NCBI RefSeq assembly: GCF_025464955.1 | Contig: NZ_JAODNM010000131.1 | Location: 1-64,000 of the forward strand | Length of the DNA stretch: 64,000 nt | Source: Amycolatopsis sp. | GTDB lineage: Bacteria > Actinomycetota > Actinomycetes > Mycobacteriales > Pseudonocardiaceae | Direction: 5' to 3' | In this document: positions 1 through 64,000 of the stretch, in pieces | How positions within the stretch are numbered: position 1 is the stretch's first letter | Layout: each line of letters starts with the position of its first letter | Made by a program: the position numbers and the translations under genes | The notes under the pieces: model-generated | Database searches by the model: none | What the model was told of the DNA's origin: nothing | The model's input: the letters and a program-made list of their open reading frames with translations, nothing else

Positions 1-84
1 ATATGTCGCCAATGGCGCAAGTTCGAATGGACGTTACATTGTTGTGCCCCCAAGCGCACTGTGCTCGTCGCCTTAAAAGGGTAG

Positions 85-2331
<2,247 letters not shown>

Positions 2332-2334
<3 letters not shown>

Positions 2335-2353
2335 CCCGCGAGGTGGCGGGTCA
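2332..2353 (+). terminator. Hairpin terminator overlapping the geosmin synthase stop codon
   Basis: An 8-bp perfect stem, TGACCCGC with GCGGGTCA, encloses a 6-base loop. The TGA stop codon of the cyclase forms the first three bases of the stem. There is no clear T-tract, which is common for actinomycete terminators. Confidence 0.6.
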
Positions 2354-2369
2354 CGTCGAAAGGCTCACT

Positions 2370-2561
2370 GTGCGGATTTTCCTGGAGACGGATCGGCTGC
2401 GGTTGCGCGAGTTCACCGTGCACGATGTGGACCTGCGCCGGGTGTTCGCCGAGACCATGGCGGTCAACACCGCTTCTCGCCGGATGATGGAGAAGAGCGG
2501 CTTGACCTACGACTGGCGCAAACCGCGGCAGGCCGCGTGCCCGGTTCCGGTCAGCGGGTAG
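2370..2561 (+). pseudogene. GNAT acetyltransferase remnant with missing core
   Basis: Starting from a GTG, the reading frame gives FLETDRLRLREFT, the typical N-terminus of RimJ/RimL-like GNAT acetyltransferases. After only a few more residues it jumps to AVNTASRRMMEKSGL, which is typical of the family's C-terminal acetyl-CoA-binding region. Roughly 100 residues between them, including most of the catalytic fold, are absent. The last 17 residues before the stop do not look like the family. It cannot encode a working enzyme and is best read as an internally deleted gene. Confidence 0.75.
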
Positions 2562-2668
2562 GAAGCGGGCGCTTCACACCGGCGAAGTTCAACCGATCGG
2601 TGCGTTTCTCGCCACTCCCCGTCCGCCATTCCGGGCGTTTCGACGCGGGGACAGCCATACTCGGGGTC

Positions 2669-3460
2669 GTGACCGGCCCGAATCTGCGCTTCCTGGGGCA
2701 TTCGACGGTTCGCCTCGAGCTGGCCGGCCAGGTGGTGCTCACCGATCCGGTGCTCACCACCAGGGTCGGCGGATTGACACGGGTCCGCCCCGCGCCCGAT
2801 CCCGGTGACTGGCGTGACGTCGACCTCGTCCTCATCTCCCACCTCCACGGCGACCATCTGCATCTGCCTTCCCTGCGCCTGATCGGGCGCGACGTGCGGG
2901 TGGTGGTGCCGCGCGGCGCCGGGCACTGGCTCGAGCGTCGCGGCTTCACCCACGTCGAGGAGCTCGACGTCGACGGCGAGCTCGCCTCCGGCGAACTGCA
3001 CGTCCGAGCGACACGAGCCCTGCACTCGGGCCACCGCTGGGGACCCCGGCTCACTCACGGTCCCCAGTCCGAAGCGATGGGTTACCTGCTGAGCACGCCG
3101 GAGACCAGCGTGTACTTCGCCGGCGACACCGACCTCTACCCGGAGATGGCCGAGCTGGCGCCCGTCGACGTCGCCCTGCTGCCGGTCTGGGGCTGGGGCG
3201 CGAACCTCGGCCCCGGCCACCTGGACCCGATCCGGGCGTCGATGGCCGTGGGCCTGCTGCGGCCGCGGGTAGCCGTCCCCGTGCACTGGGGCACGTTGGC
3301 CGTCCCCGGGCTGGCCAGGACGTCACGCATGCGACGGCTGCTGGTCGACCCGCCGCGGGAGTTCGCGGCCGGGGTCCTCGCCGCCGGACACGACACCCGC
3401 GTCGAGATCGCCGAGCCCGGCGACTCCGTGTCGATCCCCGCCCCGCTGGACCGCCCATGA
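2669..3460 (+). CDS. UlaG-like MBL-fold metal-dependent hydrolase
   Basis: This 263-residue protein belongs to the metallo-beta-lactamase fold superfamily, closest in style to UlaG/RNase Z-like L-ascorbate-6-phosphate lactonase relatives. The zinc motif HLHGDHLH is at residues 58-65, FAGDTD near 151-156 supplies the bridging aspartate, and PVHWGT near 204-209 supplies a further histidine. I chose GTG at 2669 because homology begins at TGPNLRFLGHST. A CATACT -10-like box about 8 bases upstream suggests a leaderless transcript. It overlaps the next gene by an ATGA. The substrate is unknown; the neighbours suggest an envelope-linked phosphoester or lipid-related role, which is inference. Confidence 0.85.
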   Translation: MTGPNLRFLGHSTVRLELAGQVVLTDPVLTTRVGGLTRVRPAPDPGDWRDVDLVLISHLHGDHLHLPSLRLIGRDVRVVVPRGAGHWLERRGFTHVEELDVDGELASGELHVRATRALHSGHRWGPRLTHGPQSEAMGYLLSTPETSVYFAGDTDLYPEMAELAPVDVALLPVWGWGANLGPGHLDPIRASMAVGLLRPRVAVPVHWGTLAVPGLARTSRMRRLLVDPPREFAAGVLAAGHDTRVEIAEPGDSVSIPAPLDRP

Positions 3461-4071
3461 CGGGCGTCGCGCTGGCCGTGTCCTGGTCGGATCCGTCGAC
3501 GATCGGCTACCCGGTGCTCTTCGGCGGGGTTCTGCTCGGCTCGATCATCCCGATCGTGCCCACCGGCGCGGTCGTCGGCGCGGGCGCCGCGGTGGCGATG
3601 ACCACCTCGAACCTGTCGCTTCCGCTGGTGATCCTGCTGGCCACCCTCGGCGCGTTCGTCGGGGACGTCGTCACGTTCGCTGTCGCCCGCCTCGGCAGCG
3701 AAGCCGCGATCCGGTGGATCGCCCGGCGTCAGCAGGCCGACCGGCTGGAGAAGACCCGCCTGCAGTTCGAGAAGCGGGGCTGGCAGATCATCGTGATCGG
3801 CAGGCTGATCCCGGCCGGCCGCATCCCCGTGCTGCTCGCCGCCGGCGCGCTGGCCTACCCCTGGCGCAAGCTGCTGCTCGCGTCGTTCGGTGCCTCGCTC
3901 CTGTGGGCGGTCGCCTACTCCTTGCTCGGCATCGTCAGCGGTGGCATCTTCGACTCACCACTGATCGCCACCCTGCTCGCGACCGTGCTGGTCCTGCTGG
4001 TCACGGTGGCGCTGAACCTGGTGAGCAGGTACCGCAACCGTTCGAAGACCGAGACCGGAGACCGCTCATGA
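3457..4071 (+). CDS. DedA/VTT-family membrane protein
   Basis: This 204-residue integral membrane protein has several hydrophobic segments (about 17-45, 52-80, 125-162, 166-190) and the family signature GRLIPAGR at residues 115-122, followed by the AGALAYPW segment. DedA/VTT proteins are linked to lipid scrambling, undecaprenyl-phosphate recycling and membrane homeostasis, but the exact substrate here is unknown. It starts inside the stop codon of the MBL-fold gene and its own end overlaps the next start, so translation is probably coupled. That places it in one functional unit with the membrane phosphodiesterase downstream. Confidence 0.87.
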   Translation: MTGVALAVSWSDPSTIGYPVLFGGVLLGSIIPIVPTGAVVGAGAAVAMTTSNLSLPLVILLATLGAFVGDVVTFAVARLGSEAAIRWIARRQQADRLEKTRLQFEKRGWQIIVIGRLIPAGRIPVLLAAGALAYPWRKLLLASFGASLLWAVAYSLLGIVSGGIFDSPLIATLLATVLVLLVTVALNLVSRYRNRSKTETGDRS

Positions 4072-6209
4072 CCACGACTTCCCCCGAGGGCCGGCTGCTC
4101 CGCAACGGCCGGACGATCGCCAGGCTGGTGCTCGTCTGGGCGGTCGCGATCGCGGCGTTGGAGCTGCTGGACAGGTGGCTCGACGGGTTCGAAATGACGC
4201 GGTGGTGGCAGCCGATCGTCTGCGCGCTGATGCTCGGGCTGCTGACCGCGGTGGTCTGGCCGCTGGTGATGCGGGTCGCGTGGGCGGTCGCGTTCTTCAC
4301 CCTCGGGGTCGGCAGCTTCCTGGTGCTGGGCGGGGGTGTGCTCGCGATCTTCAAGACCATCCCCGGGGTGGAGATCCGCGACTTCCGCACAGCGGTGATC
4401 GTCGCCATCGCGATGGCCGGAGTGGGTGCGCTGATCAGCAGTGTGCTGGCCATCGACGAGGACGAGTTCTTCTTCCGGCGGGCGGTGCGCCGGCTCCGAC
4501 GCCGTGATCCAGAGGGCGCCGAGGGCGAAGACGACGCACCCGGCGTGCTGTTCCTCCAGATCGACGGCCTCGGCTACGACACCGTGCGGCGGGCCGTGCG
4601 CGACGGCGACATGCCGACCTTCGCGTCCTGGCTGGAAGAAGGCAGCCACAGCCTCACGCAGTGGCACACGGACTGGAGTTCCCAGACCGGCGCGAGTGTC
4701 TGCGGCATCCTGCACGGCTCCAACCACGACATCCTGGGTTTCCGCTGGTACGAAAAGGACCGCGACCACGTCATGGCATGCGCGCACCCGTCGGACGCGG
4801 CAGAGATCGAGCGGCGCCATTCCGACGGCCGCGGCCTGCTTTCCGGTGACGGGGCGAGCCGGGGCAACCTGTTCTCAGGCGACGCCCCGCATGTCAGCCT
4901 CACCATGAGTTCGATCGCCGTACTGGTTCCGAAGGGGCTTCGCGGCAAGCGCAAGGGCCGCGACCGGGTCGGCGCCGGGTACTACGCGTATTTTGCCAAC
5001 CCTGCCAACGCGTTGCGGACCTTGGTCGTCGCGCTGATCGACGTCGGCCGCGAGTTGTCGGCCGCGTCGCGGCAGCGCCGGGCGAACGTCCGGCCGAGGA
5101 TCAAACGCGGCGGGTTGTATCCGCTGGCCCGGCCCGGCACCACGGTCATCGCCCGTGACGTCGTGGTGTCGGCGATCATCGAGGACATCCTTTCCGGCCG
5201 TCCGGCGGTCTACGCCGACTTCCTGGGGTACGACGAGGTCGCCCACCACTCCGGGATCGAACGGTTCGACACGCTGTCCGTCCTGCGGTCCATCGACCAG
5301 CAGTTCGCCCGGCTGCACCGCGCGGCCAAGCTCGGACCGCGCAAGTACCACATCGTCGCGCTCTCCGACCACGGCCAGACCCAGGGCTGGGCGTTCGCCG
5401 ACCGGTTCGGCGAGACGCTCGAAGCACTGGTCGGCAGGCTCTGCGGCGGCACTCCACCGACGGTCGGCCGTGGGAAACGCCGTCAGGCCGAGGGCTGGCA
5501 GATCAACGCCGCGCTCGCCGAAGCGACTTCCGGCGGCGGTCTCGTCGCGCGGCGGCTGCGCGCCCGTGTCGAAAAGGCCGAGTGCAAGGGCGACCACCCG
5601 CGCACCCCCAGCGGGTCGCCGGGCGCGGTCACCCGGGTCGCGCCCGGAGTGGTCGCGGTGGTGTCCGGCCATGTCGGCATGGTGTCGTTCATCGAGCACG
5701 AGGGCCGGGTGGAGCTCGAGACCATCGAGCGCGAGTTCCCCGAGTTGCTGCCCGCGCTGGTCGACCACGACGGCGTCGGGTTCATGTTGGTGCGCAGCTT
5801 GGAGTTCGGCCCGGTGGTCCTCGGGCGTGACGGGTTGCGCCGCCTCGAAACCGACGTCGTGATCGGCGAGGACCCGCTGAAGGACTACGGACCGCACGCG
5901 GCGGACTTGATCCGCCGGGTCGACACGTTCCCGCACTGCCCCGACGTCATGATCAACAGCCGGTACGACCCGGAGTCCGACCAGTCGTCGCCGTTCGAAC
6001 CGCACGTCGGTTCCCATGGCGGGATGGGCGGCCCGCAGGCGCGGGGATTCCTGCTGCACCCCGACGAGTTCGCCGCGCCCGGCGAGCCCGTCGGCGCCGA
6101 GGCCCTGCACCGCGTCTTCCGCGACTGGCTGACCAAGCTCGGTCACCCGGACCCGAGGGCCGACCAAACGGAGGGCTCGCCCGAGCAGGCCGACGCGGTC
6201 AGCGCATGA
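4068..6209 (+). CDS. Membrane-anchored alkaline-phosphatase-superfamily phosphodiesterase (holin-like N-terminus)
   Basis: The first 130 of 713 residues form about four hydrophobic segments resembling the 'phage holin family IV' membrane domain. The remainder is an alkaline-phosphatase/type I phosphodiesterase catalytic domain. Recognisable metal and active-site motifs are LFLQIDGLGYD (about 161-171), SSQTGAS (204-210), DFLGYDEVAHH (about 381-391), SDHGQTQGW (about 432-440) and GSHGGMGG (about 647-654). The family hydrolyses or transfers phospho-groups, including polyprenyl- or glycerol-phosphate substrates, but the sequence does not identify the substrate. The start at 4068 overlaps the DedA stop. 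The domain fusion recurs in actinomycetes, where it is usually annotated as a holin. A holin function is unlikely given the large enzymatic domain. Confidence 0.85.
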   Translation: MTTTSPEGRLLRNGRTIARLVLVWAVAIAALELLDRWLDGFEMTRWWQPIVCALMLGLLTAVVWPLVMRVAWAVAFFTLGVGSFLVLGGGVLAIFKTIPGVEIRDFRTAVIVAIAMAGVGALISSVLAIDEDEFFFRRAVRRLRRRDPEGAEGEDDAPGVLFLQIDGLGYDTVRRAVRDGDMPTFASWLEEGSHSLTQWHTDWSSQTGASVCGILHGSNHDILGFRWYEKDRDHVMACAHPSDAAEIERRHSDGRGLLSGDGASRGNLFSGDAPHVSLTMSSIAVLVPKGLRGKRKGRDRVGAGYYAYFANPANALRTLVVALIDVGRELSAASRQRRANVRPRIKRGGLYPLARPGTTVIARDVVVSAIIEDILSGRPAVYADFLGYDEVAHHSGIERFDTLSVLRSIDQQFARLHRAAKLGPRKYHIVALSDHGQTQGWAFADRFGETLEALVGRLCGGTPPTVGRGKRRQAEGWQINAALAEATSGGGLVARRLRARVEKAECKGDHPRTPSGSPGAVTRVAPGVVAVVSGHVGMVSFIEHEGRVELETIEREFPELLPALVDHDGVGFMLVRSLEFGPVVLGRDGLRRLETDVVIGEDPLKDYGPHAADLIRRVDTFPHCPDVMINSRYDPESDQSSPFEPHVGSHGGMGGPQARGFLLHPDEFAAPGEPVGAEALHRVFRDWLTKLGHPDPRADQTEGSPEQADAVSA

Positions 6210-6436
6210 CAGCGCCGTTCGCGGACCTGCTGACGAAGCTGCCACTAGGCACCCGCGTAGTCGTGCGCTTTTCGATCGAAGGCGGGTTCACCGACGCTCT
6301 GGGCGACCTTGTGGCTTGCGGCGACGATGAGTGCACTGTGGACACCCGGCGCGGCGCGATCACCGTCAGTCTTGCCGACGTCGTCGCCGCGAAGCCGGTC
6401 CCGCCCGCACCCCCGCGTCGGAATCCGCGGGCTTGA
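6206..6436 (+). CDS. Stand-alone SH3-like domain resembling the N-terminus of Rv0428c-type GNATs
   Basis: This 76-residue protein reads LPLGTRVVVRFSIEGG, then TDALGDLVA, then TRRGAITVSLADVVAAK and a proline-rich tail. From memory this is very like the small beta-barrel found at the N-terminus of mycobacterial Rv0428c-type acetyltransferases, here without any acetyltransferase domain. It overlaps the phosphodiesterase stop codon by an ATGA, so it is the fourth coupled gene of the operon. Its stop codon lies inside the -35 element of the next promoter. The function is unknown. Confidence 0.7.
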   Translation: MTAPFADLLTKLPLGTRVVVRFSIEGGFTDALGDLVACGDDECTVDTRRGAITVSLADVVAAKPVPPAPPRRNPRA

Positions 6437-6463
6437 CCTCAAGCATGCTGGAGGTCCTACCGT
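6433..6463 (+). promoter_or_regulatory. SoxR/MerR-type promoter with embedded operator
   Basis: A -35 TTGACC (6433-6438) and a -10-like TACCGT (6458-6463) are separated by 19 bp, the long spacer typical of MerR-family activated promoters. The spacer is filled by a near-perfect 22-bp palindrome at 6435-6456 with one mismatched pair. Its core ACCTCAAG, four bases, CTGGAGG closely matches the well-known soxS-type SoxR box (ACCTCAAG, four bases, CTTGAGG). The downstream NmrA-like gene is the expected target. Confidence 0.75.
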
Positions 6464-6502
6464 CAGCGGGGTAGTTGATACACCGCCGGTCGAGAGGGAC
6501 TC

Positions 6503-7339
6503 ATGTCTGCGAACACACCGATCCTCGTCACCGGGGCGACCGGAAAGGTCGGCAGGCAGGTCGTCAGCCGGCTCACCCGTGCCGGGACGAGCGTCCGCGC
6601 GCTGGCTCGTAACCCGACGGGCTTCGAAAAGGACGTCGAGCCGGCGGTCGGCGACCTGACGGACGTGGACAGCGTCCGCGCGGCACTCGACGGCGTCGAG
6701 TCGGTCTTCCTGGTTTGGCCGTTCTTCGGCGCAGACGCTGTCGAAGCGTTCTTGGACGCCGCCGGGAAACACGTCCGCCGCATCGTGTTCCTGTCCGCGT
6801 TCGCCCATGATCCCGTCGCCGGGCCGGCCACGTTTCACGGCGACGTCGAGCGGCTGATCGAGAAGTCCGGACTGGACTGGACCTTCCTCCGCGCCGGCGG
6901 GTTCGCGTCGAACACCCTCATGTGGGCCGACCAGATCCGTGGCGGCGTCGTGCGCTGGCCGTACGGAAACGCCGCACGATCGTTGATCCACGAGGCGGAC
7001 ATCGCCGAAGTCGGCGTCCTCGCGTTGACCCGCGACGGGCATATCGGCGCGAAGTACAACCTGACCGGCCCGGACACGATGACCCAGATCGAGCAGGTGG
7101 CCGCGATCGGCAACGCTGTCGGCCGCGAAGTCCGCTGGGAGGAACTCGCCCGCACCGAGGCCCGCGCCCAACTGGCCGAAGCCTGGGGTGAATCGTCCTT
7201 TGTGGATGGCGCACTCGACCACTGGGCGAGCTTGGAGCGAGAGCCGGAGGAAGTCACCCGAACCGTCCAAGCGGTAACCGGTACTCCGGCCAGGACGTTC
7301 CGGCAGTGGGCGGCCGACCACGCGGACGAGTTCCGGTAA
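6503..7339 (+). CDS. NmrA-like NAD(P)-binding oxidoreductase
   Basis: This 278-residue atypical short-chain dehydrogenase/NmrA-family protein carries the Rossmann motif GATGKVG at residues 11-17, the LDGVESVFLVWP segment and a C-terminal region like quinone-oxidoreductase/NmrA proteins. It probably binds NAD(P)(H) in the cytosol and either reduces a small electrophile or quinone or senses cofactor. The start follows GAGAGGG. The SoxR-type promoter upstream points to induction by redox-active compounds. As I recall, NmrA-like genes are among the known SoxR targets in Streptomyces, which fits. A perfect hairpin follows the gene. Confidence 0.85.
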   Translation: MSANTPILVTGATGKVGRQVVSRLTRAGTSVRALARNPTGFEKDVEPAVGDLTDVDSVRAALDGVESVFLVWPFFGADAVEAFLDAAGKHVRRIVFLSAFAHDPVAGPATFHGDVERLIEKSGLDWTFLRAGGFASNTLMWADQIRGGVVRWPYGNAARSLIHEADIAEVGVLALTRDGHIGAKYNLTGPDTMTQIEQVAAIGNAVGREVRWEELARTEARAQLAEAWGESSFVDGALDHWASLEREPEEVTRTVQAVTGTPARTFRQWAADHADEFR

Positions 7340-7397
7340 CCGCCCACGACGCCGCCGTCGGCATGCGGTCACCGTCGTCGCACTTTCGCGCTTTTGC

Positions 7398-7424
7398 GGG
7401 GTCTCTTAGTTTCTAAGAGACCCC
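7398..7424. terminator. Strong bidirectional hairpin between convergent genes
   Basis: An 11-bp perfect stem GGGGTCTCTTA/TAAGAGACCCC surrounds a 5-base loop. It lies between the 3' ends of the NmrA-like gene (+) and the penicillin-binding protein gene (-), so it probably terminates both. Confidence 0.85.
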
Positions 7425-7443
7425 GACTCGACGGCGAGTTGCG
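7422..7443. repeat. Palindromic element, copy 1
   Basis: The element has an ACTCG arm, an ACGG tetraloop and the right arm CGAGTTGCG. It matches copy 2 at 9543-9564 in 19 of 22 positions. It abuts the terminator hairpin. Confidence 0.55.
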
Positions 7444-7479
7444 TTCCAGAGCGGGGACTTTGCCCGCAACCGACTCGCG

Positions 7480-9264
7480 CTAACGCAGGTGGACCGCGCC
7501 GTAGAAGTCGCGGAAGATGGCCGACGTCCGAGTCTCCGCGGGCACGGAGGACACCGACGCCGAGCCGCCCGCGGAGGCCGTCATCCCGGCGAGCGATCGG
7601 TTGCCCTTCCCATCGGGTTTCGTCGCGTACATATCGACCGCGATGGCCATGTTCTTCAGCGCGCCGACCGTCCAGGACCACTGGCCGGCACCGTCCCGAC
7701 CGGAAACCAGCGAGCCATCGGGAGAGGAATAGGGCGCCCCCGGGCCCGGCGAGCCGGTGAACGACGTGGTGTTCGGCGACGCCTGCCAGACAACTTTGCC
7801 TTCGTAGAAGACCTTCGCAACCAGGTACGGCTCGTGGTACACGCCCTGGTTGGGCGCGATCATGTACGCGCCGGCCGCGTGCAGCGGCGTCGTCGCGAGA
7901 TCGTCCGACGCCGGCGGATCGTGCTCGGGGTTCGCATCGGTGATGCCCACCTTCGCGAGTGCGGCGACGGTGTCCTTCCAGTTCCCATTCTCCCCCGCCG
8001 CGACGGACTCGACGAGCGGCGTGCCGACGTCGGAGCCGAGTGGGCCTGAAGCGCGCAGTGCGTCGTTGAAGCCCTGCTTGAGGTAATCCGGGCCGCCGTA
8101 GAAACCACGAACCGCTCCGTCGGTCCGGTCGACCGCGGCCAGTCCGACGTGGACGTCGCGGTCGGCCGGATTGCCCGCCGGGTCCAGTGACGACATTTCG
8201 TTGCGGACCACCTGTTGCGCCGCGTCCATGTAGTCGCGCTGGAAGGTGGTCACCACGGTGTACCCCCCTCGCGCGATCTCTTCCGAACCCGGGACCGCCG
8301 GATCCGCGTCGTGCAGTTTGTCGAGGTACTGCGTCGCGGCGTTGACCATGTAGCCGTTCGCCCCGCCGAGGCCGTCGGACGCGGCCGGCTTGGGCGTCGG
8401 GAACTGCAAACCGGCGCGGGCCGACGCGGTGAGCGTCTTCTGGTCCACCATCCCATCGACGATGTAGTTCCAGCGCGCCCGCAACGCGTCAGCGGCGGCG
8501 GGATCGGTGTCGGCGGTCGCGAAGTAGTACGGGGACTGCACGAGCGCGGCCAGATAGGCGGCCTTGGCCGGATCGTCGGCCAGTGCGAGCGCGGGTTCAC
8601 CGAAATAGGCCCGCGAAGCCGTCTCGATCCCGTACGAGCCGCGCGCGAAATAGACGGTGTTCAGGTAGTCCTGCAGGATCGTGTCCTTGGGGACCTCGTT
8701 GTCGATTTTGATCGCGACGAGCGCTTCCTGGAGTTTGCGATTCACGGTCCGTTTCTGCGTCAAATAGTAGTTTTTGACGTACTGTTGCGTGATCGTCGAA
8801 CCACCCTGTACGCCGCCCGAACCGAGCAGGTTGTTTCCCAGCGCCCGGACGATGCCTTTCGGGGACACCCCGGACTCGCTGTAGAACGACCGGTCCTCCG
8901 CGGCGAGAATCGCGTCCCGCATAACCTGCGGAATCTGCTCCAACGGCACGGAGATGCGGTTGACGCCGACATGGGCGATTTCGGTATGCCCGTCGGCGTA
9001 GTCGAAAATGGTGGCCTGGCTGGTCGCGAAATCGTTGGGCTGCGGGATCTGCACCACCGAAAGCGCGACAGCCAATGCTGCGACGAGCAGCACGACCAGC
9101 GTCATGACCGTGCCGCCCACCAGCTTCACGGACGGAATCCAGCGCCTGACGCCAGTTTTACCCCGTCTGGGGTAGTTGATCGGCCGTCTGCGCGTTCTTT
9201 TCTGCGGGGGTACCGGAGATTTCGGTGACTTTCCGTGCTCCTCTGACTCTTCAGTGTCCACCAC
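7480..9264 (-). CDS. Class A PBP-like peptidoglycan glycosyltransferase with dead transpeptidase domain
   Basis: This 594-residue protein has a basic cytoplasmic N-terminus and one membrane anchor (about 50-72). The GT51 domain retains catalytic EDRSFY (Glu123) and GGSTITQQYVKN (154-165), so lipid II polymerisation is likely intact. The C-terminal transpeptidase-like region aligns through AAVDRTDGAVRGFYGG, but all three penicillin-binding motifs are lost: SxxK reads S411-D-V-G, SxN reads GNW near 427-429, and KTG reads R523-D-G525. It should therefore be unable to form peptide cross-links or bind beta-lactams covalently. The GTG at 9264 is the best start. Partnership with a separate transpeptidase is inference. 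Confidence 0.9.
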   Translation of the reverse strand: MVDTEESEEHGKSPKSPVPPQKRTRRRPINYPRRGKTGVRRWIPSVKLVGGTVMTLVVLLVAALAVALSVVQIPQPNDFATSQATIFDYADGHTEIAHVGVNRISVPLEQIPQVMRDAILAAEDRSFYSESGVSPKGIVRALGNNLLGSGGVQGGSTITQQYVKNYYLTQKRTVNRKLQEALVAIKIDNEVPKDTILQDYLNTVYFARGSYGIETASRAYFGEPALALADDPAKAAYLAALVQSPYYFATADTDPAAADALRARWNYIVDGMVDQKTLTASARAGLQFPTPKPAASDGLGGANGYMVNAATQYLDKLHDADPAVPGSEEIARGGYTVVTTFQRDYMDAAQQVVRNEMSSLDPAGNPADRDVHVGLAAVDRTDGAVRGFYGGPDYLKQGFNDALRASGPLGSDVGTPLVESVAAGENGNWKDTVAALAKVGITDANPEHDPPASDDLATTPLHAAGAYMIAPNQGVYHEPYLVAKVFYEGKVVWQASPNTTSFTGSPGPGAPYSSPDGSLVSGRDGAGQWSWTVGALKNMAIAVDMYATKPDGKGNRSLAGMTASAGGSASVSSVPAETRTSAIFRDFYGAVHLR

Positions 9265-9377
9265 ATTCGTCAGGACGTGGGACTACTGATCATGTTGCTT
9301 CACGCGCCGCCTTAGTGATCTTCATCGCATAAACTGAACCTTTACGGCGCCCGAGGCGTCAAGGGCGTCACGCAACG

Positions 9378-9539
9378 CTAGTTCCGATACCTGGCTAGGT
9401 GTTCGAGCAAATGCGGAATCACCTTGTCCGGCGCTTCTTCGGGCACCCAGTGGCTTACGCCGTCGAGAATTTCGAAGCGGTATTCGGCGTCGACGTATTC
9501 GCCGGTCGCGCCGCGATACTGGCCGCCAGGCACGACCAT
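9378..9539 (-). pseudogene. C-terminal remnant of an alpha/beta hydrolase
   Basis: Read on the minus strand, the frame contains YRFEILDGVSHWVPEE then APDKVIPHLLEHL before a stop. This is the typical end of an epoxide-hydrolase-like alpha/beta hydrolase, including its catalytic histidine. About 54 codons remain; the nucleophile elbow and the rest are absent. The break coincides with the palindromic repeat at 9543-9564. The frame has no credible start and is not a gene. Confidence 0.75.
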
Positions 9540-9542
9540 CAC

Positions 9543-9564
9543 CGCAACTCGACGGCGAGTTGCG
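9543..9564. repeat. Palindromic element, copy 2, at the hydrolase breakpoint
   Basis: A 9-bp perfect stem CGCAACTCG/CGAGTTGCG encloses the tetraloop ACGG. It sits exactly where similarity of the truncated alpha/beta hydrolase begins. A near-identical copy lies at 7422-7443, on the other side of the PBP gene. Confidence 0.65.
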
Positions 9565-9616
9565 ATAGGCCACGACCCACAAAGACAACCGCAGAGACAC
9601 GTCTAGTCGGACATTT

Positions 9617-10093
9617 CTAATCGGATGCGGCGGCTTCCTTCGCCACCGACATCCGCATGCGCTCTTCGAGCGCGACGACCCGCCAGAGCCCCAGCACGAT
9701 CGCTCCCCCGCCACAGACCGCCCAGAGCAGCCACGGGACGTCGACCTGCCCGCTGATCAGTGTGATCATCAGCCAGACGACGAACTGGATCGCGCTGGCT
9801 CCCAACCAGATGGCGGTGGCGTACCGGCGCACCGCCAGCAGGCCGGCGGGCGCGCTCGCACCGGGGATCTCCGCCAGCACCGCGTTCAGGTCGGCGCGTG
9901 TCTTCGCGACGGCGAGGTCCTCGCGCAGTGAACGCGCTCGCGCCTCGGTGATCTTGCCGTCGACCCGTGCCTGGGTGAGCCACCAGCGTGTCGAGTCCCG
10001 CTGGACCGCGGCCGCCGACTGCTGCTCCGGCCACAACAGGCGCTCGACCCAGTTCGCTCCCCGGCCCGTCCCGTTCACAACCGCCCTGTCCAT
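9617..10093 (-). CDS. DUF1707 domain membrane protein
   Basis: This 158-residue protein contains a DUF1707-like helical region (about 36-78: DSTRWWLTQARVDGKIT, then E-R-R pairs and a KTRADLNAVLAEIP ending). Two hydrophobic segments follow (about 95-115 and 121-140), then a short charged tail. DUF1707 proteins are common small actinobacterial membrane proteins of unknown function. It diverges from a TetR gene across a 72-base intergenic region holding an inverted repeat, so that regulator may control it. Confidence 0.75.
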   Translation of the reverse strand: MDRAVVNGTGRGANWVERLLWPEQQSAAAVQRDSTRWWLTQARVDGKITEARARSLREDLAVAKTRADLNAVLAEIPGASAPAGLLAVRRYATAIWLGASAIQFVVWLMITLISGQVDVPWLLWAVCGGGAIVLGLWRVVALEERMRMSVAKEAAASD

Positions 10094-10114
10094 GATTCCC
10101 CCGATGGAATAGTG

Positions 10115-10132
10115 TAAACCGTGAACAGTTTA
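10115..10132. promoter_or_regulatory. Candidate TetR operator
   Basis: TAAAC and GTTTA form a 5-bp inverted repeat with an 8-base spacer, in an otherwise GC-rich intergenic region between the divergent DUF1707 and TetR genes. Its size and position suit a TetR dimer. Confidence 0.4.
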
Positions 10133-10165
10133 GGCCTGGATGGCGGAGGAGGGAAGGGGCGGTCG

Positions 10166-10909
10166 ATGAGCGGCGAAGGTTCAGCCGGGCACCTGCCTGC
10201 AGGACTGGCCTCGGCCTGGGGATTCACCCACGTCGGCAAGCGTGGGCCGAAACCCGCCCACAGCGTCGGGCAGATCGTCGACGCAGCCGCCGAGCTCGCC
10301 GACGCAGGGGGGTTCGCCGCGCTCTCGATGCCGCGGATCGCCCGGCAGTTGGGCCTGACCGCCAACGCGCTCTACCGCTACGTCAGCTCCCGAGACGAGC
10401 TGATGATGCTGCTGGCCGACGCCGGTTGGGGCCCGCCCCCGGATTCCCTGCCGACCTCGGGCCCATGGCGGGCGGCCGTCACCGCCTGGACCCGCGCGAT
10501 GATCGACCGCTTCGCCGTCCGCCCATGGCTGCTCGACGTGCCGATCCAGGGCGCGCCGGTGACACCGAACCTGTTGCGATGGCTGGAGGTACTGCTGACG
10601 TCGCTGGCGGGGTCCGGCCTCAGCGCGAACGACCTACTCGGCTGCGCGATCCTCTTCGACGGTTACGCCCGCAACACCGCGAGCCTCACGAGGAGCCTCA
10701 AGAACAGCCGGACATCGCCGGTCGAGGCCGCTGCCGCGATGGAGTTTCTGCGGCCGTTGCTCCAGGAACGGGGCTATCCACTGCTCTCGGCGATTTCAGC
10801 CGGCGGCGCCTACGCCGATGACCCGGAATTCGCCGACGAGGAGTTCGGCCTCGAACGAATCCTGGACGGAGTCGAGGTCTTGATCGCCCGTCGGCGCCCC
10901 AAAGTATAG
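10166..10909 (+). CDS. TetR/AcrR-family transcriptional regulator
   Basis: This 247-residue regulator has an N-terminal helix-turn-helix region (IVDAAAELADAGGFAALSMPRIARQ, then LGLTANALYRYVSSRDEL, broken here only for length) and a longer ligand-binding domain that retains the WLLDVPIQGAP segment of the TetR subfamily with a TetR_C_33-like C-terminus. I prefer ATG at 10166 over the upstream GTG at 10121 because a strong GGAGGAGGGAAGG lies just before it and the GTG falls inside the inverted repeat. It is likely an autorepressor that also controls the divergent DUF1707 gene. The ligand is unknown. Confidence 0.85.
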   Translation: MSGEGSAGHLPAGLASAWGFTHVGKRGPKPAHSVGQIVDAAAELADAGGFAALSMPRIARQLGLTANALYRYVSSRDELMMLLADAGWGPPPDSLPTSGPWRAAVTAWTRAMIDRFAVRPWLLDVPIQGAPVTPNLLRWLEVLLTSLAGSGLSANDLLGCAILFDGYARNTASLTRSLKNSRTSPVEAAAAMEFLRPLLQERGYPLLSAISAGGAYADDPEFADEEFGLERILDGVEVLIARRRPKV

Positions 10910-10913
10910 GTCG

Positions 10914-11411
10914 TTATACAACAGGAGCGTCGGGGTCGAGAACGTACAGGCGCGGCAGGTTCACGACAATCGCCTCCTGCGTGCTGCGCGCGATGACGAC
11001 CACGGCTTCCTCGTCACCGGACGGGTTTTCCTCGCGGTGCGGAACGAACGGCGGAACGAAGATGTAGTCGCCGGGTTCGGTCTTGATCCGCACTTCCTCG
11101 ACCTGCTCACCCACGCCCTCGGCGAACACGAACTCGGGATGCCCGCTGACGACGTGGATCGCGGTTTCGGAATGGCCGTGGTGGTGGTTGCCCGACGACG
11201 TCTTCGCGGCCACGTGCGTCTGGCCCATCCAAAGCTTTTCCGAGCCGACGCTCTCCCCGGTTATCGCGGCCAGCCGTCGCATGCCCGCGGTCTGGGCGGT
11301 GCCGGCGTCGAGGTCGGCGGCGCGGACGTGGTGCACGCGGGCCCGCGACGGCCCTGAACCAGGCACACCAGGGTCGGGCAGGTCGGGATGGAATGCGTCG
11401 TGCGCGGTCAT
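10914..11411 (-). CDS. Cupin-domain protein
   Basis: This 165-residue single-domain cupin has a first metal motif GNHHHGHSE (about residues 75-83) and a second motif PGDYIFVPPFVPHREEN (about 114-130). Histidine and glutamate ligands are in the usual places, so it probably binds a divalent metal. Such proteins act as small isomerases, dioxygenases or binding proteins; nothing here fixes the reaction. It diverges from an MFS exporter and converges with the TetR gene, whose stop codon is 5 bases away. Confidence 0.83.
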   Translation of the reverse strand: MTAHDAFHPDLPDPGVPGSGPSRARVHHVRAADLDAGTAQTAGMRRLAAITGESVGSEKLWMGQTHVAAKTSSGNHHHGHSETAIHVVSGHPEFVFAEGVGEQVEEVRIKTEPGDYIFVPPFVPHREENPSGDEEAVVVIARSTQEAIVVNLPRLYVLDPDAPVV

Positions 11412-11427
11412 CTTCGCAGCCTAGTGA

Positions 11428-11452
11428 TACCGCTCACCGCGGCACCGCGGTA
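11428..11452. promoter_or_regulatory. Operator-like repeat between cupin and MFS genes
   Basis: TACCGC and GCGGTA form an inverted repeat with a 13-base spacer. The interior contains two tandem copies of CACCGCGG (11435-11442 and 11443-11450). It lies in the 95-base divergent region and could serve either promoter. The nearby TetR at 12711-13310 is a plausible ligand-sensing partner, but this is inference. Confidence 0.45.
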
Positions 11453-11506
11453 AGCGCCGGCACCGGATATTGTGAACGGTGCGTGCAGTATTTCGGTGGA
11501 GGTGCG

Positions 11507-12727
11507 ATGGAGAAGCCCGCGGTCACAGCGCCACGGAGCCTGCGCGCGGTCACGGTTGTGCTCGCGTTCGCCTGCGGCGCGACGGTGGCGAACCTGTACT
11601 ACGCGCAGCCTCTTCTCGATGAAATCTCGAGCGCGTTCCGCGTCAGCCAAGGCAACGCCGCGCTGGTCGTCACCCTGACCCAACTCGGTTACGCGCTGGG
11701 CATGGTCGCGCTGATGCCGCTGGGCGACCTGTTGGAGAACCGCGCGCTCGCCTCCCGCACCTTGCTGGCCACCGCGATCGCGCTCGTCGTAGCCGGGGTG
11801 TCCCCGGGCTTCGGCCTCTTCCTGGCCGCGTCGGTGCTGGTCGGGATGACGTCGGTGGTCGCGCAGATCCTCATCCCGTTCGCCGCGCACCTCGCGCCCG
11901 AAGACCAGCGCGGACGGTTCGTCGGCACCGTCATGACGGGCCTGCTGCTCGGCATCCTCCTGGCCAGGACGCTGTCCAGCCTGGTGGCCGCGGCCTGGGG
12001 CTGGCGCACCATCTACCTCATCTCGGCCGGGCTGATGCTCGTCGTCGCGGTCGTCCTGGTGCGGGCGCTCCCCCGCCGCCACCCCGGCCGTTCCGTGACG
12101 TACCCGCAGCTGATGCGGTCCATCGGTGAGCTCATCCGGAGTGAACCGGCGCTGCGGCGACGCGCCGTCTGCCAGGCACTGCTGTTCGGCACGTTCAGCT
12201 GCTTCTGGACGTCGGTCGCCTTCGAACTCATCCGCGCCCACGGCCTCAACCAGGCACAGATCGGGTTGTTCGCGCTGGTGGGCGCGGCCGGTGCGGCGGC
12301 GGCGCCGATCGCCGGGCGGCTCGGTGACCGCGGCCACGGCTGGATCGGCAGCGGGATCGCGCTGGCACTGGCGGTTGTCGCGCTCATCGTCGCGGACGTG
12401 GGCGCCGGCAACCTCATCGTCCTCGCGCTCGCCGGTGTCCTGCTCGATCTCGCCGTGCAGGGCCATCAGGGGTTCAGCCAGCAGGAGATCTACGGCCTGC
12501 GCGCCGACGCCCGCGCACGAATCAACACCGTGTTCATGACAACGATCTTCGTCGGCGGTGCGATCGCGTCGGCCGTTTCCGGAGCACTCTACGACGCCGT
12601 CGGCTGGACCGGCGTGACGCTGTTCGGCGCCGCGTTGCCGGCGATCGGCCTGGTGATCTGGGCGTGGTCGACACTGCGCGCCCGGCGCGGTCCTGTCCTA
12701 CTGACCGAGGTCAGCGCAAACCGGTGA
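11507..12727 (+). CDS. MFS transporter
   Basis: This 406-residue major facilitator protein with about 12 transmembrane segments begins MEKPAVTAPRSLRAVTV, followed by the motif NLYYAQPLLDEIS that is common in small-drug and sugar-efflux MFS members. The start at 11507 is preceded by GGTGGAGG at a good distance; in-frame codons upstream give no family similarity. It probably exports a small molecule by proton antiport. Its 3' end overlaps the convergent TetR gene by 17 bases. Confidence 0.85.
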   Translation: MEKPAVTAPRSLRAVTVVLAFACGATVANLYYAQPLLDEISSAFRVSQGNAALVVTLTQLGYALGMVALMPLGDLLENRALASRTLLATAIALVVAGVSPGFGLFLAASVLVGMTSVVAQILIPFAAHLAPEDQRGRFVGTVMTGLLLGILLARTLSSLVAAAWGWRTIYLISAGLMLVVAVVLVRALPRRHPGRSVTYPQLMRSIGELIRSEPALRRRAVCQALLFGTFSCFWTSVAFELIRAHGLNQAQIGLFALVGAAGAAAAPIAGRLGDRGHGWIGSGIALALAVVALIVADVGAGNLIVLALAGVLLDLAVQGHQGFSQQEIYGLRADARARINTVFMTTIFVGGAIASAVSGALYDAVGWTGVTLFGAALPAIGLVIWAWSTLRARRGPVLLTEVSANR

Positions 12728-13310
12728 GAACCTGCTGCACCAGGGTTTCCGCGAGCCCGTCGGACAACAGCTCGTGCCCGAAGAGCAGCCGGTAGTAAAG
12801 CGGGCCGAACAGCTGGTCCATCACCGCGGGCAGGTCGGCGTCGGACCGGATCTCACCGCGGTCGATACCGGCCCTGAGCAGTTCTTCGACGACGGCACGC
12901 CGAGGCCGGAGCCAGCGCGTGGCCAACGCCGCGCGGATGTCAGGATCGGACTGCGCGAGCGCGACCATCTCCCGCATCAATGAGCCGGTGGCCGGATCCA
13001 CGAACAGCTGCTGCAGGCTGCCGACTTGCATGGTCAACGCCTCAGCGAGAGACGCTCCGCAGGTGACGGCCATCGTGGGCTTCGTCCTGACGAAGAAGCT
13101 GTCCAGCGCGACGTGCGCACGGGACGGCCACCACTTGTAGATCGTCGCCTTGCTGACGCCGGCCCGCGCGGCGATGGCTTCCATCGTCGCCGCGCCCATC
13201 CCGCCCTGGATCAGCAGGTCGGCCGCCGCGTCCAGCACCGCCAGTCGCGCGCGCTCGCTGCGGGGCCTGCCTCGAGCCGGGGGCGGCGCCGCTCGCCCGG
13301 AGTCCTCCAT
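12711..13310 (-). CDS. TetR-family repressor
   Basis: This 199-residue TetR protein has a classical helix-turn-helix: ERARLAVLDAAADLL, then AATMEAIAARAGVSKATIY and KWWPSR (about residues 18-65). The C-terminal domain resembles TetR_C_16-type ligand pockets. Converging with the MFS exporter and overlapping its last codons, it is a reasonable candidate regulator of that exporter. A basic, proline-rich N-terminus (APPPARGRPRSER) precedes the HTH, as is usual. Confidence 0.87.
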   Translation of the reverse strand: MEDSGRAAPPPARGRPRSERARLAVLDAAADLLIQGGMGAATMEAIAARAGVSKATIYKWWPSRAHVALDSFFVRTKPTMAVTCGASLAEALTMQVGSLQQLFVDPATGSLMREMVALAQSDPDIRAALATRWLRPRRAVVEELLRAGIDRGEIRSDADLPAVMDQLFGPLYYRLLFGHELLSDGLAETLVQQVLTGLR

Positions 13311-13375
13311 CCCAGGATCGTTTCACAGTGCCCGAGATGCTGCGGGAACCGTGGCCACGCGGTTCAATCGACGGT

Positions 13376-14380
13376 ATGGACCCGCTCTACGCGTTACGGC
13401 AGATCGCGTTCCACCTGGAACGCGCCGGCGAGCCGACCTATCGGGTGCAGGCGTTCCGCAAGGCGGCCAAGGTCATCGGCGAACTCACCGAAGACGAACT
13501 TGCCCAGCGGGTCAAGGCCGGCACGCTCACCGCGTTGTCGGGCATCGGCAAGGCGACCGCCGGGGTGGTGGCCGACGCCGTCGCGGGGAGGGATCCGGCG
13601 TACCTCACGAAAGTCCTCCAAGGCGGCGACCCGGTACCGGACGGCGGTGACCTCCAAAAGGCGTTGCGCGGCGACTGCCACACCCATTCGGATTGGTCCG
13701 ACGGCGGCAGTCCGATCGCCGAAATGGCCGTAGCCGCGCGGGACCTCGGCCACGAGTGGATGGTGCTGACCGACCACTCGCCGCGGCTGACCGTCGCGAA
13801 CGGGCTGTCCCCCGACCGCCTCCGCGCCCAGCTCGACGTCGTCGCCGCGCTCAACGAGCGGCTCGCGCCGTTCCGGATTCTGTCCGGCATCGAGGTGGAC
13901 ATCCATCTCGACGGCTCGCTCGACCAGGAGCCGGACCTGCTCGACGACCTGGACTTCGTCGTGGCGAGTGTCCATTCCAAACTACGGATGCCGAAGCCGG
14001 AGATGACCGCGAGGCTGCTGGCCGCCGTTTCGCATCCCCGGGTCAACGTGCTCGGGCACTGCACGGGCCGGCTGGTGACCGGCCGGGGCCGGCCGGAATC
14101 GGAGTTCGACGCCGAGCAGGTCTTCCAAGCCTGTCTGGACAACGACGTCGCCGTCGAAATCAACGCCCGGCCCGAGCGGCTGGACCCGCCGAGGCGGCTG
14201 CTCGACCTCGCCGTCGAGATGGGCTGCCGGTTCGCCGTCGACAGCGACGCGCACGCACCCGGCCAGCTGTCGTGGCAGCCGTACGGATGCGTGCGCGCGA
14301 TCGAGTGCGGGGTCGACGCCGACGACGTCGTCAACACGATGACCGCGGACGACCTCGTCGCCTGGGCCAACCCGGGCTGA
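13376..14380 (+). CDS. PHP-domain phosphoesterase with helix-hairpin-helix N-terminus (PolX-like, no polymerase)
   Basis: Residues 1-95 of 334 resemble the helix-hairpin-helix region of family X DNA polymerases (ALRQIAFHLERAGEPTYRVQ, then SGIGKATAGVVADAV). Residues 98-330 are a PHP metal-dependent phosphoesterase with CHTHSDWSDGG (H102, H104), LTDHSPR, SGIEVDIHLDG, SVHSKL, GHCTGRL and DSDAHAP. No polymerase catalytic core is present. It may act as a DNA-end phosphoesterase or a histidinol-phosphatase-type enzyme. Start: homologues begin with MDPxxALRxIAF, so I use 13376 rather than the upstream GTG at 13328. Confidence 0.87.
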   Translation: MDPLYALRQIAFHLERAGEPTYRVQAFRKAAKVIGELTEDELAQRVKAGTLTALSGIGKATAGVVADAVAGRDPAYLTKVLQGGDPVPDGGDLQKALRGDCHTHSDWSDGGSPIAEMAVAARDLGHEWMVLTDHSPRLTVANGLSPDRLRAQLDVVAALNERLAPFRILSGIEVDIHLDGSLDQEPDLLDDLDFVVASVHSKLRMPKPEMTARLLAAVSHPRVNVLGHCTGRLVTGRGRPESEFDAEQVFQACLDNDVAVEINARPERLDPPRRLLDLAVEMGCRFAVDSDAHAPGQLSWQPYGCVRAIECGVDADDVVNTMTADDLVAWANPG

Positions 14381-14473
14381 CAGTCAGCTCGTTCAGTTCA
14401 CGAAGTCGGCCGCGTGGTTTTCCACGCCGACGGGCACACCGCCAGGCGGGGCTCGACCGAGTCGGGTCGGCGG

Positions 14474-15143
14474 ACCCGGCGCTTCCGGTGACAAGGACGA
14501 GCGCGAACAGCCAGCCGGTACCGATCAGGGTGACCACGAGACCCACGAGGATCAACGTCCGGCCGAGTTTCGCGATCAGGCGGTAAGCGGCGATCGACGC
14601 GAGGACGATGCCCGCCGCGACGGGGGACAGGCCCAGCGCCGCATGCAACGGCGTGTAGCCCAGGCCGTTCTGCATGAACACCGACAGGACGTAGAGCAGG
14701 CCGGCGACCACCGCGAAGAAGACGATGCCGAGGATAAGACCCGAGGTGAAGCCTTTGTTTTTCAGCAGTGACGGTTGGATGAGCGGAGCGGACGCCGTCC
14801 GCTGGCGTCGGCAGAACAGGACGAAGGAGACGAGGCCGAGCGCGATGGCGAGGATCGGGACGACCGTCCAGCCATTGCCTGAGCCGTCGATCAGTCCGTA
14901 GAGCAGGCCGAGCATCGTGACGGCGAGGAAGCCGGAGCCGAGCCCATCGACCCCGGTTTCCGGGGTGCCGGTGTCCTTCGGCAGGAGTTTGACAGCGGCG
15001 GCGAGCGCGGCGCCGCCGAGGACGAGGTTGATCAGGAACATCGAGCGCCAGCCCAGGCTGAACAGGTCGGCGTCGATCAGGAAGCCGGCGAGGATCGGGC
15101 CGCCGACCGCGCACAGTCCCTTGCCCAACGGTGCCAACGCTTT
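14474..15143 (-). pseudogene. DHA2-type MFS exporter remnant, both ends lost
   Basis: The minus strand encodes a continuous stretch of DHA2 (EmrB/QacA-like) transporter from KALAPLGKGLCAVGGPILAG to GTGWLFALVLVTGS. This covers roughly transmembrane segments 5-12. The first hundred or so residues with the family start, and the C-terminal end, are missing; flanking codons in the same frame are unrelated. It abuts a truncated TetR gene of opposite orientation, so a former divergent regulator-exporter pair seems to have lost its middle. Confidence 0.8.
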
Positions 15144-15149
15144 GCTGGT

Positions 15150-15471
15150 CGTCGACGCCATGATCGCGCTGTTGAAGGAAGCCGGACTCGACGACCCGAC
15201 GATCTCGTGGGCAGTGGACCTGCTCTACCTCTTCATCACCGCATGCGCGGCCGAGCAAAGCGTCTACGTCGACAAAGAGTCCGAAGGGCAGACCGAAGCC
15301 GGCGTGGTGAAGGCGCTCGAGGACTACTACGCAACGGTGTCCGCCGAGCGCTACCCGATGGTTTTCGCGCTACGTAGGCAACTGATGGTCGGAACCGGTG
15401 ACGAGCGCGGCTCCTGGGCGTTGAAAGTGCTCATCAACGGGATTCTCGGTACGCCCGCCGAGATCGTGTGA
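15150..15471 (+). pseudogene. TetR regulator remnant, C-terminal domain only
   Basis: The plus-strand frame encodes ALLKEAGLDDPTISWAVDLL, then LYLFITACAAEQSVYVDKE, and continues to a natural stop at 15471. This is the effector-binding half of a TetR protein with the TetR_C_1-like pattern. The helix-turn-helix is missing and upstream codons in this frame are antisense to the MFS remnant. The 3' end overlaps the convergent glycoside hydrolase gene. Confidence 0.75.
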
Positions 15472-18082
15472 ACGGGCGCAGCACAGGAGCGGCGGCGAGT
15501 CCGCTCGGGTCGAGCCCGTCGGCTTGGTGCCGGGTCCCGGCGTAGTAGCGGTTCGCCGCGGTGGAGGCGACGTGGAGTGTGAGTTCGTTGCGCCCCTTGA
15601 CCAGCACGTCGTCGAGGAGACAACGATAGGGCCCCCAGCCGAGCCGGGCGACGGATTCGCCGTTGAGGTCGATCTCGACGCTGCCGTGCACAGCGGGGAG
15701 TACCAGTTCCCAGCGTGTCCAGGCGAGCTGCTCGTCGGTCACGTCGAACGACACGCGGTACTCACCGACGCCGGAGTACCGCGGCAGCCCTTGCTGTTCC
15801 CAGCCGCGGTCCACGGCGATCGGCCGCGGGTCGCCGTCGGCGGTCAAGGTCCAGCCGGTCCGCAGCGAGACCGTCGCCGGAACGACGGACGGCCCGTCGC
15901 CCAACTGGAAACAAGCCAGTTCGCCGGGGCCCAGTGACAACTCGTATTCGCCGTCCAGTTCGATGACGTCGTCGACGAGGCCCGATTCGGGACGCCAGCG
16001 GGTAAGGCTGCCCGGAAGCGAACTCGGGCTCAGCGTGACGCGCGCAGGCTGGTCAGCGTCGTTGAAAACGGCCAGCCGCCACCCGTCGCCGTCGCGCCCG
16101 CGACGCGACCACACGGACGGTTCCGCTCGCACCGACACGTGGCCGGACAACGCACCACCGAGCACAGCGTCAAGAGCGTCGGCGTCGTCAACAGCCACCG
16201 GGACGCCATCCCAGTGCGACGCCAGCAGCGGCCGGATCCGTTCGACGAGTGCCGGGTCCTCCCCCGCCGCTTGGGTGGCACCGGGCAGCCGGCCCGACGC
16301 GACGACGACTCCTCCCCCGGCGACGAACGAACGCAGCGCGGCGACCGTGTCCTCGTCGGCGATGACCGACACCCCGGGAAGCACCAGCACGCGGTACTGT
16401 CCGTCGAGCTGCCCGGCGCGCAGATCGCGTTCGTCGACCAGGTGGTAGTCGTATCCGGTGCGAGCAAGGTGTTCGGCCCAGAACGCGACGTGTGCGCCGT
16501 AGCCGTCGGAGGGTCCGCCCGCCCAGTTGGTCCGCAGCGGATAGAGGACAGCGACCTCGGACAAGGGATCCGCCGCGTCGAGGAATTCGGACAGCCTGCC
16601 GGATTCCTCGGCGAACGCGCGGTGGTGGCCGAACCACGGCTCGAAGTTGACGCCGGGGGCGAAGTCGAACCGCGGGTTGGTGAACAGTTCGTCGCGGTCG
16701 TCACCGTCGGTGAGCCAGAACGCGTGCATCAAGAGCTGACGCGCGCCGAGCAGGTGGTGCCGGACAGTCTGCGCGCGCAGTTCGGAAAGGGTCAGCTCCC
16801 ACCGCCCTGCGGCGAAATGCGAGCCGGTGACCGTACGTGCGAAGTACTGCTCGACCAAGCATCCGCTGCGCCCGTTCGACCGCGCCACCGAATCGCCGAA
16901 CTTGGCACCGATCTGTGGATGGGCGTTGCGCGCGTCGACCGCGGTGAGGTCGCGCCACCGGTCGAGCCCGAAGTAGTCGGTGCCGAAGTTGGTGCGCGGG
17001 TCCTCGGTGATGATCGTGCTCGCCGGGTCCCACGAGGACACGTATCCGAGCACCTCGTGGCCTGACAGCGCCACGGAATGTTCACCACACCAGCGCGACA
17101 ACGGCTGAAAGAACGCGTCGATGCCCGTGGACGAGTAGCGCTCGAAGAACGCGCATCGCCATGCGGGCGTCATCGGCCCGACGTCGGTCACCAGCGCCAG
17201 CAGCTCGCGCCGGTCGGCGGGAACGATTCCGGGCGCGAACATGAGCGACGAGCCCACGTGCCCGGTGTGTTCGCGCCACCGGAAGAAGCAGCCGTGCGGC
17301 TGGTCGAAGAACATGTACTGGACCGTGGTGCCGAAGTGCTCCCCGAACGCGTCGGCGTAGGGCTGGTAGCCGACTTCGAGGAACCGTTCCGCCGCTTCCG
17401 GCAGCAGGTAGTTGATCATCCGGCTCGACGCGCAGCGCGCGGCCACGAACACCGTCACGGCGTCCAGACCGCTGGGCAGGACGTCACGAGGTACGCGGAC
17501 CGTGCAGCCGCCGTCGCCCGACGTGACGAGCTCCGCGGCCGCGGTGACGTCCACAATGGACTTGGCGCTGCCGATGCCGCCGGCCGGATGGGCCAGTGCC
17601 GCGACGACCAGCCAATCCGCCCAGCGCACCTTCCCGTCCTCGAACACCCACGCCATCCCGGGATCGAGCAGGTACTCGACGTCGGTGGGCCGGATGTCGC
17701 CGACCACGCACTCGACGTCGTCACCCGAGCCCTGCGACGTCGACTGCGCTGCCGACCAGAAGAGATGTGACTCCCTCAGTTCGTCGCGGCCGGCGACGGT
17801 ACGGCCGCCCGCGTGCCCGGACAGCCAGTTGTACTCGTCGTAGACGCCCATCATCAGCCCGCGGGCGGCGGCTTCGTCGGCCGCCGCCCGGCAGGCCGCG
17901 AGGTACTCCTCGCCGAGGTACTCGTCGAGCGGGAAAGACAACCGCGCCTGGATCTGGAACGACCGGAACCCGGCGCCGGCCAGCTGGTCGAGCTGGGTAC
18001 TAATCTCTTCGGCGGTCGGAATGCGGTGCCAGAACCAGTACGTGGCAGGCGCGTGCCAGACGTCCGGGCGTTCGAAGCTCAC
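15434..18082 (-). CDS. Large glycoside hydrolase (GH106-like, with C-terminal jelly-roll)
   Basis: This 882-residue protein begins with a barrel-type catalytic region: YWFWHRIPTAEEISTQLDQL, then AGFRSFQIQARL and GVYDEYNW. A class I GATase-like Rossmann region (about 560-610, YRVLVLPGVSVIADEDTVAA, then GGGVVVASG) and a GH2-type sugar-binding jelly-roll (about 770-860) follow. This order is that of GH106 alpha-L-rhamnosidase-like enzymes; the sugar specificity cannot be read. No signal peptide is evident, so it is probably cytosolic. Its ATG overlaps the stop of the NCS1 permease, making it the last gene of the nicX operon. That context is odd and suggests a glycosylated substrate taken up by the permease (inference). 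Confidence 0.75.
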   Translation of the reverse strand: MSFERPDVWHAPATYWFWHRIPTAEEISTQLDQLAGAGFRSFQIQARLSFPLDEYLGEEYLAACRAAADEAAARGLMMGVYDEYNWLSGHAGGRTVAGRDELRESHLFWSAAQSTSQGSGDDVECVVGDIRPTDVEYLLDPGMAWVFEDGKVRWADWLVVAALAHPAGGIGSAKSIVDVTAAAELVTSGDGGCTVRVPRDVLPSGLDAVTVFVAARCASSRMINYLLPEAAERFLEVGYQPYADAFGEHFGTTVQYMFFDQPHGCFFRWREHTGHVGSSLMFAPGIVPADRRELLALVTDVGPMTPAWRCAFFERYSSTGIDAFFQPLSRWCGEHSVALSGHEVLGYVSSWDPASTIITEDPRTNFGTDYFGLDRWRDLTAVDARNAHPQIGAKFGDSVARSNGRSGCLVEQYFARTVTGSHFAAGRWELTLSELRAQTVRHHLLGARQLLMHAFWLTDGDDRDELFTNPRFDFAPGVNFEPWFGHHRAFAEESGRLSEFLDAADPLSEVAVLYPLRTNWAGGPSDGYGAHVAFWAEHLARTGYDYHLVDERDLRAGQLDGQYRVLVLPGVSVIADEDTVAALRSFVAGGGVVVASGRLPGATQAAGEDPALVERIRPLLASHWDGVPVAVDDADALDAVLGGALSGHVSVRAEPSVWSRRGRDGDGWRLAVFNDADQPARVTLSPSSLPGSLTRWRPESGLVDDVIELDGEYELSLGPGELACFQLGDGPSVVPATVSLRTGWTLTADGDPRPIAVDRGWEQQGLPRYSGVGEYRVSFDVTDEQLAWTRWELVLPAVHGSVEIDLNGESVARLGWGPYRCLLDDVLVKGRNELTLHVASTAANRYYAGTRHQADGLDPSGLAAAPVLRPFTRSRRAYRESR

Positions 18083-19584
18083 GACGCGACCTTCTCCGTC
18101 ACTCGCGGCGGTGCGGACGCGTACTGGCCGGGCAGGGTGATTTTCAGCGCGAACGTCAGGAACGCGTAGAGCGCCGCCCCGATCACCATCGCGATGACGA
18201 CACCGATGTTGGTGCTGCCGATGACACCCTTCTTCGCGCTGTCGGACAGGAAGAACCCGACGACCTTCGCGATGTTCGGGTCCGACGAGGTGACCAGCCC
18301 GAGCCCGATGACCGACGCGACGCCGAGCGACACCAGTGCCGTCCAGCGGCCGCTCCGGCCGCCTTCACCCTCGCGTTTGGCCAGGTCGACGTTCCAGTCG
18401 AGCCGGCGCTGCCGGATGAAGTCGAGCAGCACGATGCCGCCCATCGTGCCCATCACGACCGAGATCAGCGCGAGGAACGCCTGGAAGGTGGCCAGGAAAG
18501 AGTCCGAGATGAAGAGCAGGTAGAACGCGCCGAGCGAGATGACGACCATGTTGATCGCGGTCGTCCCGGCGCGGGACAGCGGGACGCCCAGCGCCAGCAG
18601 TGCCAGCCCGGACGAGTAGAGGCCGGTGATCGCGGCGGCGATCAGCGAGATCACGATGACGATGGTGAACGGGATGAAGAACCACAGCGGCAGCAGGTTG
18701 GTCAGCGCGCCGATGGGGTCCGACGCGGTCTGCGCGCCCAGTGCGGGATCGCTCGCGACGAGCAGCACACCGAGGACGAGCAGGACGACGACCGGAAGCG
18801 AGATCCCGCCGGCTGTCCAGCTGATGACCCCGCGGGCGCCGGTCTTGCGCGGCAGATAACGCGCGAAGTCGCCGCCGTAGTTGAGGAAACCGAGCCCGAC
18901 GATCGTCATCGCGAGCACGACCCCGCCGATGAACGTCACGAACGAGCCGTTGGGAGCGGAGCCGAGCTTGCTCCAGTGGATGTGCGGCAGGATCAGGCCG
19001 ATGAACACCAGCGTCATCACCGCGGTGAGCCAGGCGATCCAGTTCTCCACCTTGAGGATCAGCTGGTGACCGAACACCGCGACGGTCATCGTCGTCGCGA
19101 GGACGACGACGTACCAGAGCACGATCGCGAGGACGTTGCCCTCGCCCTTCCCGTCGGCGAAGGCCGACGGCCAGAGCCGGGCGAACAGCTTCGCCCCTGA
19201 CGTCGACGCCAGCGTGATGATGGTGATCTTCCAGCCCAGGTTGGACAGGTAGGCGAAGAACGTCGGGAACTTGTTGCCGTGGAAGCCGAACGCGATCCGG
19301 GTCTGGGTCAGCGTCGGCAGTCCCGTCCGTGGGCCGCCGACGGCGATGATGCCCACGAGCGCCGACGACACGAGGTAGCCCAACACGCCGGCGAGGATCG
19401 CCTGCCAGGCACTCAGTCCCAGGCCGAAAACGAAGATCCCGTAGCTGATGCCCAGGATGGATACGTTCCAGGAGAACCAGATGGCGAAGAGCCCGCGTGG
19501 GGTACCCCGCCGTTCTTCGTCGGGCACCGGGTTGACGCCGTTGCGCTCGACCGTTGGTCCGGTGGTGGTCGGTGCTTCGCTCAC
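18079..19584 (-). CDS. NCS1-family nucleobase/heterocycle:cation symporter
   Basis: This 501-residue membrane protein with about 12 hydrophobic segments has the NCS1 hallmarks FAIWFSWNVSILGISYG near residue 35 and TRIAFGFHGNKFPTFFAYLS near 95-115. NCS1 carriers import cytosine, purines, hydantoins, thiamine and related heterocycles with Na+ or H+. I chose GTG at 19584 (VSEAPTTTG), which follows AGAAGGAG and overlaps the TAG of the maleate isomerase gene by one base. Lying between nicE and the glycoside hydrolase, it probably imports nicotinate, a hydroxynicotinate or a nicotinate conjugate. That substrate is inferred from context. Confidence 0.88.
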   Translation of the reverse strand: MSEAPTTTGPTVERNGVNPVPDEERRGTPRGLFAIWFSWNVSILGISYGIFVFGLGLSAWQAILAGVLGYLVSSALVGIIAVGGPRTGLPTLTQTRIAFGFHGNKFPTFFAYLSNLGWKITIITLASTSGAKLFARLWPSAFADGKGEGNVLAIVLWYVVVLATTMTVAVFGHQLILKVENWIAWLTAVMTLVFIGLILPHIHWSKLGSAPNGSFVTFIGGVVLAMTIVGLGFLNYGGDFARYLPRKTGARGVISWTAGGISLPVVVLLVLGVLLVASDPALGAQTASDPIGALTNLLPLWFFIPFTIVIVISLIAAAITGLYSSGLALLALGVPLSRAGTTAINMVVISLGAFYLLFISDSFLATFQAFLALISVVMGTMGGIVLLDFIRQRRLDWNVDLAKREGEGGRSGRWTALVSLGVASVIGLGLVTSSDPNIAKVVGFFLSDSAKKGVIGSTNIGVVIAMVIGAALYAFLTFALKITLPGQYASAPPRVTEKVAS

Positions 19585-20363
19585 TATTTCGCTCCTTCTG
19601 GGCGTACAGCCATGATGTCGCCGTGAAGCAGCCGACCCGCGCCCGGCACACGGGGCCGCAGCCCGAGTGCGTCGAGCAGCGCGAAAGTCGTCGCCGTGGC
19701 GGCGGTGAGCACCGGCAAGCCGGCTTCGTCCTCGACAGCCTGCACCACCGGGAAGGAGGGCATCTGCACACACGCCGAGAGCACGATCGCGTCGGCGTTC
19801 GAAACATCCAGCCTGCGCCAGTGGCGACGCAGGTCCTGCGGGTCCAGCCGGGCGACCGCCAGGTTGTCCGGCACTTCGAGGCTCAGCGCGTCGACCACTT
19901 CGACTCCACTGTCCTCGATGTACTCGGCGACCAGTTTGGTCAGCGGCTTCAGGTACGGGGTGATGATCGCGACGCGGCGCGCCCCGAGCGCGGCGATGCC
20001 GGTCAGCAGCGCACCCGCGCTCGACAGGACCGGCGCGTCGGATCCGTTCTCGCGCAGCGCGGCGGTGATCTCCGCTTCGGCCGTGCAGTGGTAGCCCGGT
20101 CCCTGCGCCATGATCGCGACCAGGCAGGCGGAGGTGACCACGTCGGGACGCGCGTCGGCGAGTTCGGCGGCCGCGCGCGGCGTCTGCGCGTTCATCGCGA
20201 GCAACTGCTCGGGCGTGACGTGCCGCATGCGCATCCGGGCGCTGTGGAAGATGAACCGGTCCTCAGGCCAGACGTCCTCGCGCGCCCGGAACATCCTCGG
20301 CAGCTCGGTCTCCATGGTGAGGTTCGAGCTGGGCACGATCATGCCGATGTGGTAGTCGGTCAT
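19584..20363 (-). CDS. nicE: Maleate cis-trans isomerase
   Basis: This 259-residue member of the Asp/Glu racemase superfamily should convert maleate to fumarate, the last step of the nicotinate pathway, with no cofactor. It has the substrate-binding PSSNLTMETELP (residues 11-22) and the two catalytic cysteines Cys80 (TSACLVAIM) and Cys198 (LSACVQMPS). Their 118-residue spacing equals that of the characterised Nocardia enzyme (Cys76/Cys194, from memory). The start at 20363 overlaps the nicX stop by ATGA, and the end overlaps the NCS1 start by one base, so it is the second gene of a tight operon. Confidence 0.9.
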   Translation of the reverse strand: MTDYHIGMIVPSSNLTMETELPRMFRAREDVWPEDRFIFHSARMRMRHVTPEQLLAMNAQTPRAAAELADARPDVVTSACLVAIMAQGPGYHCTAEAEITAALRENGSDAPVLSSAGALLTGIAALGARRVAIITPYLKPLTKLVAEYIEDSGVEVVDALSLEVPDNLAVARLDPQDLRRHWRRLDVSNADAIVLSACVQMPSFPVVQAVEDEAGLPVLTAATATTFALLDALGLRPRVPGAGRLLHGDIMAVRPEGAK

Positions 20364-21391
20364 CGACGGCCGGCCGGGCGCATCTCCGGGACGACCAGCT
20401 CGCCGCCGGCCACGATCGGCTCGTCGTCGAGGAACAGGCTGCAGCCGCGCATCGGGATGTCGAAGTGGCACGGAGTGTCGTTCGGGCCGCCCAGCTCGTT
20501 GTTCGGGCCGATGGAGAACATGACGTTGCCGTAGAACGACCGCAGCTCCATGCCCATCCCGCCGGGGAACTGGGTGAGCCCGTGCCAGTGCGCGCGCTCG
20601 TCGAGACCCCAGCCGACGTGCGACATGCCGTAACCGCGCGGGTCGTCGAACGATTTGATGTACGACGAGAGCAGGTCGGCGTCGAGGCCACCGCGGATGT
20701 CGGTGACGAAGCCCTTTTCGATGGTGAGCTTGACCGGGGTCTGCACGTAGGTGTTGAACGGCAGCAGCACGTCACCCGGGGAAAGCACGATCGTCCCGTC
20801 GACGCCGTCGTCGGTGCCGCCGGTGAAGACGAACGCCGCCGGCCAGTGGTCCCAGCGGCCCGGGGTATCGGTGTAGCCGTACTCGCTGAGCGTCGGGTAC
20901 AGACCGAGCTTGTACGTCACGTTGGTGCCCTGCGGGCTGGTGATCCGCATCGACGAGGCCTTCGAAAGCAGCTCGGCACCGATTTCGACGCGCTCGCGGA
21001 GTTCGGGGGTCGGCATCAACCTGGCCAGCAGCGGCGCGGGCTCGACCACGGTCAGGATGCGGGTACCCGCGTCCTGGATGGCGAACTGCTCCTTGCTGAA
21101 CAGCAGGAAGGTCAGGTCGATGAGCATGTCGGTCTGCTTGAGCGCCTCGACGGCAACCGGGTTGGTGCCCAGCCCGGAGTCACCGACGGCCCACGCGCCG
21201 GAACCGCCGCGCGCCGACGGGAGTCGAAGGTGGAACGTGTTCGCACCGAGCTCCTGCGCCGCGAACAGGAACGCATCCGCGTAGTCGGCTCGTTCGTCCC
21301 CACGGGAGAGCACCGAAACGGTCTCGCCCTCGTGTACCCCGCTCAGCGTCAACTGCCGTACGAAGATGTCGTTCAGCTGGTTGTGGTCCAT
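20360..21391 (-). CDS. nicX: 2,5-dihydroxypyridine 5,6-dioxygenase
   Basis: This 343-residue iron(II) extradiol-type dioxygenase of the M29-aminopeptidase-like fold should open 2,5-dihydroxypyridine to N-formylmaleamate. Candidate ligands are His258 (MSHVGWG), His309 and Asp311 (DTPCHFDIPM). These correspond in order and spacing to His265, His318 and Asp320 of Pseudomonas putida NicX as I recall them, and the length matches its 350 residues. I start at ATG 21391 because GAGAGGA lies just upstream, although a GTG six codons earlier is also in frame. It heads the minus-strand operon nicX-nicE-NCS1-glycoside hydrolase, divergent from the MarR gene. Confidence 0.92.
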   Translation of the reverse strand: MDHNQLNDIFVRQLTLSGVHEGETVSVLSRGDERADYADAFLFAAQELGANTFHLRLPSARGGSGAWAVGDSGLGTNPVAVEALKQTDMLIDLTFLLFSKEQFAIQDAGTRILTVVEPAPLLARLMPTPELRERVEIGAELLSKASSMRITSPQGTNVTYKLGLYPTLSEYGYTDTPGRWDHWPAAFVFTGGTDDGVDGTIVLSPGDVLLPFNTYVQTPVKLTIEKGFVTDIRGGLDADLLSSYIKSFDDPRGYGMSHVGWGLDERAHWHGLTQFPGGMGMELRSFYGNVMFSIGPNNELGGPNDTPCHFDIPMRGCSLFLDDEPIVAGGELVVPEMRPAGRR

Positions 21392-21489
21392 CGAGATCCT
21401 CTCGAACACGGAATTAGTCCGGGCACTGACTATCTACTCTCGGACGCGTTCCGGTCAAGAGGGTGAACCGTTCGTGATTAGCTAGACAC
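21392..21489. promoter_or_regulatory. Divergent nic promoter/operator region
   Basis: This 98-base region separates nicX (-) from the marR gene (+). It contains TAGTC (21415-21419) and GACTA (21428-21432) as a 5-bp inverted repeat with 8-base spacer, close to the nicX start, and TTAGCTAG just before the marR ATG. These are the most operator-like and -10-like elements visible. The MarR protein is the expected binder. Confidence 0.5.
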
Positions 21490-21969
21490 ATGGCGGGTAC
21501 AGCTGACGAAACACCACTGACCAAAACGGACGCCCCGGAGACGCCCGAGCGACTGCTGGCCGCGCCCGGATATGTGGCCAGGCGTCTCTACCAGGCTTAT
21601 CTGTCCGCTTGGGTGCGCCGGGTCGACGGAACGCTGACCGGCCCGCAGTTCGCCGTGCTGACCGCCGTCGGCAGCTATCCCGGCGTCGATCAGGGATCTC
21701 TCGCGTCGTCCGTGGCGCTTGACCGCTCGACCATGGCGGACATCGTCCGCCGGCTCGAGGATCGCGACCTCGTCGTCCGCGAAACCGCCGCGAACGACGG
21801 CCGCCGCAAGCTGCTGTACCTGTCCGACCAAGGCGCGGCGAAGCTCGACGAGGTCAACACCCGCGCCCACGAACTCGACGAGCTTCTGCTCGCCGAATAC
21901 TCGCCCAGCCAGCGGAAACGCCTCCTCGACGAGGTCACCGAACTGGCCGAGCTCTGGGAAAGCCTGTAA
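21490..21969 (+). CDS. nicR: MarR-family regulator of the nicotinate genes
   Basis: This 159-residue winged-helix protein has the MarR core LTGPQFAVLTAVGSYPGV, then SLASSVALDRSTMADIVRRL (recognition helix) and the wing DGRRKLLYLSDQG. It lies between the two divergent nic operons, the position of NicR in Pseudomonas. By analogy it should repress both promoters and be released by 6-hydroxynicotinate or a later intermediate. The symbol is given by context and family, not by a specific sequence signature. A hairpin after the gene separates it from nicC. Confidence 0.82.
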   Translation: MAGTADETPLTKTDAPETPERLLAAPGYVARRLYQAYLSAWVRRVDGTLTGPQFAVLTAVGSYPGVDQGSLASSVALDRSTMADIVRRLEDRDLVVRETAANDGRRKLLYLSDQGAAKLDEVNTRAHELDELLLAEYSPSQRKRLLDEVTELAELWESL

Positions 21970-21982
21970 GCGCAGGTCGACA

Positions 21983-22028
21983 CTCGTGAGAGTTCCGGCT
22001 GGTTCTGATCGGCCGGAACACCCACGAG
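21983..22028 (+). terminator. Two-part hairpin after the marR gene
   Basis: CTCGTG/CACGAG (6 bp) and GTTCCGGC/GCCGGAAC (8 bp) stack across a symmetric 3x3 internal loop around a 12-base loop. It lies 13 bases after the marR stop in a 161-base intergenic region. It may terminate or attenuate transcription before nicC. The rest of the region to 22130 presumably holds the nicC promoter. Confidence 0.65.
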
Positions 22029-22130
22029 CTCTGATTGTTTCCGGCGGGTTTCATTCGGCCAAGGGGGTTGCGGTTTGGGATCGTCCGTGTTCGGATTATC
22101 TCCTTCGACCCCCGGCGGAAGTGAGGACCA

Positions 22131-23399
22131 GTGTCTGCGAGTCAGTCGTACAGTGTGGTGGTTGCCGGCGGTGGACTCGGCGGGCTCACGGCGGCGTTGT
22201 CGTTGCGGCACAAGGGTCTTCGAGTCACCGTGCTGGAGCAGGCCCCGCAGCTCGGCGAGGTCGGGGCGGGGATCCAGACCGCGCCGAACGCCAGCCGGAT
22301 CCTGATCGGACTCGGCCTGCGCGCCCAACTGGAAGCCATCCACACCGAGCCACTCGACCAGGTTCGCCGTCGATGGAAGGACGGCAGCGTCATCGCGATG
22401 ACGTCGCTGGGCGACCGCTGCAAGCGCGAGTACAACGCCCCCTACTGGCACTACCACCGCGCTGACCTGCACAAAGTCCTCCTCGACGCCTGCGTCGACC
22501 CCGACGGGCCCGGCCCGGTGGTGCAAATCCGTACCAACAGCCAGGTCGTCGACGTCGACCGCGCCGACCCGGCACGTCCCATCGCTGTCACCTCCGGCGG
22601 CGAGCGCTATCCGGCCGACGTCGTCATCGGCGCGGACGGCATCCGGTCGAGCGTGCGCGACGCGCTCGACCTGCCCGACACGCTGGTGTTCTCCGGCGAA
22701 ATGGCCTATCGGGTGCTGATCCCCGGCGACAAGATCGCGGCCGACCCGGCGACGCGCTGGCTCGTGGACCGTTTCCAGAGCACGATCTGGTACGGCCCGG
22801 ACCGCCACCTCGTGCACTACATGATCCGCGGCGGGCAGTTCCTCAACGTGGTCGCGATCGTGCCGTGCTCCCCGGAGATCGAGCGCAAGTGGTCCGGTCC
22901 GGCGTCCGCCGACGAACTCGTCGACGCCTTTCCCGGCTGGGACGACCGAGTCGCTTCGATGCTCTCGAAGTCCGAAGGCGACGCGACGGTGTGGGCGATG
23001 TTCCACCGACGCCGCGATCCGGTGTGGACGGACGGCCATGTGGTGCTGCTCGGCGACGCCTGCCACGCCATGCTGCCGTACCAGGCCCAGGGTGCGTCTC
23101 AGGCCATGGAGGACGCTGCCGTGCTGGCCGAAGAACTGGGCGCTGTCACCGTTTCCGGCATCGGCGACGCGCTCGCGCGCTACGTGTCGCGCCGGGCGAA
23201 ACACGCCGGCATGGTCCAGGACGCCTCGTGGCAGAACATGTCGTTCTACCACCTTCCGGACGGGCCTGAGCAGCGGGCGCGGGACGCGAAACTGAAGGAC
23301 TTCAATGGCGAGTCCGACGTTTCCTACGACTGGTTGTGGCGCGGAACCCCGTTGCACGACAAGGACCTCGAGGCTTTTTCCTACCAGTTCCGCAAGTAG
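22131..23399 (+). CDS. nicC: 6-hydroxynicotinate 3-monooxygenase-type flavoprotein
   Basis: This 422-residue group A FAD-dependent aromatic hydroxylase has the FAD-binding GGGLGG (residues 13-18), GADG (167-170) and GDACHAMLPYQAQGA (308-322) motifs. Several segments resemble Pseudomonas NicC, for example KREYNAPYWHYHRADLH against its RREYGAAYITIHRGDLH. It should perform decarboxylative hydroxylation of 6-hydroxynicotinate to 2,5-dihydroxypyridine using NADH and O2. Salicylate-hydroxylase-like enzymes share the fold, so the assignment rests partly on the cluster. The GTG start follows a GGAAGTGAGG-like site. Downstream genes follow closely. Confidence 0.88.
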   Translation: MSASQSYSVVVAGGGLGGLTAALSLRHKGLRVTVLEQAPQLGEVGAGIQTAPNASRILIGLGLRAQLEAIHTEPLDQVRRRWKDGSVIAMTSLGDRCKREYNAPYWHYHRADLHKVLLDACVDPDGPGPVVQIRTNSQVVDVDRADPARPIAVTSGGERYPADVVIGADGIRSSVRDALDLPDTLVFSGEMAYRVLIPGDKIAADPATRWLVDRFQSTIWYGPDRHLVHYMIRGGQFLNVVAIVPCSPEIERKWSGPASADELVDAFPGWDDRVASMLSKSEGDATVWAMFHRRRDPVWTDGHVVLLGDACHAMLPYQAQGASQAMEDAAVLAEELGAVTVSGIGDALARYVSRRAKHAGMVQDASWQNMSFYHLPDGPEQRARDAKLKDFNGESDVSYDWLWRGTPLHDKDLEAFSYQFRK

Positions 23400-23419
23400 C
23401 GAACCCCCGGAGGACGGCC

Positions 23420-24856
23420 ATGATCACCGGTGACCGGATCGTGCAGGAGCTGCCCTGGCGGTGGCGAGTCCAAGGACGCATCTTCCTGATCGGAGGACTC
23501 GGCTACCTGTTCGACGCGTGGGACGTCGCGTTGAACGGCTACCTCACGCCGTTACTGGGCACGGAGTTCGGGCTTTCGGCGGGCGGGCGCGGCCTGGTCG
23601 CGAGTGCCAACCTGATCGGGATGGCCGTCGGCGCGGTCGTCTGGGGCACGGTCGCGGACCGGGTGGGCCGGAAGAAGGCCTTCAGCCTCACCCTGCTGAT
23701 CTTCTCGGTGTTCTCCGTCCTCGCCGCCGCCTCGCCGGACTACGAGATCTTCCTGGTACTGCGGTTCGCCGCCGGGTTCGGCCTCGGCGGCTGCATCCCG
23801 GTCGACTACGCGCTGGTCAGCGAGTTCTCGCCGAGACGGCAGCGAGGGAAGATACTGGCGGCGATGGATGTGTGGTGGCCGATCGGCGCGACGTTGTGCG
23901 GAGTGGTGTCCACCGCGCTGGTACCGCTGAGCGGGAACTGGCGGTGGATGCTGCTGGTGATGCTCCTGCCCGCGCTGTTGCTGTTCTGGGTCCGCCGCGG
24001 CATCCCGGAATCACCCCTCTACCTGGTCCGGGTGGGCCGCGAGCGGGAAGCCCGCGAAGTCATCGACAAGCTCGTCGCCGACACCGGCGCTCTGGTGCGC
24101 GAATACGCCGTACCCGAGCCGATCGCCGAGGAGACTCGGGCGCGGGGCGTCCGGGCGGCCGCGCAGCAGCTTCGGCGGGTATGGGCGTTCGATCCGCGCA
24201 TCACCTCGGTCGCGTGGGCCTTGTTCGTCACGATCATGCTGGTCTACTACGCCGCGTTGAGCTGGATGCCGTCGATCCTGAAAGCACAGGGCTACGGCTC
24301 CACGGCGGCGTTCACCGGGACGACGGTGATGAGCGGGCTCGGGATCGTCGGCGTGGTCGTCTCGGCACTGCTGGTCGACGTCGTCGGCCGCAAATGGGTC
24401 ATCGGCGTTTCGGCGCCGGTCGCGTCGGCGGCGCTGGTGGTGTTCGCGATCGTCCTGGGCCTGCACGGACCGACCGTATTCTGGCTGGGGGTGTTCGGGT
24501 TCTTCGTCCAGATCGCGATTCCCGTGCTCTACGCCTATGTTTCCGAGCTCTACCCGACGGACCTGCGGGCGAGCGGGTTCGGCTGGGCGTCGTCGGTCAG
24601 CCGGGTGGTCACCGGGTTCACCCCGGTCATCTTCGGCAGTCTTCTGTGGCCGGTGCTCGGTCTGCCGTGGACGTTCACCCTGATGGGAGTGATCGTGGTC
24701 GCCGCCGTGCTGTGGATGGCGAAAGCCGCGCCCGAGACGAAAAATCGGGAACTGGACGGCGCCGACAGCGCCGGCAGCGCCGCCGCTGACCACAACGCCG
24801 ACAGCGCCTCCAGCGCCATCGCGGCTGCCGAAGACGCCGTGGTGGGAGGCGCATGA
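23420..24856 (+). CDS. nicT: MFS transporter of the nicotinate cluster (aromatic-acid:H+ symporter type)
   Basis: This 478-residue, 12-TM major facilitator protein has the motif WGTVADRVGRKKAF between TM2 and TM3, and ELYPTDLRASGFG in its second half, as in metabolite:H+ symporters of the AAHS and sugar-porter groups. The start at 23420 has CCCGGAGG eight bases upstream; an earlier in-frame codon at 23336 lies inside nicC and is rejected. It probably imports nicotinate or 6-hydroxynicotinate. The C-terminal tail is rich in Ala, Asp and Ser repeats (ADSAGSAAADHNADSASS). It overlaps the next gene by ATGA. Confidence 0.82.
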   Translation: MITGDRIVQELPWRWRVQGRIFLIGGLGYLFDAWDVALNGYLTPLLGTEFGLSAGGRGLVASANLIGMAVGAVVWGTVADRVGRKKAFSLTLLIFSVFSVLAAASPDYEIFLVLRFAAGFGLGGCIPVDYALVSEFSPRRQRGKILAAMDVWWPIGATLCGVVSTALVPLSGNWRWMLLVMLLPALLLFWVRRGIPESPLYLVRVGREREAREVIDKLVADTGALVREYAVPEPIAEETRARGVRAAAQQLRRVWAFDPRITSVAWALFVTIMLVYYAALSWMPSILKAQGYGSTAAFTGTTVMSGLGIVGVVVSALLVDVVGRKWVIGVSAPVASAALVVFAIVLGLHGPTVFWLGVFGFFVQIAIPVLYAYVSELYPTDLRASGFGWASSVSRVVTGFTPVIFGSLLWPVLGLPWTFTLMGVIVVAAVLWMAKAAPETKNRELDGADSAGSAAADHNADSASSAIAAAEDAVVGGA

Positions 24857-25710
24857 AACCCGCGTCGTTCGTGTACCACCGGGCTCACGACGTCGTCGGC
24901 GCCGGTCGGCTGCTCGCGGAACTCGGGGACGAGGCGAAGCTCATCGCCGGCGGGCAAAGCCTGGTGCCGATGATGAACTTCCGGCTCGCCCGGCCGCGGC
25001 ACCTCGTCGACATCGGCGGCCTGCGCGAACTGTCGTATCTGCGGGTGGACGAATCCGGCCTGCACATCGGCGCGCTCACGACGCACCACGAAGTCGAGAC
25101 CGCGGCCGAGACGGCGCCGGGTAGCGGGTTCGAGCTCCTGCGCGCGGCAATGGGCTGGGTCGGGCACCTGCCGATCCGGACGCGCGGCACCGTGGGCGGC
25201 AGCCTGGCGCACGGCGACGCGACCGCCGAATGGTGCCTGCTCGCCGTGGTGCTGGACGCGTACGTCGTCGCGGCGAAGGGCGACGGGACGCGCCGGAAGA
25301 TCGCCGCGCACGAGCTGTTCCTCGGCTTTTTCTCGACGTCGCTCGAACCCGGCGAGCTCATCGTCGAGATCGTCTTCCCCCGCGCGGCTCCCCACGCCGC
25401 GATCGCCGAGTTCGCCCTGCGACGCGGCGACTTCGCCATTGTCGCGGCGCTCGTGACCCTCGAGCTGGACGGCGAGCGGCTGCGCGGCGCCAGGATCGTC
25501 CTCGGTGGCGTGTCCGAAATGCCCCAACGGGTTCCCGCGGCCGAAGCAGTGCTGGTCGGAGAGGTGACGTCCGAGCTTTTCGCCACGTGCGCGGACGCGG
25601 CGGCGTCGGCCATCGACCCACCGAGTGACGCCAACGGCAGCGCGGACTACCGCCGCGAGCTGACCCGGACGCTGGTCGCCCAAGCATGCAAGGAGGCGGC
25701 GTCGCGATGA
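24853..25710 (+). CDS. Molybdenum hydroxylase FAD-binding subunit (CoxM/XdhB-like)
   Basis: This 285-residue medium subunit of a xanthine-dehydrogenase-family enzyme carries FAD through AGGQSLVPMMNFRLA (about residues 36-50) and the RTRGTVGGSLAHGDATAEW segment (about 111-130). It passes electrons from the 2Fe-2S subunit to the external acceptor. It is the first of three structural subunits encoded in the order FAD, Mo, FeS, joined by ATGA overlaps on both sides. In this cluster the complex should hydroxylate nicotinate at C6 (inference from the other pathway genes). Confidence 0.9.
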   Translation: MKPASFVYHRAHDVVGAGRLLAELGDEAKLIAGGQSLVPMMNFRLARPRHLVDIGGLRELSYLRVDESGLHIGALTTHHEVETAAETAPGSGFELLRAAMGWVGHLPIRTRGTVGGSLAHGDATAEWCLLAVVLDAYVVAAKGDGTRRKIAAHELFLGFFSTSLEPGELIVEIVFPRAAPHAAIAEFALRRGDFAIVAALVTLELDGERLRGARIVLGGVSEMPQRVPAAEAVLVGEVTSELFATCADAAASAIDPPSDANGSADYRRELTRTLVAQACKEAASR

Positions 25711-28082
25711 CGGCCACGCACGAACCGCGGTTCGCGGCATCCGGGAAGTGGGTCGGCGCGTCGGTGAAGCGCAAGGAGGACCCGCGCCTGCTCACCGGCC
25801 GCGGACGCTTCGTCGACGACGTCCACCTGCCGCGCATGCTCCACGCGCAGTTCGTGCGCAGCACGGTCGCGTCGGGCACGGTCACGTCGCTCGACCTTTC
25901 CGCGGTCCTCGACGTCCCGGGCGTCGTCGCCGCGTTCAGCGCCGAAGACCTCGATCTCGCCGACATCACCGCCGTGCTCGACCGGCCGGCGTCGGAGTTC
26001 GTGCCCACCGCGATGCCGGTGCTCGCGCGCGACCGGGTGAGGTACGTCGGCGAGCCGCTGGCGATCGTGATCGCCGAAGACCCTTACGCCGTCGAGGACG
26101 GTCTCGAAGCCGCGAAGGTCATGTACGACGCCGACACGCCTGTCGTGTCCGACGAGCAAGCGCTCTCCCCCGGCGCTCCACTCGTCCACGCCGACGCAGC
26201 GGCGAACACGCTGCTCGACGTTTCCATGTTCGCCACCGAGGGCATCGACGACATCTTCGCGACCGCTGCCCACGTCGTGCGGGTGCGAGCCAAGACCGGG
26301 CGGCAGAACGCCCTGCCGCTGGAGACCCGCGGCGCGGTGGTCAACTGGGACGACCGCGACGGCCAACTGATCGTCCAGACCTGCACCCAGGTCCCCCACC
26401 AGGTCAGGACGGTGATGGCGCGGTGTCTCGGCCGCGACGAACGCACCGTGCGGGTGCTTGTCCCCGACATGGGCGGTGGTTTCGGGCAGAAATGCGTCGT
26501 CGGGCGGGAGGAGATCGCCGTCGCGGCGGCGTCGCTGCGCCTGGACCGCCCGGTCAAGTGGATCGAGGACCGCAAGGATGCGCTTGCCGCGTCGTTCCTG
26601 GCGCGCGAGCAACGATACGACGCCCGCGCCGCATTCGACGCCGACGGGAACATCCTCGGCCTCGACGTCGACATCGTCTGCGACATGGGCGCGTACTCCT
26701 GCTACCCGTTCACCGCCGGCATCGAGCCGCTGATGGCCTCTGCCGAGATGCCCAGCGTCTACCGCGTCCCCGCCTACCGGGTCCGGGCACGCGCGATCAC
26801 CACGAACAAGGCGCCGACGGCGCCGTACCGCGGGGTCAGCCGCCCGCAGTACGTCATGGTGATGGAGCGGCTGTTCGAACGCGCCGCCCGCGAACTGCGG
26901 CTGGACGCGGTGGAAGTGCGCCGCCGCAACGTCATCACGCAGTTCCCGTACACGGGCATCAACAACGTCACCTACGATCCCGGTTCCTATCTCGAAGCGC
27001 TGAACCTCTGCGAGCGGATCGTGATCGACGAAGGCTGGTACGAGCGCAAGGCCGCGCTGGCGGCCGATGGGCGGATCCTCGGCATCGGCTATTCGTGCTT
27101 CAGCGAGCGGACCGGCTACGGCTCCGACGCGTTCGCGAAACGCAAGATGACCGTAGTGCCCGGGTACGACATTTCCGAGATCCGGATGGACACCAGCGGG
27201 TCGGTCGTCGTCACGACGGGGACGATGAGCCACGGCCAGAGCCACGAAACGACGATGGCGCAGATCGTGGCCGACGAGCTGGCGCTGGAACTGGACAAGG
27301 TGAAGATCGTCCAGGGCGACACCGACCGCATCACCTACGGCTGGGGCTCGTTCGCCAGCCGGTCGATCACCATCGGCGGCAGCGCGGTCGGGCTCGCCGC
27401 GACGAAGCTGGGCGACAAGCTCATCGCGGTGGCCGCGCACCTGCTGGACACCCGGCCGGACAACCTCGAGCTCGACCGAGGCGGTGTCCGGCAGCTCGAC
27501 GACCACACCCGCCGACTTTCCTATGAGGACATCGCCGACGTCGCTTACCTCAAGGCGCACCTGTTGCCGAAGGACGCGGATCCAGGCCTCGCCGCGACGG
27601 CGTCGTTCGACGTCGCCGGGGACGGCACGTTCTCCAACGCCACGCACGGGGTCGTCGTCGAGCTGCATCCCGGGACCGGTCGGGTCGAGATCCTGCGGTA
27701 CGTGTGCGTCGAGGACTGCGGAGTCGCCATCAATCCACAGATCGTCGAGGGTCAGGCGCGGGGCGGTATCGCACAGGGCATCGCCGGTGCGCTGTTCGAG
27801 GAAGTCACCTACGACGCCCAGGGCGAGCCGTCGTGCGCCAGCTTCATCGACTACAAGATCCCTACCGCGTCGGAGATGCCGGATATTTCCGTCCACCACC
27901 TGGAAACCCCGTGCGCGTTCACTCGCAGCGGCGCGAAGGGCGCCGGTGAAGGCGGCACGATCGGCGCGCCCGCCGCGGTGCTCAACGCCGTCAACGACGG
28001 CCTGCGTGACACCGGCATCGAGCTCGACAACACGCCCATCACCCCGGAAGCCGTGCATCGGGCGTTAAGGAGCCGAGGATGA
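25707..28082 (+). CDS. Molybdenum hydroxylase catalytic subunit, probable nicotinate hydroxylase
   Basis: This 791-residue molybdopterin-binding large subunit of the xanthine dehydrogenase/aldehyde oxidase family has a conserved start (VGASVKRKEDPRLLTGRGRF), MGGGFGQK (Mo-cofactor region), PYRGVSRPQ, GQSHETTMAQI and the catalytic glutamate in KGAGEGGTIG (Glu748). It lacks the AYRCSFR loop of true CO dehydrogenases. Cluster context makes 6-hydroxylation of nicotinate the most likely reaction. Pseudomonas uses a two-gene NicAB enzyme with cytochrome domains, whereas this is the three-subunit FAD form. ATG at 25707 overlaps the preceding stop. Confidence 0.88.
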   Translation: MTATHEPRFAASGKWVGASVKRKEDPRLLTGRGRFVDDVHLPRMLHAQFVRSTVASGTVTSLDLSAVLDVPGVVAAFSAEDLDLADITAVLDRPASEFVPTAMPVLARDRVRYVGEPLAIVIAEDPYAVEDGLEAAKVMYDADTPVVSDEQALSPGAPLVHADAAANTLLDVSMFATEGIDDIFATAAHVVRVRAKTGRQNALPLETRGAVVNWDDRDGQLIVQTCTQVPHQVRTVMARCLGRDERTVRVLVPDMGGGFGQKCVVGREEIAVAAASLRLDRPVKWIEDRKDALAASFLAREQRYDARAAFDADGNILGLDVDIVCDMGAYSCYPFTAGIEPLMASAEMPSVYRVPAYRVRARAITTNKAPTAPYRGVSRPQYVMVMERLFERAARELRLDAVEVRRRNVITQFPYTGINNVTYDPGSYLEALNLCERIVIDEGWYERKAALAADGRILGIGYSCFSERTGYGSDAFAKRKMTVVPGYDISEIRMDTSGSVVVTTGTMSHGQSHETTMAQIVADELALELDKVKIVQGDTDRITYGWGSFASRSITIGGSAVGLAATKLGDKLIAVAAHLLDTRPDNLELDRGGVRQLDDHTRRLSYEDIADVAYLKAHLLPKDADPGLAATASFDVAGDGTFSNATHGVVVELHPGTGRVEILRYVCVEDCGVAINPQIVEGQARGGIAQGIAGALFEEVTYDAQGEPSCASFIDYKIPTASEMPDISVHHLETPCAFTRSGAKGAGEGGTIGAPAAVLNAVNDGLRDTGIELDNTPITPEAVHRALRSRG

Positions 28083-28576
28083 CCGACCGCTACCTCATCA
28101 CCCTGACGGTCAACGACGCCGAACACGAGCTGCTCGTCGAGCCCCGGCGCACCCTCGCCGACGTGCTGCGCCACGACCTCGAACTCACCGGCACCCATGT
28201 CGGCTGCGAACACGGGATCTGCGGCGCGTGCACGGTCCTGCTCGACGACGCCCCCGTCCGCGCGTGCCTGATGTTCGCCGTCCAGCTCGAAGGCCGCGAG
28301 ATCCGGACGGTGGAATCCCTGTCGGAGGACGGGGAGCTCAACGACCTGCAACAGTGCTTCTCCGCCCGTCACGGCCTGCAGTGCGGGTTCTGCACGCCGG
28401 GGTTCCTCATGCTGGCCACCGGTTTCCTCGCCGAGAAACCCCAGGCGGACAAGCAAGAGATCCGCGAGGCGGTGGCGTCGAACCTGTGCCGCTGCACCGG
28501 GTACCAGAACATCGTCGAAGCGATCGACGACTGCGCGACGGCACGCCGCTCGCGCCAAGAAGGGGCAACACGATGA
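28079..28576 (+). CDS. Molybdenum hydroxylase 2Fe-2S subunit
   Basis: This 165-residue iron-sulfur subunit has a plant-type ferredoxin cluster ligated by Cys43, Cys48, Cys51 and Cys63 (CEHGICGAC, then C) and a second cluster ligated by Cys102, Cys105, Cys137 and Cys139 (CGFC, CRC). All eight ligands are present. It carries electrons from the molybdenum centre to the FAD subunit. Start and stop both overlap neighbours by ATGA, so all three subunits are translationally coupled. Confidence 0.94.
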   Translation: MTDRYLITLTVNDAEHELLVEPRRTLADVLRHDLELTGTHVGCEHGICGACTVLLDDAPVRACLMFAVQLEGREIRTVESLSEDGELNDLQQCFSARHGLQCGFCTPGFLMLATGFLAEKPQADKQEIREAVASNLCRCTGYQNIVEAIDDCATARRSRQEGATR

Positions 28577-29253
28577 TCCTGGACAACGCGGTCGCCGTCG
28601 GCGCGGCCCCGGACGCGGTGTTCGCACTGCTCAACGACGTCGAACGCGTGGTGCCATGCCTGCCGGGCGCGTCGATCTCCGGCGGTGACGGCGAGACGTT
28701 CCACGGTGGGGTGAAGGTGAAGGTGGGCCCCATTTCCGCCGCCTACACCGGCACGGTCCGCTTTCTCGAAGTCGACAAGGACAACCGGCGGCTCCGGCTC
28801 GAAGCCAGGGGGTCCGACACGCGCGGAAGCGGCGACGCCGAAGCGCAGGTGGAGCTGACCGTCGAGGAAACGCCCGAAGGCTCGGTTCTGCGGCTGAAGA
28901 CGGACCTGCTCATCCGGGGCAAGATCGCCCAGTTCGGAAAGGGTGCCATCGCCGCGGTGTCGGCGAAGCTCCTGCAGCAGTTCGCGGTCAACCTGGCCGG
29001 GCTGCTGAATGGCGACCAGCCATCAGTTGTGAAGCCCGTTGTGGCACCAGGAGTGGCGGCCGTCGCGGGCAATCCGGCTGTGGCGCAGCAGAAGGCGGAA
29101 GCGGAGCTCGACGGGCTCGCGATGCTGCTCGGGCCGTCGGCGGGCAAGTACCTTCCGATAGCGGCCGCGTTCGCGGTCGGGATCTTCCAGGGCTGGCTGC
29201 TGGGCCGGGTTTCCGCACAGGCCAAGCTCATCAAGGAGCTGCGCCGTGGCTGA
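28573..29253 (+). CDS. CoxG-like SRPBCC protein with C-terminal membrane anchor
   Basis: This 226-residue protein has a START/SRPBCC-fold N-terminal domain of the CoxG type (VFALLNDVERVVPCLPGA, then KVKVGPISAAYTG and GKIAQFGKGAI), a linker rich in Ala, Val and Pro, and one C-terminal hydrophobic segment (about 200-217). CoxG anchors CO dehydrogenase to the membrane in carboxidotrophs. Here it probably ties the nicotinate hydroxylase to the membrane or helps its maturation (inference). It overlaps the FeS subunit by ATGA and the isochorismatase gene by 8 bases. Confidence 0.85.
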   Translation: MILDNAVAVGAAPDAVFALLNDVERVVPCLPGASISGGDGETFHGGVKVKVGPISAAYTGTVRFLEVDKDNRRLRLEARGSDTRGSGDAEAQVELTVEETPEGSVLRLKTDLLIRGKIAQFGKGAIAAVSAKLLQQFAVNLAGLLNGDQPSVVKPVVAPGVAAVAGNPAVAQQKAEAELDGLAMLLGPSAGKYLPIAAAFAVGIFQGWLLGRVSAQAKLIKELRRG

Positions 29254-29932
29254 GCCGGGCAAGTACGGGCAGCGGACCGACGACACCTACCAGCGCGCCG
29301 GATTTGGCGGGCCGGTCCGGCGCGGGGTGCGGCCGGCGATCCTCGTCGTCGATCTGACCAGGGGTTTCACCGAACCCGCGTATCCCTCTGGCGCGGACCT
29401 GTCCGAGGTCGTCGCGGCGACGTCGACGCTGGTCGACGCCGGCCGCGCGGGAAACGTCCCGGTGGTGTTCACGACGATCGCGTACACCCCGGCCGAGGCC
29501 GACGGCGACGGTGTCGTCTGGCTGCAGAAGGCGCCCGGCATGCGCGCATTGCGGGAAGGCAGTGACGCCGTCGACATCGACCCGCGTCTGCCGCGACGCG
29601 AAGACGACCACCTCATCACCAAGAAGGGCGCGTCGGCGTTCTTCGGCACTTCGCTGGCGTCGCTGCTGGCCGGGCTGCACTGCGACACGGTCCTGGTGTG
29701 CGGCGCGACCACCAGCGGCTGTGTGCGGGCCAGCGCCGTCGACGCGGTGCAGACCGGGTTTCCGGTGCTGGTCCCGCGCGAGTGCGTCGGCGACCGCGCT
29801 TCCGGGCCGCACGACGCCAACCTCTTCGACATCCAGGCCAAGTACGGCGACGTCATCGATCTGTCCGACGCACTCGGCTACCTGGCAGGCCTGCAGAAGC
29901 TCGAGAAATCGGAGAAAGCCGTCCATGGCTGA
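29246..29932 (+). CDS. nicF: Maleamate amidohydrolase (isochorismatase/cysteine hydrolase)
   Basis: This 228-residue cysteine hydrolase should release ammonia from maleamate to give maleate. The catalytic triad appears as Asp36 (LVVDLTRGF), Lys126 or Lys127 (LITKKGASAFF) and Cys159 (CGATTSGCVRAS). The N-terminal extension KYGQRTDDTYQRAGFGG is typical of N-carbamoylsarcosine amidase and NicF-like members rather than short nicotinamidases. The start is a GTG inside the end of the coxG-like gene. The gene following it encodes the preceding enzyme of the pathway, the deformylase. Confidence 0.9.
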   Translation: MAEPGKYGQRTDDTYQRAGFGGPVRRGVRPAILVVDLTRGFTEPAYPSGADLSEVVAATSTLVDAGRAGNVPVVFTTIAYTPAEADGDGVVWLQKAPGMRALREGSDAVDIDPRLPRREDDHLITKKGASAFFGTSLASLLAGLHCDTVLVCGATTSGCVRASAVDAVQTGFPVLVPRECVGDRASGPHDANLFDIQAKYGDVIDLSDALGYLAGLQKLEKSEKAVHG

Positions 29933-30794
29933 ACGCCTGCTCACCCAATCTGCTCTCGCCGACCTCGCCGACATCCCGGCGCAGAGCCGATGGGTCCACT
30001 CCGGACCAGTCCGGCTGCACGTCCTCGACTACGGCGACGGCACAGCCGACGGAGCCAACAGCGCTGGCAGGGTGCCGCTGGTGGTCCTGCCTGGGATCAC
30101 CAGCCCGGCGATCACCATGGACTTCGTCGCGCGGGAGCTGACCGACCTCGTGCGCCCCGTGGTCGTCGATGTGCGGGGACGCGGCCTGTCCGACACCGGC
30201 CACGGCCATTTCTTGCCGGATTTCGCCGCGGACACCGAGGCCGTCTGCCGCGGGCTGGCGTTGGACCGGCCGTTGGTGCTCGGTCATTCGATGGGCGCAC
30301 GGATCGCGGCCGTGGTGGCGGCGCGCGAGCGAATCCCGCTGCGCGGAACGATCCTGGTCGATCCCCCGATGAGCGGTCCGGACCGGGGCCCGTACCCGAC
30401 GACGCTTGCCACGTTCGCCGATCAGCTCGACCAAGCCCGGCGCGGAACGGACGCCGACGAAGTCGCGCTGTCCTGGCCGCGCTGGCCGCGGCGCGAACAG
30501 GAACTGCGCGCCCGCTGGCTCGCCAGCTGCGATCCTGACGCCATCACCGCCGCCCACCACGGCTTCGAGCACGAGGACTTCTTCGACACGTGGCCGGTCG
30601 TTCCCGCGCCGACTGTGCTCATCCACGGGGCCGACAGTCCGGTCGTCACGGCGGCGGGCGCCGCTGAGGCGGCCACCACCAACACCTCGGCCCGGCTCCG
30701 GAAGATCCCGGACGCCGGGCACATGGTGTTCTGGGACAACCCCGCTGTCGCGCTCGCGACGTTGCGAGAGGTCCTGGGCGAGTTGCTCGGCTGA
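29925..30794 (+). CDS. nicD: N-formylmaleamate deformylase (alpha/beta hydrolase)
   Basis: This 289-residue alpha/beta hydrolase should cleave N-formylmaleamate to maleamate and formate. The triad is Ser122 (GHSMGA), Asp146 (ILVDPPMS) and His266 (DAGHMVFW). Its intervals (24 and 144 residues from the serine) equal those recalled for P. putida NicD (Ser101, Asp125, His245), and the VDPPMSGPDRGPYP segment is characteristic. The ATG at 29925 overlaps the nicF stop by 8 bases. The gene ends the plus-strand operon and is followed by a strong hairpin. Confidence 0.92.
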   Translation: MAERLLTQSALADLADIPAQSRWVHSGPVRLHVLDYGDGTADGANSAGRVPLVVLPGITSPAITMDFVARELTDLVRPVVVDVRGRGLSDTGHGHFLPDFAADTEAVCRGLALDRPLVLGHSMGARIAAVVAARERIPLRGTILVDPPMSGPDRGPYPTTLATFADQLDQARRGTDADEVALSWPRWPRREQELRARWLASCDPDAITAAHHGFEHEDFFDTWPVVPAPTVLIHGADSPVVTAAGAAEAATTNTSARLRKIPDAGHMVFWDNPAVALATLREVLGELLG

Positions 30795-30805
30795 ACCGTC
30801 AGCCT

Positions 30806-30835
30806 GGATGGCCCGTACGCGAGTACAGGCCATCC
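30806..30835. terminator. Hairpin between nicD and the ABC-2 permease gene
   Basis: GGATGGCC/GGCCATCC (8 bp) continues, past a single mismatch, into GTAC/GTAC closing a GCGA loop of the GNRA type. It lies between two convergent 3' ends and probably terminates both operons. Confidence 0.8.
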
Positions 30836-30848
30836 GAGCCCAGAGGGG

Positions 30849-31706
30849 CTACGCGTCGCGGCGCTTGAGGAAGACCGCGGCGGCGCCGACGAAGACGACC
30901 AGATAGACGGCGAAGACCAGGAGCCCTGTCCAGGGCGCCAGCGTCGTCGACGACTGGCTGACCGCTACGAAGGCCCCGATGGCGTTCGAAGGCAGGTAGG
31001 GCGACACGTCCGCGACGAAACCGCTGGGCAGCAGCTGGATCAAACCGGGCAGCAGCAGCGTCAGTCCGAACAGCGACGCGACCGAGCCTGCCGTGTTGCG
31101 TAGCAGTGCGCCGAGTGCGACCCCGAGCACGCCGACACCGGTGAGCTGCACAGCCGAGCCGAGTACGGCCCGCAGGACGCCCGGATCCGACAGTGAAGCC
31201 GAGGCAGCCCCACCGGCGGACAGCACGGCCTGGCCGGCGAGGAAGGCGACCATGGTCGCCACGAGCATCAGGACGAACGTAGTCACGGCGAAGACGAGGA
31301 TTTTGGCCCACAACACCGGAAGCCGCTTAGGGACGGCCGCCAGCGACGAGCGGATCATGCCGGTCGAATACTCGCCGGCGGCGATCATCACGCCGAGCGA
31401 TCCGACTATCAGCTGCGCCAGCGTGACGCCGGCGAGGCTGATCGCGGTCGGATCGGTTGTGTCACTGGCCGGTCCGCCGCCGCCCCGGTTCGGAGTGGCT
31501 ATTTGACCGGAGCGCAATGCGGCGAACAGCACCCCGAGGCCGATAACCAGCAGCACGGCCGCGCCGAGGGCGATCAGGGTGGACCGCAGCGAGCGGAGTT
31601 TGATCCACTCGGACTTGATCACCCGTGCCTGGGTGACATTGAACCTGGTGGCGATGTTCCGGCGGGGCGCGGCGGCCTCGCTCTCCGGGACGAGGGTGGT
31701 GGTCAT
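30849..31706 (-). CDS. ABC-2 type transporter permease
   Basis: This 285-residue membrane protein has about six hydrophobic segments and the ABC-2 style motif RVIKSEWIKLRSLRSTLIAL near residues 28-47, then IAAGEYSTGMIRSSLAAVPK (about 108-127), which is typical of permeases paired with drug or peptide efflux ATPases. It forms an exporter with the ATPase upstream; the ATPase stop and this ATG share one base. The divergent two-component system suggests envelope-stress or antibiotic-responsive expression. Confidence 0.88.
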   Translation of the reverse strand: MTTTLVPESEAAAPRRNIATRFNVTQARVIKSEWIKLRSLRSTLIALGAAVLLVIGLGVLFAALRSGQIATPNRGGGGPASDTTDPTAISLAGVTLAQLIVGSLGVMIAAGEYSTGMIRSSLAAVPKRLPVLWAKILVFAVTTFVLMLVATMVAFLAGQAVLSAGGAASASLSDPGVLRAVLGSAVQLTGVGVLGVALGALLRNTAGSVASLFGLTLLLPGLIQLLPSGFVADVSPYLPSNAIGAFVAVSQSSTTLAPWTGLLVFAVYLVVFVGAAAVFLKRRDA

Positions 31707-32644
31707 CAGGATTCCTTCGCGGTGGACACGAGCTCGGGAGTGGTCGTGGCGTGGTATTCGACGGAGTCGCGGGTCAGCTCCATGAACGCCTCTTCAAGGG
31801 ACGCCTGCTGGGCGAACAGCTCGTGCAGCGGGATCCGGGCGGCGAGTGCCCGGTCGCCGATCTCCTCCAGGCTGAGGCCGGTGATCTCGAGATGGCCCCG
31901 CTCTGTGCTGGTGATCGTCACGCCGTCATCGATGAGCAGGTCGCGAAGCTGGGTAGCCTGCGGGGAGCGGACGCGGACACTGTTCTGCGAGGCGCTGGCG
32001 GTGAACTCGGCGACGGAGAGGTCGGCGATCAATCGGCCGCGGCCGATCACGACGAGGTGTTCCGCGGTCAGCGCCATCTCGCTCATCAGGTGCGAGGAGA
32101 CGAACACCGTCCGGCCTTCGGCGGCGAGGTCCTTGAGCAGGTTACGGATCCAGAGCACGCCTTCGGGGTCGAGACCGTTGACGGGCTCGTCGAGAATGAC
32201 GGTGTCCGGGTCCCCGAGCAGTGCCGACGCGATCCCGAGGCGCTGGCCCATGCCGAGCGAGAACCCGCCTGCCCGCTTGCGGGCGACGTCGCGCAGCCCG
32301 ACCAGGTCGATGACCTCGTCGACGCGCTTCCGGGAGATTCCCGTGGTCGCGGCCATCGCCAGGAGGTGGTTGTAGGCCGACCGCCCGGTGTGGACGGCTT
32401 TCGCCTCGAGCAGCGCACCCATAGTGTGCAGTGGAGCGGAGTGGTCGGCGTACGGGCGGCCGTCGACGGTCACGGTGCCCGAGGTGGGCGCGTCGAGACC
32501 GACGATCATTCGCATCGTCGTCGACTTGCCAGCGCCGTTGGGGCCGAGGAACCCGGTGACGATGCCGGGCCGCACGGTGAAGGTCAGTGAATCGACGGCG
32601 AGCTTGTCGCCGTATCGCTTGCTCAGTTCCGCTACTTCGATCAT
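31706..32644 (-). CDS. ABC transporter ATP-binding protein (exporter)
   Basis: This 312-residue ATPase has Walker A GPNGAGKST (about residues 37-45), signature-region FSLGMGQRLGIASAL (in place of LSGGQ), Walker B TVILDEPVNGLDPEG and the switch histidine in SSHLMSEM. The C-terminal extension (about 215-312) is like that of lantibiotic, bacitracin or daunorubicin resistance ATPases. I start at MIEVAELSKRYG because homology begins there, 42 codons inside the longer open frame. It is cotranscribed with the permease and divergent from the histidine kinase. Confidence 0.9.
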   Translation of the reverse strand: MIEVAELSKRYGDKLAVDSLTFTVRPGIVTGFLGPNGAGKSTTMRMIVGLDAPTSGTVTVDGRPYADHSAPLHTMGALLEAKAVHTGRSAYNHLLAMAATTGISRKRVDEVIDLVGLRDVARKRAGGFSLGMGQRLGIASALLGDPDTVILDEPVNGLDPEGVLWIRNLLKDLAAEGRTVFVSSHLMSEMALTAEHLVVIGRGRLIADLSVAEFTASASQNSVRVRSPQATQLRDLLIDDGVTITSTERGHLEITGLSLEEIGDRALAARIPLHELFAQQASLEEAFMELTRDSVEYHATTTPELVSTAKES

Positions 32645-32742
32645 GCGATCAACAATCGTCCACGCGGGCCCTTCACCGCGTCGTCCCAGCGCGGACTCTT
32701 CCGCGTCCGCCAGCCGCGGTATGCCGGGGTCGGCAGCGACCG

Positions 32743-32766
32743 CGTGTACTCCAGGCGCAGTACACG
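32743..32766. promoter_or_regulatory. 24-bp inverted repeat between the exporter and sensor-kinase operons
   Basis: CGTGTAC (32743-32749) and GTACACG (32760-32766) are perfect 7-bp arms around a 10-base spacer in the 178-base divergent region. Arms one helical turn or more apart suit a dimeric NarL-type response regulator. Confidence 0.55.
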
Positions 32767-32822
32767 ACATCTACCGTGTGAAGACGACCCGCCACTGGGG
32801 GTGAGCGTCGTACTGTGGCTGT

Positions 32823-34058
32823 ATGACTGGCTGGACAACGATGCGGCGGGTCGTACGGGAACATCCGTACACCGCGGACTTCGTGCTGGCCGCCATCCTG
32901 TTCGGGATGTCGCTCGGCGCCGCCCACGGCGGCGGCCCGAACGGCGACCACGAGTTCGTCGTCACCGGGCCCAGCCTCGTCGTCGGGGCGCTGATCTGCG
33001 CCGCACTCGTCCTCCGGCGGCGCTGGCCAGTGCCGGTACTCGCCTTCACCGCCGTCGGCACGGCCTTCGCGATCGTACTGACGGACGCCCGGACGCCGTA
33101 CTCCGCGATCGTGGCCGTCGCCGCGTACAGCGTGGCAGTCAGGACCGATCGCACGCTGGCGTGGGTCGTCGGCATCTCCGCCGGTCTGCTGATGCTAGCG
33201 GTCGGCATCATCTCGACGTCCGGGTCGTGGTCGAACCCGCGGAGCCTTCAGTTCCTCGCCTGGGTCGCGGTGGGCATCGCGGTCGGCGACGCGCGCCGCA
33301 GCCGCCGCGCGTTCGTGGCGTCGATAGAGGAACGAGCGTTGCGGGCGGAGCGGACACGCGAAGAGGAGGCCGGGCGCCAGGTCGCCGAGGAGCGGCTGCG
33401 CATCGCCAGGGAACTGCACGACATAGTCGCCCACCACATTGCGCTGATCAACGTGCAGGCCGGTGTGGCCAGCCACATGCTGCACACCGAGCCCGAAGCG
33501 GCCGACGTCGCGCTCGGGCACGTGCGCACGGCCAGTCGAGCCGTGCTCGAGGAACTCGGCATGCTGCTGGGAGTCTTGCGGCAATCCGGGGACACGGGCG
33601 TGCCCACCGAACCGGCACCGAACCTGGCCAGGCTCGACTCGCTGGTGGAATCGTTCGCGCAGGCGGGGCTGCACGTCGAACTGACGACCTCCGGCCGGGT
33701 ACGGCATTCGTCGGGCGCGGTGGACCTGGCCGCCTACCGGATCATCCAGGAGTCCTTGACCAACGCCCACAAACACGGCGACGGCACGGGAGCGTCCGTG
33801 TGCGTACACCACCTACCGAATGAGCTGCAGATCGTCGTCAGCAACCACGTCTTCTACGACGCGAAGCCCGGCACCCACAACGGTCCGAAAAATGGCTCGC
33901 ACAACGGTCCTAAAAGCGGCGCGGAACCCTCGACCGGCCACGGTCTCCTCGGCATGCACGAGCGCGCGGTGTCGGTTGGTGGCACGCTTCGGGCATCGAC
34001 CCAGCCGGATGGCGATTTCCGGGTCGATGTCGTACTCCCCCGACCTGAAGCAGGCTGA
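32823..34058 (+). CDS. NarL-type sensor histidine kinase
   Basis: This 411-residue kinase has five or so membrane segments (about 18-155), a coiled linker (about 165-192) and HisKA_3 with phosphoacceptor His199 (ARELHDIVAHH). The HATPase domain has an N-box QESLTNAHKHG near 310 and a G-box GHGLLGMHERA near 378-388. Between these boxes is an unusual Asn/Gly/Lys-rich insert with two HNGPK repeats. The extracellular part is minimal, so the signal is probably sensed in the membrane. It is followed after one base by its response regulator and probably controls the divergent ABC exporter. Confidence 0.9.
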   Translation: MTGWTTMRRVVREHPYTADFVLAAILFGMSLGAAHGGGPNGDHEFVVTGPSLVVGALICAALVLRRRWPVPVLAFTAVGTAFAIVLTDARTPYSAIVAVAAYSVAVRTDRTLAWVVGISAGLLMLAVGIISTSGSWSNPRSLQFLAWVAVGIAVGDARRSRRAFVASIEERALRAERTREEEAGRQVAEERLRIARELHDIVAHHIALINVQAGVASHMLHTEPEAADVALGHVRTASRAVLEELGMLLGVLRQSGDTGVPTEPAPNLARLDSLVESFAQAGLHVELTTSGRVRHSSGAVDLAAYRIIQESLTNAHKHGDGTGASVCVHHLPNELQIVVSNHVFYDAKPGTHNGPKNGSHNGPKSGAEPSTGHGLLGMHERAVSVGGTLRASTQPDGDFRVDVVLPRPEAG

Positions 34059-34059
34059 C

Positions 34060-34734
34060 GTGACGATCCGGGTACTGCTCGCCGATGACCAGGCCCTCAT
34101 CCGGGCAGGTTTCCGGGTGCTGGTCGATTCCTCACCGAAGCTGGAGGTGGTGGGCGAGGCGGCGAACGGCCGCGAAGCGGTGGACCTCGCCCGGTCGACG
34201 CGCGCCGACGTCGTCCTGATGGACATCCGTATGCCCGACATGGACGGCCTCGCCGCGACCAGGGAGATCAGCGCGGACGAGGACCTCGCGGGCATCAAGG
34301 TGCTGATCCTGACCACCTTCGAGATCGACGAGTACGTCTTCGAGGCGTTGCGGGCCGGTGCCAGCGGTTTCCTCGGCAAAGGTGTGGACCCGGCGCACCT
34401 GATCAACGCGATCCAGGTTGTCGCCGCGGGTGAGTCCCTGCTCTCTCCGGCGGCGACCCGGGGTCTCATCGGGCATTTCCTTTCAGCGCCCGATCGCGGG
34501 GAACCCGCCGTGCCCGTGGAACTCGGCGTACTCACCGCCCGGGAGCGTGAAATCGTGGCGCTGGTCGCCTTCGGACTGTCCAATGACGACATCGCCGAGA
34601 AGCTGTTCGTGTCCCCGTTGACGGCGAAGACACACGTGAACCGCGCGATGATGAAACTCGGCGCCCGCGATCGGGCGCAGCTCGTCGTGGCCGCCTATCA
34701 GAGCGGCCTGGTCCGTCCTGGCGACGTGCCGTAG
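34060..34734 (+). CDS. NarL/FixJ-family response regulator
   Basis: This 224-residue regulator has a receiver domain with the acidic pair ADD (residues 8-10), phosphoacceptor Asp55 (VVLMDIRMPD), a conserved Thr in ILTTF and Lys in GFLGKG. The C-terminal LuxR-type helix-turn-helix is LTAREREIVALVAFGLSNDD, then KTHVNRAMMKLG. The GTG at 34060 lies one base after the kinase stop. All receiver catalytic residues are intact, unlike the two LuxR-type proteins at 52-54 kb. Confidence 0.92.
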   Translation: MTIRVLLADDQALIRAGFRVLVDSSPKLEVVGEAANGREAVDLARSTRADVVLMDIRMPDMDGLAATREISADEDLAGIKVLILTTFEIDEYVFEALRAGASGFLGKGVDPAHLINAIQVVAAGESLLSPAATRGLIGHFLSAPDRGEPAVPVELGVLTAREREIVALVAFGLSNDDIAEKLFVSPLTAKTHVNRAMMKLGARDRAQLVVAAYQSGLVRPGDVP

Positions 34735-34818
34735 GCGACGAGGTCAGGTGTCGCGTCGGTGCTATGCCCGTGGCGTAACACCGGTGTCTCCGAGCAATCC
34801 GGCGGCATAATTCTCGAC

Positions 34819-35111
34819 ATGTTGCCTTTCACCGATAAACCAGGACCGGCGGCCTGGCGCGGCGGCGACATCGCTGACAGTCCGCAGTGGCGAATCGAGC
34901 TGGATGGGCAGAACCGGGCCGAACTATCGACCGCCATCGATCACGTGGTGACAACGATCCTCGCCTCGTCCTCACCATGGACCTGCGTCCTGGCGACAGG
35001 CAGTTCCTCAACAACCACGTGACCATGCACAGCCGCACCGCATACCAGGATGATCCGGACCCGGCGCGCCACCGCGATCTCATCCGACTCTGGCTCGACG
35101 GACCGGTCTGA
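34819..35111 (+). pseudogene. TauD/TfdA dioxygenase remnant, centre deleted and frameshifted
   Basis: The first frame encodes PAAWRGGDIADSPQWRIELD and then the beginning of a helix, matching the N-terminus of TauD/TfdA-like dioxygenases. Near 34950 the frame changes, and a second frame encodes TMDLRPGDRQFLNNHVTMHS then RTAYQD, the C-terminal part with the distal iron-ligand histidine region. About 200 residues with the HxD motif are missing. The 84 bases before it and 80 after show no other gene. Confidence 0.8.
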
Positions 35112-35191
35112 CGGGCCACCCGGACAGCTGTATCGTCTTTCCCAAGTCAGATGCGCTAGGGTGGCGGCAGATACCCCCCGGAAGGAAACCC

Positions 35192-35515
35192 ATGCCTGTA
35201 GTCATCGCCCGGTTGGCGCCGAAACCCGAACGACGCCAGGACGTCCTGGACCTCTACACCGAAACCATTCCCCAGATTCACGCCGAACCGGGCTGCGAGC
35301 TGTTCGCCCTGCACACCGACGGGAACGAGTTCTTCATCGTCGAACACTGGGCCACGGAAGAGGACTTCCAAGCCCACGTCCGCGGTCCTGTACTGGCCAC
35401 GATCAGGAAAGTCCTCGCCGAGGCGCTGGCCAAGCCGTCCGAGATCAACCGGGTCGACAGCATTCCCCTGGGTGAAGCCACCAAAGGCGTGCTCAGGCCG
35501 ACTGGCGGCGAGTGA
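35192..35515 (+). CDS. Antibiotic biosynthesis monooxygenase (ABM) domain protein
   Basis: This 107-residue single ABM-domain protein is a ferredoxin-like dimeric alpha+beta barrel. It reads VVIARLAPKPERRQDVLDLY, then CELFALH and FIVEHWATEEDFQAHV, as in quinol and heme monooxygenases and many housekeeping relatives. A strong GGAAGGAA precedes the ATG. The role is unknown; small ABM proteins may oxidise quinol-like compounds without a cofactor. Its 3' end overlaps the convergent membrane protein gene by 23 bases. Confidence 0.85.
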   Translation: MPVVIARLAPKPERRQDVLDLYTETIPQIHAEPGCELFALHTDGNEFFIVEHWATEEDFQAHVRGPVLATIRKVLAEALAKPSEINRVDSIPLGEATKGVLRPTGGE

Positions 35516-36047
35516 GCGCGAGGTACTCGCGAGCCGCGAAAGTGACGCTGCCGCCGAGAAGAACGACACCGGAGAGCACGCCGCTGACAAACGGCGTCCA
35601 GGCGACAGCCGAGGTCGCGACCATGGCGAGGCCGGCCGCGCCCAGCAGCATCAGCGCGATCCCCGGAATCAGCATCCGGCGCTGCTCCCACATCACCGCG
35701 AACGGGACGAAGTGGAGGCCGACGACAAAGGCGATCCACGCGACCCCGGTCTCCGCTGGGGCGTCCACCGCGCGGAAAACGACGAAGCCCGCGACCAGAA
35801 GCACGATCTCGCCCGCGACGACCAGCCGGTAGTTCCGGCCGAACATGGTCGGCCTGGTGTCCGCGGGAACGTCGATACCCTTACGTAGCAAGAAAACGAA
35901 GATCGCCACTACGGCGGCCAACGCCACGCAGGCCAGGACGCTCAGCGGCACACCGACCGCCGAACTCAGTGGCGCATGCGCATTGACGAGCACGAACACG
36001 ACACCGAAAACGGCGCCGACGAGTAGTCCCCCCAGAAGCTGTCGCAT
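35493..36047 (-). CDS. Six-helix integral membrane protein of unknown function
   Basis: This 184-residue protein has about six hydrophobic segments (near 5-25, 31-53, 73-92, 100-118, 124-143, 148-168) with few charged residues in loops. I do not recognise the family. It ends with AAREYLALTRRQ, positively charged and probably cytoplasmic. The start at 36047 lies 9 bases after the end of the MFS pseudogene on the same strand, so it may once have been cotranscribed with that transporter. Confidence 0.65.
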   Translation of the reverse strand: MRQLLGGLLVGAVFGVVFVLVNAHAPLSSAVGVPLSVLACVALAAVVAIFVFLLRKGIDVPADTRPTMFGRNYRLVVAGEIVLLVAGFVVFRAVDAPAETGVAWIAFVVGLHFVPFAVMWEQRRMLIPGIALMLLGAAGLAMVATSAVAWTPFVSGVLSGVVLLGGSVTFAAREYLALTRRQSA

Positions 36048-36056
36048 GCGGCGAGA

Positions 36057-37237
36057 TTACCGCAGGGCCGGAGCTTCGGGCAGGTCACGGTGGTGCCGGA
36101 CGGGTCCGGCGGCCAGTCGCAGGCTCGCGAGCACGAACACCGAGGCCATGACCCACAAGGCCACTCGGTCGCCGCAGGCGGTGGCGAGCCCACCGGCGAG
36201 GACAGCGCCCAACGGGATCGCGCTGTAGGTGACGACCAACATGCACGCGGTCACCCGGCCACGCAACCGCGGCGGGCAGTAGGCCTGCCGGAAGCCCGCG
36301 ATGATGACGCTCATCGCGGCCACACTGAACCCGGTCCCTAGCGCGCCGGCAGACATCAGCAGCACCCCGGGCCCTTGCGTGGTCAGCGGGTACAGGAACG
36401 CGAACGGTGCGCCGGCCAGCGAGCAGAGGACGATCCCGCGTGCCGTACCGAACTTTTTCGCGATCCGCCTGGCATCGCACGCACCCGCGACACCGCCGAC
36501 GCTGCTGCCCGCGATGACAACACCGACAGTGCCGGGCGCGACCCGCAGATCCGTCACCAGAACGACGATCTGGACCGTCCCCACCCCGGTCAGCCCGAGA
36601 TTTCCGCAAGCAGCGAACGTGCTCAGGGACCGGAGAAACGGATCTCCCAGAACAAACCGGAGACCGTCGACAACCTGGCCGCGTCCACGAACAACGCGGT
36701 CGCCGGGCCGAGCAGTTGGGCCAGCAGACCGCCCAGCCCCCGGCCGGCGATCCGGGCGCCCTGCTCGCTGCCCTGCAGCTTCGAATTCCCCTCCAGCAGG
36801 TCTTCCCGCGCGACCAGCGATGGCAGGAGCGCGCGGTAGGCGGTCGAAAAGAACACCGACGCCGTCCCGCCGAGCAAAGCCACGACCATCAACAAGGGCA
36901 GGGACAACACGCCCAGCCATGCCGCGACGGGGATGCCGGCGAACAGGGCCAGCGACACGAAGTCAGCCGCCAGCATGATCGGCCGGCGGCACAGCCGGTC
37001 GACCCACGCGCCCGCCGGCAGCCCGATCACCAGCCACGGCAGCCAAGCGGCCGCGTTCAGCACGCCCACGGCGAGCGGGTTCGCGCCCAGCAAAGTCACT
37101 GCCGTCAACGGCATCACGACCGTGGTCACCGTGTTGCCGAGCGAACTGGTGGTTTCCCCCAGCCACAGCAGCCGGAAGTCTCGCTGTGCCAGCAATCCCC
37201 ACGGCCGCTTGCCCTCGACGACGTTCCCTGCCCCCAT
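36057..37237 (-). pseudogene. MFS transporter disrupted by an internal deletion with frameshift
   Basis: The N-terminal half reads normally from MGAGNVVEGKRPWGLLAQRD through LFVDAA near 36690, then meets a stop after unrelated residues. The next frame resumes with QVVDGLRFVLGDPFLRSLST and runs to the natural C-terminus at 36057. In EntS-like MFS proteins about 45 residues separate these segments. A short deletion that also shifts the frame explains both facts. The product would be two half-transporters, so it is presumably inactive. Confidence 0.82.
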
Positions 37238-37310
37238 AATGCGATGCCTCCGGGTCCACAGTGGAGGAGGCGGCCACCGAGGACCAGGGTTCTTCACTCA
37301 GGGCGAAAAA

Positions 37311-38324
37311 TCAGCGGTGGTGCACCCGGGTCGAATCGCGGACGACGAGTTCGGGGCGGTACACCACGTTCTCGTGGACGTGGGGTTCGTCGTGGCCGGC
37401 GGTTTCGGCGATGAGCAGCTCCGCGGCGGTCTGGCCGAGCTTGGCCGCGGGCTGGCGGACCGACGTGAGCGGCACCGCGGCCGCTGCGGCGAACTCGATG
37501 TCGTCGTAACCGACGATCGCCATCTCCCCCGGCACTCGAACACCCGCGGCGACCATCGCCTGCAGTACCCCGAGCGCGAGCAGGTCGTTGGCGCAGAAGA
37601 CGGCGGTGGGCCGGGGGCTGATGCCGAGGATGCGCGCGCCCGCGTCCCGCCCGGACGCGACGTCGAGGCCGCTCACCTCCAGCACCGAGAGCCTGCGGCC
37701 AGGCGCCGGAGCGGCGGCGAGCGCGGCGCGGACGCCCTGCTCGCGGTCGCGGCACTGTGCCAGCAGGGCTGGCCCGTTGACGAACGCGATCGCCTGGTGG
37801 CCGGTCTCCAGCAGGTGGTTCGCGGCGAGCGTGCCGCCGACGACGTCGTCCACAGACACCGAGCAGGCCTCGCTGGTCGGCACCGTGCGGTCGACGAAGA
37901 CGAACGGGATCCCGCTGCGCCGGAACGCCGACAGGCTGCCGCCCGCGGTGTCCACCGGACTGAGCAGCACCCCGCGCACGCGGTGTTCCGCGAGCATCGA
38001 CAGGTACGACGCCTCTCGATCGGTCCGCTGGCCGCTGTTGCAGGTGATCATGTTGAGGCCCTCGTCGTGCGCGGCCTGTTCGGCGCCGCGGGCGATGTCG
38101 ACGAAGAACGGGTTCCCCAGGTCGAGGACGAGCAGCGCGAGAGTGCGGCTGTGGCCGGCGCGCAGCTGCCGGGCCGACTCGTCACGGACGTACCCGAGCT
38201 CTTCGATGACCGACTGCACGCGCGTTCTCGTCGCCACCGAAACCACGTGCGGGCGGTTGACCACATTGGACACGGTGCCGATCGACACGCCGGCCATGGT
38301 CGCCACGTCCTTGATCCCGACCAT
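37311..38324 (-). CDS. LacI-family transcriptional repressor
   Basis: This 337-residue regulator has the LacI helix-turn-helix GIKDVATMAGVSIGTVSNVV at residues 3-22, the hinge helix region and a periplasmic-binding-protein-like effector domain (LALLVLDLGNPFFVDIARGA, then GYDDIEFAAAAAVPLTSVRQ). It should bind a sugar or sugar phosphate. The ATG at 38324 fits the family start. A 22-bp perfect palindrome of the LacI type overlaps its own -35, and a degenerate copy lies at the promoter of the divergent solute-binding protein. It probably represses both. Confidence 0.9.
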   Translation of the reverse strand: MVGIKDVATMAGVSIGTVSNVVNRPHVVSVATRTRVQSVIEELGYVRDESARQLRAGHSRTLALLVLDLGNPFFVDIARGAEQAAHDEGLNMITCNSGQRTDREASYLSMLAEHRVRGVLLSPVDTAGGSLSAFRRSGIPFVFVDRTVPTSEACSVSVDDVVGGTLAANHLLETGHQAIAFVNGPALLAQCRDREQGVRAALAAAPAPGRRLSVLEVSGLDVASGRDAGARILGISPRPTAVFCANDLLALGVLQAMVAAGVRVPGEMAIVGYDDIEFAAAAAVPLTSVRQPAAKLGQTAAELLIAETAGHDEPHVHENVVYRPELVVRDSTRVHHR

Positions 38325-38365
38325 CGCTGTCCCCACTGTCCGGTGCCGCGACGAACGATAACACA

Positions 38366-38387
38366 CCTTGTGAAACGTTTCACAAGG
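38366..38387. promoter_or_regulatory. LacI-family operator, 22-bp perfect palindrome
   Basis: CCTTGTGAAAC is followed directly by its reverse complement, with the central CG of LacI/GalR operators. On the minus strand TTGTGA at the start of the operator and a TTATCG box 18 bases later look like the lacI-type gene's own promoter, so autorepression is expected. Confidence 0.85.
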
Positions 38388-38460
38388 GGACCATCCGCAT
38401 GTCGCCACGCGTTCGGGGCGACCTTAGCGTACCAAGTTCGTCACACGCGCGCGCGAAATG

Positions 38461-38551
38461 CACTTGAGTGGACGTACGGCGCACTCGAGTGCGCTCGACG
38501 AGGCGCGTGCGGTGAAACGTTTTTACCGTGGGGCGGGGACTGTGCGAGAAT
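38461..38551 (+). promoter_or_regulatory. Promoter of the solute-binding protein with stacked palindromes
   Basis: Two copies of CACTYGAGTG (38461-38470 and 38482-38491) lie with centres 21 bp apart. The second extends to a perfect 16-bp palindrome at 38479-38494. Further down, GGTGAAACG (38511-38519) is a half-match to the LacI operator and overlaps a -35-like TTTACC (38522-38527); a -10 GAGAAT is at 38546-38551, with 18-bp spacing. Both a LacI site and a second regulator's tandem site seem to be present. Confidence 0.6.
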
Positions 38552-38582
38552 GGGGCAGCCGCGATCCCCGGGGGAGGCTAAC

Positions 38583-39872
38583 GTGCCCAGTCGCCTTCGT
38601 TCGCTGGCCGGGGTGGCTCTGCTTGCCTGCGGCCTGCTCACCGCCTGCACATCGCCCAGCGGAACGACGATCAACCTCTACATTTCGCCGGAGAACAACC
38701 TCCAGACCGTGGTTGACCGGTGCAACACCGCCGCCGGCGGGCGCTACCGGATCGTCTACAACAAGCTTCCGCGCGACGCCGACGGGCAGCGTGAGCAGAT
38801 GGTCCGACGGCTCGCCGCCGGGGACTCCTCATTGGACATCCTCGGCCTGGATGTCACCTGGGTGCCGGAGTTCGCCGAAGCCGGCTGGATCGACGAATGG
38901 ACCGGCGCCGACAAGGCCGCAGCCACTCGCGACGTCCTCCCCGGGCCGCTGGCGACGGCCCAATGGGACGGGAAACTCTACGGCGCGACGAAGAACACCA
39001 ACGTGCAGCTGCTCTGGTACGACGACCGCGTCACGCCGAAACCGCCGTCCACATTCGACGACATGATGCGGCAGGCGCAGCAGCTCAACACCGCCGGGAA
39101 ACCGCACCAGGTCCTGTTCACCGGAGCCCAGTACGAGGGTCTCGTCGTCTTCTACAACACGCTCGTCGCGTCGGCGGGCGGCCACATCCTGTCCGATGAC
39201 GGCAAGTCGGTGGTCATGGACGCCGGCGCGGTCAACGCACTGGCCCTGCTGAAGACGCTGACCACTACCGGCATCACCAACGCTTCGCTGTCGAACCAGA
39301 AAGAAGACCAGGTCCGCCAGTCGTTCCAACGCGGTGAAGGCGCCTTCGAGCTGAACTGGCCGTACGTGTACGCCTCCTACGGCCATGAGAAGCCGCAGGA
39401 GCTCAATCACCTGAAGTGGACGCGGTATCCGTCCGTCGTACCCGGAACTCCGAGCCGGGTGACCATCGGCGGTTACAACCTCGCCATCAGCACGTACTCG
39501 CCGCACAAACCCGAAGCGTTCGAAGCGGCACTCTGCCTGCGCAACGCGACAAGCCAGAAGTACCAGGCCCTCGAGGGCGGCCTGCCGCCGAGCCTCGCGT
39601 CGGTCTACGACGACACCACTCCCCTGGACCCCGCGAAACCCTTCGACGCCAAGGCCAACCCCACGATGGCGAGCCAGTTCCCGATGAAGGCCGACATCCG
39701 CGCGGCGCTGCTCAACGCGGCTGTCCGGCCGCTGACCCCGGCGTACCAGACGCTCTCGACGGTGATCGCCAAGGTACTGTCGCCGCCTTCGGACATCGAT
39801 CCGCAAGCCACCGCGGACGAGCTGCGCGCCAAGCTCGCCGACGCACTCGACTCGAAGGGCATCGTGCCCTAG
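38583..39872 (+). CDS. Sugar ABC transporter substrate-binding lipoprotein (LpqY-like)
   Basis: This 429-residue extracellular solute-binding protein of family 1 has a short signal peptide and lipobox LTAC (Cys22). Features typical of the trehalose/maltose-binding group are LDILGLDVTWVPEFAEAGW (about 82-100), KLYGATKNTNVQLLWY and GGYNLAIS. I start at GTG 38583, after GGGGGAGG, because in-frame codons upstream are antisense to other genes. No permease or ATPase gene follows, so it must work with components encoded elsewhere or be an orphan. Confidence 0.88.
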   Translation: MPSRLRSLAGVALLACGLLTACTSPSGTTINLYISPENNLQTVVDRCNTAAGGRYRIVYNKLPRDADGQREQMVRRLAAGDSSLDILGLDVTWVPEFAEAGWIDEWTGADKAAATRDVLPGPLATAQWDGKLYGATKNTNVQLLWYDDRVTPKPPSTFDDMMRQAQQLNTAGKPHQVLFTGAQYEGLVVFYNTLVASAGGHILSDDGKSVVMDAGAVNALALLKTLTTTGITNASLSNQKEDQVRQSFQRGEGAFELNWPYVYASYGHEKPQELNHLKWTRYPSVVPGTPSRVTIGGYNLAISTYSPHKPEAFEAALCLRNATSQKYQALEGGLPPSLASVYDDTTPLDPAKPFDAKANPTMASQFPMKADIRAALLNAAVRPLTPAYQTLSTVIAKVLSPPSDIDPQATADELRAKLADALDSKGIVP

Positions 39873-40044
39873 TTCCGGATCGTCCACCGACTCGAGGAGT
39901 CAGCGACGAATGGCGTGGCGTGCGTCCCCGACGCGACGGTACGCATGCTTCGGCGTGGTGCTGTCTCCCTGGGTTCCGGCCAATCGGCAATTGTCACGCT
40001 TGTGGGTGACGTGCGCAAGGCGGATTCTGTCGGTGCCCCTCAGT

Positions 40045-40965
40045 ATGTTCGAACGCGTGATCGAACAAAGAAGACCTGAAGCGAAGTCGAGCCCAAACCC
40101 ACCGGGGCTCGATGTCAACGCGCTGTTCGCGGTGGTTGTGGACGAACTGGACCAAGACGATGCCTTACGAGTGGTCCAGGCGATCGGACAGGCTCGGGCG
40201 ATGCTGGACGCTGTCCGGCTGCGTGTGCTCGACCGGTTCTCCGCCCTACGTGGCGATGACGCATCCACCCGGAAGCTGGTGGCATCCACCGACAAGATCA
40301 GCACCGCCAGGGCAAAGCTGGACCTCGCGCTGGCGCACGGGGTGAGGAAACGCCTTCCAGGTGTGTTCGCGGCGTTGGAGTCAGGACAGCTTGCAGGTGA
40401 TCGCGTTGCCCAGATAGCCCGCGCTACCCACTCGTTGTCCATCACCCAATGCCGCAAAGTGGATCAGGCGCTGCTCCCCCAGGCGTGTGAGAAGACCCCC
40501 AGCCAGCTCGCTCATCTGCTGCGCGTTGTGATCGCGCAGATCGATCCGGTCGGCGTCGCCCGCCGGGCGGACCAACGCACAGCTCAGCGCCGGGTAACTG
40601 TGCGGCGGGGCACGGGTGGAATGTCGTGGCTGCGCGCGCTGCTGGACAGCGACGACGCTATCGCGGTGTCCAAGCGACTGGACGCTATCGCCCACGACGC
40701 CCACAACGGCGGAGATCGTCGCTCTCTCGACGAGTTGCGGGCCGACACCGTCCTGGACCTCCTGTTGGAGACCGCGCCCAGCCGGGTCGTCACACACCTC
40801 CGTGTACCCCAAGCCGGGCACGACCCCTCACCCGGCTCGGCCGCCGACACCGAGACGGCCCGACCTCACCGAAGAGGCTCCCACCGATCCGGTCGAATGC
40901 CTTCCTCAGCAAACAAGACCACGCGCAGGCGTTCACGCAAAACCAAGGTCGGCAGGCGACGATGA
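40045..40965 (+). pseudogene. 13E12/DUF222 protein truncated before its HNH nuclease domain
   Basis: The frame from ATG 40045 encodes the DUF222 helical region of the 13E12 repeat family (LRVVQAIGQARAMLDAVRLR, KRLPGVFAALESGQLAGDRV, SWLRALLDSDDAIAVSKRLD). It loses similarity after ETAPSRVVTHLRVP; the normal C-terminal region ending in an HNH motif is absent and is replaced by a basic, low-complexity tail. The intact family is about 400-500 residues. Such genes are common, mobile-like and often broken in actinobacteria. No terminal repeats were seen. Gap 39873-40044 upstream holds only a small GACTC/GAGTC hairpin at 39889-39901. Confidence 0.72.
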
Positions 40966-41256
40966 ACACGCTCGCCCGCGGCACTCCATGGGGATATGCA
41001 CCAGACTCCTGCTGTCAAACGTTCCGTACGGTCCTTCCGGATCTATCCGCCGTACTCGCTGGGTTTGTACAACCGCAGCTGTGGCTTTGAACCATCGGAA
41101 CGCCTGGAATCGGGATGGGATAGCTGAGAAGGCGGCCTTCACGAACAGTCTTAATGCCACGTGCCACACCCACAGCACCTGTCGCTGCCACCACAGGAAC
41201 CCAGGCGCCCAAACGAAAGTCGTGGCTCCCAAACGCGCTTCTGGTTCTGCAGGGCG
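40966..41256. other. Intergenic region with no recognisable gene
   Basis: This 291-base stretch is less GC-rich than its surroundings. It contains only short open frames that resemble nothing I know, for example a 44-codon frame from 40996. It probably contains debris from the truncated DUF222 gene and ends in a 16-bp tandem duplication. Confidence 0.5.
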
Positions 41257-41274
41257 TCAGTTCTGCAGGGCGTC
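41244..41274. repeat. 16-bp tandem duplication across the LLM gene stop codon
   Basis: GTTCTGCAGGGCGTC occurs at 41244-41258 and again at 41260-41274, separated by one base. On the minus strand the second copy encodes the last sense codons of the oxidoreductase and the first copy begins with its stop. Confidence 0.85.
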
Positions 41275-42147
41275 CGCCAGTTCGAGGAAGTGCGCGAGGA
41301 ACTCCTCGGCGGGCACCGGGCCGGCGGGCCGTAGGACGAACTTCGTCAGCCCGCCTTCAAGGAAACCCTCGAGGAGGCGCCGAGCGTCCGCCCAGCTGCC
41401 GGCGACGAGGTCGGCTGGGTCGGTGTCGGGCGCGCGCCGCCGCGAGACGGCGGCGAGGTTGTCCGGGATACCACCGGGAGCGACGGCCAGGCTGAGGCCG
41501 TAGTGGTCGGCCTCGATCTCGCGTCCGGCGTCCGCGGCGGCCTCGCGGATGGCCACAACGGCCCGCCCGGCCTGTTCCGGTGTCAGGAAGCTCCCGAGCC
41601 AGCCGTCGGCGAGACATCCGACACGGCGAAGAGCTCCCGGTGCGCTGCCGCCCAGCCACAGGTCCAGCGGCTTCGCCGGACGGTCGCTGAGGCTTACCTT
41701 GTCGACGCTGAAGAACTCGCCCTCGAAGGAAACCTCGTCCTCGGACAGCAGCAGGCGGATCAGGCTCAGCGACTCGTCGAACACGTCACCTCGACGCCCT
41801 CTGGGCACGTCGAACAGCTCCCGCTCCGCCGGGCTCGCCGACTGGAGGCCGAACACCGGCAGAACCCGCTTGGGTGCCAGTCCCGCCAATGTCGCCAACT
41901 GCTTCGCCACCAAGACCGGATTGCGCCCCGGAAGCACCGAAACCCCGGTCCCCACTTTCAGCCGGCGCGTCCTCGCCAGCGCGTGGGTCATCCCGATCAG
42001 CGGGTCAACCGCGGCCGAATAGACGAGCTCAGGCAGCCACAGCGAGTCGACGCCGGTCTCTTCGAGCCTGTCGACGGCGTTCCCGAAACCGGTGACACCC
42101 ACGTCGGCACCCAGCGACATCCCGAGCCGGACCTTCAGTTCACCCAT
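41257..42147 (-). CDS. LLM-class flavin-dependent (probably F420) oxidoreductase
   Basis: This 296-residue luciferase-like monooxygenase-fold protein reads VRLGMSLGADVGVTGFGNAV, then VDSLWLPELVYSAAVDPLIG, KVGTGVSVLPGRNPVLVAKQ and DLWLGGSAPGALRRVG. These are the strands that bind FMN or F420 in the family. Actinomycete members of this compact type mostly use F420. The substrate is unknown. It diverges from the SARP genes across a 133-base region. Its C-terminus ends within the duplicated 16-mer. Confidence 0.87.
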   Translation of the reverse strand: MGELKVRLGMSLGADVGVTGFGNAVDRLEETGVDSLWLPELVYSAAVDPLIGMTHALARTRRLKVGTGVSVLPGRNPVLVAKQLATLAGLAPKRVLPVFGLQSASPAERELFDVPRGRRGDVFDESLSLIRLLLSEDEVSFEGEFFSVDKVSLSDRPAKPLDLWLGGSAPGALRRVGCLADGWLGSFLTPEQAGRAVVAIREAAADAGREIEADHYGLSLAVAPGGIPDNLAAVSRRRAPDTDPADLVAGSWADARRLLEGFLEGGLTKFVLRPAGPVPAEEFLAHFLELADALQN

Positions 42148-42233
42148 ACTCTCAGGTCTAGCACGAGTCTCCTGATCGGGCTTACGAGTCCATTTCGGGC
42201 GCTGGCCAGCCCCCTCGCCGAGGAAAGCGACCC

Positions 42234-42249
42234 TGATAGCTTGATAGCT
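42234..42249 (+). promoter_or_regulatory. Tandem TGATAGCT repeat upstream of the first SARP gene
   Basis: Two perfect head-to-tail copies of TGATAGCT occupy 42234-42249, about 30 bases before the ATG and just upstream of GAAGGAAG. SARP regulators bind direct repeats, so autoregulation is possible. The 8-bp period is shorter than the usual SARP site spacing. Confidence 0.4.
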
Positions 42250-42280
42250 TGGTCACGTCCGACTGCGAAGGAAGCAGTAG

Positions 42281-45200
42281 ATGAGCGTTGAGGTCCAAGA
42301 CGGTGGCCGGGACGGCCGCCCTGGTTCCTCACCGGAGACCGCCCGTGTGAAGATCGAACTGCTCGGACCGGTCCGAGCGCGGCTCGGCGACACCGAGCTC
42401 ACCCTCGGCTCAGCCCATCGCCGCGCGGTGCTGGCCGTGCTCGCGATGCGCGCCAACCAGGTCGTCTCCCGCGCCGAGCTGATCGACGCCGTCTGGGGCG
42501 AAGAGCCGCCCGCGAGCGCCAACGGCAGCATCTACACCTACATCTCCGGCCTTCGTGCCGCGCTGGAGCCGAACCGTTCGCGCCGCTCGGCCGCGCAGGT
42601 GCTGACGTCAGCCGGGTCGGGCTACCGGCTGCAGGTCGACGAGGACGCCGTCGACGTCTACCGGTTCGACGCGTTGAGGGACGAGGCCAAGCGGTGTCAG
42701 GCCGAGCGTGACACCGCAGGCGCGCGGAGAGCCCTCGATGGAGCTCTCGCTCTGTGGGACGGCGAAGCGCTTGAAGGGATCCCTGGCCCCTTCGCGGCAT
42801 CGCAACGCGCTCGGCTCGCCGAGCTCCGACTGACCACGCTCGAACGTCGCGCGCAGGTCGTGCTCGACTCCGGCGGTCACCACGCGATCGTCGACGAGCT
42901 GTCGGTGCTGACGCGCGAAAACCCACTGCGCGAAGGCCTCCACAGTCTGCTTCTGCTGGCGCTGTACCGCGCGGGACGGCGGTCGGAGGCGCTCCGGGTG
43001 TTCCGGGACCTACGCTCGACCACGATCGAAACGCTGGGCACCGAGCCAGGCCCCGTCCTGACGGGCCTGAACGAGCAGATCCTCGCCGACGACCCCGCGC
43101 TGGGCCGGGCTCCGGAGACGCCGGGCGGCGCGGCGAAGCCGATCCCGATCGTCGGCAGGCCACACCCGAGCGGGCCGCGGGTCTTCGTCGGCAGAGAGAC
43201 CGAGACGACCCTGCTGCTGGCAGCGGTCCGCGACGTCGCCACCGGCCAGGGGCGGTCCGTGTGGATCGAGGGAGAGCCCGGCATCGGCAAGTCCGCGCTG
43301 CTCGCCCACTGCCTCGCCGAAACGCCGGGTAGCCAGCTCGCGTGGGCATCGGCGGACGAGCTGGGACAGCGCTTTCCGCTGCGGGTCGTCCTCGACTGCC
43401 TCGATGTCACCGCCCATTCCGCGGACCCGCGGCGGGCCAAGCTGGCGGCCGCGGCGAGGCAGTCGGAGAACGACCCCGGCGGCGAGTCGGTCCTGGTCGC
43501 GGCGGACGGCGTGGTCGCGCTGGTAGCCGCGCTGTGTGCCGAGGGCCCGCTGATCGTGGTGGCGGACGAACTGCAGTGGGCGGACCCGGCGAGCCTGGTC
43601 GTGTGGCAGCACCTGTCCCGCGAAACCCGGCGACTGCCGCTCCTCCTGATCGGCGCGTGCCGCCCGGTGCCGAGACGCCCCGAGCTGGAGCGGCTGCGGG
43701 CTGCGCTGCCCGAGACCGGTGCGGAGAACCTCGTCCTCGAACCGCTGCCGGACGCCGTCGTGCACGACCTGATCACCGGCATCACCGGGACGGCTCCCGG
43801 TCCGGCGTTGCTCGGTTTCGGCTTGAGCGCCGCCGGAAATCCCTTGTATGTCAAGGAAATCGTCGAGACGTTGACCAGGGAGGGCACGCTGGCAACCGGT
43901 GGTGCGCCCGGCCCCTCGGCCATCCCGTCCACGTTGGTCTCAATAGTCGCGCACCATCTGACGTTCCTGTCGGCGCGGACACTGGAGTCCTTGCGGTGGG
44001 CCGCGTTGTTCGGCGAAGCGTTCAGCGCCGGAGACCTGGCCGCGGCCCTTGGGTGGCCGGTGTCCAAGCTCGCCGACGTCATCGACGAAGCCCGCACGGC
44101 CGGAGTGTTCACCGAATCCCACGGGCGGCTCACCTTCCGGCATCCGCTGATCCGCCGCGCGCTCTACGACAAGACCCCGGCCGCGATCCGGGTCGCGCTG
44201 CACCGCCAGCTCGCCGAAGCGCTCGCCAAGGCCGGTGCCCCGGCGGACCGCGTCGCCGAACAGCTCACCGCCGCTCAGGTGCCGATCGACCCGTGGGTGC
44301 GGGACTGGCTGCTCGCGGAGGTCGGCGCGCTCGCGCCGCGGGCGCCGCTGGCCGCGACGCAGCTGCTGCGCCGGGCGATAAACTCGCGCTCGGTCACCGG
44401 AGACGCCAAGGAGACACTGACCGCGACCATGGCCCGGCTGATGTTCTGGCTGGGCCGAGAGCCCGAGGCCGAGGCCGCCTACGTCGGCGCGCGGACGACC
44501 GACAGCGAGCGAGCGGCGGAAATGCGCTGGATCCTCGCCCACATCCATTACCGCCGCGGCGACCTGCCCAAGGCGATCGCCGGGATCCAGGAAGCACTTC
44601 GCGACGAAGACACCCCCGCCGAATGGCGGGAGAGGCACAATGCGCTGCTCACCTCGGTGCTGCCGGCCGGATCCCTCCTCTCGATCTTCCTGCCTCCGGC
44701 CGACGCGGACGAAGCCAAGCCGGACCAGGGCGGCACGGGGCTCGACCGGGCGCTCGACGCCGTGTCCGCGGTGCCGGAGCTCGCGACCCTGCATCGGATG
44801 CTGCTCGACGACACGATGGCGTCGGTACGCGGGTTCGACCACCTCGACAGCACGCTGCGGTCGGTCCGCCAACCGGCCGTGTTGCCCGCCACCGGCAAGC
44901 CCGCCGCCGCACACAGCACCGCGCAGACGTACTGGCTCGGTCGTTGGGACGACATCCTCGCCGAGCTGACCACCGCCATCGGCAGCGGTTCGGCCATCGC
45001 GTCCTACGCGCTCGGTCCCCCCGGCTCGGCCCGGCTCATCAACGGCCTGGCCGCCCTGATCACGGGCCACCGGGGTCGTCCGGAGGAGGCGCGCGCGCAC
45101 CTGCGGGCGGCCGGGGAGCAGCCAAGCCTCGAGCTGGCGGACACGGAAGGCGTCGACGTCGTGCTCGCAGCGAACGCGCTGATCGCCGAGCAACAGGACC

Positions 45201-45643
45201 GGCCCGACTATGCGTTCGACCTGCTCGCAACCCTGCTGGAGCCCGAGTACGCCGCGTCGACGGCGCGGTTCGCGTGGCTTCCCTGGCTGGTCCGGCTCGC
45301 GATGGACCTCGGCGAGCGGGGGCGGGCGCGGTTCGCGACGCTCCTTTGCGAGGGCACTGCCGGGCAGGAGACCGCGGCGCTGCGCTGCCGGGCCTTGCTC
45401 GACGGCGATCCCGAGCCGACGCTGGTCGCGGCCGAACGCTCCCGGGCCGCGGGACGGCGGCTGGAGTTCGCCCAGAGCATGGAAGACGCCGCTGTCCTGC
45501 TGGCGGGAGCCGGCCGGTTACCCGAGGCTATCGCTACCTTCCGGGTGTCGCTGGTGTCCTATACCGAGCTGGGCGCGCGGTGGGATGCCCGGCGTGCCGA
45601 GCGCAGGATGTCGACGTTGGGACACAATCAACGTTGTGAGTGA
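42281..45643 (+). CDS. SARP-family transcriptional activator with ATPase and TPR-like region
   Basis: This 1120-residue AfsR/DnrI-type regulator has an OmpR-like winged helix (about 23-118: RVKIELLGPVRARLGDTELT, then ISRAELIDAVWG-like segment and SGSGYRL-like end), a bacterial transcriptional activation domain (about 125-270) and an AAA-type ATPase with Walker A GEPGIGKSAL (near 331) and Walker B LIVVADELQWAD (near 423-434). A long helical, TPR-like C-terminus follows. It lacks the C-terminal LuxR helix-turn-helix found in its neighbour. It overlaps the next gene by 8 bases, so the pair is cotranscribed. Such regulators control secondary metabolism or nutrient uptake. Confidence 0.9.
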   Translation: MSVEVQDGGRDGRPGSSPETARVKIELLGPVRARLGDTELTLGSAHRRAVLAVLAMRANQVVSRAELIDAVWGEEPPASANGSIYTYISGLRAALEPNRSRRSAAQVLTSAGSGYRLQVDEDAVDVYRFDALRDEAKRCQAERDTAGARRALDGALALWDGEALEGIPGPFAASQRARLAELRLTTLERRAQVVLDSGGHHAIVDELSVLTRENPLREGLHSLLLLALYRAGRRSEALRVFRDLRSTTIETLGTEPGPVLTGLNEQILADDPALGRAPETPGGAAKPIPIVGRPHPSGPRVFVGRETETTLLLAAVRDVATGQGRSVWIEGEPGIGKSALLAHCLAETPGSQLAWASADELGQRFPLRVVLDCLDVTAHSADPRRAKLAAAARQSENDPGGESVLVAADGVVALVAALCAEGPLIVVADELQWADPASLVVWQHLSRETRRLPLLLIGACRPVPRRPELERLRAALPETGAENLVLEPLPDAVVHDLITGITGTAPGPALLGFGLSAAGNPLYVKEIVETLTREGTLATGGAPGPSAIPSTLVSIVAHHLTFLSARTLESLRWAALFGEAFSAGDLAAALGWPVSKLADVIDEARTAGVFTESHGRLTFRHPLIRRALYDKTPAAIRVALHRQLAEALAKAGAPADRVAEQLTAAQVPIDPWVRDWLLAEVGALAPRAPLAATQLLRRAINSRSVTGDAKETLTATMARLMFWLGREPEAEAAYVGARTTDSERAAEMRWILAHIHYRRGDLPKAIAGIQEALRDEDTPAEWRERHNALLTSVLPAGSLLSIFLPPADADEAKPDQGGTGLDRALDAVSAVPELATLHRMLLDDTMASVRGFDHLDSTLRSVRQPAVLPATGKPAAAHSTAQTYWLGRWDDILAELTTAIGSGSAIASYALGPPGSARLINGLAALITGHRGRPEEARAHLRAAGEQPSLELADTEGVDVVLAANALIAEQQDRPDYAFDLLATLLEPEYAASTARFAWLPWLVRLAMDLGERGRARFATLLCEGTAGQETAALRCRALLDGDPEPTLVAAERSRAAGRRLEFAQSMEDAAVLLAGAGRLPEAIATFRVSLVSYTELGARWDARRAERRMSTLGHNQRCE

Positions 45644-48600
45644 AGCAGCGCTGCGAGTCGAGTTGCTGGGATCGCTGCGCGCGTGGCTCGGCGACGACGA
45701 GCTCGCCTTGGGGCCGGCCCGCCAGCGCGCCGTGTTCGCGGTGCTCGCGGCCGATCCGGGACGTCCGGTTTCGCGGGCCGAGCTGATCAGCGCGGTCTGG
45801 GGCGACGCCGCGCCGGCGAGCGCCGAAGGCAGCGTGCACACCTACGTCTCGGGGCTGCGCCGGAGCATGGATCCGCAGCGTTCCCGCTGGTCGACCGACG
45901 GGCGGCTGCTGTCCGACACGACCGGCTACCAGCTCGAGCTGGCGCCGGAAAACCTCGACCTGCGCGTGTTCGGTGCCCTCCGGGAGCACGCCGCGGCACG
46001 GTTCACCGACGGCGACCACCGCGGGGTCGTGGACGCGCTCGACGCCGCGTTGGCGCTGTGGAGAGGTGAAGCCTTTTCAGGTGTGCCCGGCCCGTTCGCC
46101 GAACAGCGCCGCGAACACCTCGACAAGCTCCGGATCCGCTCACTCGAACAACGCGCGGTGAGCATGCTCGCGCTGGGCGGCCACACCGAGCTCGTGGCCG
46201 AGCTCGCCGTGCTCGTGCAGGAACACCCGCTCCGCGAATCCCTGTGGGAATCGCTGATGATCGCGCTGTACCGAAGCGGACGGCACGCCGAAGCACTCGA
46301 GGGTTTCCAGCACGTCCGGAACATTCTTCGCGAGGAGCTCGGGATCGAGCCTGGGCCGGCGATCCGCCTGGTGCACCAGCGGATCCTGACCAACGACCCG
46401 ATCCTCGATGCCCCTGTCGTCGAGCCCGCGGCTCGAAGCAGCGAAGACGTCGTCCCCGCAAAGCTGCTCTCGGTGGTCCCCGCACAGGTGTCCCGGGCGC
46501 TGCACCGCAACTCGCCGAGCGAACCTTTCCTCGGCCGCGAGGGCGAGACGGCGCGCCTGCGCAAGCTGGTCTCCGACGTGCTGGCCGGACGCGGGCGTTC
46601 GGTGTGGATCGAAGGGCCGCCGGGCATCGGCAAGTCGGAACTGCTGACCGTGGCACTGGCCGACGCCGGCGGCCGGGGCTGCCAGGTGGCCTGGGCGGTG
46701 GCCGAAGAGCTGGGGCGGCGGTTCCCGCTGCAGGTGATCATGGACTGCCTCGGCTTCGAAACCGCCGACGGGCAGCGGCACCGGACGTCCCCGGGCGGCG
46801 ACCCGGTCCTGTCCGCGGTCGACCAGCTGCTCGCGCACGTCGACGAGCTGTGCGCCCGCGCACCGCTGATGCTGGTGATCGACGATCTGCAGTGGGCCGA
46901 CGACGCCAGTGTGCTGATGTGGCACCGCTTGTCCGCCGCGACCCGGCAGCTGCCGCTGCTGCTGGTCGCGGCGTCCCGTCCGTCCCCCGACCGCGTCGAG
47001 CTGGCCCAGCTGCGCCGCGCGGTGGAGATGCGCGACGACGAGGTCATGCTGCTGAAGCCGCTGGCCACGGTCGACACCGAAGGACTGATCGGCGAGCTCG
47101 TCGGCGCCAACCCCGGGCCGGGACTCAGGGCGATGGCGGCCCGCGCCTTCGGAAACCCGCTCTACCTGCGCGAGGTGATCGACGCGCTGATGCGTGAGGG
47201 TGCGGTCGGGATCGTCGACGGCACCGCGGACATCAAGGGCGACTCGTTCTACGTCGCGCCGGGTTCCTTGGTCGCCGCGGTCGGCAACCGGCTGGACTTC
47301 CTGTCCGAGCCGACGCGCGAAGTGCTCCGCCGTGCCGCACTGCTCGGGATGGAGTTCGGCGTCGCCGAGGTGTCGGCGACGATGGGCAAAGCGCCGTCGG
47401 AGCTGCTCGACGCATTCGAAGAGGGCGTTGCCTCAAGCGTGATCATCGAGGCGGGAGCCCAGCTGGCGTTCCGGCACCCGATGCTGCGGCAGTCGCTGTA
47501 CGAGGGCATTCCCGCCGACGTCCGGGTGGCCTGGCACCGGCGCGCGGCCGAGGCGCTTTCCGCTACCGGCGCGCCCGTCGAGCGGGTAGCGGAGCAGCTG
47601 GTCGCGGTGCCCGCCGCCGGCGACGCCTGGGTGGTCGACTGGCTCGCCACCCACCACGACCGGCTCGCCGAGCGTGCCCCGCTGATCGCCGTCGACCTGG
47701 TCGGCCAGAGCCTCGACACCTTCCCACCCGGTGACGCGCACCGACAAGACCTGCTACTCGCGCTGGTCCGAGTGCTCCACCGGTTGGACCGCGAGCCGGA
47801 GCAGCAAGCCCGCGAAGCGCTCGAAACCGCGACCGATCCGGCTAGCTCGGCGGAGCTACGGCACATCCTCGCGGCGATCCTGTACCGCCGGGGCAGGACC
47901 GAGGCGGCCGTCGCCGTGCTCGACGACAACAACGGTCCCGAAATCCCGGAGCTCTGGCGCGAACGCACCCGCTCGCTGCTCGCCAACTTCCGGCGCGGCG
48001 ACCTCAGCGACCTCGACGCGACGGTCGCAGGCGCCCGCAAGGCGCTGGAGTCCACGCTGGCGTCGAACGACCGATACCCGGCCGCCCACGCACTGCAGAC
48101 GCTCTGGCTGGTGGACACGATCCGCCGCGACCACCGCACGGCGCTGGGGTACATCAACCGAGCGCTGGACGTGGTCAGCCGCGGCGACGGGCTGGCGGGC
48201 ATGCGGTTCGACCTGCTGGACAACCGGATGTTCAGCCTGCAGAACCTCGACCGGCTCGACGACGCCGAGGCGGCACTGCGGTCCGCCCGCGAGGTCGCCG
48301 CGGAAAACTCCCTGCCGCACGGACTGCAGGTGTCCGCGGCGGTGCAGCAGTACTGGCGCGGGCACTGGGACGAGGCGCTGGTCGAGCTCGACACCGTCAC
48401 CGAGGACGGCCCGGCGATCACCTTCCACGGCCTGCGCGAGCCCGGCGCCGCGGCCTTGCTGCTCCACGGCGTCGCCGCGCTGATCTCCGGTCGCCGCGGC
48501 AGAAGCGCGGAAGCCGCCTCGCATCTCGACGCCGCCGACGGTCACCTGCCGGTGAGTGACGCGGAGCGCGAGAGCTGTGACTTCCTGCTCGTCGCGCGCT

Positions 48601-49322
48601 CGCTGTCGGCGGAGCAACGTGGCGAACCGGCACTCGCGATCGAGCTGCTCGCCCCGATTCTCGACACCACGTACGCGCAGTTGATGCTGCGCCACCAATG
48701 GCTGCCGGACCTCACCCGGCTCGCCGTCGACACGGGCCACCTCGACTGCGCGCGGGCGGCACTCGCGGTGTGCGACGAGGAAGCCGAAAAAGAGGTCGTG
48801 CCTGCCAGGGCAGCCGCTGCGGCGGCGAGGTGCCGGGCACTGATCGACGGCGACCCGGAGCCGATGCTGGCCGTGGCCGCGCACTACCGGACGGTCGGGC
48901 GGCGCCTGGAGATGGCGTCCGCGCAGGAAGACGCCGCTGTCCTACTGGCACGGCACGGGCGGCTCGCCGAAGCGCGGGCGAACTTCGACGCGGCCGTCAA
49001 GGAGTTCGCCACGGTGGGAGCGCTGTGGGACATCCGGCGGGCCGAGTCGCGGCTGCGGGAGTTCGGCGTCGTCGGCACGGGTGCCTCGGCCGAACGGCTT
49101 GCGGAAAGCGGCTGGTCCTCGCTGTCCGACGTCGAGACGAAGATCGCGACGCTGGTCGCGCTCGGCCGGTCCAACCCGGGGATCGCGCGGGAGCTCGCCC
49201 TGCCCCGCCGGACGGTCCAGGCGCACGTCGCGCGCGTACTGGCGAAGCTGGGTGCCAACTCCCGCATCGGCATCGTCGCCGAGGTCACCGAGAACCTCGG
49301 CCGGATCGCTCCCGCTGGATGA
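45636..49322 (+). CDS. Second SARP-ATPase activator, with C-terminal LuxR helix-turn-helix
   Basis: This 1228-residue paralogue of the preceding gene has a SARP winged helix (from ALRVELLGSLRAWLGDDELA), BTAD domain, ATPase with Walker A GPPGIGKSEL (near 326) and Walker B LMLVIDDLQWAD (near 411-422), a long TPR-like region and, unlike its neighbour, a C-terminal LuxR-type HTH (about 1160-1222: LSDVETKIATLVALGRSNPG, then RTVQAHVARVLAKLG). It therefore has two DNA-binding domains, one at each end. GTG 45636 lies inside the last codons of the upstream gene. Its 3' end overlaps the convergent permease gene by 38 bases. Confidence 0.9.
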   Translation: MSEAALRVELLGSLRAWLGDDELALGPARQRAVFAVLAADPGRPVSRAELISAVWGDAAPASAEGSVHTYVSGLRRSMDPQRSRWSTDGRLLSDTTGYQLELAPENLDLRVFGALREHAAARFTDGDHRGVVDALDAALALWRGEAFSGVPGPFAEQRREHLDKLRIRSLEQRAVSMLALGGHTELVAELAVLVQEHPLRESLWESLMIALYRSGRHAEALEGFQHVRNILREELGIEPGPAIRLVHQRILTNDPILDAPVVEPAARSSEDVVPAKLLSVVPAQVSRALHRNSPSEPFLGREGETARLRKLVSDVLAGRGRSVWIEGPPGIGKSELLTVALADAGGRGCQVAWAVAEELGRRFPLQVIMDCLGFETADGQRHRTSPGGDPVLSAVDQLLAHVDELCARAPLMLVIDDLQWADDASVLMWHRLSAATRQLPLLLVAASRPSPDRVELAQLRRAVEMRDDEVMLLKPLATVDTEGLIGELVGANPGPGLRAMAARAFGNPLYLREVIDALMREGAVGIVDGTADIKGDSFYVAPGSLVAAVGNRLDFLSEPTREVLRRAALLGMEFGVAEVSATMGKAPSELLDAFEEGVASSVIIEAGAQLAFRHPMLRQSLYEGIPADVRVAWHRRAAEALSATGAPVERVAEQLVAVPAAGDAWVVDWLATHHDRLAERAPLIAVDLVGQSLDTFPPGDAHRQDLLLALVRVLHRLDREPEQQAREALETATDPASSAELRHILAAILYRRGRTEAAVAVLDDNNGPEIPELWRERTRSLLANFRRGDLSDLDATVAGARKALESTLASNDRYPAAHALQTLWLVDTIRRDHRTALGYINRALDVVSRGDGLAGMRFDLLDNRMFSLQNLDRLDDAEAALRSAREVAAENSLPHGLQVSAAVQQYWRGHWDEALVELDTVTEDGPAITFHGLREPGAAALLLHGVAALISGRRGRSAEAASHLDAADGHLPVSDAERESCDFLLVARSLSAEQRGEPALAIELLAPILDTTYAQLMLRHQWLPDLTRLAVDTGHLDCARAALAVCDEEAEKEVVPARAAAAAARCRALIDGDPEPMLAVAAHYRTVGRRLEMASAQEDAAVLLARHGRLAEARANFDAAVKEFATVGALWDIRRAESRLREFGVVGTGASAERLAESGWSSLSDVETKIATLVALGRSNPGIARELALPRRTVQAHVARVLAKLGANSRIGIVAEVTENLGRIAPAG

Positions 49323-50145
49323 ACGGGCTGCGCATGGTCCCCGTGACGATCTGGCGTGCCAACAGGACGAACAGCACGAGCACCGGGAGCACGCCGAGGG
49401 TCGCGCCGGTGAGCATCAGCGAATAGTCGGTGTAATAGCCGCTCGCCAGCGTCGACAGCGCGACCTGGACGGTCGGGCTGGTGCTGGGGTCGAGCACCAC
49501 CAGCGGCCAGAAGAAGTCGTTCCAGGCGGCGAGAAACGTCAACATCGCGAGTACCGCGGCCTGCGGTCGCAGCGCCGGGACGGCGACGTGCCAGAAGCTC
49601 CGCAGCAGCGAGCAACCATCCATTGTGGACGCGTCGATCAGCTCCTGTGGCACGGCCGCTTCGCACGCCTGCCGCATCCAGAACACGCTGAACGCGCTGA
49701 CCAGTCCGGGCACGATCACCGCTTCCAGCCTGCCGTACCAGCCGAGATGGCCCACGACCATGTAGAGTGGGATCACGCCGAGCTGCGAGGGCACCATCAC
49801 CGTGCCGATGACGAGCAGGAAAAGCGTGTCGCGGCCGGGGAAACGCAAGCGGGCGAAGGCGAACCCGGCCAGGCACGACAGCACGACGTTGGACACCATG
49901 ACCGTCGTCGAGACAATGAGCGAGTTTCCCAGTGCCAGCCAGAAGTCCGACTTCGCGAACACGTTGCGGATGTTGTCCAGCAGGTGCCCGCCCGGCACGA
50001 GCGGCGGGGTGGCGTCCCCGATCGCGGAACTGTCGCTTGAGGACACTACGTATGACCAGTAGAGCGGGAAGGCTGACGCCACAACCACGGCGATGAGCAG
50101 TCCGTAGACCAGTGGTCCCGGCCCACGAACAGTTTTCGCGCGCAC
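49285..50145 (-). CDS. Carbohydrate ABC transporter permease (MalG type)
   Basis: This 286-residue inner-membrane permease with six hydrophobic segments has the EAA loop AAVPQELIDASTMDGCSLLRSF (broken: AAVPQELIDAS, TMDGCSLLRSF) near 164-185 that contacts the ATPase. It pairs with the MalF-type permease three bases upstream and with the binding protein before that. No ATPase gene is present, as is usual in actinomycetes, where a shared MsiK-like ATPase serves many sugar importers. Confidence 0.92.
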   Translation of the reverse strand: MRAKTVRGPGPLVYGLLIAVVVASAFPLYWSYVVSSSDSSAIGDATPPLVPGGHLLDNIRNVFAKSDFWLALGNSLIVSTTVMVSNVVLSCLAGFAFARLRFPGRDTLFLLVIGTVMVPSQLGVIPLYMVVGHLGWYGRLEAVIVPGLVSAFSVFWMRQACEAAVPQELIDASTMDGCSLLRSFWHVAVPALRPQAAVLAMLTFLAAWNDFFWPLVVLDPSTSPTVQVALSTLASGYYTDYSLMLTGATLGVLPVLVLFVLLARQIVTGTMRSPFIQRERSGRGSR

Positions 50146-50148
50146 AGG

Positions 50149-51069
50149 TCAGCCCCTTCCCGCGAAGCGGCGGATCAGGCCGAGGTTCACCAACGAGCAG
50201 AGGACGCACAGCGCGAACACGACCCAGGCGATGGTCGCGGCGTAGCCGGCGTCGAAATGCCCGAAACCCTTCTCGTACAAGTACATCGTGAGCGTCTGGA
50301 ACTGCCGGTCATTCCCCCCGGTGCCCGCGGTGCCCGACGCGTCGAACAACTGCGGCTCGGCGAACAGCTGGAGGCCGCCGATGGTCGAGACGATCACGGT
50401 GAACACGATCGTCGGCCGGATCCCGGGCACGGTGACCGACCAGAACCGGCGCCACCGCGAAGCGCCGTCGAGCTCGGCGGCCTCGTACAGGTCGTCCGGC
50501 ACGCTCTGCATCGCCGCGAGGTAGAGGAGCGCGTCATACCCGGTCCAGCGCCAGATCACCATCACCGCGATCGCGAGATGCGAGGACCAGACGTGGGCCT
50601 GCCAGTCGATGGGGCTGACCCCGAAAAACCCGAGAACCCAGTTCACCACGCCGAAATCGCGACCGAAGAGCTGCGCGAACACCAGCGCGACCGCGACCAC
50701 GGACACCACGTTCGGCAGCAGGACCGCCGCCCGCCACATCGTCCTCGCGCGCAGCGGCCGGTCCAGCAGCGCCGCGATGCCGAGCGCGGCGAGCAGCTGC
50801 GGGATGGTGGACAGCAGGAAGATACTCGCGGTGTTGCCCAAGGCGTTGTAGAAATCGGGGTCGGTGAAGAGCTTCTCGTAGTTCCCGAGGCCGACGAACC
50901 CGCCGTCGCCGTTGATCAGCTGCCAGTGGTGGAGCGAGATCCACCCCGTGTAGAGCAGCGGGAACAGCCCGAACACCGCGAACAGAACGAAAAACGGCGC
51001 GACGAACAGGAACGGGGTGACCCGCGCGTCGAGACGGGCGAACACTGCCCGGCTATTTCGCCGCGTCAC
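50149..51069 (-). CDS. Carbohydrate ABC transporter permease (MalF type)
   Basis: This 306-residue permease has six hydrophobic segments and the EAA loop SVPDDLYEAAELDGASRWRR near 198-217. Its GTG start at 51069 (VTRRNSRAVFARLDARVTP) lies 17 bases inside the end of the binding-protein gene; in-frame codons further upstream overlap that gene more and lack similarity. It forms the membrane channel with the MalG-type partner. The substrate is unknown. Confidence 0.9.
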   Translation of the reverse strand: MTRRNSRAVFARLDARVTPFLFVAPFFVLFAVFGLFPLLYTGWISLHHWQLINGDGGFVGLGNYEKLFTDPDFYNALGNTASIFLLSTIPQLLAALGIAALLDRPLRARTMWRAAVLLPNVVSVVAVALVFAQLFGRDFGVVNWVLGFFGVSPIDWQAHVWSSHLAIAVMVIWRWTGYDALLYLAAMQSVPDDLYEAAELDGASRWRRFWSVTVPGIRPTIVFTVIVSTIGGLQLFAEPQLFDASGTAGTGGNDRQFQTLTMYLYEKGFGHFDAGYAATIAWVVFALCVLCSLVNLGLIRRFAGRG

Positions 51070-52330
51070 GTGCTTCCTGGATGGCTTGTGCCCAAGCGGC
51101 GTCCACGGACTGCCCACCGTCCTCCACCCGGCCCAGGGCCTGGCCGAACTTCGGGCGGACATCGGCGTCCTTCAAACCGCGGTAGTTCGGGCGCAGGCTG
51201 TCCGCCGAAGTCGCGTAGATCTTGCCGATCGGTGCGTCACTGAAGTACGGATCGGTCTTGTCGAGCACCGCGGGATCCATGTAGGCAGGCGGTTCGCTGG
51301 GCAGGATGTCTTCCGCGGCGAACACGGCCTTCTCCTGCTCCGGCGAAGTCAGCCACTTCGCGAGGTCGTAGGCCTGCTGCTGGTGGGCGCCCTGCGCAGG
51401 TATGGTCAGGTAGGAACCGCCCCAGTTCCCGCTGCCGCCCGGCACGCTCGTGACGTCCCACTTGCCGGCGTTCCCCGCGCCGCCCGCGTCGTGGATCTGG
51501 GTCAGCATCCAGGCCGGGCACGTCATCGTGGCGAAGGTGCCCTGTTTGATCGCCACCGTCCACGGCTGGGTGAACGGGACGACCTTCGCCGTCTCACCCT
51601 TCGCGCCGATGGCGCCGGCGAGGTAGAACGCCCGGTGGACGTTGGGATTGCGGTCCGCGATGAACGAATCGTCCGCTTTCGAGAAGAAGTTCTCCTCGGC
51701 CTGGTTCAGGATCGCGGTGTAGACGTTGCCCGCGGAGTCGGTGAACTTGGTGCCAGGAACCTTCGCGGTGAACCTGTCCCCGACGGCGCCGAAGTCCTCC
51801 CAGGTCGGCCAGAGCTTGGCGACCTCGGTGCGATCGGTGGGCAACCCGGCCTTCGCGAAAAGGTCCTTGCGGTAGCAGAGGGCGAGGCTGCCCATGTCGG
51901 TGCCGAGGCCCATCACGTCCTTGCCACCGTCGGCGAGCCCCTGCTGCCACTTCCACGGCGTCCACTGGTTCTGCAGGCTGGTGGCGCCGAATTTGCCCAG
52001 GTCGGCGAACTTGTCCGCGGATTGGCGGAACTGGGGCATGTACTGCTCTTCGATGGCCTCGACGTCGGCGGCACCGCGCCCGGCCGCCAGCTGGGTCGCG
52101 AGCCCCTTGTGATGGGTGTCGAAATCGGTGACCAGGCTCTTGATCTGGACGTCGGGATGCAAGGCCTCGTACTGCCTGAACAGCGTGTCGTAGCCGAATT
52201 CACCGAAGGTCGCGACGCTGAGCACCACTTTGTCCGACGGCGCCGAGGAACAGCCCGCTACCAGGACCAACACCCCGGACATGCCCATGCCCAGCACTGC
52301 TACCAGCCGGCCCGCCCGCCCGAACGCCAT
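51053..52330 (-). CDS. Sugar-binding lipoprotein of the ABC importer
   Basis: This 425-residue family 1 solute-binding protein has a signal peptide and lipobox VAGC (Cys27), with the SBP features VVLSVATFGEFGYDTLFRQY, GTDMGSLALCYRKDLFAKAG and GKWDVTSVPGGSGNWGGSYL. These resemble cellobiose/oligosaccharide-binding proteins. It heads the operon SBP, permease, permease. GAGAGGA precedes the ATG. The upstream 128 bases contain an inverted repeat and separate it from a LuxR-type gene on the same strand. Confidence 0.9.
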   Translation of the reverse strand: MAFGRAGRLVAVLGMGMSGVLVLVAGCSSAPSDKVVLSVATFGEFGYDTLFRQYEALHPDVQIKSLVTDFDTHHKGLATQLAAGRGAADVEAIEEQYMPQFRQSADKFADLGKFGATSLQNQWTPWKWQQGLADGGKDVMGLGTDMGSLALCYRKDLFAKAGLPTDRTEVAKLWPTWEDFGAVGDRFTAKVPGTKFTDSAGNVYTAILNQAEENFFSKADDSFIADRNPNVHRAFYLAGAIGAKGETAKVVPFTQPWTVAIKQGTFATMTCPAWMLTQIHDAGGAGNAGKWDVTSVPGGSGNWGGSYLTIPAQGAHQQQAYDLAKWLTSPEQEKAVFAAEDILPSEPPAYMDPAVLDKTDPYFSDAPIGKIYATSADSLRPNYRGLKDADVRPKFGQALGRVEDGGQSVDAAWAQAIQEARDAAK

Positions 52331-52387
52331 GGGGGTTCCTCTCGTCGACCAATCGCCATCCGCGGGGAGATCTTCCCGCAGCTGCTT

Positions 52388-52401
52388 TGACTCGACCGAG
52401 T
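52388..52401. promoter_or_regulatory. Inverted repeat upstream of the sugar importer operon
   Basis: GACTCG and CGAGTC are perfect 6-bp arms with a 2-base centre, about 58 bases before the binding-protein ATG. Nearby (52438-52465) the sequence TCGGATCAGGTC occurs in near-repeats. The region 52331-52458 holds no gene. Confidence 0.4.
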
Positions 52402-52458
52402 CGGGAGGGTGGAGCGGCGTTCAGGGCGTCGGATCAGGTCGGATCCTCTCGGATCAGG

Positions 52459-53082
52459 TCAGATCATGCCGGCGCGCATCGCGTAGGCGACGGCGTGCGG
52501 ACGGTTCTTCAGCTTCAGCCGGCTCGTCAGCGCGTAGATGACGTTCTTGACGGTGCGTTCGGAGTAGCAGAGCTTGCCGGCGATCTCTGCGGTGTCCCAG
52601 CCGTCGGCCATCAGCCGCAGCACGTCGATCTCGCGCGGGGTCAGCCCGGACGCGCTGAGCCCGCGCGGGGCAAGCACCTCGCGCTGCAGGCGCCGGACGT
52701 GCTCGAGCAGCTCGCCCAGCAGGTCGGGGGGCATGACACCGCCGCCGGCGGCCGCGGACAGGACGCTGCCGACGAGCCGGTCACCGGTGGCCGCCGCTCG
52801 CGACAGCACCGAGACGACCCGGCATTCGACGGCGGTCAGCAGGTCTGCTTCCTTGAGCTCGTTGGTCACGAGGACCTTCGAGACGAGGGCTTCGGTACCG
52901 AAGCCGCGCATCATCGAGACCACCTTCGGGGTGATCCGGTCGACCGCGACAACAAGGACGTCGCGGTCGGTCAGCTCGTCCCGCGAGACTACGGACATCT
53001 CCGGCCTGGACCTGAGGTAGCTGGTGAGGCCGGCCAGGGTGATCGGGTCCGAAGCCTGCACGGCGACACGTACGGGGTCCAT
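52459..53082 (-). CDS. LuxR-type regulator with degenerate receiver domain (paralogue 1)
   Basis: This 207-residue protein is laid out like a NarL response regulator. The C-terminal HTH is intact (LTPREIDVLRLMADGWDTAE, then RTVKNVIYALTSRLKL). The receiver half is not canonical: the acidic pair is reduced (VQASDPI), the phosphoacceptor strand reads VLVVAVDRI with alanine at the usual aspartate position, and the conserved lysine is arginine (VSVLSRA). Phosphorylation is therefore unlikely. It is a paralogue of the protein at 53513-54148. No kinase gene is nearby. Confidence 0.8.
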   Translation of the reverse strand: MDPVRVAVQASDPITLAGLTSYLRSRPEMSVVSRDELTDRDVLVVAVDRITPKVVSMMRGFGTEALVSKVLVTNELKEADLLTAVECRVVSVLSRAAATGDRLVGSVLSAAAGGGVMPPDLLGELLEHVRRLQREVLAPRGLSASGLTPREIDVLRLMADGWDTAEIAGKLCYSERTVKNVIYALTSRLKLKNRPHAVAYAMRAGMI

Positions 53083-53184
53083 CTCGTACCTCCAGGCTAG
53101 TCAGCTCACAGTCAGTGTGCCGTCACGAACTTCATATTGTCTCTACGCCGCGCCCGTCCAGCGGATCATCGCAGGTCAGAACGA

Positions 53185-53201
53185 GTATCTACGTGTGATA
53201 C
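53185..53201. promoter_or_regulatory. Inverted repeat upstream of the first LuxR-type gene
   Basis: GTATC and GATAC form a 5-bp inverted repeat with a 7-base spacer, within a relatively AT-rich 145-base intergenic region (53083-53227) that should hold the promoter of the 52459-53082 gene. Confidence 0.35.
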
Positions 53202-53227
53202 AGGCATCAGCATGGCACTGTAGAACC

Positions 53228-53500
53228 TCATTCGGTGGCCTCGGCGACATCCTTTGCGTCAGGCCCTATCACGCGCGCGGATTGATCTACGCATGCGGCG
53301 AGGTTCGCACTCGTCTTGAAGAGCGCGGAGAGTCCCGCGTTGCGAGCCCTGGCCGCGGCAGGATTCTCCGTTTCCGCGACGTCGCCGGTCGGCGGCACAG
53401 CATCCAGCACGTGGCGCAGGTCCGCCGCCGCGCCGCGCAGGCGCCGCCGCAGTGCGACGGTGAAGTCTTCGGGGTCCTCGCGTACGCCGTCCTGGTTCAT
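53228..53500 (-). CDS. Small hypothetical protein
   Basis: This 90-residue, helix-rich protein has no membrane segment or motif I recognise. It begins MNQDGVREDPEDFTVALRRR and has a charged N-terminal half and an Ala-rich C-terminal half. It follows the second LuxR-type regulator by 12 bases on the same strand, so it is probably cotranscribed. It might bind the degenerate receiver, but this is only a context guess. Confidence 0.55.
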   Translation of the reverse strand: MNQDGVREDPEDFTVALRRRLRGAAADLRHVLDAVPPTGDVAETENPAAARARNAGLSALFKTSANLAACVDQSARVIGPDAKDVAEATE

Positions 53501-53512
53501 GGTCGGATCCCT

Positions 53513-54148
53513 TCAGATGACGCCGGCGCGCAGGGCGTAGGCGACGGCGTGTGCCCTCGTGTTGAGGCCGTACCGGGTCATCAGCGTGTGAAGCACGTTC
53601 TTGACCGTGCGCTCCGAGTACGCGAGCTTCACGGCGATCTCCTCGGTGCCGAAGCCCTCGGCGACGAGGCGGAGCACGTCGCGCTCGCGTGCGGCGAGAC
53701 CCGAGAGGGTCAGGCCGTGCGGCTCGAGCACGTCCCGTCGCATGCGGTCGAGCTGGGCGAGCAGCAGCCCCTGCAGGGTCGGCGGCAGGAACGCCGCGCC
53801 GTGGCTGACCGCGAGGACCGTCGACACGAGCTCGGCGTCCCCGGTTTCACTGCGGAGCAGCACGGCGGCGACCCCGCATTCGATGGCCGTCATCAGGTCG
53901 CCGGCCCGGAAGTGGTCGGTGACGAGAACGCACCGCGGCTGCGAAGGGGTATCGGAGGCGGCGCGGACCTCGCGGAGGAAGGTGAAGACGTCGTCGCCGG
54001 CGAACTCCTCGACGATGACGATCACTTTGGCTTGGGCATATTCAGCGCTGTCGACCACGCTCAGTTGCGGGCTGCCGCTCAACATGCTGACCGCACCGAG
54101 CCCGGTGACCTGATCAGATGCCCGGACGGCGACTTCAACCACTTCCAC
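53513..54148 (-). CDS. LuxR-type regulator with degenerate receiver domain (paralogue 2)
   Basis: This 211-residue paralogue of the 52459-53082 protein has a good LuxR HTH (LAARERDVLRLVAEGFGTEE, then RTVKNVLHTLMTRYGLN) and a receiver-like N-terminal domain without the phosphorylation site: the third strand reads VIVIVEEFAG, with no aspartate, and the final lysine position is arginine (VAAVLLRS). It is followed by the 90-residue gene. The 193-base upstream region contains an AT-rich patch that should be its promoter. A ligand, partner protein or mere abundance may regulate it instead of phosphorylation. Confidence 0.8.
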   Translation of the reverse strand: MEVVEVAVRASDQVTGLGAVSMLSGSPQLSVVDSAEYAQAKVIVIVEEFAGDDVFTFLREVRAASDTPSQPRCVLVTDHFRAGDLMTAIECGVAAVLLRSETGDAELVSTVLAVSHGAAFLPPTLQGLLLAQLDRMRRDVLEPHGLTLSGLAARERDVLRLVAEGFGTEEIAVKLAYSERTVKNVLHTLMTRYGLNTRAHAVAYALRAGVI

Positions 54149-54341
54149 AGTGACTCCCTGCGACCTTATGCTGCGCCTTTGGTCACAGTCTGGACTAAGT
54201 CACTTCATAAACCCTCTATTGCACACACACAGTAATGAATTGGTCACATCTCGTTCACCCACTTGCCGCATCACGCCCACGTCGGCACCCCCCGGAGGGG
54301 CACGGGTCGGGACCGGGCCGGGCGCGCCGTCGCGGGGCGGG
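54149..54341. promoter_or_regulatory. Upstream region of LuxR-type paralogue 2
   Basis: This 193-base gap is AT-rich between about 54190 and 54260, an unusual composition for the window, and GC-rich beyond that next to the WXG100 stop. It should contain the promoter of the regulator. No coding frame of note was seen. Confidence 0.4.
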
Positions 54342-54599
54342 TCAGGGGGTGGGGCTGCCGGAGATCTCGGCCAGCGCGAGCTGCACGCGGCCCAGCGCCT
54401 CGGGCATCTTGGCCGCCGCCGCGTCCCACTTCGCCTTGCTGACGTTGTAGGCGTCGCGCGCTTCCGTGGTCCATTCCGGCAGGCTTCCCTGAACCTCCTG
54501 CTCGAGGTCGGTCAACATGGCGTGGATGCTGCTGGTGATCGACGCCATGTCACTGCACGTGCCCTCGGCGAGCGAGAAGTTGAAAGTGTAGGTAGGCAC
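54342..54599 (-). CDS. WXG100-like protein (WTT variant)
   Basis: This 85-residue helical-hairpin protein of the ESAT-6/CFP-10 superfamily has the turn EWTTEARDAY at 42-51, with threonine in place of the glycine of WxG. I use GTG 54599 (VPTYTFNFS), which has GGAAGGGG upstream; 28 codons of in-frame sequence before it overlap the partner gene. It lies 53 bases downstream of the WXG100 partner. The pair should form a heterodimer exported by an ESX/type VII system encoded elsewhere. Confidence 0.8.
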   Translation of the reverse strand: MPTYTFNFSLAEGTCSDMASITSSIHAMLTDLEQEVQGSLPEWTTEARDAYNVSKAKWDAAAAKMPEALGRVQLALAEISGSPTP

Positions 54600-54652
54600 A
54601 GCGAGCCCCTTCCGAATCCGGACTGAAACCAAGCAGGGGAAAAGAACTCCCG

Positions 54653-54955
54653 TCAGCGCCCGGTGAGGCCACCGGCCCACGCGGAGGCACTGTCGACCGC
54701 GGTCACTTCATTCGCCCGGCCGCCGCCCATGACCTCGATCATGTGGTTCAGCTCTTTGATGACGACACCGAACTGCTGCTCCCAGTCGTTCATCGCCTGG
54801 CCGAACTTCACCGAGGCGTCACCGGTCCAGGACGCCTGCAAGGAAGCCATTTCGGAGTTCACCCGCTCCAGCTGGGAGGAGGCGTTCGAAGACACCGACT
54901 CGAACTGGCCGCAGGCCTGCTTCATACCAGGCGTTGACCCGCTGTTGACCGCCAT
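54653..54955 (-). CDS. WXG100-family protein (EsxA/EsxB-like)
   Basis: This 100-residue protein is predicted to form a helical hairpin with the WxG turn SWTGDASVKF at 42-51 (Trp43-Thr-Gly45). The motif is at exactly the same position as the WTT of its downstream partner. The start follows GAGGAGG. Its C-terminal end is short and Gly-rich. No EccC ATPase, mycosin or other ESX component lies in the window, so its role (secreted factor or paired substrate) is open. Confidence 0.85.
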   Translation of the reverse strand: MAVNSGSTPGMKQACGQFESVSSNASSQLERVNSEMASLQASWTGDASVKFGQAMNDWEQQFGVVIKELNHMIEVMGGGRANEVTAVDSASAWAGGLTGR

Positions 54956-55192
54956 CGACAGGCCTCCTCGTGAAAGTGGTGAGCGAACTGGAGCGCGGAC
55001 CCAGTCGGCGCACTGCGACTCGCTACACGCAGTGTCGCCCAGCAGTCGCTGCCAACAGAAGTCCCGGCGGCCGGTCTTGCCCGATCGTCCGGTGTGCTTG
55101 CCCTTGATGTCCCTCTCAACAGGACCAGAACGACAAAACCCCGGCCCCGCTCACGCCAGGGGTCCGAAGTGGACCCACCGGACCAGCCGGCA
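54956..55192. other. Intergenic region with a terminator hairpin
   Basis: This gap holds the presumed promoter of the WXG100 pair on its left side and, at 55160-55176, a hairpin (GGGTCC, 5-base loop, GGACCC). Read on the minus strand, the hairpin lies after the TetR gene and is followed about 20 bases later by a run of Ts, fitting a terminator. No gene was seen. Confidence 0.5.
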
Positions 55193-55230
55193 CAGGTGGT
55201 TCAGGTGGTTCAGGTGGTTCAGGTGGTTCA
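55193..55230. repeat. Four-copy 9-bp tandem repeat at the TetR stop codon
   Basis: CAGGTGGTT is repeated four times without error from 55193 to 55228, and the next bases begin a fifth copy. On the minus strand the unit reads TGAACCACC in the frame of the TetR gene, whose stop codon is 55228-55230, so an in-frame TGA recurs in every unit. Confidence 0.9.
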
Positions 55231-55809
55231 GGAGCGAACGGACGCGCGGCCGGTCACGGCGGCCGAAAAGCCAGGCAGGATCAGATCCGCGGTCTCGGCG
55301 GCCGCGGCGAGGATCTCCGCGTTCGTAAGGTCCAGACCAACCGAGGACATGGCGGCGAGGTTGACGCTCATCATCGCCATCCGGACCTTGAGCCGTTCGG
55401 CCGGCGAGGCGTCCGGCCCGGCCATCAACGAGGAAAGCCGCTCGAACAGGTCGCGTGCGCCGTCGCGGCTGGGCATCAGGTCGCGCAACGCTGCCTGGTT
55501 GGCGATGGTGAACCTGACGAACCGCAGGTCGTCGTCGACGGTCAGGCCGAACCAACCGGTGGCGATCTCGGCGCACCGGGCGGCGGAGTACGGCTGCTCC
55601 TCGGCTCGCTCGGCCAGCTTTTCGAGGGTGCCAAGCCGCTCCTCGAACAAGCTCTGGACGATCGCTTCCTTGCTGTCGAAGTGGTAGTAGAGCGCCGCCT
55701 TCGTCAGCCCCAGGTGCTCGGAGATCTCGCGCATCGAGGTGTTCTCGTACCCGTGCTCGGTGAACAGGCGCAACGCCACCTGCTGGATCCCCGAAGGACT
55801 TCCAGACAT
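55228..55809 (-). CDS. TetR-family repressor
   Basis: This 193-residue regulator has the HTH IQQVALRLFTEHGYENTSMR, then EISEHLGLTKAALYYHFDSK (about residues 8-48), and a TetR C-terminal domain typical of multidrug-exporter regulators. The start at 55809 leaves a short but plausible N-terminus; in-frame codons further upstream are antisense to the exporter. Its start codon overlaps that of the divergent MFS gene by two bases, so no separate promoter region exists between them. It ends in the 9-bp tandem repeat. Confidence 0.85.
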   Translation of the reverse strand: MSGSPSGIQQVALRLFTEHGYENTSMREISEHLGLTKAALYYHFDSKEAIVQSLFEERLGTLEKLAERAEEQPYSAARCAEIATGWFGLTVDDDLRFVRFTIANQAALRDLMPSRDGARDLFERLSSLMAGPDASPAERLKVRMAMMSVNLAAMSSVGLDLTNAEILAAAAETADLILPGFSAAVTGRASVRS

Positions 55810-56861
55810 GACGACAGACGCCGCGCCCCAGGTGGCGGACGGCAGCCCGGCCCAGTTCACCCACCGACAGATCATGGTCACGATGAGCGGCCTGGTCATC
55901 GCGATGCTGCTGGCCATGCTGGACAACATGATCGTCGCGCCGGCCCTGCCGACGATCGTCGGCGACCTGAACCATCTCGCCTGGGTGACCACCGGTTACG
56001 TGCTCGCCTCGACCGCGTCGACACCGATCTGGGGGAAGCTGGGCGACCTGTTCGGCCGCCGGATCACCTTCATCAGCTCGGTCTGGTGGTCTGCTGGTTC
56101 ACCCTGGCGAAGCTCCCCCGCGGCACCGGAAAGGCGCGGATCGACTGGCTCGGCGCGGGGCTGCTCACGGTGTGGATCACCACGCTCGTCCTGATCACCA
56201 GCTGGGGCGGCACCACCTACGACTGGGTGTCCCCGCAGATCATCGGCCTGGCCGTCGTCACCGTCGCCACCTTCGTCGCCTTCGTGGTCGTGCAACGCCG
56301 CGTGGCGGAGCCGATCATGCCGCTTCGGGTGTTCGGCAACCTCAACTTCACGCTGTCCGGCGGGTTGGCGTTCTTCTCCGGGTTCGCGATGTTCGGCGCG
56401 CCACCATCGGCGTCGACACCTCGAAGACCGTCACCGCGCTCTACATGGTCGTCCTCGGGGCCGGCATGGGCTGCCTGATGCAGACGTCCACGCTCATCGC
56501 GCAGAACAGCATCGAACTGCGCGACATCGGCGCGGGCACCGGCGCGTCGACCTTCCTCCGCAACATGGGCAGCTCGATCGGGGTCTCCCTGCTGGGCGCC
56601 ATCTACACGAGTTCGCTGGCCAGCTCGCTGGGCGGCGGTACCGGCGGCGGCACGAGCAGCCAGCTGACCCCGGCCGCCCTGCGCAAGCTCCCCGAAGCCG
56701 CCTGGCACCTGTTCCAGGAAGCCGTGACCACCAGCCTCGGCACCCTGTTCACGGTGGCGGCCTGTGTCGCCGCGGCGGGCATCGTCATCGCGCTGTTCAT
56801 CCGGCAGGTCCCCCTCCGCGGCCTCGTCCCCGACGAGGACCTCGTCCTCGCCGAGGTCTAG
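55808..56861 (+). pseudogene. DHA2-family MFS exporter broken by two internal deletions
   Basis: Three consecutive frames each hold part of one DHA2 drug exporter. Frame one runs from MTTDAAPQVADGS to GKLGDLFGRRITFISS near 56085. Frame two runs from VCWFTLAKLPRGTGKARIDW to FFSGFAMFGA near 56400. Frame three runs from TIGVDTSKTVTALYMVVLGA to the stop at 56861. At each switch roughly 100 residues expected for the family are missing. The gene diverges from a TetR repressor that looks intact. Confidence 0.88.
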
Positions 56862-56877
56862 CCCGGCGGCAAGCGCG

Positions 56878-58623
56878 TCAGGGTTGCGCGGTGAGGAGCT
56901 GGGTCGTCGCGAGTTCGCGGTAGAGATCGTCGTCCTCGACCAGTGAGCGGTGGGTACCCGCCGCTCGCACGGTTCCCTGTTCCAGCACGATGATCTGGTC
57001 GGCCTCGATCACCGTGGACAGCCGGTGCGCGATGAGGATGACCGTGCAGTACTCCGCCGTCCGGGCGACGACTTCGCTCAGCGCCTGCTCGTTGCGGGCG
57101 TCGAGCTGCGCGGTGGCCTCGTCGAGCAGCAGCACCTGCGGCCGACGCAGTAGTGCCCGCGCGATGGCCAGGCGCTGGCGCTCCCCACCGGACAGCGTCA
57201 CGCCCCGCGTGCCGACGGGCGTTTCGAGGCCCAGTTCCAGTCGCGACACCAGCCCGTCGAGGCGGGTGACGCGCAGGACTTCGGCGATCTGCTCGTCCGT
57301 CGCCTCGGGGGCGGCGTACAGCAGGTTGCCGCGGATCGTCCCCGCCATCGCCGGCGCGTCCTGCTCGACGTAGGCGATCCGGCGACGCACTTCGGCACGG
57401 GACAACGTCGAGATGTCCTGGCCGCCGATGCTGATACTCCCGGCCGTCGGCTCGTAGAACCGTTGCAGAAGCGAGAAAAGTGTCGTCTTCCCGGCGCCGG
57501 ACAACCCGACCAGCGCGGTCTGCGTCCCGCCCGGGATGGTGAGCGAGATCCCGCGCAGCGCGGGTTCACGACCGGCGTAGGCGAACTCGACGTCGCGCAG
57601 CTCGATCGCCGGCGCGGGCGCGAGGGCCAACGCGCCGGTGAGCACTTCGACGTCGTCCTCGATCGGCATCCGCGAGACCTCGTCGATGCGGCCGACCGCG
57701 CCGAGCCCCTGCTGCAGCATGCTCGCGCCGGTGACCAGCGACGAGATCGGCAGCGCCAGGAAGAAGATGTAGAGCAGGAACGCGATGAGCGCCGACACCG
57801 CCATCGTGCCGTTCGCGACGAACACCCCGCCGACCCCGAGCACCACCAGGAACGCGGCCTGGATCGACGCACCGCCGACCATCGTGATGATCGCACCGTA
57901 TCGGGCGCCCACCAGCCCCGCGCGATACGCCTCCTCGACGGCTTCCTCGGCCAGCACGGTCTCCCGGTCCTCGGCGCCGTTGGCCTTGACCGTGCGCGTC
58001 GCACCCAGCGTCCGGTCCAGCATCGCGCCGATGACGCCGACGGAGTCCTGCGCCCGCGCCACCGCGGCCTTGATCCTCGGCAGCACCACCGTCATCACCA
58101 CGCCGACGCCGAGCAGGACCACCATCGTGATCCCGAGCAGCGCGACGTCGAGGGTGGCCATCATGACGATGGTGCCGATGAAGGTCAGGACCCCGTTGAC
58201 CGTCATGATCAGGCCTTCGGTGGCCGCGCTCTTGAGCAGCGTGCTGTCCGACGTCACCCGCGCGATCAGGTCGCCCGGCGGGCGGCGGTCGAGCTCGGGC
58301 ACCCGCAGGCGGATCAGCCGGAACACCAGGTCGCGGCGCACCTGCCTGACGACGCGTTCGGACGTCCGCTGCTGCAGCCACGCGTTCAGCCCGGTCAGCA
58401 GCGCGCCGGCGACCAGGAGCACCGAAAGCCAGATGATCGGCCCCGCGACCCCCTGCCCGGTGGCGAGGCTGCCCAGGATCTGCTGCGCGAACTTCGGCTG
58501 GACCAGCCCGGACGCACTCGCGAGCAGCGTCAGCACCAGCGATCCGACCAGCACCCCGCGGTGCGGTTTGGCATAGGACAGAAGGGCGCCCAGCGATCCC
58601 GAGGCGGGAGCGGCGTCACTCAT
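56878..58623 (-). CDS. ABC exporter, fused membrane and ATPase domains (half transporter)
   Basis: This 581-residue protein has six transmembrane segments (about 20-300) followed by an ATPase with Walker A VGLSGAGKTT (about 371-380), signature LSGGERQR (about 475-482), Walker B VLLLDEAT (about 495-502) and the H-loop IAHRLS. It should homodimerise and export a lipophilic product. Its ATG overlaps the glycosyltransferase stop by four bases, so it is the last gene of the polyketide operon. Export of the glycosylated polyketide or lipid is the natural role (inference). Confidence 0.92.
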   Translation of the reverse strand: MSDAAPASGSLGALLSYAKPHRGVLVGSLVLTLLASASGLVQPKFAQQILGSLATGQGVAGPIIWLSVLLVAGALLTGLNAWLQQRTSERVVRQVRRDLVFRLIRLRVPELDRRPPGDLIARVTSDSTLLKSAATEGLIMTVNGVLTFIGTIVMMATLDVALLGITMVVLLGVGVVMTVVLPRIKAAVARAQDSVGVIGAMLDRTLGATRTVKANGAEDRETVLAEEAVEEAYRAGLVGARYGAIITMVGGASIQAAFLVVLGVGGVFVANGTMAVSALIAFLLYIFFLALPISSLVTGASMLQQGLGAVGRIDEVSRMPIEDDVEVLTGALALAPAPAIELRDVEFAYAGREPALRGISLTIPGGTQTALVGLSGAGKTTLFSLLQRFYEPTAGSISIGGQDISTLSRAEVRRRIAYVEQDAPAMAGTIRGNLLYAAPEATDEQIAEVLRVTRLDGLVSRLELGLETPVGTRGVTLSGGERQRLAIARALLRRPQVLLLDEATAQLDARNEQALSEVVARTAEYCTVILIAHRLSTVIEADQIIVLEQGTVRAAGTHRSLVEDDDLYRELATTQLLTAQP

Positions 58624-59813
58624 CGGTTCCCCACTTCGGTGTGCTCGCGGTCGGAAACCCCGGCCCGGGGTAGCAGTCCTTCAAGGTGGTCGGCGGCGGC
58701 TTCGGCACCACCGGCCGCGCGGAACGACAGTCCGACGGTTTCGGCGGCGCGCCGGTAGCCGCCTTCGGGGTCGAGCACGGCGCCGATGGCTGCGGCGATC
58801 CGGTCCGGGGTCACGCGGCCGAACCGCAGCCGGACCCCGGCGCCCGCGTCGACCACCTGACCGGCGACGATCGGCTGGTCGTCCCGGATCGGCGCGACCA
58901 CGAGCGGCACGCTGTGCCAGAGCGCCTCGCAGACCGTGTTGTGCCCGGCATGGCAGACGACCGCGTCGACCCTCTCCAGCAGTGGCAACTGAGGAACGTG
59001 ACCGCGCACCAGGATGTGGTCCCCGGTCTCGCCGAGCGTCCCGCCCGGGTCGAGGATGATCGCGCGGACGCCGGTCATGCCCTCGATCGCCTCGCACGCG
59101 GCCTTGAGGAAGCCCGCGCCGGCGTCGGCGTTGGCCGTGCCGAGGGTGACGAGCACGGTCGGGACGGCCGGGTCCAGCCACTCCCACGGGAAGTCCGAAG
59201 TGGACGGACGGGTGGCGACCGACGGGCCGATCAGCCAGACCACCGGCGGCAGCTCGACCTGGCCGAGCAGCTCACGGGTGGTGAACGCCAGCACCCCGTG
59301 CGGCGACATCCTCGGGTCGGCGTCACCGTTGCCCGCGCCGATGCGCGCACGCAGGTCGTCGATCAGCCCGTCCAGCCACGCCGCGACCTTCGGCAGACCG
59401 CTCAACGGGTTGATCAGCTCGGCCGAGGTCGTCGCCGACGTCACCCAGGTCAGGCCCAGCGAGTCCGCGATCAGCCCACCCGCGACGGCTTGCTGGTCGG
59501 ACACGACCACGTCCGGGCCGAAGTCGTCGATCGCGGCGCGGACGCCGGGGGCCATGTCCTCGGCGAGCGGGATGAGGAAGTCCTCCCAGAGGAACTGGAA
59601 GGCGGCCGGCCCCTTGAGGTCGGCCGTGCGCTCCAGTCCGTGTTCGGGCACGTCGCAGCCGTAGACCACCGAATCAGGCCCGGTCAGCTTCCGGACGACC
59701 TCGGTACCGACCCAGGCGACGTCGTGTCCGCGCGCGCTCAGCTCCGCGGCGATCCCGACGGTCGGGTTGACGTGCCCGACCAGCGGCGGCACCACGAACA
59801 GGAATCGGCTCAC
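58620..59813 (-). CDS. GT1-family (MGT-type) glycosyltransferase
   Basis: This 397-residue GT-B glycosyltransferase has an N-terminal acceptor domain beginning RFLFVVPPLVGHVNPTVGIA and a C-terminal nucleotide-sugar domain with LVTLGTANAD and the donor motif HAGHNTVCEALWHSVPLVVA, then RDDQPIVAGQVVDAG. These are hallmarks of macrolide and lipid glycosyltransferases. The GTG start at 59813 shares one base with the stop of the hydrolase gene. It probably glycosylates the polyketide product; the sugar is unknown, and no sugar-biosynthesis genes lie in the window. Confidence 0.9.
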   Translation of the reverse strand: MSRFLFVVPPLVGHVNPTVGIAAELSARGHDVAWVGTEVVRKLTGPDSVVYGCDVPEHGLERTADLKGPAAFQFLWEDFLIPLAEDMAPGVRAAIDDFGPDVVVSDQQAVAGGLIADSLGLTWVTSATTSAELINPLSGLPKVAAWLDGLIDDLRARIGAGNGDADPRMSPHGVLAFTTRELLGQVELPPVVWLIGPSVATRPSTSDFPWEWLDPAVPTVLVTLGTANADAGAGFLKAACEAIEGMTGVRAIILDPGGTLGETGDHILVRGHVPQLPLLERVDAVVCHAGHNTVCEALWHSVPLVVAPIRDDQPIVAGQVVDAGAGVRLRFGRVTPDRIAAAIGAVLDPEGGYRRAAETVGLSFRAAGGAEAAADHLEGLLPRAGVSDREHTEVGNR

Positions 59814-60625
59814 TAGTCGACCTCGACCAGTGCCGCACGGGAGTGGCGGCCGATCCAGTCGAGGATCAGCCCGGAGGTTTCCCCGGTCCGCTCCACCAAC
59901 ACCGAATGCCCCTGCTGCGGCAGCACGACGACGTGGCAGTCCACGAGCCCGTCCCGCAGGCTGTCGACCTGGATGTCGAGCCCGGACTCGTCGCCGAACA
60001 GCGCGAACACCGGGCAGCGGACCTCGGAAAGGTCTTCGGCGATCGTGAGACTGAGCGGCAGGTCCTCGGCCATCGTCGTGCTGTGCAACAGCTTGCCGGC
60101 ACCCTTGGTCAGCCGGGCGGTGTGCGCGCCGTGCTGCTGGGAAATCCAGTCGATCGACTCGTCGCGCGCCAGCTTGTCCTTCGCTTCGGCGAGCCCGGAC
60201 CCAAGGTGCTTCATCCACGTCGGCGTCGGCGGGGACGACTCGATCGCGGTAATGCTCGCGACGCGTTCCGGCCGGGTCGCGGCGTAGCCGTAGGCCATGG
60301 TGCCGCCGAAGGAGTTCCCGACCAGGTGCACCGGCTCGGTGATCTCGAGCGCGTCCAGCAGCGCGTCCAGGTCGCCGAGGAAGTGTTCGAGCCGGTACCC
60401 GGTCTCGAACTTCGTCGAGCGGCCGTGCCCGCGCAGGTCGTACATGACCACGTCCATCCCGGCGTTGGCGAACGCCGGTCCGAGCGTGAAGTAGTAGCTG
60501 GCGAGGCTGTCGTAGAGCAGACCGTGCAGGAAGACGACGATCGGCGGCTTGCCGTCGGTGGGCGGCAGCACCGGGTGCAGCCGCTGCAGGTGAATGTTGA
60601 TCTCGGGCGTGCGGATCACGGACAT
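59813..60625 (-). CDS. Alpha/beta hydrolase of the polyketide operon
   Basis: This 270-residue alpha/beta hydrolase has the oxyanion segment FLHGLLYDS, YDLRGHGRS, the nucleophile Ser105 in GNSFGG, an acidic residue in FALFGDESG and His in LPQQGHSVL. It may act as a stand-alone thioesterase or cyclase that releases the polyketide from the ACP, or as a product-editing esterase. No thioesterase domain is visible in the synthase, which favours the release role (inference). The ATG at 60625 lies one base after the ACP stop. Confidence 0.85.
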   Translation of the reverse strand: MSVIRTPEINIHLQRLHPVLPPTDGKPPIVVFLHGLLYDSLASYYFTLGPAFANAGMDVVMYDLRGHGRSTKFETGYRLEHFLGDLDALLDALEITEPVHLVGNSFGGTMAYGYAATRPERVASITAIESSPPTPTWMKHLGSGLAEAKDKLARDESIDWISQQHGAHTARLTKGAGKLLHSTTMAEDLPLSLTIAEDLSEVRCPVFALFGDESGLDIQVDSLRDGLVDCHVVVLPQQGHSVLVERTGETSGLILDWIGRHSRAALVEVD

Positions 60626-60626
60626 G

Positions 60627-60971
60627 TCAGTCCTTCCCTGGAGCCTGCAACGACTCGACGACGAACTCGACGAGCTCGCCGACGGTGAGTGCCATGATCT
60701 CGCCGAGTTCACGCTCGGCGATGAAGGCGGCGAAGTTGATCGCGTCGCCGTAGCGGTCGCGGAGCTGACCGGAAAGCCCGACCAGGTCGATGCTTTCCAG
60801 CTCGAGGTCGTCGTGGAACTTGGTGTCCATGGTGATCTCGGCTTCGTCGAGGCCGTACTCCTCGAGCAGAATCTGCAGCATGCCAGTGATGTCCGCGAGC
60901 ACCGAGCCCTCGTCCACTGTGCCGCCCACTGCACTGTCCAACATGGCCGGACTCGTCGTCTCGACACTCAT
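60627..60971 (-). CDS. Discrete acyl carrier protein
   Basis: This 114-residue protein is an ACP with a 20-residue N-terminal extension. The phosphopantetheine site is Ser60 in DDLELESIDLVGL, with the expected acidic helix II. The DSL motif of typical ACPs is ESI here. Its ATG overlaps the synthase stop codon by four bases, implying equal and coupled production. The synthase shows no internal ACP between AT and DH in this window, so this protein is the likely carrier and the substrate of the fused phosphopantetheinyl transferase. Confidence 0.93.
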   Translation of the reverse strand: MSVETTSPAMLDSAVGGTVDEGSVLADITGMLQILLEEYGLDEAEITMDTKFHDDLELESIDLVGLSGQLRDRYGDAINFAAFIAERELGEIMALTVGELVEFVVESLQAPGKD

Positions 60972-63900
60972 TTTTCCTCCTCTTGATCGATTTCCTCAGC
61001 CCAGGCGACGACGTACTCGCGCCCCGGCGGATCACTGACGGTCCGGCTCTGGACCTGGTACTCCTGGCTCGCGGCACGGACGGTCATCAGCCCCGAGCCC
61101 ACTGCCGCGACTTCGAAATTCTTCGGCTCGCCGCGCAAGCCCGTGCCGAGCAGCTTCGACACGGCCTCCTTCGCGGCCCAGAATCGGGTGAACCACAGCG
61201 ATTCCGGCTCTCCGGCGGTCTTCGCGGCCGCCATCAGCAGGGCCCACTCGCCCTCGCCGAGCGCGGCGGCGAACGTCGAGTCGGTGCGCTCAGCGACTTC
61301 TTCGACGTCGATACCGCATCGGTGCCGCCGTGCCATGGCGACGCCGATCCCGCCGCGGTGGGCGATCGACACGGTGAGTTCCGGCAGTTCCCGGCCGAGC
61401 GCGCCCTCGACGGTCGGACGTCCGGCACGGTCGTTGCCGATCCTCAGCTCCGCCGGGAAGATGCCACCCGCACCGGCGTCCCACAGCAGGTGCCGCACGG
61501 CGTCCTTCGCCGCGATCCGGCCGAGCAGCCACTGCCGCCTGCCGCGCGGAGGATGGCGCTCGTACTGTTCGCGTTCGACGCCGACGAGCATGTTGCGCAT
61601 GATCAGTTCGCGGGTGGCGAGGTCGGGCCACTGCTCGTGGACGAGCGTCCAGTCGCCGTTCTCCCTTGTGGACAGTGTGTTGTGCTCGGGTACGCGGTCG
61701 ACGGCGCGGATCGTGGGGTTGCTGTCGAACCGGCGGTCGCGCCAGCCGCGGAACTCCGCCCACACCCGCCCCCCCAGCACCAGCTGCATCTCGGCTTCCA
61801 GCGATGAGTCGGTCACGGCCGTGATGCGCACCAGGCAGTCGAGCTTCTCCCCCGCGCCGGGATGCGGCCCGTGGAAGCGGATCTCGTCCATGCCGACCGG
61901 GAACACCGTGGTGCGATTGGGAAGCTGCGACATGATCCAGTAGCCGAGCACCTGGCCCACGTTGTCCAGCAACGCACCCGGGGCGGCAGGCGTGGTGATC
62001 ACGCCGCGCACGTGGGTGTCGCCGACCGCGGTCAGCTCGGTGACACCTTGGAACTGCGGACCGTGGAACATCCAGCGCTCGGTGTAGAGCTGTTCCGCGG
62101 TCAGGCCCGGAACACGCTCGGCGTCGGCTGGGAACGACCACGGCACCGGAGGCGTTCCTGGGTACTCGGGAGCCAACTCGACGACAGCTTGCGAGTAGGT
62201 CCCGAGCGACGCGGTGACGCGGTTCGGTCCATTGGGGACAATCGTGACCGGGATGTCGGTCGACGGCGTCGCGGTGACCCACTGGTTGAGCCGGACATCG
62301 TGGACGGAGACCGCGTGGCGGCCCGGCGCGGACTGCTCGGCGAACGCCATCAGGTGGCCGATGACGGTCGTGGCCGGCACCACCGGCCAGCCGGCGGCAG
62401 GGTCGGCGCCCGGTGGTTGCTTGAAGAAACAATGGTCCAGCAGATAGGGCATCTCCTCGACCGACACGTGCAGGGTCGAGGTCAGCGCCGTCGGCGGCGC
62501 GAGAACCGTGGGGGCCGGACGAGTGGTCAGCATTTCCGACGCCAGCGCGGCCGTGTCCTTCAGCAAGGCGGAAAACTCGGCCGCCAGCGGGCTTCCACCG
62601 AGGACGTCCAAAGAGGACGTTCCGGCACCGGCGGCGACCGGTTGCCGCCGGCTCGCGCGGACGTCGGCGCGGGTGCGCTCACCGAGCGAGATCAGCCCGG
62701 AGCCCAGCTCCAGCCGCATCGGCCGGCGAACGGCCTTGCGACCGACGGCCTTACGGCTGGCAGTCTTCGGCAGCAGGGGTGCGACGTCGACCTCGGCGCC
62801 GTCAGCCCAGAGCGCGGTGACGACCCGGTGCAGCTGCGCGAGTCCGCCGCGATGGGCCGAGTGCGCCGCGACGACCAGGTGATCCTTGCCCTGCAGCGTG
62901 TCGCCCACGAGCGAACCGAGCTGGCCGGCCCCGAGCTGGATGAACGCGCGGAAGCCGTCGGCGTGCATCGCCTCGATCATCGGCCGGAACCGCACGGGTT
63001 CGAGCAGGTGCCGGACGAACAGCTCACGCACTTCTTCGGCGCTCGACGGGTATTCGGCCGTCGTGGTGGCCGACCACACCGGCAGCTTCGCGGGATGCAG
63101 TGTGTACGTCTCGGCCGCTTCGAGGATCGGGCCGAGATACGGTTCCAGCATGGGCGTGTGGAAGCCGGACTGGAAGGGCAGCACCTGCGAGATGATGGCC
63201 TGATCCCGGAAGAACCGGACGAGCTCGCCGATCGCCTCGGTCGGACCGCAGATCATCGACTGGTTGGGCGCGTTGTCGTGGGAGAGAACGACTTCGGTCT
63301 GGCCTTGAAGCGCTTCGGACACCCGTGAAGCGGCCGCGCCGATGACGGCGAACGCGAGCCCCGGCACCTTCAGCGCGTCCGGATCGAACGTGGACAGGAA
63401 CGCGTCGACCTCGTCGGAGGCGTGGATTCCGGCGGCCGCCATCGCGGTCCACTCGCCCAGGCTGTGCCCGGCGAGCGCGTCCGGGATGACACCGAGCCTG
63501 CCCAACGCCGTGTCGAGCAGCCGGCCGAGTTCGAAGACGCCGGTGCCTTGACGTCCGATGTCTCCGATTTGGACGTCCCAATCAGACACCGTGGACACCC
63601 GCAGTCCGAAGTGCCGGGCGAGGTCGTCGGAGTCCTGCTCGAATTCGGCTTCCAGACCCGGGAACACGAACGCGAGCTTGCCGCCCCCAGGGCCGAGCAG
63701 CGGGTTCGGCGCGAACCAGATGTCGTTGCGGCCACGCCATCCCTTGCCCTTGGCCACCGCGCGGCGAGCCATTGCCAGCCGCTTCGGCGTCGGGTCGATG
63801 ACGGCGAGTCGAGTGGGTCCGAAGGCGGGCTCACGTTCGTCGAGACTCGCCGCCAGCACCGCGGAGTCATCGGCGTCGAGCAGTGCGCCCAACGCGGCCG

Positions 63901-64000
63901 GGTCAGCCGCGGACAGCCGCAGCACTCGCTCGGCCTCGTGGACAACGGCCGGGGCACGAGTCGCCTGTTCCAGCACGACGTGTGCGTTGATCCCGCCGAA
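60968..64000 (-). CDS. Type I polyketide synthase, 3' part: KS end, AT, DH, fused phosphopantetheinyl transferase
   Basis: The gene enters from beyond the right edge; 1010 C-terminal residues are visible. They open with FGGINAHVVLE, the end of a ketosynthase. An acyltransferase follows with FVFPG, GHSLGEW (active serine near nucleotide 63463) and GFHTPMLEP. A linker of about 90 residues shows no clear ACP or KR. A double-hotdog dehydratase has DHCFFKQPP and LLDNVGQVLGYW. A C-terminal Sfp-type phosphopantetheinyl transferase carries GIDVEEVAERTD and WAAKEAVSKLLGTGL. The KS-AT-DH-PPTase order recalls enediyne and PUFA-type iterative synthases but without the internal ACP and KR. The stop overlaps the ACP start by ATGA. 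Confidence 0.9.
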   Translation of the reverse strand, partial: FGGINAHVVLEQATRAPAVVHEAERVLRLSAADPAALGALLDADDSAVLAASLDEREPAFGPTRLAVIDPTPKRLAMARRAVAKGKGWRGRNDIWFAPNPLLGPGGGKLAFVFPGLEAEFEQDSDDLARHFGLRVSTVSDWDVQIGDIGRQGTGVFELGRLLDTALGRLGVIPDALAGHSLGEWTAMAAAGIHASDEVDAFLSTFDPDALKVPGLAFAVIGAAASRVSEALQGQTEVVLSHDNAPNQSMICGPTEAIGELVRFFRDQAIISQVLPFQSGFHTPMLEPYLGPILEAAETYTLHPAKLPVWSATTTAEYPSSAEEVRELFVRHLLEPVRFRPMIEAMHADGFRAFIQLGAGQLGSLVGDTLQGKDHLVVAAHSAHRGGLAQLHRVVTALWADGAEVDVAPLLPKTASRKAVGRKAVRRPMRLELGSGLISLGERTRADVRASRRQPVAAGAGTSSLDVLGGSPLAAEFSALLKDTAALASEMLTTRPAPTVLAPPTALTSTLHVSVEEMPYLLDHCFFKQPPGADPAAGWPVVPATTVIGHLMAFAEQSAPGRHAVSVHDVRLNQWVTATPSTDIPVTIVPNGPNRVTASLGTYSQAVVELAPEYPGTPPVPWSFPADAERVPGLTAEQLYTERWMFHGPQFQGVTELTAVGDTHVRGVITTPAAPGALLDNVGQVLGYWIMSQLPNRTTVFPVGMDEIRFHGPHPGAGEKLDCLVRITAVTDSSLEAEMQLVLGGRVWAEFRGWRDRRFDSNPTIRAVDRVPEHNTLSTRENGDWTLVHEQWPDLATRELIMRNMLVGVEREQYERHPPRGRRQWLLGRIAAKDAVRHLLWDAGAGGIFPAELRIGNDRAGRPTVEGALGRELPELTVSIAHRGGIGVAMARRHRCGIDVEEVAERTDSTFAAALGEGEWALLMAAAKTAGEPESLWFTRFWAAKEAVSKLLGTGLRGEPKNFEVAAVGSGLMTVRAASQEYQVQSRTVSDPPGREYVVAWAEEIDQEEEK

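Follow-up and report, generated by a model that had tools for sequence, protein, structure and literature searches.

A predicted nicotinate catabolic regulon of Amycolatopsis with a linked GH106-like glycosidase gene

Gene content of the locus

The window, i.e. the whole stretch of 64,000 nucleotides of Amycolatopsis DNA analysed here, codes between positions 18079 and 30794 for homologues of every step from nicotinate to fumarate. By homology the predicted pathway is solid, and it represents a version of the established maleamate pathway. All the genes named in the initial annotation were recovered at their coordinates. The limits then given (18079..30794) enclose these genes but stop short of the end of the minus-strand operon, which continues to 15434 with a fourth overlapping gene, coding for an 882-residue GH106-like glycosidase; in the same way, the gene list was right as named but omitted the CoxG gene. 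As a nicotinate reading, that annotation keeps its substrate call but had missed both the glycosidase gene and a definable operator. The features are the following:

15434..18082, minus strand: GH106-like glycosidase, 882 aa; 4-nt overlap of its GTG start with the NCS1 stop; N-terminus lacks a hydrophobic stretch; no Pfam family
18079..19584, minus strand: NCS1-family permease (PF02133); GTG start overlaps the nicE stop by 1 nt
19584..20363, minus strand: nicE, putative maleate cis-trans isomerase (PDB sequence match; Cys80/Cys198)
20360..21391, minus strand: nicX, putative 2,5-dihydroxypyridine 5,6-dioxygenase; ATG start preferred, in-frame upstream GTG at 21409
21414..21433, no strand: predicted MarR operator in the nicX-marR intergenic region, preceding nicX (23.6 bits, window left out of training)
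21490..21969, plus strand: MarR-family regulator (family match and comparison with solved MarR relatives)
22080..22099, no strand: predicted MarR operator before nicC (30.7 bits, window left out of training)
22131..23399, plus strand: nicC-like decarboxylating FAD monooxygenase (PDB sequence matches, residues)
23420..24856, plus strand: MFS transporter, nearest the aromatic acid:H+ symport family with a score below the family cut-off
24853..25710, plus strand: Mo hydroxylase FAD subunit (coxM), 30.1 kDa (sequence)
25707..28082, plus strand: Mo hydroxylase molybdopterin subunit (coxL), 85.1 kDa (PDB sequence match)
28079..28576, plus strand: Mo hydroxylase 2Fe-2S subunit (coxS), 18.2 kDa (sequence)
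28573..29253, plus strand: CoxG-family accessory protein (PF06240)
29246..29932, plus strand: nicF, putative maleamate amidohydrolase, isochorismatase fold (PDB sequence match)
29925..30794, plus strand: nicD, putative N-formylmaleamate deformylase (PDB sequence match)

Pathway enzymes and cluster types

Briefly, the Mo hydroxylase would convert nicotinate into 6-hydroxynicotinate, NicC would turn the latter into 2,5-dihydroxypyridine, releasing CO2, ring opening would fall to NicX, and NicD, NicF and NicE would lead on to formate, ammonia and fumarate. The earlier reading as a complete nicotinate pathway is supported by the nicC-type operon with its heterocycle-type CoxL and by sequence searches of the PDB, in which NicX matched the 2,5-dihydroxypyridine 5,6-dioxygenase 7cn3 (E 4e-92), NicE the maleate isomerases 4fq7 (E 3.8e-76) and 2xec (E 2.8e-66), NicF 4l07 (E 8.8e-66) and NicD the deformylase 4l0c (E 3.3e-41). 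The residues of the maleamate pathway are present, namely the His/His/Asp ligands of NicX and the catalytic residues of NicD, NicF and NicE, including Cys80/Cys198 in NicE and Ser122/Asp146/His266 in NicD as first noted; whether the NicD intervals equal those of the Pseudomonas enzyme was judged only from the alignment to 4l0c, where Ala takes the place of the Ser. The NicX ligands His258/His309/Asp311, counted from the ATG at 21391, are His264/His315/Asp317 if counted from the upstream GTG. This ATG seems the more likely start, since GAGAGG lies upstream of it and the operator ends before it.

The best PDB matches of NicC are the decarboxylative FAD hydroxylases 8gsm (260 bits) and 8x38 (252 bits), ahead of the 6-hydroxynicotinate 3-monooxygenases 8uiq (178 bits) and 5eow (176 bits). 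Its substrate assignment therefore rests on context. NicC has His226/Tyr230 at both positions that bind 6-hydroxynicotinate, and the same pair occurs in the other decarboxylative hydroxylases aligned. When 396 genomes of the phylum were searched by tblastn, with at most a few candidates scored per genome, the best match besides the gene itself reached 44%, so that window-like NicC is not evenly spread over the phylum; weaker family-level matches in these genomes were uninformative on function.

The hydroxylase is made of three genes, coxM, coxL and coxS, and not of a two-component NicA with a long NicB; CoxL aligns with rhizobial NicB at 32% identity over 138 residues only. The PDB search placed CoxL nearest quinoline 2-oxidoreductase (large subunit of 1t3q, E 1.4e-158). 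It carries PYRGVSR at 373 against YRCSFR in 1ffu, whose Cys we take to be the active-site Cys of CO dehydrogenase; the absent Cys motif and the closer quinoline 2-oxidoreductase match led us to reject a CO dehydrogenase assignment for coxMLS. The nicotinate dehydrogenase of Bacillus sp. DSM2923 is likewise described with three subunits, of 20, 34 and 85 kDa (PMC10331938); the subunit sizes here are 18.2, 30.1 and 85.1 kDa. The Bacillus aerobic route differs in that, as described in PMC9304392, the ring is opened at a trihydroxypyridine.

We compared 80 NicX loci of named actinomycetes with flanks of at most 10 kb, so that genes missing from a locus can lie outside. Forty-nine are nicC-type (NicC 70-82% identical), one (L046) has another gene order and a 36% nicC, and 15 could not be typed. 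The remaining 15, designated type II, have a NicX 77-83% identical, a different CoxL (35-38%) and no nicC within the stretch. NicX and NicE alone consequently do not discriminate, and the existence of clusters with and without nicC cautions against assigning a pathway from NicX alone. It might be argued that the route begins with another pyridine (3-hydroxypyridine or a breakdown product of nicotine or picolinate), nicC acting on a related acid: NicX, NicD, NicF and NicE would fit any route via 2,5-dihydroxypyridine, and NicC is nearer 4-hydroxybenzoate and vanillate 1-hydroxylases, which share its His/Tyr pair, than Pseudomonas NicC. We consider this highly improbable, as the nicC-less type has, besides its different CoxL, PPDK_N and PEP-utilisers genes (gene content read in three clusters) that are absent from the window, occurs together with the nicC type in Pseudonocardia kunmingensis (L053, L071), and is set against nicC and a 71-82% coxL kept together in 48 of the 80 loci. 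A type II pathway for the window was likewise rejected on gene content. Because the window pairs an operon of the nicC type with a CoxL of the heterocycle type, the substrate best assigned to the predicted cluster is nicotinate; the assignment survived the objection, foreseen in the initial annotation, that the NicX, NicD and NicE homologues might come from another pathway, nicC and the CoxL type being what discriminates.

The nic cluster of P. putida KT2440 is described as a maleamate pathway under MarR control (PMC10269826). Both systems share the same predicted intermediates, homologous NicX, NicD, NicF and NicE, a NicC-type FAD monooxygenase and a MarR regulator. They differ by the two-component NicAB of P. 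putida, replaced in the window by a three-subunit FAD/Mo/2Fe2S hydroxylase with CoxG, by a window NicC nearer fungal-type decarboxylative hydroxylases, by gene order, and by the glycosidase and NCS1 genes of the window. The proposal of an actinomycete version was thus sound as to gene order and hydroxylase, but this cluster is one of many and not singular. A search of open-licence PMC papers retrieved no account of this actinomycete cluster, which is no proof of absence.

The MarR regulator and its predicted operator

A conserved palindrome, ATAATCCGnGCnCGGATTAT, lies upstream of both nicX and nicC. The motif was found de novo from 155 upstream regions, which include related sequences and some duplicates. 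When training excluded the window, its best site besides the two nic sites reached 7.7 bits, and the maximum over 40 shuffled 64-kb windows (18.4 bits) was below both nic sites. The site before nicC is the sole exact match of the IUPAC pattern in its own genome. Eleven genus loci were scored, of which five have exact counterparts in the training set; six are separate, as is a 25-kb Embleya plasmid stretch outside training, which has a 33.6-bit site. Allowing up to two mismatches, the pattern occurs at 124 places in the genome against 20 for the reversed control, too many to name further members of a wide regulon; in the window, no sites but the two at the nic genes are conspicuous. Another site, close to the C97 NCS1 gene, was weak (12.2 bits), lay within chance and was dropped.

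The nearest known systems of the regulator are the MarR proteins PcaV, HosA and BpsR/NicR, PcaV being the closest solved relative (78 bits). Of the four BpsR contacts to 6-hydroxynicotinate (Tyr15, His23, Arg26 and His32), it keeps one, Arg26 corresponding to Arg31, whereas Tyr15, His23 and His32 are replaced by Glu20, Tyr28 and Tyr37; it thus departs from a BpsR-type 6-hydroxynicotinate-responsive MarR. According to the BpsR paper, P. putida NicR likewise lacks conservation at these contacts. We suggest that MarR represses both operons via the palindrome before nicX and nicC and that a pathway acid, 6-hydroxynicotinate for example, may release it. The operator offers a means of finding the regulon in other actinomycetes.

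The glycosidase and its linkage to nicotinate genes

The window glycosidase matches its neighbouring genes in base composition. It falls below the Pfam and NCBIfam cut-offs for GH106 alpha-L-rhamnosidases, including the PF17132 gathering score, and is remote (25% over about 870 residues) from L138, a GH106 relative that passes PF17132. Three homologues scanned gave mixed results with this family: L161 just passes (30.3 vs 29), L176 fails (12.1) and L178 has no match. The window protein also has Gln where L138 has the Glu of NDEP, and its family has its own conserved GHE motif (Glu343). Hydrolase activity is only putative, because the PF17132 threshold is failed and this Glu is replaced. The C-terminus gave a weak jelly-roll match, and a single-sequence AlphaFold model (mean pLDDT 39.3, pTM 0.27) was too poor to use.

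The adjoining permease belongs to NCS1 (PF02133 at 109 bits, cut-off 23.5). Some NCS1 match exists in 76 of 80 genus genomes, 40-42% hits among them, and one at E 1e-100 or better in three of 388 class genomes, its own included; a genus-wide role as nicotinate carrier found no support. In its own genome, a 68% paralogue adjoins a putative kynureninase (read by eye).

Outside the actinomycetes, 58 plasmid records, mostly from Rhizobium, match at least 80% of the glycosidase (38-43% identity). Nic genes were present in the stretch around it in all 20 records fetched (19 of the 58 and Pleomorphomonas, whose match covers 79% and lies outside the 58), and, among the matches listed, 11 further records of the 58 all have nicC starting within 7.2 kb of it. 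All 31 records inspected therefore have the glycosidase close to nic genes, the other 28 of the 58 being outside this count; the figure represents far fewer independent events because the rhizobial records are closely related. Partial matches in Paenibacillus, R. lusitanum and Phyllobacterium were kept out of the 31; that of Paenibacillus has no nic genes in its stretch. Two close nicC-bearing records, Agrobacterium NZ_CP039890 and Pararhizobium A13 NZ_CP149511, are absent from the glycosidase organism tally among the matches listed; nic clusters can therefore do without it.

Eighteen of the 20 fetched stretches contain nicX-F-E-D-C with nicAB, L161 and L176 having nicAB only. These 18 islands also carry a GH3, an MGH1/trehalase-type glycosidase, a PotD-like ABC importer and an isochorismatase-type amidase (families determined for one, L178). 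The Rhizobium, Shinella and Pararhizobium plasmid islands thus place the same glycosidase family beside a full nic set, but with proteobacterial-type NicAB and NicC, and with the importer, additional glycosidases and amidase where the window has an NCS1 permease. Near the glycosidase of Mesorhizobium AR07 lies a gene whose annotation is rhamnose ABC substrate-binding protein.

Among actinomycetes the glycosidase was found in one of 37 searched genomes of named nic-bearing organisms, in none of the 80 named NicX loci and, at full length, in none of 79 other genus genomes. In A. taiwanensis the permease and glycosidase genes also overlap, followed by an RbsD/FucU-family gene; the permease is 69% identical to that of the window. 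In the 40 kb read there, no nic genes accompany the pair and no operator of the window type occurs (best 5.8 bits); PucR-type regulators and a LacI-like gene (the latter read by eye) lie nearby.

We propose, with a probability of roughly 55%, that the locus is an Amycolatopsis nicotinate catabolic regulon extended by a front end that handles glycosylated nicotinate. Gene content, overlaps, Nic catalytic residues, the conserved operator and the recurrent glycosidase-nic linkage are observed; we infer the enzyme activities, the identity of the operator-binding protein and of the ligand releasing it, the glycoside substrate and the sugar it bears. The NCS1 permease would bring in a small nicotinate glycoside, which the cytoplasmic GH106-like enzyme would split, nicotinate entering the Nic pathway and the sugar being used elsewhere. 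A plain nicotinate cluster, in which NCS1 takes up unconjugated nicotinate or 6-hydroxynicotinate while the glycosidase merely arrived along with the permease as a passenger and has no pathway role, seems to us somewhat unlikely. It would agree with the A. taiwanensis pair and its different regulatory surroundings, with three Pseudonocardia nic loci that have a weak NCS1 match (32-34%) after nicE and no glycosidase, with a genus mate (L151) whose 33% NCS1 gene lies beyond marR, and with other actinomycete nic clusters seen without the glycosidase. It accounts less well for the gene overlap and native base composition in the window, and for the occurrence of the family in a second phylum, where at least three arrangements (Rhizobium-type island, Mesorhizobium and Pleomorphomonas) set it beside nic genes of another type, with a NicC 32% identical.

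The GH3 and trehalase-type neighbours in the islands and the rhamnose annotation in Mesorhizobium could also indicate that the enzyme's substrate is some plant glycoside that has nothing to do with nicotinate, the linkage reflecting co-selected rhizosphere traits on plasmids. We hold this to be improbable: only 10-13 nt separate the glycosidase start from nicB in six annotated islands, so that it looks like part of one transcript (L179 has an XdhC gene between), and in the window it closes the gene run that begins with nicX and its predicted operator.

The front-end reading suggests that the nicotinate-gene-linked glycosidase lets Amycolatopsis and root-nodule bacteria feed on plant-stored, sugar-bound nicotinate. 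Plants are described as detoxifying nicotinate by glycosylation, Arabidopsis roots containing the N-glucoside and, tentatively identified, an N-pentoside and N-rhamnoside (PMC6776627), and tobacco is reported to use nicotinic acid N-glucoside en route to nicotine (PMC13184244). The search of open-licence PMC papers yielded no publication describing a nic cluster with a glycosidase, which does not prove absence, and no account of soil bacteria consuming nicotinate glycosides. The tie to nicotinate breakdown in rhizobia and Amycolatopsis makes glycoside use directly testable and, if shown, it would give an unassigned glycosidase family an activity. More tentatively, two phyla may possess a dedicated route in which an unrecognised nic-coupled glycosidase family frees nicotinate in the cell from N-glycosides that have been taken up (N-glucoside, N-rhamnoside or N-pentosides); the rhizobial islands, with their three types of glycosidase, would then match the three kinds of sugar reported on the nicotinate N in plant roots.

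Operon layout and pathway assignment

The source Amycolatopsis genome has a size of 9.2 Mb, spread over 182 contigs, and contig 40 contains the window. Five loci of its genus mates are 100% identical over about 4 kb to loci of named Amycolatopsis, which places it in this genus. According to its ORFs, the marR gene is flanked by two operons pointing apart. The minus operon contains nicX, nicE, an NCS1 permease gene and a gene for an 882-residue glycosidase-like protein, with successive overlaps of 4, 1 and 4 nt, and the plus operon contains, 3' of marR, the genes nicC, an MFS transporter, coxM, coxL, coxS, coxG, nicF and nicD (overlaps at six of the seven junctions from nicC to nicD).

The nicotinate degradation pathway proposed in the initial annotation is right. 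NicX, NicE, NicF and NicD are clearly identified by PDB sequence matches to solved structures. The Mo hydroxylase consists of three subunits (coxM, coxL, coxS). The nearest match of its large subunit is quinoline 2-oxidoreductase, for which the hydroxylation position adjoins the ring nitrogen; CO dehydrogenase was ruled out as its identity. The same three-subunit build is found in the Bacillus nicotinate dehydrogenase (20, 34 and 85 kDa, from an excerpt of PMC10331938). NicC scores higher against the decarboxylative hydroxylases for 4-hydroxybenzoate and vanillate (260 and 252 bits) than against the 6-hydroxynicotinate 3-monooxygenase of known structure (178 bits). Its His226 and Tyr230 occupy the positions of the two residues that bind 6-hydroxynicotinate according to PMC9304392, but this pair also occurs in the other aligned enzymes, so that the nicotinate assignment rests on the whole operon. 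The pathway is a variant of a known one, and its additional interest comes from the linked glycosidase and from a definable operator.

Distribution of nic clusters and predicted operator

A single NicX scan of named actinomycete genomes yielded 80 loci. A nicC gene of 70-82% identity is present in 49 of them, 48 of which also have coxL (71-82%); these loci were found in Amycolatopsis, Saccharopolyspora, Pseudonocardia, Actinomycetospora, Prauserella, Nocardiopsis, Nonomuraea and others. In the Pseudonocardia locus L040, the tblastn matches to coxL, coxM and marR are broken into several pieces, a pattern that points to frameshifts or errors in the assembly. A second cluster type (15/80), in which nicC was not found within the stretch, is composed of nicF, coxM, nicD, nicX, coxS, a coxL of 35-38% and nicE, with slight differences in order between loci. 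Its NicX (L018, L022, L053 and 12 further loci) is 77-83% identical to that of the window. 3' of nicF, L018 and L053 have two further genes, for proteins of the PEP-utilisers and PPDK_N families (a PPDK_N gene in both loci, a PEP-utilisers gene in L053); by eye, L022 is similar. This dikinase pair is reminiscent of the multi-component Ensifer 3-hydroxypyridine dehydrogenase; a literature search on such an enzyme found nothing.

Among 35 other genomes of the genus, a NicX match is present in 17 (in one case a fragment), and no NicC match above 44% was found in 395 other genomes sampled across the phylum. In a midpoint-rooted tree of NicX, NicC and CoxL (36 loci plus the window), the window groups with Nonomuraea (0.63), next with Saccharothrix and Prauserella (0.84) and then with three Nocardiopsis-type loci (1.0). 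Its nic cluster (20360-30794) thus lies apart from the other Amycolatopsis clusters, a placement which suggests that it was probably acquired separately.

A search for palindromic motifs in 155 regions that precede nicX, nicC or marR recovered ATAATCCGnGCnCGGATTAT, which reaches at least 15 bits in 117 of these 155 regions, themselves the training set, vs 1 of 3,100 shuffled ones. A hold-out model trained on 126 regions, leaving out the window and its unnamed genus mates, gave two predicted sites:

21414..21433, before nicX: predicted operator, 23.6 bits
22080..22099, before nicC: predicted operator, 30.7 bits

The next place in the window scores 7.7 bits, and the maximum in 40 shuffled windows is 18.4 bits. 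None of the 15 nicC-less loci scored has an operator at 15 bits (best 11.5). In the source genome, the IUPAC motif occurs without mismatch only before nicC. From the position of the predicted site, we infer that MarR is the operator-binding protein. The closest solved relative of MarR is PcaV. BpsR contacts 6-hydroxynicotinate through four residues (PMC6837509), of which MarR keeps Arg26 alone.

A putative glycosidase linked to nic genes in two phyla

The window glycosidase has no Pfam family, its C-terminus gives a weak rhamnosidase jelly-roll match, and its best class-genome match passes PF17132. Outside its own genome, no full-length homologue was found in 394 class genomes or 80 genus genomes, only partial matches. 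A Gln conserved in the family where the NDEP motif of its GH106 relative L138 has Glu, together with its own GHE motif, marks a separate subfamily of putative hydrolases. The single-sequence structure model was too poor for use.

On plasmids, 58 matches (mostly Rhizobium, about 40% identical) cover at least 80% of the protein. We inspected the stretches of 19 of these, of Pleomorphomonas (79% covered) and of one distant partial match in Paenibacillus (24% over 40%). Nic genes lie within the stretch in all 20 of the former and are absent from that of Paenibacillus. In 18 records, nicX-nicF-nicE-nicD-nicC faces nicA-nicB-glycosidase-second glycosidase-ABC importer-amidase-MarR-GH3:

L162, L163, L165-L175, L178-L182, about 20 kb, plasmid: rhizobial islands with a full nic set, three glycosidases, an importer resembling PotD and an amidase of the isochorismatase type

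The island L179 has an XdhC gene 5' of the glycosidase. Mesorhizobium AR07 (nicC about 16 kb from the glycosidase) and Pleomorphomonas have different arrangements, with nicAB. Comparing accessions among the matches listed, at least 11 further records of the 58 have a nicC starting within 7.2 kb of the glycosidase. The island carriers are nodule isolates and also tumour isolates (R. tumorigenes, R. rhododendri). Close plasmid nicC occurs in 154 records, including genera absent from the glycosidase records, namely Pseudosulfitobacter (39), Pantoea (9), Roseomonas (9), Paraburkholderia (7) and Agrobacterium; the glycosidase is therefore an accessory of nic clusters.

Among 37 searched genomes of named actinomycete nic loci, only A. 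taiwanensis has the glycosidase (49%). There it overlaps by 4 nt a gene for a 69% identical NCS1 permease, with an RbsD/FucU-family gene next. No nic genes were found in the 40 kb read around this pair, and the nic cluster of this genome (L031) sits elsewhere.

A nicotinate-bearing glycoside as candidate substrate

The NCS1 permease and the cytoplasmic glycosidase would form a transport-and-cleavage module, which in the window has been joined to nicX-nicE under the predicted nic operator. The meeting of this glycosidase family with nic genes in two phyla, in nic clusters of different type, is best explained by a nicotinate-bearing glycoside as its substrate. Further leads in this direction are the Shinella island importer, which resembles the polyamine-binding PotD (142 bits, below the model cut-off), as would suit a cationic pyridinium, the island GH3, whose nearest model is an arabinopyranosidase (610 bits, also below cut-off), and the known cargo of NCS1 members, which includes nucleobases and, for yeast members, nicotinamide riboside. 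Nicotinate glycosides occur in plants: an excerpt of PMC6776627 describes nicotinate N-glucoside in Arabidopsis roots, with the N-pentoside and N-rhamnoside tentative, and tobacco makes nicotinic acid N-glucoside (PMC13184244, in part).

Finally, the genome encodes a permease paralogue:

L150, contig 97, 9808-12812: NCS1 paralogue, 68% to the window permease, overlapping by eye the start of a kynureninase-like ORF

Amidase-, VOC- and amidohydrolase-like ORFs were seen by eye in its surroundings.
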